The notes under the pieces are model-generated. The model did no database searches. It saw only the letters and a program-made list of their open reading frames with translations, and was not told the DNA's origin. Source: Owenia fusiformis (lineage: Eukaryota > Annelida > Polychaeta > Sabellida > Oweniidae). From it: a DNA stretch of 64,000 bases. The stretch covers positions 14,738,714-14,802,713 of the forward strand of contig CAIIXF020000007.1 of assembly GCA_903813345.2 (NCBI GenBank), given 5' to 3'. Shown one piece after another: positions 1-64,000 of the stretch (positions are counted from its first letter, which is position 1; every line of letters starts with the position of its first letter). Both the position numbers and the translations under genes were made by a program.

Positions 1-1271
1 CATAGCTGCAAGCGGGGTACAGGAGTCACAACAAATACAAGTAGCTTGACAAGGGCCCGTTTTTGAGCATCTGTTAAATTGATCTATAAACAAAATAACT
101 AAATAAACAAAACACCCATTTTGCAGTACAGTACATTCAAGTATTGTTTAGGCTCCAGTGAACCATATCACACTGTACTGCTTGTTATGTTTATAATTTA
201 ATGCTGTTACACAGCGAATATATCGGCATCATGGAGTCTATAAAGAAAGGTAAGTGAGGACAATTTTAGAGATGGATTGATTAGTGAAATGGAGGATACC
301 GAGGTTAAGGAATGTGCCGCACCGCCTCAACCCAAAAGGGCTTCCTTTTTTGTAAACCTCTATATTATAAATTACGTTGCTACGGCAACTTGGCCCAATA
401 TAAGGAACAACATTTTTATAATCAAGTAGAGCAATAAATGGATTTTTATGCCTTCTTTTAGAAGCCCAGTGGCAATCATTTCTTTGGTTATTATATTCTA
501 GTACTTATCTAGGTTCACAGTTACAGGTTCACTGCTATCATTTTCAGTGGCACCCTCAGGAACAGAAGATCGTCAATATTAAATACTGTGTTTTTACATA
601 CATCATAAAGCAATATGTATGGTTCAAAGCCACAATGAATGCATGAAAATTTGTTGGGGCATTGTGATAATGCTATGAAAAACAGGTAGGCATTTATAAC
701 GCTCCTTTTGGAACGAATGGATACTTTGGGCTATCGAGTTCATCAGCAATGATACTTAATGCTGTTTCAATTGCAACTGATCTATGAAGGCTGGCTTGCA
801 AATGCTTGCAAAATGACAGTGACTATGGAATTTATTTTGTATCAAAATTGGACATTACGTGATCCATGGGAAAAATCCCACTAAGCGAAATACGCATCAT
901 TATATGCGAACCTCGCATCATCGTATGCCATTTTTAATCCATGTTGTACAAACAGTTAATTTCCTTACATAACTTATTTTCATTCACACACATACTGGTT
1001 GTATCAAGTGTCACACAAAGAGTTAGCACTAACTCCAATCACTTTCCAAAAATCCAAAAGCAATGTTGAAATGTCACACGGATTGCCTAAAAGTTGCATA
1101 GAATACTGAAAGAATAACACATGAATCAAAGTAAATTTCTAACAAACGTGTCAATTTACACACGCCTTGAGTTTAAACTCGCATAGGATGGTTCCCGCTC
1201 GCATAGGCTGTCACAAACAAGTTGCACTTCACACAGGTGGGAGATGTCACATGATATTTACATCCTGGTTT
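1..1271. other. Intergenic sequence, no gene recognised
   Basis: AT-rich sequence on both strands without a convincing exon, RNA gene or repeat that I can support. Confidence 0.5.
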
Positions 1272-3092
1272 CTACAATATGATGTTTCTACAAAACTGAT
1301 ATCTCTTGGAAGAATCATCTTTTAAAATTGCTTGTATTAGAGGTGATCCTCTTTGTTTAACTTCATGTTGAAGGTCTTTGCGTTTAATATAATTACCCTC
1401 ACTTATTACCCTTTTCTCCAGGAGATTATCTAAATGATGAGTAAGTAAAATGATACTGTTCCTTGCAGGTGAATTATCCTGTGTTACTGCTTGAATATAA
1501 CAGCATTCTTGACCATATATTCCACTAGTTATGGCAGAAAGCTTAAGCTTGTGGCTCTCTCTATTCATCTGGCAAACAATTTTATGGCTAGAGCCCCAGT
1601 TTTTTTTGAACGTGAACTGTGTCTTGGCGTCCAATTTTTTTAAATGTTAACCAGGAAATACCTTCAGTTGGATCTACACAAGATGCCATAAAGTCAAGAA
1701 CATGCAATATATGTACAGTCTGCATGTGTTGTTTCATTGACAATGCAAGCATAGTTTGATCACATATGCTACATGTTAACTTCTGCTGACGTATATGTCG
1801 AGTAGTAGTCAAAGGGACACTTTGTGGTTTCAGTGGTTCTTCCTTAATTGTGTAGTCACTATCCTTTGTTTTATTGATTTATTTTTTTTATATTCTACTT
1901 TACTGGACCTTCCATTTTCTTAAAAATTGTCTTCTTTAATATCATTTGACCTTCGGGCACTTGTTGGATAAGTTGTCGATGGAACACTTTGTTGTTTCAA
2001 TGGTTCTTTCTGAACTTTGTTGTCACTACTCCTTGTTTCTATTTCAGGTTCACAGGACCTCTTCCCTTTTCTTAAAAATTGTCTTCTTTAATATCATTTG
2101 ACCTTGGGGCACTTGTTGGATAAGTTATTGATGGAACACTTTGTTGTTTCAATGGTTCTTCCTGAACTTTGTTGTCACTACTCCTTGTTTCTATTTCAGG
2201 TTCACAGGACCTCTTCCCTTTTCTTAAAAACATTGTCTTCTTTAATATCATTTGACCTTGGGACACTTGTTGGATAAGTTGTCGATGGAACACTTTTTTT
2301 GTTTCAATGGTTCTTCCTGAACTTTGTTGTCACTACTCCTTGTTTCTATGTCAGGTTCACAGGACATCTACCCTTTTCTTAAAAAATGTCTTCTTCAATA
2401 TCATTTGACCTTGGGGCACTTGTTGGATAAGTTGTTGATGGAACACTTTGTTGTTTCAATGGTTCTTCGTTACTAGTTCTTGTTTCTATTTCAGGTTCAG
2501 ATGACCTCTTTCTTTTTCTTAAAGAGTGTTATTTTTGATATCCCCTGACCTTGGGGTACATGTTGGAGAATCATTTGTCGAAAAAACTGTTGGTAGATGC
2601 ATATTACTTTTTCCTTCACTTATTATACAAGGCTTGCATATAAGAGAAGGCTCATTTGTGTCATCATTACATCTTGGGGGAGTAGATGTTTCACAAATTA
2701 GTTTCAGATGAGAGATTTTCTTTTGTATTTTTATAAGCCACTTTTTTTATCAAACATTATTATTTTGAGTTAGTCTCTTCTATATGTTTTTTTAAGTAAC
2801 AAAATTTACTCCTATTTGCTGGAAAGTAAGGGCAATGGAAATGACTCCTATGCTTGATGTTTGTTAAACAAGAAGAACAGCTATAGTTACATGCAAGTAA
2901 AACTTTACCATTTACAAAGACACCATTGTCCCAATGTTGTCTCACATGGCTTTGATCTGGCAGCCTCTTAGTTACACACAGAATACAGGTTGGGTACTTC
3001 TTTAAACTATTATACAGCTTCAGTAATTCAGCCTCTTCCTTGTTATAAAGAGTTGAAACTATACTTTCAACCTCATCTTCCTCCATTTCCAA
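1272..3092 (-). pseudogene. Decayed Cys/His-rich gene fragment, family unknown
   Basis: Three minus-strand coding-like blocks lie in gene order. Block 2760-3092 starts MEMEEDEVESIV and carries CxxC pairs (TCILC, SCSSC) and a zinc-finger-like stretch HFHCP...LKKHIEE. Blocks near 1876-2530 are repeats encoding about 51 residues each. Block 1588-1812 holds TCSICDQ...MKQHMQTVH, which resembles a C2H2 finger. The frame of 1588-1812 runs into that of 1272-1634 across an A-rich homopolymer near 1635, as a one-base frameshift would give. Other repeat copies are also out of frame with one another. I do not recognise the family. It could be a fast-evolving zinc-finger gene, a transposon-derived protein, or a pseudogene; the frameshifts favour decay, although some breaks could be unrecognised introns. 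Confidence 0.35.
1876..2530 (-). repeat. Tandem repeat of about 153 bp with coding potential
   Basis: Copies begin with a GTTTCTATTTCAGGTTC-like segment near 2035, 2188, 2342 and 2481, with a degenerate copy near 1876. Spacing is about 153, 154 and 140 bp. On the minus strand a copy reads as about 51 residues, including RSCEPEIETRSSDNKVQ and LKQQSVPS. A period that is a multiple of three suggests it expanded while it was coding. Confidence 0.7.
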
Positions 3093-3631
3093 AATATGAA
3101 ATTCACATTTCTTTGGGTTTTTTTCTGGTTGGTTTTAGGTTGGCTCATGCTTGGTAATTCCATGCTGGGAATTGCCTGAAATTGCCCAGGATTTTCAACT
3201 GACTTGGTTCAACTAAATTTAAGACACATTGTTATTCAAAATTTTTTATTTTCTATAAGGTTACATTAAATTAGTTATTATTACCATGAGTAAAATGAAT
3301 GCTTTGAAGTGACTCAAAGTGAACATAATTTTGTTAATGAAAATGTTTCTTCACAAATATATTATATGTCTATATTTGACTTTATAAAGACACATGAAGT
3401 ATATACAAAGTATCTATTTGTACCTATCTATTTGTACACCATATGCATCAGCATTTAAAATTTGAACCAAATCCATCAACTAGTGTTTGAGTTATCGAAC
3501 ATTACTTTTTGAAGAAAAATGGTGGCCATATTGAAAATTCTTTTTCAAGCAGAGATCCTACACCTATAGGGCATAAGCCTATAAAATTTGAATCAAATCC
3601 GTCCGTCTGTATTTGAGTTATGGACTCCTTT
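3093..3631. other. Region 3' of SRCR-A, no gene
   Basis: Downstream flank of the minus-strand SRCR-A gene. A T-rich stretch near 3243-3250 contains the complement of AATAAA and could supply a polyadenylation signal. The sequence just before the SRCR-A stop (about 3600-3632) partly resembles the matching flank of SRCR-B. Confidence 0.35.
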
Positions 3632-6600
3632 TCAAGGCGTTGTACGACATCCCAGGAAAGCTAGCTGTGTACAATTATTGTAAATTGCTCTGAAGTCACA
3701 CTGGCCAAGTGAATATTCATTACCCAAACATTTTATCTGAATTGCAGGCCATTCATATATCCTACCATTCCAAAAAGGAATATAACGCACTCTCCTTGCA
3801 CGTACATAAGGTCCTGCATCTCTGAATGCAACATAGTCAGCATTGATTTTGTACGCTCTTCTTTCACCTGTAGCAGTGAAACAAAAGACATCTGCAGTTG
3901 GTTTGTCGAAACTATCCCCACAGATCCATCTCCATCCATGCTTTTCACCACTAAACACCTTGATTAACCCTGACTTTGGTGGCATCCATACTCTAAGTTG
4001 ATGGCAATAGACACTGACTCTTCTGTTAGACGAGCATGAAGCCTCATCACCACTCTTAAAGGTACATTCAGCAATGTTTGCTTCATCTCCATTACATTTG
4101 ACATCACTCATCACTATTGGGTCAGCTCTGCCTCCAAGGACATTATTGCTGTCAACACTAACATACATAGGTTTTCCTGGATGTGATACAAAAATCAATG
4201 ATATTACATATTTAACAATCATGTTCAACATAAATCATATGTATATCAAAGTCATAAACGATACACTAGGTGTGAGTAGAAATAATCTTGATTTACGTCA
4301 TTCAGTCAACTGATGTCATATTTGGAATTGACATGTAAAATCACATCTAGAAATGTGGTTTTGAGTTTATCAACTTTGAAAATGTGACTTCTAGGTTCCC
4401 CATGGGCCCCATGTTGTAAAATCACAAAAAGTGAAATATCCTTTTTTGAATTGAGTAGATAATATTTTTACTGGACATATTTTAATTTGGATAACTATAT
4501 CAGATACATAAACACCCTGTGGTATCCAAACTGCGTGCATACTATGCACGCAGTTTGTCACACTGACAAACTGCGCATATCAACATTGCATCATACAAGT
4601 GTTTTCAAACATTTATTCTGCATTGTTTTATAGTTTCATACGTCCATTCAGTGCCGATTTTATGGTTCTACCATGTGATAGCGAAAGTTATGTGTAGATG
4701 AACATAGGTTTTAAAATATAAGCAGATTAATAAAAAGTGTCATCGGCTTTTCGATAACCGACACATAAGGTAAGATGTCGCACTTTACACAGAAAAAGAA
4801 AATACTATATTACTTAAACTACTGTATCTTTCAATATGTGCAAACACAATGGCTAAATAAATTCAAATTACGACAAACAGACATTATATGACGCAATACT
4901 GTATATTTTGAACATGAAAGCTCCTTAGGAACTTTATTTTGAGATATTTCAGTTCATACCAGGAAAAAAATTGAGTGCAACTTGTAAAGAATGCAAATCT
5001 CGACATAATGGTAATGTCTGATAAACAAAACGAGCCTTGTATTTCCAGTACTTTTCATCCTTATGGGAGCCGTGTCCTCCCCGTCTGCCATTTTTAAATA
5101 TGCGCGCAGTTTGTCAGAGATTCAAACTGCGTGTATAGTATTAGAGGGAATACAGTAAGCCTTTTTCATGAATTCAACATTTATTCATAGTTTTTTTGGT
5201 CATGTTGAGTTTACGATTTCATTTGCTGTTCAATTATTTTGTAATAAGATATAATCCATGAACCAAAACATTAATAAAAATAACATGTTGATTTTGTTTA
5301 AATGTTAGTATACTTACTACTTACTGTCAGGTTCATTAAAGGCTCCAGTTTGTCTGCACAGCACTTGTGTTTCCTTAATTCCCCAACCTGTGGCACAAAC
5401 AGCTCCTCTATGATCTTGTGAAATATACACCTCTACTTGGCCCATGAAAGGAAACTCTGTCTTTGCTCTTATATATTCATGTATGCCTGTTTGAGACATA
5501 TAAGGCTGAGTAATCATGTTAAACATCAACTATGTTTATGATTTTTTATGTATTCTATTTTTTAGGTGTAATGTGTAATTAAATAGATAAGGAGCTCTGA
5601 GTAGTGGTTGTTGTAATTGTCTCATGTTTCTACTCTCCCATTATTCCTGTACTTGTAAGCACATAACAGAAATTCTCAAAAATTTCCAGTAACCCATATT
5701 TCATCCACATTGCATCATGGAATACCATGACCCTCTCTTTCTACATCATAGATTGCCATGGAATTTGGTACGGTACTTTCGATTTAGAATTGGTGGAATC
5801 GACGGACGAATCAAATTCGCTTTAACAAACACGTGATTTTAACGTCACAACTCAAAAAGAATTCTCAATTGTTATAACATTAGAAATAAACATCTTATAA
5901 AATCATTGTAAATTTATTCTGTAGGGGAAGAAATTTTTTTTTTAAAAGTATGTCAACTTTTTTACAAGAGTAAACTTCCAGAGAATTTTAAGATTGAATG
6001 GGAAGCCCCACCTACTCAATCAGTGGGATTGGCATGGAAAATCAGAGCAACGAAACACAGACAGGTTTTGAGATGCGATGTGTATCAGCGTCCACATTGT
6101 GCATTTTTTGTTTTATACAAATTCATGCATTTAGCTTATATTGCATTTGGATCTAGATATAACAAACATTTGTACCTGGTTGATAGTCCAAACATTGTAC
6201 TCCTATATTGTAATAGTCACATCTTGAAGCAGTGACCCGAGGCTTAGCATTTCCACATACAATACCGGAGTCAGTATCCTGGCATTCAAACTTCATATAA
6301 TTTGACCTGTGTGGAGCTGTGCGTTGCTGATTATATATCGCAATAGCATGTTCGGGAGGGAAGCCTAAATTTTCACAGATAATACTGGCTTCTGTCTTTG
6401 TCCAATTCTCACTACAGAGACCTTTGTTAAAGTTTGTTATAAATGGTTTACCCACAGAACCATCAGAATCTTTTAAGTGTATTTTTATATCATTGGACAT
6501 GTTACATGCCATATATACTGAAAAATGATAGGTCCAGCTGCACCCAAATCCAAAACCAAAGCGACGACAGTCATATATGCTTTTCTCAGACCCATTGCAG

Positions 6601-9600
6601 CTCTTTGAAGAATAAATAAAATGGTCTGGTGGTGGATGTTTATAGAGAAAGACTGTCCCTATATTAAGTCCAAGATGCTTACACAATACCTTTACATCTT
6701 CCACGTCCCAAACACTAGTGCACATGGTAAACCATTTGTCTCTTATATAAGCCTGAATGTTGCCATATGTCCCTTCACTTAACCTAATTAATGAGACATT
6801 ACATGATACTGTAGGGCTCTTACAATATCCTGTCTCACTCTCAACTTTCCATTTTGAAAATTTGCACTCTCTTATATGTTTTTCAGAACCCTTACATACA
6901 ATATCTGTGTTTATTGATTTTTGGTGTTTCGCTAATGCTGCTTCCCACCTATGAACTACAAATGTGATTGCCACCTGGGCCAAGCCAGATTCGTAGCCAA
7001 GTTGTTGACAGATGGTTTTTGCAAACCCTATAGCCCAGTCATTACCACATACCAAGAGCCATGTATCATTCACATTGACTTTGACTTCTCCATGAGATCT
7101 TTTATCAAGCTTTATAACAGCCGCAGAAACAGCACCTTTTAAATGATGAAAATAATATTCATAAAGTACATCATCATCTACCTTAAAATATAATATCATT
7201 AAAAATCAGCAATGTGTGTTTTTAATTATGATAGGTTTACTTACAAAGTTAACTTACTGTCTGGTTCATCAGGACATGCTATTTCAAAAGGTAGCCTTTC
7301 TCTGAACATGCTGTACATGCTGTAACACAGTCCAGGTGAATGACCAAATAGTGCCCAATCCCCGGCCATTGATGTTATTCCTTGACATTTGGATAACTCT
7401 GTTTCATCATTCTCCCTATGGTAATACCTTGTTACACAGTCAATGTAGGCAATCTCATAGCTAATATCATTGGTTTTTGTGTCTGTGGTTCTAGCATACC
7501 TTGTCTCTAAGCCCAGCCATTTGCATCCTTTATATGATGGTACTCCACAAGCAAGGTGCCATTTATTGGAAACAAACACTTCCAAAAGTCCAGATTTTAA
7601 ACCAGATGTTATCAGTCCTTTTCTAAGTCTAAATTTTGGTTCACATATTCCAGTTACAAGTTCCATGGAATCTGTATGGTTACGAATTTCTGTTTTACAA
7701 TCTTGTAGATTACTTTCTGATCCTTCACATATGAGGGTATAATTCCAAATGGGACCTCTGTAGACAGTCTTTGGCCAATATTTGTGTTTTAAGCCAAATT
7801 CATAGCCAAGTTGCCTACAAGCTACATTTGCTAACAGTCTGGGATGTCCTTGGTAGATGTTCTGCAATTCCCCAGGATTTATCACTGTTCCCCAGACTCC
7901 TTCATGTTTAAGCTCTATCACCCCAGTGTCAGAAATACGAACCTGAGCATCACTTTCATCCTTCTTGCATATAGCAATGGCATCATTGTTTTTCTGGAAT
8001 GTATATACGTATCCTTTACCAAAAGAGGAAAAAGCATTGAGTTGAGCTTAACATTTTGAATTGAATGAATTGCTGCAGTTTTGCAACTTTGTTTGCTTAT
8101 TCCTTGTCTTGCCTATTTACTAAAAGTGATGCTCTAGGACATTATTCATGAAAAACTTTGAATGTATTTCTTTTTTTGATTTCACTTCTCATAAGTTGAT
8201 ACATTTTCTCAACTTATGTATTGATCAAAATATATATTGATACCTCACATTGTGGTGTTTTAAGCCATTCCGGTGTTTCACACTGTCCAATAAATGTTTC
8301 ATTTCCATTGCACTTAACATTCTGAACCCCATATTTTCGTCCCTTGCGTTCATGTCCTCCCCATTTCCTTGGGTTTCTTCTATTGGTTTTGCTGTCTAAA
8401 ATTGCCAGACAAGTTTTGCACATCGATTGTCTATTGGATTTTGTACATTTCTATTTTTAAGTATGTTTTAAAGGTTCAATTAAGACCATAGAAGAAATTT
8501 GGGAGTCATTTTAACTTTCCCGAGCTATTAGTGCAATGTTTGGCCTACTAGTAATGTCTTCATCGCCATACCTATCTTCATAAAATATATGCACTTGTCG
8601 ACGAATACCACCAATCAGACTTGCAAATAGACTTCTAAATAAGCAATTGAAAGTATGGACATCCCGCATTTTGTTTATATCTCCGCCAATATAAGACCGC
8701 ATGTCAGCAGGTTTACAGTATAACTGCGATTGTCTAATATAACAGTATGCATTGTACACGATATGACCGCTGTCGACGGTCTATTACCGGCGAGTCTTGC
8801 AGTTAGCCTTGCCCACTGACGAAAGCAAAAACACCTCAAATCTACCCATATTCAAGGTCTTCTTGACAGGCGCATGGTATATATCAAACAGAATGATGGA
8901 TAGAACTTTAGGTGAAAACAGGGCTGGAATCCAATGACGATATCACCGGGAAATCATTAAAAGGTACGTGAACATTTTTTCTGTCGATGTTTAATGGTTT
9001 TGTGAGAAGATTCCCGGTGATTTAGGATGATTAGTGATTGTGAATATAGGCAGGAATTAGGTACGTTTGGGGGTTTTCTTTGTAGTTAATGAAACTAGAT
9101 GTTAGCCTTGATGAAATATCCAAACGTTGATATATTTTGACACCAGGTGCATGATCATTGGATACATCACTATCTACTCAACCTTTAATGCACAATACAG
9201 CTTTCCAGAGATGCATATATCTGTTATTTATATGTATATGTAGTTATTATACAGTCAGATATTTTGCCTCCTGAAATCATTCTTCATACTTTACCCAGTC
9301 TTTCAAAAAAGTATGCAATATGTGAATGATATTGCCAACAATGTTTAACATGTTATTTAATGCTACATTATAGAACATGACACATTACCAATACCTGATT
9401 TATAAATCTGTGTATTAGAACCATCAGGATCGTACCCTAATTGCCTACATATGACCTTGGCATCATTTACATCCCAGCCATAGTTGCAGACTCTTCGCCA
9501 TTTCCTTTGAAAGTAGACTTCTACCCTGCCTTGGCCTTTATAGGCTTCATTTCCAGTGAGGCGTGCATCAAAGTCATGAGCAAGACGTGCCATTATTCCT

Positions 9601-10296
9601 ATAGTTCAAATAAAAACTGATTCCATTTCTTTTCCCTATTCATGTTTTTTATTTTTGATAAATAGTGGGTCGGTTAAAAATAAAATTCATGTTAAACTAT
9701 CCCATCTGCACTCTGGCTTTAAGGTAGAAGTTCATTGTCTATTATGCAGTCAGTTCGCGCATCTCTTATACCAAAAACTAGAACTGAATAAAACATCAAT
9801 AAATGTTTATTTGAAAATCTCCTCTGGATATTCAAATGCCTCAATTGATTAAGGCGTCATGTCTAATAAGATTTTAAACCTCGAGAGAGTGGGTTTGAAA
9901 CCAGGCAGAATCCATTTTTTCTATTTTTTTCCATTCACAATACATTTTCTTGATCTCTTTTTATCTGACACACTCATGTTGATCTATCAAGACATTTTTG
10001 GCAATATTACTCATTATATACAATGGAATAATAATATTTTCCCACTGATTCATAATATTCAAAGATATTTTTTCTCAAAATCCAGACAGTGAATTTTCAT
10101 AACTATTATATTAATACTTTTGTATTCTCATTGAATATTCACATTTTTGGAATTTCCTATTGAGAGCAATGTTAAATTATAACACCTTTCAGAAATAACT
10201 AAACAGTCAATATTTCACAAGCAACTTTTTATATTGAAAAATAATATCCTACTTACCACTTGTAGATAGGACTACAATGATATAATGAAGCAGCAT
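3632..10296 (-). CDS. SRCR-A: secreted protein with eight group A scavenger receptor cysteine-rich domains
   Basis: Seven exons (5' to 3'): 10296-10257, 9598-9395, 8395-8244, 7993-7258, 7135-6176, 5486-5325, 4176-3632. All junctions are GT/AG, phases 1,1,0,1,1,1, giving 932 residues. Exon 1 encodes a short hydrophobic signal peptide ([13 protein letters not shown]). SRCR1 spans exons 2-3, SRCR2-3 are in exon 4, SRCR4-6 in exon 5, SRCR7 spans exons 6-7 and SRCR8 ends exon 7. Diagnostic motifs include [18 protein letters not shown] and VKCNGNE. Most domains have the six cysteines of group A; SRCR2 has only four. The protein stops 16 residues after a GQC cysteine motif, with no membrane segment or anchor, so it is predicted secreted. 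SRCR proteins bind ligands in immunity and recognition; a specific ligand cannot be read here. SRCR-B and SRCR-C are tandem paralogues. Confidence 0.88.
4266..4440 (-). repeat. Dispersed repeat, inverted relative to a copy at 24290-24510
   Basis: The segment GAGTAGAAATAATCTTGATT, the following TTACGTCATT, and the later GTTTTGAGTTTATCAACTTTG have reverse-complement counterparts, in the same order, at 24290-24510. It lies in the last intron of SRCR-A. Probably a transposon remnant; no coding capacity is seen. Confidence 0.55.
4509..5155. repeat. Inverted-repeat element in the last SRCR-A intron
   Basis: The left end (about 4520-4580) contains ACTATGCACGCAGTTTG followed by TGACAAACTGCGC. The right end (about 5100-5150) is its approximate reverse complement (GCGCAGTTTGTCA, then CAAACTGCGTGTATAGT). 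The left end also folds locally around GCATACTATGC. About 600 bp between ends, no ORF: a non-autonomous DNA element. Confidence 0.55.
9700..9940 (+). repeat. tRNA-derived SINE-like segment in SRCR-A intron 1
   Basis: TTGATTAAGGCGTC (about 9845) resembles the start of a tRNA (A-box side), and GTGGGTTTGAAACC (about 9890) resembles a B box, followed by a T-rich stretch. The surrounding intron sequence has a recognisable relative at 34735-35265 in SRCR-C. Not an intact tRNA. Confidence 0.4.
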
Positions 10297-10444
10297 GGTT
10301 AAAAGCAACATCTATCTTAAGAGTTCCGCTATGTCAGCTGCTTGTCTAAATTATTCATTTGGTATAAACTCTGTATTGTTTTACTATGATGTTAGCTGTT
10401 CACTTGTGCAAATGTCACCAACAATTCATTCCCACTTTATTAAC

Positions 10445-10875
10445 AAACCACCAATGTCATATTATCATCATTATGTCTGCATGTAATAGATGTTAGTCAT
10501 GATCATGACAGTGGTTTAGTTTTATGTCTGCATGTTTGTTGATGGGGTCATGATCATGACAATAAGTTGGTTTCATGTCTGACTGTTTTTAGGTGGAGGT
10601 CATAATCATGACAGTGGTTGTTTCATGTCTGCATGTTTGTTGATGGGGTCATGATCATGACAATAAGTTGGTTTCATGTCTGACTGGTTGTGGATGGGGG
10701 TCATAATCATGACAGTGGTTGGCTTCATGTCTGCATGTTTGTTGATGGGGTCATGATCATGACAATAAGTTGGTTTCATGTCTGACTGGTTGTGGATGGG
10801 GGTCATAATCCTGACAGTGGTTGGCTTCATGTCTGACTGGTTGATGGAGTCATATTCATGACAGTGGTTGGTTTC
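10445..10875. repeat. Minisatellite just upstream of SRCR-A, about 51-bp units in 102-bp pairs
   Basis: Two alternating units, one with TGCATGTTTGTTGATGGGG and one with TGACTGGTTGTGGATGGGG, repeat with higher-order spacing of about 102 bp (copies near 10520, 10622, 10724). Each pair carries the 12-bp perfect palindrome TCATGATCATGA or a variant. It lies 150-580 bp upstream of the SRCR-A start codon. A single diverged copy sits at the same relative place upstream of SRCR-B (17990-18029). Confidence 0.85.
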
Positions 10876-11100
10876 TACTTATTTCCATGATTTTTACAGA
10901 TTCCAAAAACATTGCTTATGGTAGTCAAGAGGTTAGTAAAAATTAACATGGCTAATGGTGTGGTGAATAAAACCTTTTTGTTATGTCTTATCTCTCATTT
11001 TTGTTATGCATTTAAATGACTAAAATATCTATTGTGGTAAGTTTGAAAATTTTATTTGCATTTGAATTTTTAGTAGAATACTATTTTATAACTATCCTTT

Positions 11101-11565
11101 TTAAGGTGTTGTACGACACCCCAAGAAAGCTACTTGTGTACAATTGTGAATTGTTCTGAATTCACATTGGCCAAGTGAATATTCATTTCCCAAACATTTT
11201 ATTTTCATGAGAGGTCTTTCAAATAGGCTCCTGCTACCATAGTATCGAAAATAAGCCACTGTCCTTGCACGCACATAGTATTCCGCATTTCTGACTGAAA
11301 CATAGTCAGCATTGATTTTGTATGCTCTTCTTTCACCTGTAGCTGTGAAACAAAAGACATCTGCAGTTGGTTTGTCAAAATTATCCCCACAGATCAATCT
11401 GGAATACCACTTGCCACCAATATCCATGGTGATTAACCCAGATTTTGGTGGTTTCCATACTTTAAGTTGATGACAATAGACACTGACTCTTCTGTTAGAC
11501 GAGCATGAAGCCTCATCACCACTCTTAAAGGTACATTCAGCAATGTTTGCTTCATCTCCATTAAT
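11101..11565 (-). pseudogene. Orphan truncated copy of the SRCR terminal exon
   Basis: The minus strand encodes the SRCR7 tail and SRCR8 ([15 protein letters not shown]; later [13 protein letters not shown] and [10 protein letters not shown]) and ends CRTTP plus stop, like SRCR-A. The homology breaks abruptly at about 11565 inside the codon run for CNGDEAN. Beyond it is AT-rich sequence with no AG acceptor, so the first 30 or so residues of the exon are gone. Its SRCR8 differs at many positions from the near-identical A and B copies. It lies 3' of SRCR-B and 5' of SRCR-A. It cannot be spliced in as a normal exon 7 and is best read as a leftover of a lost paralogue or an unequal crossover. Confidence 0.8.
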
Positions 11566-11712
11566 TAGAATAATTAGAAATCAAAAATAATTCTAAGAAA
11601 ATGCTGTTTTTATTACACGCAAAATAATATTTGTTTTCGTCAAATTAATTTTCTAAAACTCTCGACTAGTTTTTGTAGAATAATATCATCCTCATAAAAT
11701 ATGGACTCCTTT

Positions 11713-14700
11713 TTAAGGCATTGTACGACATCCCAGGAAAGCTAGCTGGGTACAATTATTGTAAATTGCTCTGAAGTCACACTGGCCAAGTGAATATTCA
11801 TTACCCAAACATTTTATATGAATTGCAGGCCATTCATATATCCTACCATTCCAAAAAGGAATGTAACGCACTCTCCTTGCACGTACATAAGGTCCTGCAT
11901 TTCTGAAAGCAACATAGTCAGCATTGATTTTGTATGCTCTTCTTTCACCTGTAGCAGTGAAACAAAAGACATCTGCAGTTGGTTTGTCAAAATTATCCCC
12001 ACAGATCCATCTCCATCCGTGCTTTTCACCACTAAACACCTTGATTAACCCTGATTTTGGTGGCATCCATACTCTAAGTTGATGGCAATAGACACTGACT
12101 CTTCTGTTAGACGAGCATGAAGCCTCATCACCACTCTTAAAGGTACATTCAGCAATGTTTGCTTCATCTCCATTACATTTGACATCACTCATCACTATTG
12201 GGTCAGCTCTGCCTCCAAGGACATTATTGCTGTCAACACTAACATACATAGGTTTTCCTGGATGAGATACAACAATCAACAGTGATATGACATATTTTGC
12301 AATACAGTAGTTCAAAATTAATCATATGCATACGACATATCAACAATTTAAGGAATAAAGACTAAGATTCTATGATTTATTTTGCAATATACGACCAAAA
12401 ATTCAATTTTAATCATTGTTCATTGGCAACAGCCAGAATAAAATTGGAGGTCACATATTTGCCATAAATCATAGAATCAAACAAACCAGGTAAAATGTTT
12501 TTAAATTAAGTGCTCATATACCCCAATATGGACAAACAGATCGATTGTGCTGTTAATGTGGCGTCACATATTTTAGAATGTTAACACCTCCCCTTAATTA
12601 AAGGTTTTGTGTGATATTATAGTATTATTACTTGATGGAGAGTGTGATATTATAGTATTATTACATGATGGAGAGTGTGATATTATAGTATTATTACATG
12701 ATGGAGAGTGTGATATTATAGTATTATTACATGAAGGAGAGTGTGATGTATTGAAATATCCCCTTGAAAGATCAAATATCACATGAGGCAGAGCCGAGCA
12801 TTAATTTTTTTCCGAGTGATGAATTTATGGATTGGTTACAAAAAGGACGTCATACCGGTAACTTGAATCTCGAAACGACAGAGAAATTGTAAACCGTGAA
12901 GTCAGATGTTTATTAAATATTTTAAAGAAATACACCTATTTTGTACACTAGTATTTACATATAAGTAAGTGAGAACATTCCAATTATATAATAAATTTCC
13001 TTCCCCTTCAGGCTGTGGAAAATATTATACATTTTATTAGGTCACATAGGTTTTGGTCATATCAAGTTGAGTTAACACTTTCATTTTAGGATTAAAGACC
13101 TGGGAAATGACTCAGGCATTGTTGACTGAATCATTTCCCTGAAGGTGTTGTTTTCAAATTGTTGCGTGACTGCACAGCAGGAATGCATCAAGTCTTGGGC
13201 TTAAATTCTTTCCACACATAGCAAAATATTCATCTACAAAATCATCTAAAGGATACAAAATCACTTAAAGATAATATTTTCAATGAATCTTTTTGCGAGG
13301 GTCAAGTTGGCAAATCATCATTTTCAATTCGTAGAGTCCAGTTGTCACCTTGACAACTATTTTACAACCATCCAAAGTATGACATTGGGTGCGTTGATTA
13401 TATAATTCATTGCAGTTATTTGAAATGTTTGGATTGGCGGGAATGGGACACAGGTTGCCTTGCTATATGGAAGTTGCTGTTTGATTATTTTGCAATATAT
13501 ACTCCATAAATCAAAACATTTATAAAAAATAACTTAATTTTGTTTAAAAATTATTTTATCATATCGTAGTTTACTTACTGTTAGCTTTATTAAAAGCTCC
13601 AGTTTGTCTGCATAGTACTTGGGTTTCCTTGATTCCCCAGCCTGTAGCACAAACAGCCCCTCTTTGATTGTTTAAGATATTCACCTCTACTTGGCCCAGG
13701 TAAGGAAACTCTGTCTTTGCTCTTATATACTCATCGATACCTGTTTTAGTCATAGGTTTAGAAATAATGTTAAAACTATTATGTTTATATTTGTTTTCTA
13801 TGTTTAATGTGTAATTTAATATAATGGTTAAGAACAGCACCGAGTAGGGCTTGTTTTTGTAATTTTCTCATGTTTTTACTCTCACATTATTTCTGTACTC
13901 AAAAATATCAAGTAATCCATATTTCATCCACATTGTGCATCTTTAATACATACATACTATAAAGTTGTGCATTTAACTTATTGCAATGGGATTTAGATAT
14001 AACAATCATTGGTACCTGGTTGATGATCCAAACATTTTACTCCTACATTGTAATATTCACAGACCCTAGGGACACATTTACATACACTACCAGAGTCAGT
14101 GGCCTGGCATTCAAACTTCACAAAAGTTGATGTGTCTGGAAATGTGCGTTGCTCATGATATATTGGAATAGCATGTTCAGGAGGGAAGCCTAGAGAATCA
14201 CAGATAATACTGGCTTCTGTCTTTGTCCAGTTGTTACTGCAGATACTTTTGTTAATGTTCACTATTTCTGGTTTACCCAAAGAACCAACAGAATCCTTCA
14301 AACGTATTTGTATATCATTGAACATGTCACAAGACATGTATACTGTAGATGCAAAGTCACTATGGCAATGTCGTCCCAAACTGAAGCTACGGCAGTAGTA
14401 CATGCTTTTTTCAGTCCCGATACATCGCCCCCCTGTGTGAACATAATTGTGGCTTGGTGATATGTATTTATATATAAAGACTCTCCCTGTTTTAAATCCC
14501 AGATGTTTGCACAATGCCTTTGAATCTTCCATGTCCCAATTCCGTGTGCACATAGGTAGCCATGTGTCATGAAGAAAAACCTGTATATCTCCATATCTTC
14601 CTTCACTCAGCCTAATTGATGAAACATTACATGATATTACAGGTCTGTGACCCCAAATGCCTGTCTCAACATTCCACTCAGAAAATCTGCACTCTCTTAT

Positions 14701-17700
14701 ATGCTTTTCAGAACCCAAACATTTAATATCTGTAAATATAAACGGTTTTGCAGAATATCCATTCCACTCAATTTGTATGATTCCCACATGATTTGAATCA
14801 GATTCAAAGCCAAGTTGTCGACAGATTGTTCTTGCAAACCCAATGTACCAAGACCAGCGATAACCACACACCAAGAGCCATGTATCATTCACTTTGACTT
14901 TCAGATCCCCATGTGATCCTTTATCAAGCTTTATAATAGCCTCAGAAACAGCACCTTTGAATGATGAAAAAAATATTCATGTACATAATCATCTACCTTC
15001 GAATTAAATGTCATTAAAAATCAGCAAGTGATTTTAATTATGAAAAAGACATTCAAAGTTACATGTAACTTACTTTCTGGTCCATCGGGACATGCTATCT
15101 CATAAGGTAACTTATTTCGTAGAACTATATCCTTACACATTCCAGGTGATTGAACAAGCCGTTTCCAATCCCCAGCTATTGATATAATTGTTTGACACTT
15201 GGATAATTCTGTTTCATCAATCTCCCCACGATAACCTGTTCTACAGGCAATGTAAGCAACTTCATAGCTCGTATCATTGGTAACCTCTGTGGTTCTGGCA
15301 TACTTTGTCTCTAAACCCAGCCATTTGCATCCTTTATATGGCGATTTTTCACAAGCTAGATACCATTTATTGGAAACAAACACTTCCAAAAGTCCAGATT
15401 TTAAACCAGATGTTATCAGTCCTTTTCTAAGTCTAAATTTTGGTTCACATATTCCAGTTAAAAGTGTCATGGAATCTGTATAATTACGAAATTCTGTTTT
15501 ACAATCCTGTAGATTTCTTGCTGAACCTTCGCATATGAGGGTATAATTCCAAATGGGACCTCTGTACACAGTTTTTGGCCAATATCTGTGTTTTAAGCCA
15601 AATTCATAGCCAAGTTGCCTGCAAGCTACATCTGCTAACAATTTGGTGTTCCCAGGATTCATCACTGTTCCCCAGACTCCTTCATGTTTTAGCTCTATCA
15701 CCCCAGTGTCAGTGATACGAACTGTAGCATTACTTTCATCTTTCTTGCATATCGCAATGGCATCATGGTTTTTCTGGAATATTTATTCTTTAAACATGCA
15801 ACAAAAAATTGTGGAGTAAGTAGCTGACAGAGTTTTACAACATTGCTTGCTAATAATTTTTTGTTCCATGCCATGCCTAATTTCTATAAAATAAAATGAA
15901 ATGCCTAATGAATGCATACTTTTATTTGGTTGATATCCAGTTTTCAGTTTCAGTGAATTGAATCTTTTCTCATATTTTATACTTCAAATCTTCAATTATT
16001 TCCAAAGTTGATTGATATATTATTTATGCATCTGCTGCAGATATTATATTTGGGGTCATATCTTTAGTTGTCATTGTATCATCTTGAGGCATATGAATGG
16101 TGATGGCAAATGTTATTAGATGATTGTTCTTACTGGGTTGCTTGGTGTAAATAGACATGTCATGACTTTTATACACTGATCATCAATGCATACCTCACAT
16201 TTTGGTGTTTTAAGCCATTCTGGTGTTTCACACTGTCCAATAAATGTTTCATTCCCATTGCACTTTACATTCTGAACCCCATATTTTCGTCCCTTGCGTC
16301 CATGTCCTCCCCATTTCTTCGGGTTTCTTCTATGGGCTTTGGTATCTAAAAAAAATTTATCAGGTACTAGTATTATTTTGAGAATAATTTAAGACTGTCA
16401 TATGTTTTAGCAGTCAGCGTTTTCATGCCACAAATACAAAATTTATCATCAAAGTGATATGTTTCTTCTTCTAAAGGACCAAGGATAATGAAATAGTTAT
16501 CAACTCAACTCTCTGAAAAATCATGGAATAAAAATTTATCTGGCTTTACCACATTTCCAAGGTGTTAGACTTATCTTGTTTTTCTCATTGTTATTATAGA
16601 TTTAACAGTAAAGATTTATAAAATCTGCAAAAGTACATGTAGAATGGCATTGAAAGTATATGATGTGGAAGATTATCAAAATTCAAAAACAGAGGTGAAT
16701 GGATAATTTTGGCATGATTTTTCTGTAAAGGAAATCCAAATGCATTCCTATAATAATGGTTTTTCAGATATTCAAATTGGTATAATTTTTATTATCCCTT
16801 TCCTAATAATGGAATGTGACACATTCACAATTCACCTGATTTATAAATCTGTGTCTCAGATCCTTCAGGATCATATCCTAATTGCCTACATATGACCTTG
16901 GCATCATTTACATCCCAGCCATAGTTGCAGACTCTTCGCCATTTCCTTTTAAAGTAGACTTCTACCCTGCCTTGGCCTTGAGAGGCTTCATTCCCAGTGA
17001 GTCGTGCATCAAAGTCATGAGCAAGACGTGCCATTACTCCTGTAGTTCAAGTTCATTACCTTTTCTCATTCATCATGTTTTTTTACTTTTCTTTATAATA
17101 ACTTAAATCATTTTATATTTTTGTGAATGAACAAACCATTTTTGTAGACTGTACGGATCGGAGAAATAAAATCAAATGTAAGAATAAAGAATCTATTTCT
17201 GTTTTTAATTTAGTTTGATTTATAAAATAATGGACTCACCATTTGTAAATATGGCTACAATGATAGTAACATAGTGAACAGAAAGTTTCTTTCTGCTAGC
17301 TTGTCTTTTATTTCAAGTTCATCATATAACAGTTTAGTTTTACAGATATTTACCTGGTCTGCTCACTTTCATTTTTTTTGGCTAGATTGTCATCTATTTA
17401 TCATCAAGTAACCTTTTAATTTTCATGTGAGAAACTTTATATAATGCAGCAGCATAAACCAGGACTTTGATAGCAGATACGCAAGGCCAAAGGCTGAGCA
17501 AAAATAAGGAGGTCAGGGGGCACCCCCCCTGGAAATTATTTGATTTTAGACCTTAAATGGTGCGTTCTGGGTGATATCAGACTGTGGAATGGGGCGCTAT
17601 TGATTGTATACATTGTTTGAGATATGTGTAAATGAATAAATAAAACCATGCATGACATGATTGCCTGTTAAATCGATTATCATTCAATTTATTTTTTGCT

Positions 17701-17821
17701 CCATTATTTAAGGTATGCAACTGCGTACCCTCGCGTATGCCTGGTTACTCATCTGTAATGAAAATAAAATATGATACTCACCACTTGTAGACAGGACTGC
17801 AATGATATAATAAAGCAGCAT
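11713..17821 (-). CDS. SRCR-B: secreted protein with eight group A SRCR domains
   Basis: Seven exons: 17821-17782, 17039-16836, 16345-16194, 15773-15074, 14954-14016, 13740-13579, 12257-11713, with the same phases (1,1,0,1,1,1) as SRCR-A, giving 913 residues. The signal peptide is MLLYYIIAVLSTS. Exon sizes match A exactly for exons 1, 2, 3, 6 and 7 (40, 204, 152, 162 and 545 nt); exons 4 and 5 are shorter (700 and 939 nt). Domain order is as in A. SRCR2 also lacks the first and fifth cysteines of the six. The stop follows CRTMP, with no membrane anchor, so it is predicted secreted. Exon 7 differs from A at only four residues, whereas exons 4-6 differ much more. Next to A in the same direction; each has its own signal exon and upstream sequence, so separate transcription is likely. 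Confidence 0.88.
12609..12740. repeat. 33-bp tandem repeat, four copies, in SRCR-B intron 6
   Basis: Four near-identical units of the form GTGTGATATTATAGTATTAT plus TACATGATGGAGA run head to tail. AT-rich, no known function. Confidence 0.9.
17240..17290 (-). pseudogene. Decayed duplicate of the SRCR signal-peptide exon
   Basis: On the minus strand, GTTCACTATGTTACTATCAT followed by TGTAGCCATATTTACAAATG and an intact GTGAGT donor aligns with exon 1 of SRCR-C (GTTCACAATGCTGCTGCATA...). About seven bases are missing, so the ATG frame now hits TAG after five codons, and the frame that would match the donor has no ATG before a stop. It lies in SRCR-B intron 1, 200 bp before exon 2. Confidence 0.65.
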
Positions 17822-18831
17822 GGTTTGCAACCTTTATCTTAAGAGCCCCTCTGTGTCAGCTAGTCTAAATTGTTCAAAGTATTTAACTCTAAAGTTAAAA
17901 CTAATGTGGTTAGCTTTTCATCTGTTATGTGTAAATATTATCAATATAACATTCCAAGCAAACCACTAATGTTATATTGTTGCCATGCTGTCTGCATGGT
18001 TGTTGATGTGGTCTTGATCGTGACAGTGGCAGTGATGGCATTCTACAGTACTAATTTTCATCCGTGAATGTTAAAAATTATATGAGTACTTTCCCTAGAG
18101 ATTGTGCATTGACCTAATGTAGCATCTGTTTAAATCCTCATAAAATAGCCACAGTCCAACAACATATGAAAATTGTTGTGATAACTTCCCTGGCTCTTAA
18201 GACCAAGAAAAGGATTGATCAAGATGATTAAATAATTTGGACTTTGAGACAGAGAATTTGTCCAAATACCCCACCAACAAACTACCGGTATCTATTTTTC
18301 AGATTTGAGACTAAAAAGCAAAACTAATAGCAGCAAAATCAAACAATTTATAGTATTTTGTTGTTTTGATCATTTTTATTATGCTGGGTTTATTAATAAA
18401 ACGTGTGTAATGTCAATTATTATTATTATTTGATATGACAATATTAACTTTTGTTTCTGAAATGCCGGGAAATTCAAATAATTGAAAGTTATACTATGAG
18501 CAACTATTTTCAAAAGCTACATTTTTTAAAAAGTTTCTCAAATAGTTTTACAAGTCATGAAACTTAATGGTTAAATGATTAAACTATATATTTTCAAACT
18601 TTGCTTGGGGCCTTTAAATTGATTTTTTTCATGCCACCACCAGAAGAAGTGACATATTGTCAAAGTCTCTTACTTTTTTGTGAATGGTGTTTGGCAGTTG
18701 GTGTATGGCGGTTGATGTTCAGTGTTCGACATCTGTAATAAATGGCAGGTTTTGACATTTTGCAGGTTAATGCCATTTTAGTTTTAATTGTGTGATTCTG
18801 TTCTATTATTCCTATATTTTTATAATTTTAG
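17822..18831. other. Intergenic region between SRCR-B and RBM48, divergently arranged
   Basis: It contains the putative upstream region of SRCR-B, including a single copy (17990-18029) of the unit expanded into a minisatellite upstream of SRCR-A. I could not find the N-terminal RRM exons of RBM48 here. Confidence 0.4.
17990..18029. promoter_or_regulatory. Single-copy relative of the SRCR-A upstream repeat
   Basis: GTCTGCATGGTTGTTGATGT followed by GGTCTTGATCGTGACAGTGG matches the repeat unit at 10445-10875 and lies about 170-210 bp upstream of the SRCR-B start codon. The preceding AAACCACTAATGTTATATT also matches the SRCR-A flank. Shared position suggests a promoter-proximal ancestral segment; any regulatory role is inference. 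Confidence 0.4.
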
Positions 18832-18882
18832 GCAAGCTAAGAGGAAGTTAGATGAATATTCATTCTTTGGCAATATTCTATA
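18832..18882 (+). pseudogene. Duplicated start of an RBM48 exon, with its own splice acceptor
   Basis: After TTTTAG the sequence reads QAKRKLDEYSFFGNIL in the RBM48 frame, then runs into Y-rich codons and an in-frame TGA. The genuine exon 73 bases downstream reads HAKRKLDDYSFFGNVL. Most nucleotide differences between the two are synonymous or conservative. Confidence 0.75.
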
Positions 18883-18904
18883 TTATTCCTTTCTATGATT
18901 CCAG

Positions 18905-21273
18905 ACATGCTAAAAGGAAGCTAGATGACTACTCATTCTTTGGCAATGTCCTTCATGTGAGCTATGCCCCAGAGTGGGAGAGTGTGGCTGAGACCAGGGA
19001 GAAACTACAACAAAGGCGCAAAGCCATAGCTATTAGGACCAGAAAAAGTAAGATATTTATCAAAATAATCCAAAAATGTTTATGTTTCAACATTGTCATC
19101 ACGTCTGGATACAATACAAGCTTGCGACAACAGGCAAACATGCCTAACAGCTACAGTATCCAATGATGATGATGTTGATATAATCAACCAAAATACAACT
19201 TTTATTCTGTTATGTTAGGTATCACATGAATATTGTTCTGTATAAAACATACAAACCCCATTTAAATGCATTTCAAATCAAAGTAAAACAATGTTCTATG
19301 CATGATTATGAAGTAAATTAATGGAGGCTTAGTGAGCTGTCAAATTCTTTTTGCATTGCAATATATTTATTAGAAGATTCTTGTGTTACTTGCTACTTCA
19401 ATGCTTCCATCTTATATTTATATTAACAATTGTCAATTATCCTCTTTGAGGATGTAGCACTATAATTGTGAAAACATCACATCATCACACTAGTTACATG
19501 CGTTAATGCAATTCACAAGAGTGAACATAATGGTGATGGGATTCTATTTAGTATTCATAACATTGCATTTACTCTTCCCCAATTATTTCTTTTAAAGACA
19601 TTGCATTCAATCTGGGGAACATAGTATTTATTCTGATTATTTCAGGTGAACCATCCAAAACAAAGAATCCAGAGTCATTGGATATAGATAAGGATGAGAC
19701 CACAACAGCAGCTTTAAGTGAGTCAACTAATGAGCATGGAGACAACTGTCAACAAAAAATTGATGAAGTTACTGAACATCAATCTGTTACTGATCAGCCC
19801 AGAAATAATGAAGAGTATTTTCAGCATCAGCCTCATCCTAGTGAACAATTTCCCACACATGCTCCTCATGGAAATGGATGGGAGAATCACTGGAGGTCCC
19901 ATATGCTACCTCCTCCAAATCTCCCATGGTCACTTGGTGATCATTCAAGGGTTCCTTTTTGTCCAAGAGTTCCACCTTTCTATCCCCGAGGAAGTTTAAG
20001 ACCACCCCCATGGCCATGCAGAGAACAATACCCCTCTCTACCTGCCCCTCCAAGGCATGGTGTTGCTCCCCCAAGGTCATATAAACAAGATATCGACCAT
20101 GCTAGAGTACCATCCTCACACTCAACATTACCTAAGGACTTTCAACCATACAATGATTCAGAAAATAAAATCAACCAACAAACGGAAACTGCTCAAACAA
20201 ATAATACTGAAGGAGTCAAAGAAGATAATGTCAGGGATTTACAGCAGAAACAGCCAAGACAGTTAAAGGAAAATGAAAAATTAGTCGATGGATTAATTAT
20301 TAGAGATGTTAAAACTAAATCTGCTGGGCTAAAGTTTGTGCCAAGGCAAGCAGTGAAACACAAACACTCAGATTCAGAGGGTAAGAAAAAAGACAAAGAA
20401 ACTGATAATGTGAATATCGAGTTAAGAAGAAATGCATTTGTTTTGGGGGCAAAGGCAGGACCTCTGGCTCTCTCTAATAGCGAAATAAAAGCAGAGAAAG
20501 TATGTCAGGAATCTGTTCATAAGACAAGGCAGGCAATACGAGACAAGGTCAAATCGGTAAGTGTCTATTAGTCGTTATATGATTGATGTTTCATTACTTC
20601 ATTCATTGCATTATTATTCTCACAATTTTATGGTATTTTTTATTATTGTAATCACTGTCAGATGCTGCTTTTTCACTCACTTTGAAGTCACTGGAAGGAG
20701 CCCATTGAACCCATTGTAATGTGACTTATAATTTCACTTTGGAATATAAGCTGCCATTTAGGGCTACATATCTGGTTAACTTAACCTTATTTGTTCTTTT
20801 ACATACTCTTGAGTGTTTGTATTTAATCAAGGTCTAGATTATTGTGATATAACTCCGATCTTGCTAATTTTTTTAAATCATTGCTAATGATTTATGCAAG
20901 GCACTAGCCCCCAGGCAGTTCAAAAACGCGACCTGAATGTTTGTATGAAGTTTAATTTAAAGCCTACTCATGATTTCACACTGTAGCGCTGTTGAAAGTC
21001 TTTTTGCTGTATGTTTTATTTCTATTTGGTCATCATTCTTCAAACAATTGATTTTCAAAATATATATTGCCAAACTTTGTGACAACTTATTCATCCCTGC
21101 TTATCCCAAAGAATCCCCTATATGCAGTCAAATAACAATCAAACATGATAACCTTATCTGTCGTCCTTTTCAATTGATGACTTTTTATATTTTTATATTT
21201 TTCTTTTGATATGAACATTTTTCAGGTTTTTGTTGATACCATTGTACAACCTCCAAGGAAAAAGAAAAAATAG
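18905..21273 (+). CDS. RBM48: RBM48-like minor-spliceosome RNA-binding protein, C-terminal exons only
   Basis: Three exons are supported: 18905-19047, 19646-20556 and 21226-21273, all GT/AG, encoding about 367 residues to the stop after VQPPRKKKK. The first begins in codon phase 2 with HAKRKLDDYSFFGNVLHVSY and APEWESVAETREKLQQRR, the end of the RRM and following helix typical of RBM48. That family works with ARMC7 in U12-type (minor) intron splicing in the nucleus. The long middle exon is low in order: acidic Ser/Thr-rich, then proline-rich (PPPNLPW, PPPWPC), then a Lys-rich tail with RRNAFVLGAKAGPLAL. The N-terminal part of the RRM (roughly 100 residues in the family) is not seen upstream within 1 kb, so the gene is either partial here or has a distant first exon. 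It sits between SRCR-B and SRCR-C on the opposite strand. Confidence 0.8.
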
Positions 21274-21289
21274 ACGTTGTTCTAAGTTA

Positions 21290-21800
21290 ACAAGTACATA
21301 GCAATGGACACGTACAAGCATACGTGCTAAACAAGCCAGCTGATGGACATGTTGTTCAAGTGTAAATGTTAACTTATAGGCATGTTGTTCAAGTGTAAAT
21401 GCTAAACCATACACCTTATGCACATGTTGTTCAAGTGTAAGTGCTAATCAAGTCATCTTAAGGACATGTTGTTCAGGGGTAACTGTAAAGCAGTCATCTT
21501 ATGGACATGTTTTTAAGTATAAGTGTAAAAGTAGACACCTTATGAACATGTTTTTAAGTTTAAGTGTAAAAGTGGACACTCATGGACATGTTTCAAAGTG
21601 TAAGTGGCCACCTTATGGACATGTTATTCAAGTGTAAGTGCAAAAGCAGACACCTTACGGATATGCATTTAAGTGTCAGTATGAAAGCAGCCACCTTGTG
21701 GACATGTTCAAGTGTAAATGCTAACTTATAGGCATGTTGGTCAAGTGTAAGTGTAAAAGGAGACAACTTATGAACATATTCTTCATATAAGTAAACAACA
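21290..21800. repeat. Degenerate minisatellite in the presumed RBM48 3' UTR
   Basis: Units built on CTTATGGACATGTTGTTCAA followed by GTGTAAGTGCTAA recur about every 40-65 bp, starting some 20 bp after the stop codon. Confidence 0.75.
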
Positions 21801-22169
21801 AGCCATCTTATCTGAGGGACATGTCAGATTTTGTGATTGTTCTAATCCCTCATATATTAAATAGGTGGTTGTTCAGGTAAGTAAATCATATTGAAAAATG
21901 ATGCTATGTTGAGCATTGTAATCTAGACTAGAAGGCTAATAATAATTCATTTATATATACAGATTGAGCCATTAAAACTGTACAATGCATCTTAATTTTA
22001 TTCATCAGACCGATCACATAGGTGAACCATGTGTAACACACCATAAGAAGAATTCATATGTCACTCATCTTAAATGCATTTTGATTAATTGTCATATTTC
22101 ACTTCAACAGAATTTGTTCATAACAGTGATGAGATCTATGAAGAAGATGTTCACCAATTTCCTATCAGC

Positions 22170-22175
22170 AATAAA
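22170..22175 (+). promoter_or_regulatory. Candidate polyadenylation signal for RBM48
   Basis: AATAAA on the coding strand, 0.9 kb after the stop. It would place the minisatellite inside the 3' UTR. Not unique in this AT-rich DNA. Confidence 0.25.
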
Positions 22176-22762
22176 AGTTGTCAATCAGTAAAAAGTTTAT
22201 ACTTTACATTTTAATGCCATCCTAAGATAACTGTGTGCAAATCATTATTTTATCCCCAAATTGTTTTGGTATAAGGATGTGCAACCCTTGTTCCTTCATA
22301 ACTCAGTCTCATTTTAACAAATAATCCCCAATATTCTGCCTCTTCAAATGTCAAATTGCATGTGTATCCCAGATAAATGTTGATAAATGTTTTAAAAAGT
22401 CACAATATTTATAGCATACGGTTCTTAATATATGCAGAAACTGTCTAGCCATCTTAAATGACAATAGTATTTTGGTATCATGCATTTTTTGGCCTATCCT
22501 ATATATAACTAGACATTAGAAATTCATTTTCAGACTCCAGTCTGATGGCAATTTTTTTGATGAGATACGCCAGTATCTATTTTTAAATTATTGGACCAGG
22601 TGCCTGGCTGCTTGAACCTCTGATAGCCTAATGACCAATGATGACAGATTAACCACAGACCACATGCTTCAAATTCTTGGGTCTGTTCTCACTGGGAAGC
22701 AGGTCAGTCTCAGAGGTTCTGGCAAGCAAAGCAAATGTTAGCTAAGTTTCGTGATGTTTTAA

Positions 22763-22987
22763 AGGGTGACGCATATCGTTTAGCAAATCGAACGCTCGTT
22801 TCTGGTGTTGCTCACCATTTAGTATAAAAGGCTCGATCCCGGAATAATACTCAAGGGTTCAAAGGCTCGAGGTCGTTGTGTCAACACCTCTAACTTTTAT
22901 ATAACATTGGTACAGTTTAGATCGTCACACATTTATAAAAGGGAGATTTTCATTTTAAAAAATATACGGGAAGCTTATCGGAACCCT
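22763..22987. mobile_element. TTAA-flanked MITE, 225 bp
   Basis: The element begins AGGGTGACGCATATCG and ends CGGAACCCT, and lies between two TTAA tetranucleotides (22759-22762 and 22988-22991). The same ends and TTAA flanks occur in an inverted 569-bp copy at 47189-47757. TTAA duplications are typical of the piggyBac superfamily. No ORF. Confidence 0.75.
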
Positions 22988-23106
22988 TTAAGCAATCTGT
23001 GCAAAGTTTCTTTTGTTATGTAATCTTATGTAACATTACGTGTAATTATACAATATACTTTCTACAGCTCCAAACACTTTTTTGTTGTTTCACTTATTTA
23101 AGTTGT

Positions 23107-23185
23107 CAGACAGACACATGGACAGACGGACAAATGGACAGAAAGACAGACAGGACAGATGAATAGGACAGGACAGACAGGCATT
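23107..23185. repeat. GACA-type microsatellite
   Basis: Imperfect run of ACAGACGGACA, GGACAGA and similar units. Confidence 0.8.
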
Positions 23186-23229
23186 TTTCAAAATTGTCTT
23201 CAATACTCATGACTTTGTATCAGGATATC

Positions 23230-24160
23230 ATCATATTGATTTTTTTTAAATAATTCAAAATGGCGTAGAATCTGAACTGGTAGTTGGATCTCAATTCGGA
23301 CTTGAAAATTTACTATTAATTTGACACCTCAAACATTAAATTTTGAGAACTTTCCAAATGGGAACAAGAAGTTGGATCAAAATTTGGTTTGCATATTCGA
23401 TTCCTGAGAAAATTCTACTCTTATTTCATAACTCATACGTTAAATTTGGAGAACTTTTTGTTTTGACCTACTTTCCCTTCGCCATATCCCAAAAGTGGGT
23501 CAAAATACACCTTGACGGCAAAAAGCTTACACGTATTAGCATACTCTTTGCTATCTGCATACAAAATTTCAAAGAATATTATTATAGTGTAATGTCAGAA
23601 TTGCAAAAATTGCTAAAAATTTGACCTAGATTTTGACCTAGGCCATTTGGTGTCAAAATTTTGAAGCAAAGTAGGTTTTGAGGTTGGCTTCTATTATGGG
23701 CTCTTATTAAGTTGGCTGCATCCAGGCTATATCTCGTTTTGTTACAATTCATTATTTTTTCAAGCCCCATTGACTTAACATGGGATGCCAAAATTGTGAT
23801 TTTTGAGATTTAAAAATGCCATAACTTCCGAACTGGAAGTCTGATCGAAATTTGGTTTGCTGATTCAGATTACTGGGAAAATTCTTTATATTCTTTAAAT
23901 CATACATTGAATTTCAAGAACTTTTTGTTGTAAACTACTTTTCGGATGCCATATTTCAAAAATGGTAAGAGTAATCGAAAATGGATGGCACATGGTCAAA
24001 TTATCTTTTTTCTTGGCTACATGTTGAAAAAAAGACGAAGAAAAAAATATTCAAAATTGACAAAGATAATTGACGAAATGTTGAAAATAAATTTGACCCA
24101 ATTTCCCAGAAAGTTTCACATATATTCCATGTTTTTCAAGGGCTCCCAAGGGCCATGAAT
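23230..24160. repeat. Diverged direct repeats, likely transposon-derived
   Basis: Segments with GAACTGGTAGTTGGATC (23273), ACAAGAAGTTGGATCAAAAT (23360) and GAACTGGAAGTCTGATCGAA (23830) are followed by similar text (AATTTGGTTTGC, then GAACTTTTTGTT). The unit is a few hundred bases and degenerate. No protein recognised. Confidence 0.5.
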
Positions 24161-24289
24161 GGGGGGGGGTCGGGAAAACAGGAATTTGCATTAATTTTGA
24201 GATCTTTCTGAACTATAGCTTTAGTATACTCAAATGAAAGGCAATTTAGAGTAGATTGCAAATATTGAATCTTTTTTCTGATTTAGGCT

Positions 24290-24510
24290 TCTGATTTGTG
24301 GTTTTACAACATGGGCTCTATGGGGAATCTCCCCGACCTAGAAATCACATTTTCAAAGAAAATTAAATTTTCAAAGTTGATAAACTCTTTTCAAAACCAC
24401 ATTTCTAAATGTAATTTTACATGTAGATTCCAAATATGACATCAGTTTGACTGAATTGTCAATTGAATTTTTAATGACGTAAATCAAGATTATTTCTACT
24501 CGCATCTGGG
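24290..24510 (+). repeat. Dispersed repeat, second copy of the family at 4266-4440
   Basis: Reverse complement of the 4266-4440 segment, with TTTCAAAGTTGATAAACTC and AATCAAGATTATTTCTACTC as anchors. Confidence 0.55.
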
Positions 24511-25160
24511 ATATTGAAGGAATTTCAGAGTACATTACAATTATGATATTGTTTTTCTGATTTGTGCCTCAGAAAATTCAAAATGGCTGCCTTGCAGGAA
24601 TTCGCAATTCTAAAATTTAAATTTTTCATTTGAACCAAAGTAATGACTGATTGGAATTTTGGTAATTGATATATTGTTCGTTGGGAATTGCTACTCCATA
24701 GAGTTGCCGTCTTCTAGTTGTAAACCTTATGGTTGTCAAGGAAAAGGCTTCCAGTATAATAATAATAAAAAGAATAATAAAGAAAAATGGCAAAAACAAG
24801 ATTCTAGACTTCATCTGGAGTCTAAATATATATTCATATGTAGCAAGTAAAGTTGAGTCACAAAGTGTTTGTTTATCTTTTTGTTGTATGAACGTTTCAA
24901 TTTATATTGTCTGTTTGTAAATGTTGTGTGAGATAGATTAATGAGTTTGAAAATAGATTATTTTTATATCGTGATGTTTAAACATGATAAAGCAACTTTT
25001 TTTTAATTTGAATAGTGGTAATGAAGACATTTCAATGTAATACTCGGGTTGTATTGTACATGTTTTATTTGCTACATAGCATGTACATCTAAATTAACAT
25101 TATTATGTTTTTTGACCTGCCAATCATATAATTTGACCTGCCAATTATTTTATTTTTATT
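24511..25160. other. Intergenic, 3' flank of SRCR-C
   Basis: No gene recognised. T-rich stretches near 25145-25160 lie just after the SRCR-C stop on its strand. Confidence 0.4.
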
Positions 25161-28100
25161 TTACTTTTCAACCTTGCAATACGAAATAAGCGCTGCCTTT
25201 TTGCAGGTGTAAGGTTTTTTCTCTTCCAAATCACATTGCCCAAGAGAAAGTTCATCACCCACACACCTAGCATTAACCATGGGCCATGTAAGAATATGCC
25301 GGGGATAGTAGTCACGAAAATGTAATTTAGAGGGTACACTAAAGATTGAAATGGTACCATAATCACTGCTTAAAATTCTTTTGCCTGTGTCAGACAAACA
25401 AAATACATCACTTGTATTTCTGGTCATATCATCCCCACACATCCATCTCCAGCCATTCTCTTGTCCAGGCTTTATGTTCACCTGGATCAGTCCACCCCAT
25501 TCTAGTTTCCATACTTCAAGTTGATGACAGTAGACCCTGACTCTTCTGTTAGATGAGCACGAAGCCTCAATACCACTCTTAAAGGTACATTCTGCAATGT
25601 TTGCTTCATCTCCATTACATTTGACATCACTCATCACTATTGGGTCATCTCTGCCTCCTAACAAGTTATTTGTGTCAACACCTGCATGGATGGGTTTTCC
25701 TGGATGAAAATAAATGTACATGTTTGACTTCTTAGACCTTAAATAAGTATAGCTATTCATATGTATGCACAAGTGCCAAAGGAAAAAGACCAAGAACTTT
25801 TGAGATACCATGAGAAAAGGTAGTAGGTGTTCAGGGTAGAGGGAACACTTTAGGGTCTGATACCTAGAAGCTCAATATCTCAATGAACACCCAAAACACA
25901 CTTACTATCAGGTTCATTAAAGGCTCCAGTTTGTCTACACAACACTTGTGTTTCCTTCGTTCCCCAACCTGTGGCACAAACAGCCCCTTTCTGATCAGGT
26001 GAGATATATACCTCTACTTGACCCGCGAAAGGAAACTCTGTCTTTGCTCTGATGTACTCATGAATACCTATTTGATATAAACATGAAGATTTTGCAAAAT
26101 AAAAATTTTCACTGTAGAGAGAGAGGTGTTCACATACACACAGGTTTTACTGTATATGGCTTTATAAACAAGTGTCATCCATCCATCTGTCATGTACATC
26201 TACTGTACCTATGTCTTAGTGTAAATTCTAGGAGAGTACCATTATTTTTAATTTATGGTTCATTAATATAAAACTGGAAACAACCTCAAAAGTTTAGCAA
26301 AACAAAGCCTTCAAATGGCTACCAGAAAACAAGGTGGCCACCCAAAAGTTAATCACTCTAGAACTGGACATTCTCTATCATGTGTGTGAATTTGGAAAAA
26401 ATCCGATGAGCAGTTTTCCTGAAATCGCGATGACAAAAAACGCGGGACAATCACGATAACAATCACGATCACGCTGTCATCATGACGACTATATCCCACC
26501 GATGGTGATAAAAACTACCGAAAACATACATGTGTAAACATGTTGGTTTTTGGTGGCCATTTTGAAGGTTTTTCCATAAATCGCCATTTCAGGAAAACTG
26601 TTCATCGGATTTTTTCCAAATTCGCACACATGATAGACTTTTGGGTGGTCATCTTGTTTTCTGGTAGCCATTTTGAAGGTTTTTCGATAAGTCTCATCAT
26701 CCCCACATCAGGAAAACCGCTCATCGATTTTCTCCAAATTTGCACGCATGACAGAGGATATCAAGTTCTAGAGCTGATTAACTTTTGGGTGACCATCTTG
26801 TTTTCTGGTGGCAATTTTGAAGGTTTTTCGATAAATCTTGTCATTGTGATTTCAGGAAAACCGCTCGTCGGATTTTAATTTACTCCAAATTTGCACACAC
26901 ATGATAGAGAATATCAAGTTCTACAGCTGATTAACTTTTGAGTGGCTATCTTGTTTTCTGGTGGCCATTTTGAAGGTTTTCCGATGGTGTGATCTCGTTC
27001 AAGTCATCTGCCTTGTTAATTTTTTTGATTGGCTATTTTCCAACACCACTTGAAGGTTGTGTGTAAAGATGAAAGAGTTTCCACTACTTTTCAAAGGCTT
27101 ATTACAGCATGTTGCTTTGTATAGCCTATTACGGCTTTTTACTTGCACACTTGAAATAGATATCTCAGCTTTCACTCTCTACATACAGAAAACAAGAATT
27201 AATGAAACATTGATGGAGTGGGAGCGGTTACAATGACCCCTACTTTAAGGAGTTTTCAATGTTTTCTAACCCCTTGATATTCATACACATCCTTTAAATC
27301 GAGGCAAAAATAAAACAAATATGCTTCAACAGGCTATAAAAAGGGAATCAGTGTGACTAACATATGCATTAAATGTGACTGGTATAACTGACTATACTAC
27401 CTGGCTGGTGGTCTAAGCATTTCACTGCTACATTATGATGTTTACACTTTTGGTCTTCTCTCATCAAACACCCAGTGCCAGAATCAGTTTCATTACATTG
27501 AAACCAAGAAGAATTTGATGTTGAAAGTGCTGTGCGTTGGTCGTAATATTGTGGAATAGCGCCTTCGGGAGGGAAGCCTAAATTCTGGCAGATTACACTT
27601 GCTTCAGTCTCAGTCCAATTATTGCTACAGAGCCTTCTGTTAAGTATCTCCGGTTTACCCGAAGTACCATCAGAGTCCTTTAAATGTACTTTTGTAGCAT
27701 TTAACATGTCACATACAACATATACTTTCTCCCCGCAACTTGAACCACCTCCCCATACAAAGTTTTCACATTCATATATGGCATTCTCTGACCCATCACA
27801 TGCTAAATTATATATCCCTACATAATCATTTTTTTCACGTGTTAGTGATCCTGGCATTGTGAGAACTGTGCCTGGGCTGAATCCTAGATGTTTGCAAATG
27901 ACTTGTGAATTTTCAATTCTCCAACCGTTCCTATATGTGCACACAGGTACCCAAGTACCATTAACAGAAACCTGTAAGTCACCATGTGCCTGTTCACTTA
28001 GTCTAATTGGAAATACATCACATGTTATTGATGCAGCTCTACAGTAACTTTTTTTTTCTTTTTTCCATATGGAATATGAGCACTCTCCTAAATTCTTTTC

Positions 28101-31100
28101 AGAACCTCTACAGCAAATGTCTGTTTCAATAAATTCTTGTTCCTCTGGAGAAGAGATACTATCCCTGGTGATTGACACATGCATAATTGATTTGTAGCCA
28201 AGTTGTTGACAGACTGCTTTTGCAATCCCAAAGGACCTGTCATAGCTGCACACCGTGAGCCATTCGTCATCAACAAGGACTTCCAAATATCCACTAGATC
28301 CCTCCGTCAATCTTATAACAGCCTCAGAAATAGCACCTTTTAAAAATTACAAAACAGTTATATTTTTATGCATATATGTAAAGTGTGATTTAGTTTTTAA
28401 AAACCTAAAATTGTATATGCTAAGGGCTGATGTGGAAAAGTCACTTCACCTTGGTAGGAATCAAACCCACAACCTCCTGAATACAGGGTGGTCAAAAAAC
28501 ACCACTTTTTTCGAGACACTATAACATTTTTATTTTCTGACGTACATACACCAAAGGACAGGTGGCGGTAAACCCCTCTTTTAGCCCCCCTACAAAACAA
28601 GTATATATTGACATGGAATTGAAGAGGAAGTATGACAATTTACTTAAAATGTGATTTCTGAGAATTTTGACATTTGACCTTGACATTAGGGTGGTTTAAA
28701 GGTCAACTTTGAAAGATGCTATTTTTGTCAAAATTTTGCCATTTTCTGATACAAGATATGAAAGCAATTGGCTTAATTTTGATTGTGACTGATAATAAGA
28801 CATGTGAATGGAAATAAAAATATTTTTATAAATTCTCATGGGCAATTACATGAAAATCTTGAGAATAAATCCCCATATGGGCATTTTGGGGAGACTAAAT
28901 TTTCCTGTTTCAAAAATGAATGTTCTTGTTGCCTTTTGAGACTCCAACAGCATCCTAATATAAGCATGTTTTAAGAGTTGGGATGTGATTATTATTTTAA
29001 ATGCCCATGGGCAATTAGGATAATATGGCTGCAATTAAATGCACACAGGGCACTTCCATGAGAATGGATTTTCTTATTTCAATTGCTTCTCGCCAGTTTT
29101 CTAAACATGTTGCCATAATCTAAATAGTTATAGGGTCACATTTGATAAATGCCCATTGGCATTTACATTGGAATTTGAAATAAAATGTCTGAATGGAGAC
29201 CTAGTTTTAAAGTTATTTGCAATTCCCATATTTGAATTTCAATATACAATATATCATAAAATATAAGGCAGCATCATGTATAAATGGCATGACACTCAAA
29301 AGATTGCCTAAGATAGTTTGTACTTATTCCCTATTTAGAAAAACACTTAGGCCATTCAAAGATTTTTTATAATTAATGTCACTAAATTCTATGTTTTCAG
29401 AAAAAAACAAAATGTTCCCATGTACTCTGTACTTGTAATGCATATAAATGACAGAGGGAATTGTGATCTTGAATCATATGTATTGAAATGAGTTCCAAGA
29501 TTGATAAAAACTACATGTATATAAGCTTTAGTATTGTCTTCATTAACAAGGTCATCTGCTATATAAAACCCTTTAAATAAATAAAGGGTTTGTAGTTTTT
29601 AATATAAGGCCCTTCATCAGAATGCCAACATATAATTAATTTTGAATGGCCTAATCTGTACATGCAGTTATGTAGTGTACATGTATGCCCAGGTTAGCAG
29701 CCATATTGAAAACATAAACCAGTCAGCCTTATTTTCATCACAAAAGTTAAGTTTTAGTGGTGAGCCCACACTCCCACAAAAATGATATTTGCAGAGAAGC
29801 TACTTTACAGTCTCTGCATTATACAGTTTTAATATCTTTTTTGTGGGAGTGTGGGCTGATGGTTAAATTTTCAGCGAAAGGAAATGAGCACCATGCTAAA
29901 ACTTGATAACAAAGTGAACAAAAAATGACAATGTTTTCCAGATTTGCATTGGTAAACTTCATACATAGCTAGATTTTGTTAATGTTCTACTCCGAATGCT
30001 TGTATGCCACATGTTCCATATAATAAATGCTATGTAATGATAAGTTTTGATATTATTTTGATGGTAAACATAGTGTGTACCCATATTCAGACAGCCTTGT
30101 GATAAGGGTTCTTACTGCCAATTTTTCAAAGAAACTGAAAACTAATGCCACTTTTTGAAATTGCACATCTCAAGAAAAAAGGTTTATCTATAACTTGCAA
30201 TCGCTTTTAAAAGTAAATTGAAGAATGAGTTTTTTGGAAAAAGTCTAAGTTGACCAATAGTCTGTTAAATGGACCTGTTCTTTTGCAGCTATAGTGTAAG
30301 GGGTTCTAAGTAATAATATTTAATGTAACAAGCCCTTTCAACTTGGATTATATTTAATCTAAAAGACTGTCCGCCACCCTCCATTATGATAGCTTTTAGT
30401 CTCAGTCAACTTGCCGATATTGCAGGATCAGTGAAATATTGGCTAGTCATGATTGCCAGCTTTATTTGAGCTTTTTTTGAGGTGGGTGCCTTTATACCAT
30501 CTCCCAGAGACCTTCAAATATCCTATACTCACTGAGGTTTGCATCAGGAGTATTAGCTTGGTGGTCATCAGGCCATATCAGTTCAGGTACATTTTGCAAA
30601 TTATGTTTATTTTTTTCATGGCACACCACATGTTTAGGTGAGCACTTGTGACATATTTTATTCAAGTAAAAGTGTTCAATTCATAATCCATGGCTAGACT
30701 GCCACCTCAAGTTTCATTTGGTATGCCAAAAATTATGATTTTCTATCAAAACTTAAAGTTATAACTCTTTAAAAAAAGGTGTTTTCTGGACCACCCTGTA
30801 TAATTTTATCATATCTCTCTCTATGTGTCTGTTTTCGCAACAAACCGGATTTTATTTTCAGAGCACAAATTTTATAACATGATATGTGGGGTTGAAACAA
30901 TTTGCCATATATACCGCTGTAAATTTTGTAAATAAAACTGAAACTATTGCTTTGAAAAACTGCTCTTATTTTGAGCCAATTATTGCATGGTTGAGGCTAT
31001 ATTTTTATCAATATTGCCATGGGCTTTCAACAGAAGGATATGCAACTTCCCATATTTCATACATAAGTATTGCCTTGGGTTTTCAAAATTGGAGAAAAAT

Positions 31101-34100
31101 GTTTCATCTAAACATTCCAAGAAACATGCATTAATTTAAAACTCTTTGAAATATTATCAAAAAGGGAAACAGGGTACAGCTAAGTTGCAAATGGAGGACG
31201 TGGGTTTAATTCCATATTTCTGGACTTAAAATACATTTTACATTTATTTTTAGTGATCTACCAGACATAGAATTGATTCATCAAGCAGTTTGTAGAATAT
31301 TGTAGGCAAAAAACCACTATAGGCAAAGAAAGATAATAGTGGGCGCAGTGAAGCAAAACTTGAATGCAATGCACGATACATTCCAGTAAATCTATTAATG
31401 TACAGGGAGCATGTAAGTTTCCCTTAGAAAATTTTACATTGATTTGTAACAAAAAAACACTTAACTGTTGTTTAAACTGCGTGTCATCGTGTTATATGTG
31501 GATACGTTTTCCAGTATGTTATTCAAAGATTCTTCACATGTAGTTCAGGCAATTTTAATTATTTTGAATAGCGGATTGTCATTAATACTGATTATCATAA
31601 ACGTGTTCATATTTAATTTCGTTATTTTATTTCAATTTGATACCCTAGTAACACGTATAATCTAGCGTTCTTGTTAATTTAATGACTAAAATATATATAC
31701 GACCTGAAAGCCTGTGTCTATCTACAAAATAATGTTTACTTTATTTTGATTTAGTAACAATTGATGACACCTCAAAGCATCAACAGGCGGCCTTTTTAGC
31801 ATTATTTTCACTGTTTGCAACGTAAATGAACATGAGATCTGGACATAGTATGTCTGTATAATCAGCTTACTTTCTCGCTCCCTGTACTATTGAACAAATT
31901 ACATTCCTTGTACCCTGTATTGATCAACTTTTGCAACTGTGTACCGTGTACTATGACATATAACATATTTTAAAATTTAAAACGATATTATTTACATTCT
32001 TTCTTGAACTATCATATAACTTGGAACATGGACTTAACAATTGCACCACTGAAGTTCAGCGAATAGCAATATTGACTCACTCTGAGCACCAAACGTAGTA
32101 ACCTTTGACTTAGCAGTCGATATACTCAAAAGCGACCTGGTTGAAAGCCAAAAAACTTGTGCATGCGCAATCGAGGTAGGGTAGTGTGGATATTGTGAAG
32201 GGTATGATATCACTTGCAATTTAGTGTGGAGTCAATTGAGCTGAAACGCTATTGAAAGCATGTTATACAACAGCAAATATTGCAAGTGTTTGGGGATTAA
32301 AACTTTTTAACCTGAATGCAACACTGTTAGGCTTATAACTGGGGTAACATTTTTAGTTATTGATATAGGTTCTGACAAATGCATTTCAATCAGTTCCTTG
32401 TATATGTAATGAATAATATTGCAGTATTCTTTCCACTTGAATCTTTTTTGTGAAGTTCAGTCAATTAAAAATATTTATTTTATTATTGGAATGCATGCAT
32501 ATGTCTGTATGTGAAACTAATGTATATTTCTACTTTGATGTAGCCTTCCTAGTAGTTTGCAATAACAACTTTTCGATTTACCGCCAGGATAACTTGGCAC
32601 ACAGTATGTCAAAAATGTCATGGTCAAAAGGTGCGCAAAAATAACAACACTTCAGAGGTTGACAGTTTCACCCTATGCAGACAGAGCCTGTGGGAAATAT
32701 TGGGTGCGGAGCAAATGAGCGGAGGGTGCGGAGCTAACGGTCATTTTTGAATTTAAATTTGGGATATTTCTGAAACTAAGCTGTTTTGGGGCCAAGATAT
32801 GTGTATTTGACACCAAATATCAATACAATTGTGAAAACAGTAGTGCAATTTATTTTATAGCGACGCAGTGTGCCTTAAACCTTTCCCAGACCTATATATT
32901 TTGAAATTATCCTTTTAATACTGAGTCCGCAGCATTCATAAAAAATGGTGTTCAAGGTACACTATCTATACAAGTTATTTTTGCATCTTGGAAGCCAGGC
33001 AGTATCTGTGTGATTTTATAAAAATTCGGAAATGTTTTTCAGATATGAGCCCCCTCTAAATATTGGGTGCGGAGGAGCTCCATAAACGTACCTCCGCACC
33101 CAATATTTAGAGGGGGCTCATATCTGAAGAACATTTCCGAATTTTTATAAAATCACACAGATACTGCCTGGCTTCCAAGAGGCAAAAATAATTTGCATGG
33201 GTAGTGTATCTTGAACACCATTTTTTATGAATGCTGGGGACGCAGTATTAAAAGGATAGTCTCAAAATATATAGGTCTGGGAAATGTTAAAGGCATACTG
33301 CGTCGCTATAAAATGAATTGCACTACTATTTTCACAATTTTATTGATATTTGGTGTCAAATACACATATCTTGGTATATTTGAAGTCCCAAAACGGCTTA
33401 GTTTCAGAAATATCCCAATTTTAAATTCAAAAATGACCGTTAGCTCCGCACCCTCCGCTCATTTGCGCCGCACCCAATATTTCCCACAGGCTCTATCTGC
33501 ATAGGGTGAGTTTCATCTTAATAAATCATGTTTTTTGTGCGGAAATATCACAAGTTTTGTAGTCAAAATAACAAAAGAGATGTTATTTGTGCTAAATACA
33601 AGCTAATAAGAGATTCTGAAATAAGTTTTAGTACAACTTTGAAAATTGTTTATGATTTCTAATATAACATACTTTTGTCTGGTTCATCTGAGCATGTAAA
33701 TCCACACTTCCAATCTGTCATAGAGATCCATCGACATTTAGACAGTTCTTCTTCATCATCACAACCAATCCAGGCACTTTGAAAACTTGTATCAATAAGT
33801 CTGCGTTCTGCCTCACTGGCAGGTGACATCTCTAACCCAAGCCAATTACATGCTGTTTTGGGTGATGGACCACAAACGTTGTACCATTTGTTTGAAATCA
33901 AGACTTCCAGTATTCCAGATTTAGTTAGGCCTTTTCCTACTCTAAATTTCTCTGGACACATTGCGTATATATAATTACAGGAACTTCCTGTCTCATAAAT
34001 TCTACGAAATGTGCTGCATTCCTGTAATTTTCTTTCTGTACCATCACACACAATGTCATATAGCCGAATGGGACCTCGGTAATCTCTTCTGTCCTTTTCT

Positions 34101-37100
34101 AAAACTAGACCAAATTCATAGCCGAGTTGTCTACATGATACATCTGCAAGAACTTTCTCAAGCTGGTTAGCGTTCCCTGTGTAACATACCAATCCCCAGA
34201 CTCCATCATGTTTCAATTCCACCCGTCCAATGTCAGAAATACGAAGATCATTATCACTGTCATCTTTCTTGCATATAGCAATGGCATCATGGTTTTCCTG
34301 AAATATGCTTAGAGAGTTCAATCTTAACCATATTCAGTATAGCATTGGACATATTAGACTGTGATTTTACCTGTTACATTGATTTTATTAAAGACAAGAA
34401 AGCACATAGCACATGAAATGGATGCATCTGTTCTCATCAGTTGTCAGTAGTGTATAAGGAGGTTTACAAGGTAATATATAAGGTTTCTTCTCAATATTAA
34501 TTGACATCATAGCCTGGTCTGGTTTATCATGAAAAGGTAACTTGATTCATTAAATCATTACCCTTGTAATTTTACCTTGCATTTCTTTGATCTCTTAAGT
34601 AATTTCATTTTGCATTCTCCAATGAATGTTTCATTCCCATGGCACATAACGCTATGAATGCCATATTGCGTTCCTGACACATTGCCCCATTTCCTTGGGT
34701 TTATTCTATCAGTTTTGCTGTCTGAAATTGTCAACAAACATAAGGATTATTCTTTTAAGGAAGAACTTCACTGTCTACTGCCCAGTCTGTTTTGGCATCT
34801 GAGGTCAGGCTCATGTCTGGAAGGAAGTGGTTTGAATCGCGGCTGTGGTAATAATTTTTGTTTTTTCTTTTTCTTTTCTTCCCTTTTGAACTAAAATACT
34901 TTATAAGGTACACTCATGTAGATCACTCAATACCTTAATTTAGCAATTTATATGTCATCAAATACAATAGAATCACAATATTTCCCCACTTATGAATTAA
35001 AAGCTATTTTATTTTTTTCTTGTGATCCAGATGGTGAATTTTCATTAACATATATTATTTGAACACTTAAGATTACTAAAGAATGATCATTATTTTTTTT
35101 AAAGAAAATCTGCATCGTGAAATTTTTCTTAAAAATGCATTTCCTCATTGAAGCCATGTTAAATTAAAATATTAATATTAATCTAGAAATAACCAGATGG
35201 TCAATCTTGCTAATTTTCAGACATTTTGTTATTAATCAGTATATCTTTCACCTTGATTTGCCAAACTCAAACTGGTGATTTATGCGGATGACACTAATAT
35301 ATTATGTAGTGATTCCAATCTTGATAATTTGACCACAACTGTAAATTCTGAACTGTGTGACATCAATGATTGGTTGTTGGCTAATAAACTCACTTTAAAT
35401 GTTAAGAAAACAAAATATATGGTCTTTGGAAATAAGAGAAATATATCTGTGACCAATGAAATGAAAAATTGCAAATTCTAACCTAGAAAAAGTAGATGAG
35501 ATAGGATTCCTGTGAGTAATTATTGATTCAAAATTATCTTGGGCTCCCCATATCAATGCGCTTCATAGAAAAGTTTCAAATGTTATAGGAATGTTATATC
35601 GAACAAATTATGCTTATACTTTAAAATCAAAGATGATAATATATAACTCTCTGATTTTTTCTCATCTTAATTACCGTAATATTTTATGGGGAAATGCTTG
35701 TAAGATTTTAAATAAAATACCTCGATATTGCAAAAGAAATTTGTTAGATTAATAACAAATTCAGAAAGATTAGCTCACACATTCCCAATTTTTCAAGATC
35801 TTGAAATACTTAACATTTATCATATTCACACAATCCAAACTGTTTCTTTCATGAAAAAAGTTATAAGCAAATCTATAAAGTTCCCTTCAAAATTATACGA
35901 TCACTATTTTAAAACTAGAGAAAAAATACATTAACGTATAACTCGTATAAATTAGACATAACTTAGATATTCCTAAACATAGAACCAGAATTGGTGAAAA
36001 TTCTATTAAGGTCCATGGTTCATATATTTGGAATTCCCTCAATGAAGATATTAGAAATAAACCATTAAATTCACTCATATCTCGTTTGAAAATTGACCTC
36101 CTGAGTACAGAAGAACCAAAACATTTATTTTATTTCTTTATTGTCTCATTTATTGTATTTGTATATTGTATTCATATTATATTATATTATTGTATTGACC
36201 TATGTACCACTTTAAATGTTCACAGTTTATCATGTTTATTGTAAATTTAATTATGGGCAGTTATACACCCCCTGGGGTGTCATAGCCCGTATAATGTTGT
36301 AAATTTTGTAATGAAAACTGAAATAAATTATTTTGAAATTGATTGAATTGAATTGAAATTGATTTTTTTCAAGAAAATTTGCGGTATAGAAAAAAAGTTG
36401 ATTGACATTGAAGTTCTACCTTTAGCTACATTCTTCATTATCTTTTGTTTCTTAAAAATCTTCAGGGAATAACAGTAAAATACAGTAAATATGACATCAT
36501 AGGATATTTATATTACCATTACTATAGTAATTTATACTATATATATAAAATATATATAATATATGGTAATATAATAATATATAATAATATTCTTACACGT
36601 CGCACGAAACTGGGGACAATTAGCGTAACATTATGGCGTCAAAAAAACAAAACAAAACTATGAGCAGCATAGGGCGCAAACAGACTTACAACGTCAAAAA
36701 CGACAAGCGTCACATTTTTGTCAAGTTTAGTCAACCTAAAAATAAAATACTTTATCCTATCTAATCATGACAAAATTCACAGGGTAGCAAGATCTCGAGG
36801 ACAATATTTCTAAAATGTTTTTGAATTTTGAAAAACGGTCAAGAAATTCAGTTGGGGCATTGGTAAATATTGATATGTATGGAATTTGTGGTAAAAAATC
36901 GATGCGTCACATTTTTTCAAGTCTCGAAAACCAGCTCTTATTTCAATATTATTTGCAAAATAAACAAACTGGTTATTGTTTTGTAAATTTCGCCATGACA
37001 ATATTGTGCAGTAAATTTTTTTTTCAAATCAGACTTGAATTAGAAGGTTAAATGAAGGTAAACTTATTGCTCGTCCCATTCGCCTTCAAAACCTTACACA

Positions 37101-40100
37101 ATTTTGAAAATTTTAAAAGCGTTCATATATGATAATTTGAACTGTAGCCGTTAAGCAATTGTGACGTCATAAATGAACATGTTCCATTGAATAAATTATG
37201 AAATTTTAGTGGGATTTTGATCATTATTTCAAAGGTTATCCCAATTTCAACGAGCCCTGTAAGTGTAAAGTGTTACGTCTTACAGCGTATTTGACGATGT
37301 CGGGATATATTTAACTTTAAAAATATGTTGGATCCCATCAAAATTTTGAAGAAAAAATAATTTCACTGAAATGCGAATAAAAAATACTTCAAAATGATAT
37401 ATAAAACACATAGCTAGCTTTTTAAATGAGGCAAATATTAACGCTCAAAGCTGAAATCAGCCCGTATTTTCTGAATTGTCCCCAGGTCTGTGCACGTCAT
37501 ATCTACAAAAAACTGACACTAAACAATATTTATATTGCAAATGAAACCCATGTCATGGAATATTTAATTTTCTTTGGTATAACGAAACATATGAGTTAAA
37601 AAATAATTTGTGAAGTATTCTTAGTGTTTTTATGAGGTCGCTTAGGCTGCAAAATATTTTTCATATGCTAAAACATTGAAGTTGCACATTAGATATGACA
37701 TTTAACAAAGAAATAGTGTGTCCTTTGTTCAATCTTTGCAATGGTGCTAAAAAGATAATGTACTGTATAGTTGAATTTTTTATGATTAAAAATGTTCAAC
37801 TTTTATTTGAAATATGCGAGAAAATTGAATATTTGAGAAATGAAGCTGACAACTTTTTTCAAAAATCTCTAAAATAACTTTTAAAGTCATGACAAACAGT
37901 AAATTAATGATAAAAACATGGGGACTTAAATGATGACCTCTTTATCGATCCTTTTACATCCCAAATCCCAAACCCATATAGCTCAGTGGTATAGCTATAC
38001 CAATTACGCATAGTTGGTCCCGGATCAGATATCTGGTTCAAGCACTTTGCTTGTTGCATTAAGTACCTCAGGGTGTTTGACTGAGTGGTTAATGACTTGT
38101 AAAAAGGCTGTGGTGTGTACTTGTATGCCTGTATGAGTGCATCTTTCAGGATTATTTGTGGAAATTATGACTTTACATGCAGGATATACCCAAGAGGTAT
38201 TCCTCATCTTCATTGGTGGAACAATTGATACAGTACATTACAATAAAAGCTTCTTGAATTTGTAACACATTTTCTCTTGAAAAAACATTTTTGTTACATT
38301 TTTGTGTATACCTGAATTATATAACTGTGCCTCAGATCCTACAGAATCATATCCTAATTGTCTACATATGACCTTGGCATCATTTTTATCCCAGCCATAG
38401 TTGCAGACTCTTCGCCATCTTTTTTTATAAAAGATTCCAACCCTGCCTTGGCCTTCAACTCCTTTATACCCTGAGAGTTGGACATCAAAGTCATCCATCT
38501 TGGATTCTATTGTCATTACTGGAGTAAAAATCACTGTTTTGAACCATAAATTGTTCTCAATATTTGATCTGAAATATTTCAATTCCAATTGTGGAATGAT
38601 TAAGTTGAACAAAACCTGTGTGTTTATAATTATCAAGAGCATGAAACCTTTAATCAAAAATTCCACATTACTACATGTTCCTTCATAATCATTCCCCAAG
38701 TGAAAAAAATAGCGCCATACCACTCTAATAAACCACTAATAGACTACTAATACTCAACTAGTAGAACATGTTCTATTAGTGATTTGTTAGTGGTGATTTT
38801 CATTAACAGACCACTTTTTGCCATTGACTTAACAAGGTGGTTTATTAGATGAAAAAATTACCATGCAAATGAGATAACAATTATTGACCAATCAGAGAGC
38901 ATGTAATATACTACTAATAGATCACTCCTGAAGTCTCAAGTATTACTAATAGACCACTAATACATCACTCCCTGAAGTCTTATACACCAATAATACACCA
39001 CTACTAGTCTAATAGACGACTAACAAATCGCTCCTGAAATCTCAGAATTTTATACATCCATGAGATACAAAATCTCTTTAGTGCTAAATTCAGTAAGAAA
39101 TATGTTTAAGATTTAACATGTACATCTTCTACATACCTTTATGATTATGCTGAGTAGGATTCAATAAAGTCCAGTCACCCTTCTGGTTGTAATGCTACAT
39201 TTCATTGTAGAATTAATTCTCTCACATTTTAACTATTTCCACCATTTAAAAGGGGTTTCTCATTCTAAATCAAGGATCAGTTTAACACACTATTAATAGA
39301 CTATTCCAAAAAAATCGAGTTAATACACAACTTACAAACCACTCCACCTAAAAAACCTTAAAGTGGTTTATTAGTTGAGTATTGCCAGTTTTAATACATA
39401 ACTTAAGACCACTTGACTAAATCACTTTTCATGGTGTATTGGTGATCTATTGGTGATGTATTAGTGGTATATTAGATTTATTTTTTACTTGATCATATAT
39501 GACATGTATGAAAACAAATGGATGGATTGATGGTTGGACAGACATAGGGATGGATTGATGACTGAATGTACGGACGGACAGACAGATGAAATGACAGATG
39601 GGTGGAGGAATGGATAGACTGAGGGACAGACAGATATACAGTATGTATGGATGAATTGATGGATGGACAGATGCATGGACAGAAGGATGGATGGGGAGTC
39701 TGTTAACTATATGGTGTTGTCATTACCCTGCTATGTTGATGTAGGTTCTGTGTATACAGGCTTGTCAACCTCGGAACACCTAAAATGAGTGCATGTTGAA
39801 CACCTACCTTCAAATTGTGAATACCTTGGTCCAAATCTTAACATCTTGGTCCAAATTTTGATTATTGCATATATCCAAATTTTGGGCACCTCAAATTTTT
39901 CACACTCGCAGTGGTAGGTACAAGAAGATTTTAAGCAAATATGTGACATACAGGGTGTTTACTAAGTAATGACACTAAGTCTCCCATTTTGTGAAAGCAA
40001 TTCTCGGTTTGGAGAACAGTCTCCTGGGCTTATAATTTTTTTCATGAAAAATATAGAAATATTACCCAAATTAAACTATGAATATTCAAAAGAGGACATT

Positions 40101-42562
40101 TGAATCTACAAGATGTACAAATAACAAATTGGTCTGAAGCAGGGATAAGCTCAATTAGACCGATTCAATAAAATACAAGTCTCGATTTTGGGGAAAGAAG
40201 TTCATCAGTGTACTGCGCTAATATTTTTTTGCGAAAAATCTAGAAATATTACTCAAATTAAATTATGACTATTCAAAGGAAGACATTCAACTCTATATTA
40301 TGTCAAAAAATCAAATTTGTCCGAAGCAGGGATAATGCTCATTTAGATTGATGAACTTCGTTCTCCAAACTGAGAATCGTCCTTTTAAGGAATCTTGCTT
40401 AATTCCCATCATCTTAAAAATGTTATTGTGAGTTTATTTGAAATGTTAATGATGAAATAATGGTTGGTATAGCAACTTGATGACGGGTGCGTTGCAGACA
40501 TCAATTTTACTCAATTTTGATGAAACGATGTATATTATGATCAGGTTTTACGTAATTTTGAGCTATGCATTCTCCATTAAATTAATTATGGTAGTTGGTT
40601 ATTCAAAATATGTCCTGTATATAGTGGTTACATTCATAGTATGACATCATAATAGTCTTAGTTAAGAAGATATCTGGGATGACTGTGATCTCCACAAGTC
40701 TTAGTTGGAAAGTCTGCCAAAGTTAAACCTGCACATCGCTCCAAAACGCAATATTTTGACATATATTGTTTTTACATTTTCAAGCTCTAATATCAAAGAA
40801 CAATCATTTAGTTAAAAAAAGAAAAAAAACGTGAATGCGGGACTCGAACCCGGGCCGCCTGCGTGCTGGGCCAGCATTCTACCGCTGGGCTACCAATTCA
40901 TTATGAATGATGAGTGTAATTAAACGCTACTTATTTTGAATGCTATAATTCGGAAGTGATGTCACGTTCTTAATTTAGAAACCTTCCAAAAATCATATTG
41001 TCGTCGACAATCGAAGCAATTCAATGAATAATCATTGTATAATGACACATTTATCGTGAGTATTTGTACACATGATTTGCCCCATTTGTTCATCATTCTA
41101 TAATCTTTCATTAAGCTCAAAATGAATAAGTTCACCCCCGAAACAACCCAAGATTGCGTTTTGGAGCGATGTGCAGGTTTAAAAAACATCATCGGAAAAC
41201 AGCTGGTTTTGTGGAAATGGGAAACTTGCTGCAACATGGGTGTCATACTTCATAGTAGTCCATAGAGATAGGACAGAATGCAGATCATTATTCACCAAAT
41301 GAAATTGAACTACATTTCCATGCTATTGGACTCCTAAAGAGTCAACAGTTTCATTCTGATGAGAAAATTGTAAGGATAGCCAGATTCTAAATAAAATTAA
41401 ATAAGATTCGATTGGCCAAACTTGATGTTTTCCAACAATGGGGGTTCAAGGCTAAACAACAAAAAGCATTGAAGCAGAAACAAATTACTTTTAAGTGAAT
41501 ATTATATCCACTGGACATGGACCTAGACAGTAGAGTGTTGGATATAAATATTGTATCATTTGCTAAAGTGGTATGCTCAGAATTAAATGTTCCTTATTGT
41601 TAAATGTGACGTCATATGTGTTGTTTTAAGGACCATGTTACAAAATCGATATGTAACTATTTTATTCTTGAGAAATGAAATTTGGTATGAGCACTCATTA
41701 TAACATGCCTGATAATATGTGCAAATTTAGAAAGATTGGTTAAAATCTGTAGAAATGGGAGACCTAATGTCATTACTTAGTGAACACCCTGTATATGCAA
41801 TTGGCATGAACATTTTTCACTGTTTTTTGTCATTCTTTTTTTGACGTTCTTCTCCTGAAATATTTTAGTTTGACAATAATCAGATAAAATGAGTACTTGA
41901 GTGACATATTCTGTCATGCAAAACACGGACATGACTTCAATTTCTTCAGCAATTAAGTGACAAATATGCAAATTGCGGGACAGTTGGAAGGCCTGCATAT
42001 GGTAATAATCAAGCAAGGTCCCCTAATATTTGAATATGCTGAATTTAGATAGTCTTTTCTTCCAGAAATGCTTCAAGAATATAAAGTGTGAGTGTGGGGT
42101 TGGAGGGGGGGGGGGTAATTCAGCAATCCCCCCTCCTCCCCATGGACCTCTTATATATTCTTGTTTAACCATCTATGATGCATTGCTGTACAATGCGAAA
42201 GGGATGTTTCTAAATTCTTAACAGCATAGGAGTCAAAACTGGTTCTTTTTTTGAGTGAGCATGTCTCTGAAACAGATCCACATTATTCCATAATACCCCT
42301 AAACCTAAATGCCGTTTCTAAATAAACCATTATTACTTGCTAAGGGACACCACTCAACTAAATATTCATCACGGGTGACAATCAATTCAGCGAATTCATT
42401 ATGGCTGATAATTTATTCAACAAGTTTCAATGCAACAGGAAATGTTAATATAATGTACTCACCATAATTTATTAAATGAGTTACAATATAACAGGAACAG
42501 ATATAATGTTGAATATACTCACCACTTGCAGAGAAAACTACAATAATGTTATGCAGCAGCAT
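25161..42562 (-). CDS. SRCR-C: third secreted eight-SRCR paralogue, introns enlarged by insertions
   Basis: Seven exons: 42562-42523, 38518-38312, 34721-34576, 34297-33673, 28336-27401, 26067-25906, 25699-25161. Phases match SRCR-A and -B, giving 884 residues. The signal peptide is [17 protein letters not shown]1 spans exons 2-3 ([18 protein letters not shown]); exon 4 holds SRCR2-3, exon 5 SRCR4-6, exons 6-7 SRCR7, exon 7 SRCR8. Unlike A and B, SRCR2 keeps all six cysteines (GLVCYTGN and [10 protein letters not shown] present). The second half of exon 7 is strongly diverged ([16 protein letters not shown]; ends YCKVEK), while its first half matches A and B closely. No membrane anchor. The gene spans 17.4 kb against 6-7 kb for A and B, because introns 1, 2 and 4 hold a LINE fragment, palindromes and TIR elements. 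Confidence 0.85.
26300..26990. repeat. Diverged tandem and inverted repeats in SRCR-C intron 5
   Basis: GCCATTTTGAAGGTTTTTC recurs near 26557, 26670, 26812 and 26965, each followed or preceded by ATCTTGTTTTCTGGTGGC-like text; a copy in the opposite orientation (AAACAAGGTGGCCACCCAAA) lies near 26325. About 110-150 bp per unit. Confidence 0.65.
28430..28481 (-). repeat. Truncated tRNA-like SINE segment
   Basis: On the minus strand GGAGGTTGTGGGTTTGATTC resembles a tRNA B box. The element stops exactly where the TIR element at 28482 begins. Confidence 0.35.
28482..30800. mobile_element. 2.3-kb TIR element, CAGGGTG family, TA-flanked
   Basis: The left end is TACAGGGTGGTCAAAAAACA and the right end is the complement of an almost identical sequence (GTTTTCTGGACCACCCTGTA). 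TA at both edges fits a Tc1/mariner-type target duplication. No transposase ORF is visible, so it is non-autonomous. The interior has diverged repeats around TGCCCATGGGCAATT. It lies in SRCR-C intron 4. Relatives: 39951-41791 and 55215-55338. Confidence 0.8.
29764..29856. repeat. Hairpin with 19-bp perfect stem
   Basis: GCCCACACTCCCACAAAAA pairs with TTTTTGTGGGAGTGTGGGC, with a loop of about 55 bases. Inside the 28482-30800 element. Confidence 0.85.
32668..33509. mobile_element. 842-bp near-perfect palindrome (foldback element)
   Basis: The sequence starting TCACCCTATGCAGACAGAGC returns in reverse complement up to ATAGGGTGA at 33509. Arms are about 400 bp each and meet near 33085, around GGAGCTCCATAAACGTACCTCC. 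Arms carry two copies each of a TGGGTGCGGAG motif. Only scattered mismatches separate the arms, which suggests a recent origin or ongoing arm homogenisation. It lies about 160 bp 3' of SRCR-C exon 4. Confidence 0.85.
34735..35265. other. Segment of SRCR-C intron 2 homologous to SRCR-A intron 1
   Basis: TAAGGAAGAACTTCACTGTC here corresponds to TAAGGTAGAAGTTCATTGTC in A (9722). Later anchors also match: CCAGATGGTGAATTTTCATT (35028) against CCAGACAGTGAATTTTCATA (10082), and AGAAATAACCAGATGGTCAA (35184) against AGAAATAACTAAACAGTCAA (10191). The match ends where the LINE fragment begins. Confidence 0.55.
35268..36350 (+). mobile_element. 5'-truncated non-LTR retrotransposon (reverse transcriptase end)
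   Basis: The plus strand reads [12 protein letters not shown], the RT catalytic YADD motif, followed by [20 protein letters not shown] and, after frame breaks, [15 protein letters not shown] and [13 protein letters not shown]. These are hallmarks of Jockey/CR1/L2-type elements. A 3' UTR follows, with CTGGGGTGTCATAGCCC and a (TTGAA)n-like tail at about 36330-36350. The 5' end, endonuclease and most of the RT are absent and the frame is broken. A dead copy inside SRCR-C intron 2. Confidence 0.85.
36351..37970. other. Rest of SRCR-C intron 2, no gene
   Basis: AT-rich sequence with short (AT)n runs near 36535-36590. No exon or element that I can support. Confidence 0.4.
37975..38215 (+). repeat. 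tRNA-derived SINE-like element
   Basis: TATAGCTCAGTGGTATAG is a good A box and CTGGTTCAAGCAC, 50 bases on, a weaker B box. An unrelated tail of about 170 bp follows. It lies just 3' of SRCR-C exon 2. Acceptor and anticodon stems do not form, so not a tRNA gene. Confidence 0.5.
38716..39472. repeat. Element built of CCACTAATA-type repeats with inverted ends
   Basis: The left end has CCACTAATAGACTACTAATA-like units; the right end has the complementary orientation (GATGTATTAGTGGTATATTA). Many short copies of both orientations lie between. It lies in SRCR-C intron 1. Confidence 0.65.
39512..39700. repeat. GGAT/GGAC microsatellite
   Basis: Imperfect run of GATGGATG and GGACAGAC units. Confidence 0.85.
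40723..41182. mobile_element. Nested 460-bp inverted-repeat element enclosing a tRNA-like sequence
   Basis: AAACCTGCACATCGCTCCAA plus AACGCAAT (40725-40752) has an exact 28-bp reverse complement at 41153-41180. Between the arms lies a tRNA-like segment (40833-40900). No ORF. Confidence 0.8.
40833..40900 (-). tRNA. tRNA-like sequence (pseudo-tRNA or SINE head)
   Basis: The minus strand holds TAGCCCAGCGGTAGAATGC (A box intact) and CCCGGGTTCGAGTCCCGC (B box and T arm, four of five pairs). The D stem has two C-A mismatches, the anticodon stem has one mismatch, position 33 is C instead of T, and no acceptor stem pairs. Pol III promoter elements survive but a functional tRNA is unlikely. Confidence 0.5.
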
Positions 42563-43783
42563 TGTGAACATCCACAGCTTCCTATGAAAAGTTCATTCCT
42601 CCCAGCTTGAATTAAATGTTGAGTTGCTGTGCATATATTTATCGTTATTTTCTATTTACTTACGTCATGTTTGCCATATATAGACAATGAAGATCGTCGT
42701 GATAAAACCCTGGAACATGGATGTTTATCATACTGCAAAAAAGTCATATAAATAATTTGATATTAGCATATCAAAAATCTATTTGGTGTATTTTTCAAAT
42801 ATGCCAGTCTGCCAATATACAAAAAATTACACAACTAGAATCAGGTTAGCCAATTAAAATTTTTATGATCAATATCAAAATAAAATAAAGAGCAACAAAA
42901 TTGAATTGTGTACCATATAGATAAATATTAAAGTACTATTTATTTGTATCATGCTTTGGTAGATTGATCATGTCATGAACAAAACTGTTCAAACATTACA
43001 GTCATGCATGTAACATCATTCAGTTTTAACATTTCAATACTTAAATAAACGGACAAGAGTATAGGGTGAGGCAAAAATTTACCAATGGATGAAAGTGGCC
43101 ATAGTCTCCATTCATGAATTGATGGCTTTCAGCTCACATGGTGAGTTATGGTTGGCTTTGAAGTGTGTGCTTGTCTGGCAAGGTTACATGTATAAATATG
43201 TGTTCGTGTATTTCAAAATATGTGACCATGGAGTTTACATAATCTCTTACACCTTTTAGGTTAAAAATAAAAGGGGCAATTTTGAAGTGAGTTATTTACC
43301 CGGGTTATTTATTTTGGAAGAATATAGTCCGGAGTAGGGATACTAGCGGTTACCGTTGGTTATTTGGTTTTCTGTATAAAAAGCTCTTTCTCCTTTTCTG
43401 TCCCGTCGCAGCGCCATCTAGTGTTTGATAGATGAATCAAGGTTTATTCTCGATAGGGTAAGTAGTAATCTATCAGGAAACATTTACAAGTTTGGTTAGA
43501 AACAGAATTTTTATAGATGGCGAAGTGATTTTTGAGACTATGTAGAGCAGAATAATTTTCTGAAACAGGTAGCTTTACGGTGGTAGCTCTCTCCAGATTC
43601 AGTTATCTCAAAAACGGTGTGGTCACCGTATGCTTATTTTGTAACGGCAAACTAGACAAGACTCCAATGAACACTGGGCACTGTTTCGCTGAGCTAGATC
43701 TGTGCCCATGAATATATTATGAAATGAAACGTTATAATGGTCGTCAATGGGATTTTTTACTGCAATCTTGACCCGAATATGTG
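42563..43783. other. Upstream of SRCR-C, no gene
   Basis: Presumed SRCR-C promoter region. The minisatellite unit seen upstream of SRCR-A and SRCR-B was not found here. Confidence 0.4.
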
Positions 43784-44797
43784 TTAAGGCGACGCTATAT
43801 TAAATAATAAGTACAAAAAATGACTGCCATATTTTTTTGATAAAGACACATGTTTTTAAAATCTGTTTACCTTGTATATGAATTGTGTATCTTGACTAAT
43901 GAAACATGTCAAAGTTAACATCACACATAAACGCATTTTTCCAAACTATGAATTGGAGGTGCATGGATCCCCAAAGCTAGCATGAAGAGTGCGAAGTGAG
44001 GCTAATTTTTGAAAGTTTCAAGGAGTAGCCTTGCAACAGTCACACATTTGCAAGAGTCTAAAATTTCCACAAATCATCTTACCTTACCAAGGAACAACGA
44101 AGGAGCACGAAAATGTGTACTTCTTGCATTGTTAGAGTATAATAAAGCTCAAACCATTGTGAATTCTAAATATTTCATGTCTACCATTTTGTTTCCTGGA
44201 ACTATTTTTTAGTCCAGAGTTATCTTCATTCATGTTTCCATTGTTTATCATTCATAAAGCCTCTATCATGTATCTATCATGATAATTACACTGTAATAGA
44301 TAAAACATACAAGTGATAATCCATGCCACTTGGTGTAGTCACAAAACTTGCATGAGGATTAATCAGGAAGTCTAGAAGTAGTTCCGGCAAACAAAATGTG
44401 GACATGAAATATTTGGAATTTACAATGGTTTGAGGTTTATTATACTCTAACAATGCAAGAAGTACACATTTTCGTGCTCCTTCGTTGTTCCTTGGTAAGG
44501 TAAGATGATTTGTGGAAATTTTAGACTCTTGCAAATGTGTGACTGTTGCAAGGCTACTCCTTGAAACTTTCAAAAATTAGCCTCACTTCGCACTCTTCAT
44601 GCTAGCTTTGGGGATCCATGCACCTCCAATTCATAGTTAGGAAAAATGTGTTTATGTGTGATGTTAACTTTGACATGTTTCATTAGTCAAGATACACAAT
44701 TCATATACAAGGTAAACAGATTTAAAAACGTGTGTCTTTATCAAAAAAATATGGCAGTCATTTTTTGTACTTTTTATTTAATATAGCGTCGCCTTAA
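43784..44797. mobile_element. 1.0-kb foldback element with TTAA flanks
   Basis: It begins TTAAGGCGACGCTATATTAA and ends with its complement (TTAATATAGCGTCGCCTTAA, one-base offset). Arms of about 400 bp are nearly identical, so the same ORF (MKVSRSSLATVTHLQ) appears once on each strand, an artefact of the palindrome. The spacer near 44200-44390 is unique. Confidence 0.85.
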
Positions 44798-44942
44798 ATT
44801 AGATCAATCACTTTAAGTTTTTTGAAACAAAGTGCAGCAAAATAGCTATAAAGCAAATGTTCTGAATGGTCTACAGCATTGATTATGTCACCACCAAAAG
44901 TGGTGACATAATACTAATAGTGTCTGCCATTGAGAGCCCACA

Positions 44943-45380
44943 GGCTGCGGGCAATACATACTGCAAAAATCATTGAAAGATGAACAGGTATTGCCCTCCA
45001 TAAGAAGGAAATATTTATTTTATCATGTTATTGCTAGACATTCTCTATGATCATTTATTTTAATCATTAAATATATCATAAACTCATAAGTTAACACAAT
45101 TAAATTATGTACAAGTATCAGTATAGTACACTTTATTTTTGTCCAGTGCAGTTGACATAATTCCTGGGTGGGCAATACGCTGGGCAATACATCTTTTATT
45201 ATCTTAAAATTGAGGGAGCTGTGAAATATGCTATGGTATCTTTGATCTTATGGTACTAAATCAGTCAATCATATCAAACAATTTCTAGCAATGATATGAT
45301 AATAAGCAAAAATTTCATTCTATGAAGGGCAATACCTATTGCACGTTCAATGATTTTTGCAGTATGTATTATCCGCAGCC
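44943..45380. mobile_element. 438-bp MITE-like inverted repeat
   Basis: GGCTGCGGGCAATACATACT through AGGTATTGCCC (44943-44995) recurs as its complement at 45327-45380 (GGGCAATACC to ATCCGCAGCC). A third, direct copy of the end (AAATACATGCTACAAAAATC) follows at about 45386-45440, as if a second element end lies alongside. Confidence 0.7.
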
Positions 45381-45714
45381 CTTAGGGCAAGGGAAATACA
45401 TGCTACAAAAATCATTGAAAGTCCAACAGGTATTGCCGGAAACATAAAATGAAATATTTGTTTTATTATATCAACTAATAGAAATGACCTTCTCATGGTA
45501 AGATGGGGGGGCAGGAGGGGGTGCGATGTTGTGATTGCACCCCCCCCCCCATAACTAATGAATATATGACCATGATGATAGAGGAAGAAAAGAGCCTTAA
45601 AATGCTTTTTATTTGAAGCTTCTAGCTCAATTTTGAAGGAAGTTACATACATTTTTGTAAATGTATTTCAAAACAAATATTACAAGTTTTCTAATGATCT
45701 TATTATGTTATATC

Positions 45715-48498
45715 ATACCTGCCAACCTACCGTATTTTTAGGGGAATCTACCGTAACTTTATCGTTTTTCAGTAAAAAATGACAAACTACCGTAATTTTT
45801 TCCCGTAAAAACGCCCGTAAAAAATCTACCGTATTTTTTTCGAAATCTACCGTAAATTTAAAAAAAAAAATTCGTTTATTCCATGAGAACAGCCGTAAAA
45901 TCAACGTATATTTTTGAAAATCTACCGTAAATTTTTGAAAATCTCGTATTTCTGCTAAAATCAACAGTATTTTTGTTCAAACTACCATAAAATTTCCCGT
46001 TATTGTTGGGAAATGCTGAAAAATTGAAGTCTTCCTGTACTTTCCCTGTAATATTCCTTCACCAACCCGAATATAAATAGGTATCGGCAGGTCTGTGGTT
46101 ATCAGGTTATTGCGCATTTATCTAAGTAAGCTTGCGTGTAATCAGTCCAAACACCAACTACCACTAGCTAGAAAGAATTCTTTCTGCCATGATTTTTGTA
46201 GTTAACCAAACCCTTTTGTACATAGATCTTTATTCCGAATGCAACAAAAATATGATTTTAGTTGCTCTTCATCTAAATAAATGAGTGGAAATGACAAAAA
46301 CTACTTGTTTTAGCGTATGAAATTTGTTATGATCAGTAATGAATGCCTAATATACATTATACATATATAGTTTAATCAATTTGTTTACAGTACGATAAAA
46401 TGTTGTATTTTTCATCAGAACACATTATATCAGTAACAAATACATAATTAAAAAATAAAGCATTGAGTTTTGGTTTATTGTAAAAGTATTGTGGTATCCG
46501 AATCTGAACGATGTCTCAGGGGAAGGGTTTCAGCAAATGCTCATAACAGATTATTTTTGAAAGACAATTGATCTGTACTTATTTTCTATTTGTGCCAGAC
46601 AAACACATTCAATATCATTAGAGACTTGCGAGTGAACAAATCAATATTTAATACCATATGATTCCAATGTTATATGAACATTATGTCATTTCAATTCGTT
46701 AAAGTGATAGATCATCTAAGATGGTGAGTAAAAACGTGTAAAATCCATATTTTGTATTTCAGTAAATGTTTCATTCATGGTATTTCCAAACATCCTGATA
46801 TCTAAAAAACTGGTTAGAAGGTGAATAAAAGTGGAGATATGAATATTTTGTTCGTATTTTGAATCAATCTAGATTTATTGTAAAAGAGTTGTATTCATAT
46901 ACATGTACATTTTGCTGAAACATTAAAATCCAAAGTTGCTGTCAGTCCATTGTAGGCATGGTAAATGTAGAATAAAAAGTGTTAAGTCTCTATTTATTCT
47001 TGAAAATAGTATCTATTTTTTCTTGAAAGTAATAGTTTCGTATAATTCTCAGGTGGTAGTTCTGCTTTACAAACTGTAATTATCAAAAGCACTCTTGCAG
47101 TAAAATATGTATTCACAATAACAAAAAGGCCAATAAGACCATGTAAACATTGTATTAATATAGAAAACCGCATTGTATAAAGGTTTAAAGGGTTCCGATT
47201 AGCATCCCGTATAAAAACAATATGGCGGCTCCAGGCGAATCAACTGGATCAGTCCATTTTTAAGAAATAAGGGGAGTTCTGTAAAATCCAGTTTATTGAA
47301 ATTGTCTTTGAGATAAAGTAATCCGTTTATAATGATTTTGAAAACGTTATCCAAAGAGTGATTGCGTTCAAATAACACATGTACAACAGCCAATATAAAT
47401 TCTTGTATTAGAAACCGGTTTGCGCTTTGTTTCATTTGTAGGATATTTCATATGCCAAGCTGTGTGCTATTACGTTATGGGGAAATTTAGATGCCAATTT
47501 TTCCTTATTATACACAAATAGAAGATCCTGAAACTTCACTAATAAATGTGGAATTGATTTGTCAAAATAAAAATCACCCTTTTATAAATGTGTGACGATC
47601 TATAATATACTTATGCTATATAACAGTTAGAGGTGTTGACACAACGACCTCGAACCTGTGAACCCTTGAGTATTATTCCGGGATCGGGCCTTTTATACTA
47701 AACGGTGAGCAACACCAGAAACGAGCGTTCGATTTGCTAAACGATATGCGTCACCCTTTAACTACCGCATTTTTCAAAATCTACCGAAAAATACCGCATT
47801 TTGGCAAATCTTCCGCAAAAGTACCAGTTTTTCAAAAAATTACCGTAAAAACTACCGCAATTTTCAAAATCAACCGTAAAACTACCGCATTTTTCAAAAT
47901 CTTTCGCAAAAGTACCGGTTTTTCAAAATATTACCGTAAAAACTACCGCAATTTTCAAAATCTACCGTAAAACTACCGCATTTTTTCAAAATCTTCCTCA
48001 AAACTACCGGTATTTCAAAAAACTACAGTAAAAACGATCGCATTTTTTCAAAATCTACCGTAAAACTACCACATTTTTCAGAATCTTTCGCAAAACTACC
48101 GGTTTTTCAAAAAACTACCGTAAAAACTACCGCATTTTTAAAATCTACCATAAAACTACCACATTTTTTCTAAATCTTCCGCAAAACTACCGGCTTTTTT
48201 CAAATTTCTACCACAAAATTACACTTTTTTCAAAAATCTACCCCAAACCTCTGAAACTACAGTTTATTTTAAAAATCTACCGCAAAAACTACCGTATTTT
48301 TTTAAATCTACCGCAAAAACTACCGTTTTTTTAAATCTACCGCAAAAACTACAGTTTTTTCTAAAATCTACCGCAAAAACTACCGCAATTTTGTTGAAAA
48401 ATACCGCAAAAACTACCATATGTTGAAAAAATCTACCGCAAAAATACAGCAATTTTAAAAAATCTACCGCAAAATTTTGGTCTTAGGTTGGCAGGTAT
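45715..48498. mobile_element. TACCG-array element with inverted ends, carrying a second element inside
   Basis: The left edge ATACCTGCCAACC and right edge GGTTGGCAGGTAT are exact complements. Next to each edge is a dense array of TACCGTAAAA / TACCGCATTTTT units: 45727-46030, and 47758-48480. Between them are about 1.1 kb of unique AT-rich sequence and a TTAA-flanked MITE (47189-47757) that abuts the right array. The apparent ORFs in the arrays are repeat artefacts. Confidence 0.6.
47189..47757. mobile_element. TTAA-flanked MITE, 569 bp
   Basis: Inverted relative to 22763-22987: begins AGGGTTCCGAT and ends CGATATGCGTCACCCT, between TTAA tetranucleotides. Shares the GTGTGACGATCTA and AGGTGTTGACACAACGACCT segments with that copy but has about 340 bp of extra internal DNA. 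Confidence 0.8.
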
Positions 48499-51400
48499 TC
48501 GTATATTTTGCTACAAACCCTTTTTGTTCAGAATGTTTTCAATAATTGGTTTTAGAGAAAAACATTGTTGAATTCAGTTCACCATATCGATACATATCCT
48601 TTAACGCTAACTATGGAAAGATATTCTCTTACTCTTCACATTTTTATTGCGTTGCACCTGTTATTGTAGAAGAGACCTTTAATCATTTTCATTAAATCAG
48701 TTTATTTTCTCAATTATATACAATATCATACTTTACACAATTACATGTACACTTCTTAGAATATTTCACAAATCGTTGTAAATATCATTATGTCATGTAT
48801 ATGGCATCTAATACTTCTTGGGGGGTCATAGCCACTACAACCTGTATATATGTTACTTAGATTTTTATAAAAAAAACTGTATTTCACTATATTATTACCT
48901 GTATTTCACAAATGTTGTGAATACATGTACTTGAATTCCTGAACCTGAGAAATGCTTCTTCAGTCAGTATTGTAAGGAACCCAGTGTGATTGATGAAAGG
49001 TGGATGAAAGGTGTTTTAATTATGTCACAATGTTTCCAGCGGTCATGATCAATAAAAATGTACTTGTATTAATAATATATATATTGCTTCTTTTTAAAAG
49101 AAGATTTAATAAATTGTTATATAACCTTATATAAACATATAGGCCTATCCTTTAATAACTAACTATAACAATATATTTACAGCACTGAACAGGGCAATTA
49201 AGGGGGCTCAATCTTGATTGTCATACTATAGAACCTCAAAGATTATTAAACATCTTAAAACTTTCTCTATTATTTGATTGATAATGCTATTTCATTTTGC
49301 AATCATTTTAGGAGGGGAGGTTTAGTATGACAAAAGAGGTTGGTTCTCTTTAAAAGGATTAGAAGAGACAGAGATGGATTGAAACAAAGTTTTGAAAAAA
49401 TATATCAATTTTGAAATACTTTTTCTTCTTATTCTTTGCCATTCCAAAGTTTTAAAATGCCCAACAGTTCTGACTCTATTCCATGATAATCCTTTAAATT
49501 ATAAGGTTATTTGTGCATTTTAAAATCTTAATCAATCTCTTCTCATCTTTAACACATATTGGTAAAATATTATGCTTTATTAAATACTTGACATATCCAA
49601 AGTTTACCATTGGTATACTATTACTATTGGTACTTGGCATGTATTGTATATATCTTTTTGACAAATGAAAGAACCAGGTTTAGTATGGCAAGTGATTTTA
49701 GATGGTCATATCTTTCATTCATTAACACAATATGTTATCATTCAAGTTAATTCTCAAGGATAATAAAAATATCAATCAAACAATTCGAAAAATTATGAAT
49801 AAGGGTCCCCATGTCAACACTTTTTTTAAAATGTTGAACCTGTTTACTAAAAAGTGGATCTTCTTTTTTTGATTTTTATTGCATGAAAAGATAATTGAAC
49901 AAGGAGTCTAGAACTTCTATAAAGTAGAATGGATTGAAAGTCAAGTTTTGTAGACATCCATTTTCGATGACCAAAATTATGCTGAAAAAATGGATAGCAT
50001 GAGTTTTCCCTATGGGAAAATAATACGGGATATGTGGTTTTTAACTTTGTCGCATTTTAATTCCCATCCCCTTTTCAGAAGTTATTAATAGTGTAGAATA
50101 ACCTTTTAATTTTGTGTTGAGAAAAACAAGATCCTCTTTTTATTAGAAATAGGCCTAACATTTTTTTCAAAAATGACCACACGGGTCCTAATCCATACTT
50201 TTTCAGAGAGTTGGTTGATATTTTATTATGATGGGGACTCCACTTATAGTAAAACATATTGTTTTAATGAAAACCACTGTATTTATGGCCAGAAAATACT
50301 CACTTGTCCATACTAAATCTGGTCCTTTGACAACCATATTTTTCAAGCTTTGTGGCCTCAATGAATACACCTCTTGGATAGCAAACATGTAAATGGACTG
50401 ACTATATTGCAATCAACATGCCAAGTAATAATAATCAGATCATAATGTATACTAATCTAGTATATAAAAATTACTTTTCTTTCTCAATAGTCCAATCATT
50501 ACAACCCATAATCTGAGATTCTACATTATTAAAAGAACCTTAATTATGATAACAGTCTCAATCTCTCACCAATGTGCAAAACTCAAGCGTACATGTACTA
50601 GTTGAGATATGGCTTTATGATAGATTTAATTATTTTATAAAATAATATTGCTCCCACCATTACATAATATTCCACAATTAGTGGCGGTACATAGCAGATT
50701 TATATACAAATGTACATTATATTTCATTTCACTGTACAAGCTCCCATTCACCTTGGAGATAAAAGTGCTAGATTCGTATCAATACATTTCTAGTTTCAAT
50801 TATTGTTAATTTCATAATAAATCTGAAAATCAACATTAATAATAAATATATGTCATTTTATTTAAATAAGACTTGCCACACTGTTGCTTTTTTAAAAAGC
50901 ATTGATGGATATTTTATAGCTAATTGCACTCGTTATATATTTATAACTTATTATTTATTTATTTTCCAAATGTAAATATGCAGGCATTTGTAACAATAGG
51001 AATAAACCAAAATGAGGTGAAATGTTATTCCATTGGAATTTTATTATTTCATTTATTGTTCATTTATTGTTAGCATACCTTGTTTATAAAAATAAAAAGC
51101 ATATTCACATATTTAGTACCTCTCAAGGAATGATTTAATCTATCTGATACTGAATACATTTACAAGTAATATACAACACCATGGATAATAATGATGTTGT
51201 CTGAATATCATAACTTAAAGTTCATAAAAAATGCCCCATCCAGAGTGGTATAAAATAATTTAGCAACAATACAACATATGTTATATGCAACATATGTATG
51301 TACCATCTCATCTACTATTACCATAAAACAGATGAAAATGACATTAAGATTTGATCTTAGATCATATCAAAAAATTTTCCTTTGGTAAAATATGCTTCAC

Positions 51401-51748
51401 ATCACCTGTCTAAACAGTGTAAGCACTTAGTGATAGGGACAGTTTGATACTATATCTAGTATATTATTGATATTTCGTATCTATAGAGCACAGGACAATC
51501 AAATGCTCCATCTATTAAACAACAAGAAATAATTTCAATTAATGTCCCTGAGAGTTCACTTAAGAAACATCTCAAATCTGATACAAGAGATAAATTGAAA
51601 TGAATCAGTGTTGGTGAGCCAGGGAATCTAGGTGGACAAGATATCAGTTTTATAGTTGATAGATGAAGTAAATTATTACAGTTGAACATTATCTGTTTTT
51701 GTTGAGGATTCATAGTATGAATGTTTTAATATGATTTTAGTTGAGTTT
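48499..51748. other. Intergenic between element cluster and acid phosphatase
   Basis: AT-rich, no gene recognised. CTTGGGGGGTCATAGCC near 48820 resembles the LINE 3' UTR motif at 36275 and may be a decayed LINE tail. Several TTTATT motifs near 51040-51070 could serve as polyadenylation signals for the minus-strand phosphatase. Confidence 0.4.
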
Positions 51749-54700
51749 CTATGCACTAGATGTCTCTGCCTGTTGGTACCTCTCGTATCGAATGTCTCGC
51801 TGTCGTTTCCAACAATAACAACACACAGAGATTGCAATGAGGACTACCAGTGCAACACCAACAGAAATCAATATAACCATGTTATCTGGAAAATACATCA
51901 AAAAATTATAGCTATTCAAAAAACAGAATTGTCACAGTATATGTATTTATTTTCATATTTGCGTATAATACACAAGATGCTTGAAAAAACAATCTTGATT
52001 TATATCATTAAATATTCAAAATTTAGTCAAAGGGTAATATGAAAATTGATTTATTAAAACTGATGAATATTCAGGTTTAAAGGAACTTTCTAATATACCT
52101 GCCATATCTGCCATGTTATCTGACCTGAATTAGTCAGCTGTGGTGAAACTGATAACTACCTACTCACATCTGGATTATTAAACAATAAATTAATCAACTT
52201 ACTTTTAGTCATTGAAGTTTTACCACAGGCACCCTGGAGTTGATTATATGTGATAACAACATCACTTGTTAGCTTCACAAACTCACTAAAGGGACAATCC
52301 AGTTCGCAGCCTAGAATTACAAGCAGACCATGTGAATCCTGTGAATCCTGTGAATAGGCAATGGCCAATGAATATAGAAGTACAGTAGTCAGAATAATCT
52401 GGCAAAGAACATGTCAATTGAAATATCAAATCTACCATACCACCGCTGACACCAATATATCATTTGCACCCGGATGGCGTCTGTGAGTGGAATACTGTCC
52501 TACAAGAGGCAGATATAACTGTGGGGCATGGTCTCAAAGTAAAGGGAATCAAGTATAGCAATCCAGGATAGCAAGCAGCTTCTACACCAAAGCTACCCTA
52601 GCTTAAGTGTTTTGAAAGATCACTCAGTAGAGTATTACACTCAAGATTCAGAGGTTCCAGATTCAAATCCCACCAACATCAGTACATGTATAGGTGGTAT
52701 ATACCCTTCCAAATAAGTTTGATAGTATATATATGCCCCTCCAATACAGGGAGAGGGTTTTAATATCAACTTTTAAATGCATAAGAAACTTGGCAAACAT
52801 TTTGCAGAGATGTACATATTTACATACATACATGATAACCACATAATATTTTAAGGACATATCTACCTTTTATTCTGAGTTGATTAGGTGGTGTATCTGT
52901 ATCATTGTAATTGGTTGTGTTCCTCTGCCAGACTCGTACAAAATATTCCTGCTTAGTTTTGTCATAGTGCAGCTCAGTCATAACAGCTGTTGCATAGGGT
53001 GGTGGGAGGTCATTGTCTATCTGGATAGCACTCCTATAGGCAGACACTGTTGTATCATGCTGAGAATAAGGGACAAAGAAAATAACATAATACAATATAA
53101 GTCAATACAAGTAAAGTCAACGTTAGAAATGCTATGGCAAGTAAATTCTATGTAAGTAAGCCAAATGTCAGTTAAGTAAGTGTAATGATTAACCTAATTA
53201 ATTATATTTAATGTACTTCTCTTGGAGATAATGGATTGACCTAGAAGATGCACCTGTAGGTAACCAGCCAACTCAATCCCTAAGACAACTCATCCCTGGA
53301 CGACTCACCCCCTAGACAACTCATCCCCTTGACAATTCATCCCCTAGACAACTCATCCCCTGGACAGCTCATCCCCTAGACAACTCATCCCCTAGATAAC
53401 TCATCAGCTGGACAACTCATACCCTGGATGACTCATCCTTTGGCATGTTTGAGTGATTTAATGTCATATTATCAATTCAGATTTGATTTTTAAATGTTTT
53501 GGTTATGAATATGATCAGTTTCAAAAACATATATTACATGAACAAAGACATACTGGAGGGGAAATCTGGAAAATTGATAAAAAACTGTGATATTGTAAAG
53601 GAGATAATAGACCAATAAATCTGTGATTTGTTTTGTAAATATTTACTTTTAATTTTACTTTTGACATACAATTTCAATATTATATTAACGGATTGAAGAA
53701 GCTCCTTTGATATGTTGTAATATGTTTGTTGTTCATATAGCTCAAATATTCTTTAATCCAAAGATCATTTTCTCACAGCATTTACAAATGAAGCTACTTA
53801 GTTCATGGTTCCAAGTTTTTTAGTTTGTAATGGGGATGGGGATGAGTTGTCCAGGGGATAAGTTGTCTAGGAGATGAGTTGTCCAGGGAATGACTTGTCT
53901 AGAAGATGAGTTGTCTATAGGAGATGAGTTGTCCACCTGTCTTCATGATCAGAAATTATTCATAATCCAAGACATAATTGTCTAAACTTTTTCCAATAAC
54001 CTATGTGGCTCTTTGACCTTCACTGAATAAAGTATGTGTCAACACTTACAGCAGAGTATATGTGTGTTGTGATATATGTATTTTCATCAGTTGTATCATT
54101 GGCCATGTTAACCTTCATGTTTTCCACCATTTCATCCACTAACATGCCTACAACAAAGATACATCAAAGATAATTCAAAGAAATTGGGTGGAACAATCTT
54201 TCAGGAGCATTTCAGTAAACAGGAAATGCATTACAGTTTATTGAAAACACATATATTAAAAAAAGGCATATCTCAGTGTTACATACTATGGTCTCACTAC
54301 ACCAATAACATTATAATACAGACCTCCCCGTAGCTTTGCTTTCTCTCTTGTATTGAACATGTAGTAGAAGTCCATAGTTTGCATCTCCTCTAGTAAGCTG
54401 AAGATTGTTCTATTGAAGAATGTTTGGTTTGTAGCCCAGGCAGGTAGACTTAGTCCATGGTATTGCTGCAAACAAAATTGTTCATGTTATCTATATAAAC
54501 ATTCAATTCTTGTTAATAAATTAGACTTTTTGGAATTGACCTTTTAGTGACAAAACAGCATTGAATGCAAAACATTAAATATGCTGACTAATTACAGCTC
54601 CAGTTACAATTTGAGGGAGATGCAACCTTGAGGTAGCTAGCTGAATTTGTATTAAATAACCTCTATATATTTCTTCAACAATTAGAAGTTGGAAATCAGA

Positions 54701-56189
54701 CTAATTTTTACCTGCCATCTATGTCTAACAAAACATATTGTAATTTATATATAATAAAAATGGAAATTAAAAAAAACAAAGATGATATAGTATTCTATTA
54801 TGTTAACGGACTTACCTCACAAAATAAAATGTCATATATTCCCCAAATGTCTCTTATATTTTCATGTGGCACTCCAGTGGACTCAGATACATAGATGTAG
54901 AAGTCCTGCAATATACAACAGCAATAATGCACCATTTTTATTAAAAAAATATTGAGAAAGACTACTGTATTTATTATAATTCATGACTTCTGGAAGATGC
55001 TGTTTCACAATGAGTCAAAGATACTGTAGGTTTATCCCATAAGTTAGTCATGTAACCACATGTAGGCAATGCTACATGCAGTGGGTAGAGAAATTTGGCA
55101 ACAATTTAGAATTTGGTGATCACTTTTAAAAATGCTGCCAGGAAAGCTTGCAAAACTGCAAAACTAAGCATAATTATAATAATATATAAAATAAAACAAA
55201 ATCAATGAATAATACAGGGTGACACAAAAAACACCACCCACAAATTTTGGAATAACTCTCAGTAATTATTGAATCTTCATGATTTTTTATGTGTAAAAGG
55301 GAGTCATAAGTAAAAGGTGGTGTTTTTGGGTCACCCTGTATAAAGCTAAAAAAGCTGATGCTTTTAATTTGGTGGCCATTTTCAAATATCGGTGCAACAA
55401 ATAGAAACAATGCAACTATTGAAAAATAAAAATCTCACAGAAGAGACAAATATTAAGCTTCTTCAACATTTTTGTTTCAGTATTTCACACACATCCTGTA
55501 CTACCATGTATCTTCTACACCTCAAATGAAATTGTACCTTAAATTTCTTTTCATGCTGCTGTATCTCTGGCATCTCAAATGTCTGCTGTTGCAGCTCATC
55601 GTATCTTGGGCAATCATAATCAGTTTTTAAAAGCTAGGAAAGGAAAACATGAATGTCATTATAAGTACAAGATTCATGAAAATCAGTCAGCAATATTAAT
55701 AGGCTTTAGTGGTGGGAAGGTATTCTCTATAATTCTCTTTAATACTCATACATTAGCTCAAAAACATTTTCAGAAAATAACATGCATGGTATGACTAGTT
55801 AAGCCGGAAGGATAATAAATCATTATTAGTTAAACTCTTCAAAAAACCAATCTGAATCATCATCAAGCAGTGCTGTTTGAACAGTACTGAACAGCGCAAT
55901 TCAAGCACTGTTCTGTACACTGTGCCTAAAATCTCTGTTGGTATGTGATATGAAACATCAGTTTAACCCTTTATTATAATAAACCCTATATCCAATAGCT
56001 GTCAGTATAATCTTTATTAATACCCTATTTACTCACTGGATCATCTTCTGTTGGCCTAGTGTGGACAGGGATTGGCTGCCAGGGGATATTTGGGTTCCAT
56101 AGCTGACGTCCTGCTGGTGGAAATAGTCCTGCTAGGTTACTATAGGCACTCATTAGTGTCCTATCCATGTCAGTGCTCCTCACATTCAC
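51749..56189 (-). CDS. Histidine acid phosphatase (lysosomal/prostatic type), membrane-anchored, 5' end missing
   Basis: Eight exons: 56189-56037, 55633-55538, 54905-54816, 54465-54324, 54147-54050, 53059-52867, 52310-52203, 51885-51749; all GT/AG, in frame, 338 residues. The first begins [18 protein letters not shown] and continues AGLFPP...[10 protein letters not shown], the conserved core of branch 2 histidine phosphatases (ACP2/ACPP). The proton-donor motif is [17 protein letters not shown], split by an intron after [23 protein letters not shown] and GCELDCPF match the family order. The last exon encodes a transmembrane helix ([19 protein letters not shown]) and a tail [16 protein letters not shown]..., so this is a type I membrane protein like ACP2. 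The catalytic RHGxR part (about 80 residues and signal peptide) lies further upstream and was not found before 64 kb. The enzymes remove phosphate from monoesters at acid pH. Confidence 0.9.
52606..52700 (+). repeat. tRNA-derived SINE-like segment in phosphatase intron
   Basis: CACTCAGTAGAGTATTACAC resembles a tRNA D arm and CCAGATTCAAATCCCACC a B box. Stems do not pair well. Confidence 0.4.
53285..53938. repeat. Two complementary 16-bp minisatellite arms facing each other
   Basis: 53285-53439 is a tandem array of CTAGACAACTCATCCC (16-bp period). 53836-53938 carries the reverse complement (GGGATGAGTTGTCTAG-like units). The 400 bp between are unique. The transcript of the phosphatase intron could fold into a long hairpin. 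Confidence 0.8.
55215..55338. mobile_element. 124-bp MITE, CAGGGTG family, TA-flanked
   Basis: CAGGGTGACACAAAAAACAC pairs with GTGTTTTTGGGTCACCCTG; TA on both sides. The smallest member here of the family at 28482 and 39951. Confidence 0.85.
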
Positions 56190-57683
56190 CTAAAACAGGT
56201 CAAAGAACACATATAATAGTAAAATGAAAAACACATAAAGTAAAACAAAAAACACATAAAGTAAAACAAAAAACACATGGACGTATTCTCTCTAATGAGT
56301 GCACAGTTTCAACGAGTGCACATGCGACTTTTATGTTGAATATGGTCTCGAGACAATGCAAAATTTAATGCCTTCATTTCGATTATTGATTGATTATATT
56401 TAATACAGGAGCTGTAGAGTAAGTTAACCTTAAAAGATTGTGGGTGATATCTTTATCTCAATTTTTTTGTATGTGTGCTTAGCTAATGACACAGTCATTA
56501 GGCAAATGTTGAGACAGCCCCATAACACAAGGTCATGTCAGGTCATGTGTCCTATATGACTAATTTTATATCCTAAATTGTAAACATGTCTCAATTACAC
56601 ACCTCTCATCAATTCTTTAAGAATAAGAATATTAAACCATAATATAAGCAAGTTTTTCAAAAACTAGATAAAACTGGAGATAATGAAAAAAAACAGAAAA
56701 ACAAATCTTTTGAAGGCTGTCTACTACCAAATTAACCAACAGAGGTTGTTAATCTGACAATGGAACATATCAACTCTCTAACTACAGGGTAGACCAAAAA
56801 ACTAATACCATTGTAAATTTGTTGCTTCAAATACAACTGTATTGACATGCATCTAAATTTTGCATTTTTGCAAGGTGTAACAGTAATCGCGAAAATAAAA
56901 TGCATTTGAAAATTTAAATATTTTTGATATTGACATTGTACCTTGCTTGTATTGGTGATGAAACAATTTTGAATAAGTATCAAATATAATTTACAAATAC
57001 ATACTAAATATACACTAAAAAGGAACATATGTGATATAGTTTTCTATATTTTTAGTTTATCGGTAGACGGTATCTGCTCTCAAACTTTGTTATGTAGCAT
57101 GTAGCAAACACCTGAGGACGTGGCTATGGCTGCCATCACCCTTCAGTATCCATCTACTTCTTAACAGTGTGACATCTAAGGTAGAATTCAGAAATCACAA
57201 AAGAGCTAGTGTCACTCAAGAACAATCAATGTACATTAATTAGTGAATTATCAGGGGAGCCCTGGAGACAGGAAAGATCCTCTTTCAGCGGCAGTATAAG
57301 TGGGTTTGCAGTACACAATTGGTGATATGTTTACTTCAATATTCATTAATAAGTTAGATCACCCCAGAATTATCCAATGATAGTCCTATATTTCTGCTTC
57401 CTTCTAGATTTCAACGAAACTCAAAAAGGAAGAAATGAAAAAAGAGAATATGAAACCGTGTCACTTTTAAGTAACTCCTAGCATTTTTAAGATCAAGCTC
57501 AATGTGTTTATCATTCCTTTTATACAATTTGCTGTTTTGGCTGAACATGGTGGTAAAAAGGTGACATCACCGGAATAAATAGATAATAGGCTCAATTTGA
57601 GGCACATGGTTGCTGCAGCATAGACCTTATAGTTCTACACTATCACACCGGAATAGCCTGACAATGGTAAAGTCAGATACCGT
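56190..57683. other. 5' of the last recognised phosphatase exon; one TIR end
   Basis: No further phosphatase exon recognised. TACAGGGTAGACCAAAAAAC at 56783 is a single end of the CAGGGT family without a visible partner. AAACACATAAAGTAAAACAA is repeated near 56230-56280. Confidence 0.4.
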
Positions 57684-58340
57684 TGTCACAAATAGCGGAC
57701 ATAACCGTCGCTTCAATTAGATTTTCATGAACTGTATGTTTAATTGAACACCTAGACTAAACTCCTTTGGAACAACAATCAATCAAAGTGTCTTTATACT
57801 CATTGTACAGTTAATAATGTTCTACCATCAAAATAAAATCTCTAATTTAACCGATCAAAATGAGATATGGGACAACAGACACTGTATTACCATATGCCAT
57901 TGTCTTTGTAAATTATTTTAAGGTCAAGTTCCGTTGTCATTGATGATATCGAAGATGCTATATTGTGGCGATTCACGACCCAATTTGATCGAAATTTGGG
58001 ATTTCATATGATACACCATCACAAGAGCTTAGTACTTGCACAGAATTAGCAATGATAAAGTCCCATGAAATGAGAACCGAGGTGTTTTCGTAAAACACCG
58101 ACTGCCGACCACCGACCAGTCACTCTCCACAGTTGGGTACATGTGGTCGGTGGTCGGCTGACGGTCTTTTACATAAAGATGAAAAATGCAAAATTAGAAG
58201 TAAAACTAAAACTGGGAATCCAATGACTATAGTACCTTTACTAGGTCGTGATTTAAAAACGTATAATTATCATTTCAAATCACGATGAAAACGTTACATC
58301 GTCGTGGTGTGTAATGTCAAATTTTTAAGTCATAGATCCC

Positions 58341-58415
58341 GGCCAGATTCTTTTGTAGTAGGATCAGTAGCTCAATAATTATTCTTTGAGCCTCCTACTA
58401 CAAAACGATCTGGCC
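58341..58415. repeat. Hairpin, about 22-bp stem
   Basis: GGCCAGATTCTTTTGTAGTA pairs with TACTACAAAACGATCTGGCC (two mismatches), loop about 30 bases. Confidence 0.8.
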
Positions 58416-58436
58416 AATATCTGTGTTTTAACCCTA

Positions 58437-59235
58437 CTATCACACCAAACTAGTTCTCACTACGTTCTCGAAAACGGGCTTCAACTGTGTACGAACGGAC
58501 TTGACCTACTAAGAACCGTTTGGGATCTATTTACAAACTTCATCGAACGTACTCGAATGGGTAGGTCCTCTAACACTTAGACAATGCTCAAAATGTTCTC
58601 CGTGGTCGTCACGTTCTACAATTAGAACGAGTGACAACGTACTAACGACGAGCTGGACGTACTACGAACGGAACCGTCGTACTTCAACCCTACTAGGGAC
58701 GTTTTTACAACGAGTTGAACTGTCCGAGGACGTGTTGAGAACGAGGTAGAACTAATTGCAAACGGGTTTAAACTGATTAAGAACGTATTTAACACTGCTT
58801 ATTAACGAGTTAGCAAAAATATAGCTATCACACCAAACAAGTTGCCACTGCGTTCTTCAAAACTGGTTTTAAACTGTGTGCGAACGGAATGAACGTAGCT
58901 GCAACTTTCTAAGGTCTATTTACGAACTTTATGAACGTTCTCAGACGGGAATGTGATTTTAGAATTTTGAATCGATTCAAAATTCGATGGCGACCATACC
59001 GTTCTGTAATCAGGTCATGTTGACCTTCTAGACTAAGGGACGCGTTCTACGACGTTGCACACCGACGTGGTGCGACCTGAACGAACTGCGAACGAGATGG
59101 ACGTATTGAAGACTGTTTAAGAATGAAGAAGCTAATTATTTCAGACACATTTCCCGACCACAGCCAGATTGAGCCCGTTTTACGACGTTTTCGTAGGACT
59201 GGCAAGAAGGGATAAGAACTAGTTTGGTGTGATAG
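58437..59235. mobile_element. 800-bp TIR element, CTATCACACC ends
   Basis: CTATCACACCAAACTAGTTC at the left and its complement GAACTAGTTTGGTGTGATAG at the right. A third end-like copy in direct orientation (CTATCACACCAAACAAGTTG) sits at 58825 with similar downstream text, so the element appears internally duplicated. The interior is rich in ACGAAC / GTTCGT-type motifs. Confidence 0.8.
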
Positions 59236-61482
59236 GGGGGTAAGTGATGTTTCAGTTGTTAGAAGACCAATTTCATCCTGGTTAGTCACTTTGGAAAAAA
59301 CGCACGTAACATTGCATTAAGTTCATTCTTCATTCATATGAAACGCAATAACAAAAACACATAATCCCGATAAGAGAACGCATGTAACATTATATCGTGT
59401 TCAGTATTCAGCAGGCTATGACGATAACAAATCATTTTTGTTTCGAAATTGTTAAATTTCAGTAAAAAATTAGGATAGATTCCCGTAGAAACGATAGGTT
59501 GGTTAATGATAGGTTAGGACCTAAGGCAGGGCAATTAATCGAGAGGAGACGGTCATGACCAATTTGTTTGCTTGCCATTCGTTGCAAGGTACAAAATCGG
59601 TAAAAAACGTTGCCTAGTCCAACGATTGACATTCAAAATCAAATTATTAATATCACAGTGTATAACCCAAACGCTCCTACATGCACGACGGAGCGTTTCA
59701 TTACTGAAATTAAACAAAGAAACGCTCCGAAGTAGGAAAACTGGCTGGCGGGAATGATGAGCCGTCTGACGATTTCCCCAATAATGGGAATAAGAGGTAT
59801 GAGTTACATATTTCGAGTATACCATTCGATGGGTGTGATATTCATGCTGTACTTGGCTGGCTGTTGACGTTTGAAGCAATTAGGAAGAGCTGTACGAAGC
59901 AGTATAGTTATCAAAATCCAAAAACGTATTTGTCATTCTACCGGTCAAAACCCCTTTTGTCGATATATGTGATTAGTTGAGCCAAGATTAGAGCACCAAC
60001 GTTTATTTTAGTCAAATTCCAATGCTTCAACGCACCATACATTATCGTAATAGTGATTTGATGACCGAAAATCCAGTTTTAAAAATGATGACATTCTCAT
60101 ATTCAAGAAACGCTCCGATCTGGTTAACACAGTGAACTGGAAACGCTCCGGTAGTCTAGACCTGTTTAGGAAATATATAGCTTGCCTTTCCTTTTCAGGA
60201 AGAGAAAGAAAAGATCTATTATACCCCTTGGCATCAAAAGAAGAAAGATTAATTCACATATAAATTTTCTTTTTTTTCTATAGTTTTATGATTTAGCACA
60301 CATGTAGGCATGACATCATCTAATGTAGGCTTAAATCAGCTAGTTGCACGTTTAGCACCACCAGGTTCAGATGTTTCAATTTGCCTAACAAGTACAACAC
60401 GTTTTTGAGAGAAAGATTCGATTCGGAACTCTACTCTAATAATCTGAAAATGATATCAAACCAAAATGGTAAGAGCGTTTCTAAAATTGTGCTCTAAATC
60501 GACGGAGCGTTTCGAGGAAAACAAGCGATTTCTTGAGAACAAGTAATGCATTTGGACTGGGATTTTAGGAAATGAGAATATATGAGTTTGTGATCTACTA
60601 CTTTAACAGAAAGATTAACGTTTTCATAGAAATACTAGTTTAATTCGTAATTTGTGGTCAAATCGTCATCTTCAGATTCGTTCGATCTACACTAAGGAGC
60701 TTTGATCAAGCAAATAACAGTTTACCACCAGAAGTTGAATAAATAAGATCTTTGCTCACGGTATTGTTCATCGAATGGTACATAATATTTCACCATAACA
60801 TATGATATGTAAGAGAAACGAGAGAAACAATACTGACGGTCATAGTGAAATCTTCATTAGCCGCCATTTTATTTCGCTCTTGGGCGTTTCCGCGTAAATG
60901 AAACGCTCCGTCATGCATGTAGGAGCGTTTGGGTTATACACCATGAATATTCTAAGGCTACAAATATGTTCGGTCTTTTACATGATATGGTCGGTCTTTT
61001 ACACATTTTCTTCAAACCCTGTTTTGAGGCTACCAGTGGAAAACACCGACCGGTCGGTGGGGTCGGTCTTTTCCGAAAACCCAGACCCGAGTGATTGAAG
61101 AGTTGAAGCGACAGTTATGTCTGCCATTTGTGACTATAGCTTTGATCTCTAGTTTATGTTAACTATTTAGTTTGCTGTCTAGTTCCTAAAAACTGACATT
61201 AACTTACTATATTTTGAAAGATAGGGGGGTAAGTTTCGGGATTTTAACACAATCGCGAAAAGCGTGAAACTAAATCACACATGAAAAATACTGGGAGTAC
61301 AGTACTTCTTCTGAAGCAACCTAACTTACTTGTATAACTATGTTATTGAGTGAACTAAGTACATTGTGTATATGTCATTTTGTTCCAAAGAGGATGAGAT
61401 GGACATTTCATTTCATTCCCAAGATTTTGATAGAAAAGAACAAAGAAACAATTATACTAAAATATAATTTTTTTATTAAGAC

Positions 61483-61908
61483 TACTGTAGATTGGGTTAA
61501 TTTGGCGCCCGCTTTAATTTGGCGAAAATGAAAAATTCGCCAATTTAAATCTTCGCCAAAATTTAGAATGAATCCCCGGGAATTATCTAGGGTATTTTGT
61601 CCAGTGTTTTAGGTCACTTCCGGTTTAGCTTTTTCCAAAAATATGAAAAAATGTCTCTCATAAATTGGCTCAGAACTGGTCAGTCACTCATTAATACTCA
61701 GGGAAAAACGCAGTATGGTAGCAGCATAGATCGAGGTACAAAATGTAAAGGATGATCTCACAAAAATGTACAAACGTGGTGAATATCGCCAGTGGTCCTT
61801 AAAAAATTTTTTTTCTTTTTGCAATCCGCCAAATTAAATAGCCGCCAATATGCCAAAAATGGCAAAATCGCCAAATTAAGTATCGCCAAATTAACCCAAT
61901 CTACAGTA
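61483..61908. mobile_element. 426-bp MITE, TA-flanked
   Basis: CTGTAGATTGGGTTAATTTG followed by GCG at the left, exact complement at the right (CGCCAAATTAACCCAATCTACAG), TA on both sides. Several extra AATTTGGCGA motifs in both orientations occur inside. Confidence 0.9.
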
Positions 61909-63547
61909 TTATAAAAATATTTTTCAAATTAAATTGTTGCCATTCCGTGACCATTACAGTTTTTTCAGATCTTTTCCGACGATCTGTTTAACAGAATTTT
62001 TTTTAAAAGCTCAGCAAATCACACAGTCCTTTTGTAGAAATGTACCTAAAATTGAGGAATTATGATGCCAAATTACAGCAATCCCACAATTTTATTAGAA
62101 GGTAGTTGGTAATAATGAACTGATTCGCCAGGAGCAGAAAAGAAAGGTAACATTATTGTAAAAGTGACTGAGATTCATTGAAAATAGCCCAACAAATCTG
62201 AATGAATTTTTATTCATAATCACAACCTGCATCATCTAGTGTTATGTTTATAATACAGTAACTCTCAATAATGTCAACATTTCTCATATACATGTATAGC
62301 AGGTGGGGGGGGTTGGGTTGGAATCTGAGAGTTCAATATTAAAATCAAGTTAGCTCTCCTACATTGAACCTTTGATTTGGTCCCTTACATATCCATTTGG
62401 TTTTGACCAATCATGCAAGCTTGAAAATGATATAATAACACATATTTTTCTGTGTAAACAATACTAAGAAATATGTTAAAAATAACAATTTCTGTAACTT
62501 TTAAAAAACATCCTGGTAAGACTGGTATAAAATATCTTGTTGCACTTTTTTCATCATTTGCCACTTTCAAGTTGAAGTAATAAGAACGGTTATAATGAAA
62601 ACACGCGCTACGCGCTAACGCGCCACGCGCCAATGCGCTAGTAGAAAATGATCCTTCCCCCACGATGTGTGCGCATGTTTTAAGCGCATGTTTATGATTG
62701 GTCTATACCCTTGGCCCAGGGACATGTATAATTAGGGTTATGACTCCCTGGGAACTTGTCAAAACATTGACACTTCAAAGACTGTATAAATCACCGCTAA
62801 CCTGTCAATCAGACTTTGATGTGAACTTTGCGGCCGCAGGAAATAAACAAAGCCTCTCGAAAATTACACTTTTCAAGTTACGATTTCTCTAAAAATATAA
62901 GACCAATTAAGATGTTCTTCACACCGTTAAAAAACAGAATTCAACTTTAATTTAGGAAATAATTCCAAAACTAAATGAACGTGTACTTTTCCTATTTGAC
63001 CTGAAAGAACATGAGTAACTTAGAATTAATAAATATTTACGGCCAATTACTGGACAATGATAAAACACGCTGGTCAGGTTTACATTACTTTTTAAATCGT
63101 CTCTTATTTAAAACTTTAATTCCAAATGAAATACAATCCTGTTTTCAACAATATTCCTGGTAAAATAGGTATTACAATTCACTGGGACTGATGTAATTCA
63201 AAACTTTTTAAATCTAAAATCAAATTGAGAAAAACGAAAGCAAACATGAAAGGGGGGTTAGGGGTCTTGGAAATCCATATTCACTATTTTTCACTAGCCC
63301 TCAGTCTTATACCATTTACAGCATTTTTCACCCCTTTTACATGTATTTAACATACAGTGTGTGCAATATTTTTCACATCTCCCTATAGTACTATATTTTA
63401 CAAAAAGCTCTGGTAAATAATATATCTGTACGATAATTTTGAAATTACTGTTGAAAAAAGTTTGGATAATATTCAGAAGGAAATAACATAATGCAAGAAT
63501 CCACGTAGTACCAAATGTATAATCATACGGCAAATAGGCAGTACACA
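61909..63547. other. Intergenic, no gene recognised
   Basis: Includes a short CG-rich cluster at 62598-62643 (ACGCGCTACGCGCTAACGCG and similar) in otherwise AT-rich DNA. No exon of the acid phosphatase was found. Confidence 0.4.
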
Positions 63548-63901
63548 GGCCTGAAGCCAGGGGGGTTCGGAGGGTGACTTTTGGAATTTTTGAAAAAGTG
63601 ACCCCCCCACCCCTGGGAAATCCTGGTTACTGTCCTGGCATATGGCATATAGAGACTACTATATAGAGATCTGGATTACCCCCATAAATGTGGGACTGAT
63701 TTTTCAAATCACCCCCCACAACCAGGCCCGTAGCCAGAGGGGGAGCTGGGGGAGTGGAGCTCCCCCTCTGGCCAGAGATTCTTTCAAAATCATGCAGTTT
63801 TTCACCATTCTGAGAATTTTTTGTTTGATTATTAGCCAAAATTGTGAAAAAGCTTCCCCTGGAAAAAAGGCTCCCCCTCCTGGTAAAAGCTGGCTACGGG
63901 C
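63548..63901. repeat. Inverted repeats with GCCCGTAGCCAG ends
   Basis: GCCCGTAGCCAGAGGGGGAG (63726) faces its approximate complement CTGGCTACGGGC ending at 63901. Upstream, GCCAGGGGGGTTCGGAGGGT and ACCCCCCCACCCCTGG form a second, weaker pair. Non-autonomous DNA element relics. Confidence 0.6.
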
Positions 63902-64000
63902 AAGTCCCCACAACTACTTGTGTATTGAAATCCCAAATTTATGGGGATAAGCTGGATCTGCAGTATTCGTTCAAACTGCGAGTTTAAATTTCATAATAGG

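Follow-up and report, generated by a model that had tools for sequence, protein, structure and literature searches.

We rebuilt three minus-strand SRCR genes, SRCR-A, SRCR-B and SRCR-C, in the window (the whole 64,000-nt stretch of DNA analyzed). Homologous exons were placed by tblastn with peptides from the window, and splice borders were compared across all three copies. Each gene has seven exons and no internal stop, and the phases following exons 1-6 are 1,1,0,1,1,1 in SRCR-A, -B and -C alike (Table 1). GT-AG ends are present at 18 of 18 introns, a count that is partly by construction because borders were picked with this rule in mind. On the sequence evidence, independent support for the models is the agreement of frame, phase and position across three diverged copies. 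The signal exon encodes a hydrophobic start that is conserved in all three genes. SRCR-A and SRCR-C each have an extra in-frame ATG, 15 nt and 9 nt upstream of the start, so their proteins could be longer by 5 and 3 residues, respectively. We conclude that SRCR-A, SRCR-B and SRCR-C are real, open genes.

Table 1. SRCR genes, their exons and related tracts, in window positions.
Feature	Positions	Strand	Content
SRCR-A gene	10296-3632	-	932 aa
SRCR-A exon 1	10257..10296	-	40 nt, signal peptide (putative)
SRCR-A exon 2	9395..9598	-	domain 1, first part
SRCR-A exon 3	8244..8395	-	domain 1, middle
SRCR-A exon 4	7258..7993	-	domain 1 end with last Cys; domains 2, 3
SRCR-A exon 5	6176..7135	-	domains 4-6
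SRCR-A exon 6	5325..5486	-	domain 7, first half
SRCR-A exon 7	3632..4176	-	domain 7, second half; domain 8; stop
SRCR-B gene	17821-11713	-	913 aa
SRCR-B exon 1	17782..17821	-	signal peptide (putative)
SRCR-B exon 2	16836..17039	-	
SRCR-B exon 3	16194..16345	-	
SRCR-B exon 4	15074..15773	-	
SRCR-B exon 5	14016..14954	-	
SRCR-B exon 6	13579..13740	-	
SRCR-B exon 7	11713..12257	-	
SRCR-C gene	42562-25161	-	884 aa
SRCR-C exon 1	42523..42562	-	signal peptide (putative)
SRCR-C exon 2	38312..38518	-	
SRCR-C exon 3	34576..34721	-	
SRCR-C exon 4	33673..34297	-	
SRCR-C exon 5	27401..28336	-	
SRCR-C exon 6	25906..26067	-	
SRCR-C exon 7	25161..25699	-	
Exon 7 cassette tract in SRCR-B	11700..12332	-	633 columns, 95.7% identical to 3619-4245
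Partner tract in SRCR-A	3619..4245	-	shared exon 7 cassette
Exon 7b, 5'-truncated second copy of last exon	11104..11562	-	open to stop at 11103-11101

An earlier note on this DNA had described three related genes, each with a 40-nt signal exon, six further exons of identical phase and a product of 932, 913 or 884 residues. The rebuilt models reproduced all of this. The note had not mentioned an RBM48-like gene on the plus strand that sits between SRCR-B and SRCR-C, and it had missed exon 7b (11562-11104). It had also placed domain 1 over exons 2-3. The border between exons 3 and 4 precedes the last cysteine of domain 1 (DAIAIC lies in exon 4), and domain 1 therefore spans exons 2-4; the rest of the proposed domain split matches the models.

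Several other features surround the SRCR genes. Introns, SRCR domains and the RBM48-like neighbor together point to DNA of an animal. The RBM48-like gene was recognized from positions 18852-19166, which match RNA-binding protein 48 in the PDB (E = 9e-14). A 336-residue ORF at 19561-20571 on the plus strand matched nothing in Pfam at an E limit of 0.01; our guess is that it belongs to the same gene (18852-20571). A possible histidine acid phosphatase exon lies on the minus strand at 52820-53101 (His_Phos_2, E 0.0029, below the curated cut-off). Open frames at 1272-3134 on the minus strand contain Cys/His-rich stretches with a weak C2H2 match (E 0.34), none above the Pfam cut-off in the pieces scanned, and the same region includes a tandem repeat at 1909-2468 (152 nt, 3.7 copies). 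A minisatellite of ~51-nt units (10496-10875, 7.5 copies) starts ~200 nt upstream of the SRCR-A signal exon, and an array at 47760-48474 has 23 copies of ~31-nt units. Searches of the window found no RNA genes at Rfam gathering scores and no tRNA.

Each protein contains eight SRCR units, identified from the cysteine pattern and an alignment of the domains. Pfam scans of whole SRCR-A and SRCR-C placed both in the SRCR superfamily, with PF00530 scores of 274.4 and 286.3 bits against a cut-off of 26.1, and marked 7 SRCR stretches in each. The eighth unit is clear from its cysteines and position in the sequence. With an E limit of 1, A and C matched only SRCR, SRCR_2 and Hepsin-SRCR; the last of these was under its cut-off in A and above it in C. 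The Pfam scan of SRCR-B covered the exon 3 and exon 6 ORFs. When a profile built from the 24 domains was run over all six frames of the window (stop-to-stop, >=15 codons), it recovered only the exons of the three genes and the exon 7b fragment; the next match had E = 0.68.

We compared the domains with the established SRCR groups. Exactly six cysteines, the number typical of group A, are present in 19 of the 24 domains; the exceptions are domain 2 of A and of B (4 each), domain 4 of B (5), domain 6 of B (7) and domain 4 of C (7). According to the review PMC3100851, a group A domain is encoded by two exons and a group B domain by one. The SRCR-A/B/C genes do not follow the group A plan of at least two exons per domain, as introns interrupt only domain 1 (exons 2-4) and domain 7 (exons 6-7) and six of the eight positions are uninterrupted. 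The group B pattern of CD163, WC1 and DMBT1, with eight cysteines and one exon per domain, does not apply either: no domain among the 24 has eight cysteines, exon 5 holds three domains, and domains 1 and 7 are divided. Group C, the sponge type, has seven cysteines including an extra C1; by count, seven occur in 2 of 24 domains (B_D6 and C_D4), at differing places.

A tree of the domains bears on the history of the array. Each position from 1 to 8 forms its own three-member group, which requires 7 label changes, the minimum, and a count this low was reached in 0 of 200 shuffles. Support is modest for positions 1, 4 and 5 (90/95, 67/24 and 90/92). Because the domains group by position, the eight-domain order predates the gene duplications. 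The deep forks between positions have support of 32/62 or are open, and the tree gives no order of descent for the eight domains. The intron of domain 7 and the first of the inner introns of domain 1 each fall in the C3-C5 loop, in phase 1, 26-28 residues before C5. Their exact homology is not certain from the alignment, since the loop lengths differ and the two introns are set a few columns apart. Most simply, the two introns would be left from a domain that was split in the ancestor, and the six uninterrupted domains would have lost this intron or arisen without it.

The earlier note had taken the shared exon plan as the mark of one gene lineage, and the position-wise tree bears this out. 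It had further argued that the irregular packing of domains sets this lineage apart. The common ancestry of the three genes stands, but irregular packing is not itself unusual: in a 29-species survey (PMC10855680), each SRCR domain has its own exon in a sea-urchin cluster and takes up three exons in sponge, and a single urchin cluster of 16 SRCR genes includes seven different exon plans. Thus, the exon plan mainly shows common descent of the three genes and not a new class.

The proteins are predicted to be secreted. All three have a hydrophobic N-terminus, and the signal peptide is putative, as judged by hydrophobicity and conservation. No hydrophobic anchor was found in A, B or C, where the best 19-residue mean past residue 30 was 1.04, 0.81 and 0.71, respectively. 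The C-termini read RTTP, RTMP and KVEK, and the transmembrane segment and cytoplasmic tail of CD163 and WC1 have no counterpart here. In A and C, Pfam matches with E as high as 1 included no CUB, ZP or other accessory domain. The claim of the earlier note that anchor and accessory domains are absent was thus upheld, by hydrophobicity for all three proteins and by Pfam for A and C. The sequences contain 9 (A), 10 (B) and 8 (C) N-glycosylation sequons.

We found that the three proteins have diverged under constraint. dN/dS is 0.51 for A-B, 0.49 for A-C and 0.50 for B-C, with bootstrap intervals within 0.41-0.64. The ratio is uneven among domains, ranging from 0.21-0.29 in domain 7 to 0.60-0.90 in domain 4. 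Domain 7 is the most conserved across the three genes (A is 87% and B 81% identical to C, with dN/dS of 0.21 and 0.23), and domains 2-6 and 8 of C have diverged. In domains 1-6, the C3-C5 loops show dN/dS of 0.65, 0.66 and 0.77 for the three pairs, versus 0.51, 0.44 and 0.47 elsewhere. Cysteine columns are invariant in 43 of 52 cases, compared with 416 of 861 ungapped columns overall, and four of the nine non-invariant cysteine columns look like alignment shifts. Domain 2 of A and B lacks both C2 and C7, and C retains both; in group B domains these two cysteines form a pair (PMC3100851). Cysteine conservation, dN/dS and the paired loss of C2 and C7 argue for folded, working proteins. Against this, domain 4 of SRCR-B has lost C7 and retained C2, and the cysteine total of SRCR-C is odd (49), which makes disulfide-linked assembly or some decay possible.

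The last exon has a separate history in SRCR-A and SRCR-B. The exon 7 tract that they share runs from 13 nt behind the stop to ~70 nt inside intron 6. Elsewhere, A-B tract identity is 77% with exons 4-5 and 75% with exon 6; identity is 91.4% in exon 2 and 93.2% in exon 3, where both matches are confined to about the exon. We considered the tract borders as sole proof of conversion and rejected them, as the matches in exons 2 and 3 are equally exon-confined. Since borders alone prove nothing, the case for exon sharing rests on silent sites. Exon 7 shows 7 silent differences at ~122 sites (dS 0.06), and dS for exons 1-6 is 0.10, 0.11, 0.17, 0.25, 0.45 and 0.42. Silent sites of A and B show their longest unbroken agreement across alignment codons 766-945 (25 codons, p = 5e-5); at the nucleotide level the longest run spans codons 763-831 (p = 2e-4). 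These patterns strongly indicate that the last exon became common to A and B through conversion or copying after the genes diverged. The low dS in exons 1-3 (0.10-0.17 vs 0.25-0.45 in exons 4-6) points to a possible second shared stretch at the 5' end. We make no claim of conversion between A and C, for which the longest silent run was 6 codons in exon 5 (p = 0.0028) and the nucleotide version gave p = 0.23, and the longest silent run between B and C had p = 0.33. The 5' flanks of A (10232-10514) and B (17756-18029), which include the signal exon, are 72.6% alike, and the upstream region was probably duplicated together with the gene.

A truncated second copy of the last exon, exon 7b, lies behind SRCR-B. 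Its frame stays open for 153 codons up to a stop, and AATAAA follows at 11056, ~45 nt past that stop. The beginning of exon 7, with C5 of domain 7, is missing from it. Its dS is 0.27 to A7 and 0.25 to B7; the overall A-B dS is 0.26. It shows 63 differences from A7 and B7: the 7b branch accounts for 20 (3 silent and 17 replacement), the A7/B7 stem for another 20 (7 silent and 13 replacement), and 23 are unpolarised. Exon 7b is most likely a displaced or duplicated relic. In one fitting history, SRCR-B originally ended with 7b and later received B7 as a copy of the exon in A. Nearly as good a fit is obtained if 7b is left over from a fourth gene, or if the duplication is older and B7 was converted afterwards. 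We also considered whether 7b might be a working alternative last exon of SRCR-B, which would bear on 7b and not on the family. The open frame and AATAAA suit this idea, as do two AG sites in the 7b frame (11555 and 11549) that would keep the phase when joined to exon 6; ahead of 11555, pyrimidines make up a share of 0.55, within the 0.40-0.70 seen at the 18 real acceptors. However, the product would have a broken domain 7, and the excess of replacements on the 7b branch (17 of 20, a small sample) suits a relic. We regard a working exon as improbable.

We compared the domains with the cation sites of SALSA and CD163. PMC7043408 reports that SALSA SRCR8 binds ligands via cations held by D1019, D1020 and E1086, among others, that D1019A or D1020A alone abolished binding, and that D, E, N or Q can substitute at the cation-site residues. 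Asp186 and Glu252 are named as CD163 calcium ligands in PMC12273918. We set the D1019-D1020 dyad directly after C2, using the residue spacing in PMC7043408, the SALSA sequence and the position of CD163 Asp186 two residues after C2. CD163 Glu252 did not map onto the Glu after C5, so that part of the mapping is not confirmed.

The Asp-Asp dyad after C2 was present in 0 of 24 domains of the alignment, two of which are without C2 itself. Asp occupies the second dyad position in domain 8 only (3 of 24); a single D, E or N at one of the two positions is seen in 11 of 24 domains, and two such residues in none. At the deeper site 1, the Asp pair is present in domain 1 of every gene and also in domain 5 of SRCR-A and SRCR-B. 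Glu lies four residues after C5 in 17 domains as printed, or 18 if C_D4 is re-anchored on the second of two adjacent cysteines. Thus, the SALSA-type combination of Asp-Asp after C2 and Glu after C5 was not found in these proteins. AlphaFold models of exon 5 and exon 4 alone (three sequences each) had mean pLDDT of 37.5 and 32.6; both were unusable, and the dyad result rests on the alignment. As a control, the dyad appeared in 2 of 6 legible CD163 domains of the alignment, so individual domains lacking it are not rare. The telling point in the alignment is its absence from all eight positions across three paralogues. With the dyad missing from 24 of 24 domains, the calcium bridge of SALSA and CD163 is probably not used, at least not via the main site, and it is unlikely as the main binding mode. 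Some calcium binding could remain, given the single ligands in 11 domains and the Glu after C5.

We propose that SRCR-A, -B and -C would be soluble, multivalent, group-A-like SRCR proteins that probably bind extracellular targets without the classical calcium bridge, a reading to which we give roughly even credence. Each paralogue encodes a short putative signal peptide and eight group-A-like (six-cysteine) domains, and each protein would offer eight different domain surfaces to its targets in extracellular fluid, mucus or matrix. Sharing of the last exon between A and B after the genes diverged is strongly indicated, and target binding would probably proceed without the main site used by SALSA and CD163. 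The role in immunity or gamete recognition raised by the earlier note stays an inference. In a stronger version, none of the eight domains of this secreted lineage uses the cation bridge any longer, and the last domain is renewed when the terminal exon is copied from one neighboring gene to another; B would then end with exon 7 of A, with its former exon 7b surviving behind it as a displaced relic. We rate this version as improbable: close, tightly bounded similarity between A and B is seen in exons 2-3 as well, and one possible cation ligand persists in 11 of 24 domains.

We weighed rival explanations of these proteins. A DMBT1/SALSA-type agglutinin, which clumps microbes via calcium-bridged binding to anionic surfaces, is likewise a soluble multi-SRCR protein, and predicted secretion, multivalency and the SRCR-only architecture all fit this role, as does the possible cation ligand at the dyad in 11 of 24 domains. 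Domain 1 contains an 11-residue stretch near the DMBT1 motif in A and in B (GRVEVYFKRKW), and less so in C; the bacteria-binding peptide of DMBT1 is GRVEVLYRGSW and the CD163 peptide is GRIEIKFQGRW, as given in PMC3100851. PMC10855680 also reports high expression of invertebrate SRCR genes in digestive glands. The uniform lack of the dyad stands against a SALSA-type agglutinin, as does the lack of CUB or ZP domains in A and C, and we consider this explanation possible but doubtful. The missing dyad speaks against the calcium-bridged mode in particular; a microbial role remains compatible with the sequences because domain 1 of A and B keeps the DMBT1-like stretch.

Structural or adhesive proteins of the extracellular matrix or mucus, as opposed to recognition proteins, could also have eight different domains in fixed order and carry the sequons counted above, and unpaired or extra cysteines could cross-link their chains. 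The fairly fast, loop-biased divergence is less expected for a structural protein, which leaves this role unlikely. The faster C3-C5 loops of domains 1-6 in all three pairs would instead suit a reproductive or egg-coat family, and a putative secreted SRCR protein is reported from snail oviducts in PMC8614816. Whole-protein dN/dS intervals that all stay at or below 0.64 give no overall sign of positive selection, however, and the locus has nothing pointing to gametes, so we view a reproductive family as very unlikely. Soluble SRCR proteins that bind without the classical bridge remain our preferred reading.

We compared the locus with known SRCR systems. The phrase 'eight srcr domains' did not occur in the 20 papers that one literature search listed. 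Searches for relatives in viral and genome contig collections yielded 33 and 72 pattern stretches, 0 of which were confirmed by tblastn, and phage records searched with domains 7-8 of SRCR-A gave no confirmed relative. SRCR genes rank among the large expanded recognition families of invertebrates. What this locus adds is the apparent sharing of a last exon, with a remnant behind SRCR-B, and a cation dyad that is missing throughout. A small fixed-plan cluster without a dyad that was proposed as a general SRCR site offers a clean case for asking whether SRCR domains at large bind their targets via calcium.

SRCR-A, -B and -C form a small set of paralogues whose predicted products are secreted and made of SRCR domains alone. 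Genes of the SRCR-only kind are common in invertebrates and make up 53.66% of the 1747 genes surveyed in PMC10855680. The same survey describes tandem SRCR-only clusters in sea urchin and sponge, like that of A/B/C, and in sea urchin the expanded type consists of six-cysteine group A genes, again like A/B/C. Compared by description, A/B/C differ from the urchin and sponge plans in their fixed eight domains, 1,1,0,1,1,1 phases and six intron-free positions. The soluble chicken SRCR protein PIT54, which matched at E = 4.2e-30 (PDB 9h0m), is shorter than A/B/C at 508 residues. We take it to be a plasma protein with four domains. DMBT1/SALSA resembles A/B/C in being a secreted multi-SRCR protein and in the bacteria-binding-like peptide of domain 1, but has CUB and ZP domains; A/B/C have neither (Pfam, A and C), and have six-cysteine domains and no dyad. 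Among solved structures, CD163 is the closest in sequence (E = 2.2e-53), and it also has a long SRCR array. For CD163 and WC1, the authors of PMC2906472 suggest homogenizing gene conversion, which is reminiscent of exon 7 of A and B. These proteins differ from A/B/C in their group B domains (6-8 Cys) and their transmembrane and cytoplasmic exons, as PMC2906472 describes, and the dyad seen in 2 of 6 legible CD163 domains is found in 0 of 24 domains of A/B/C.
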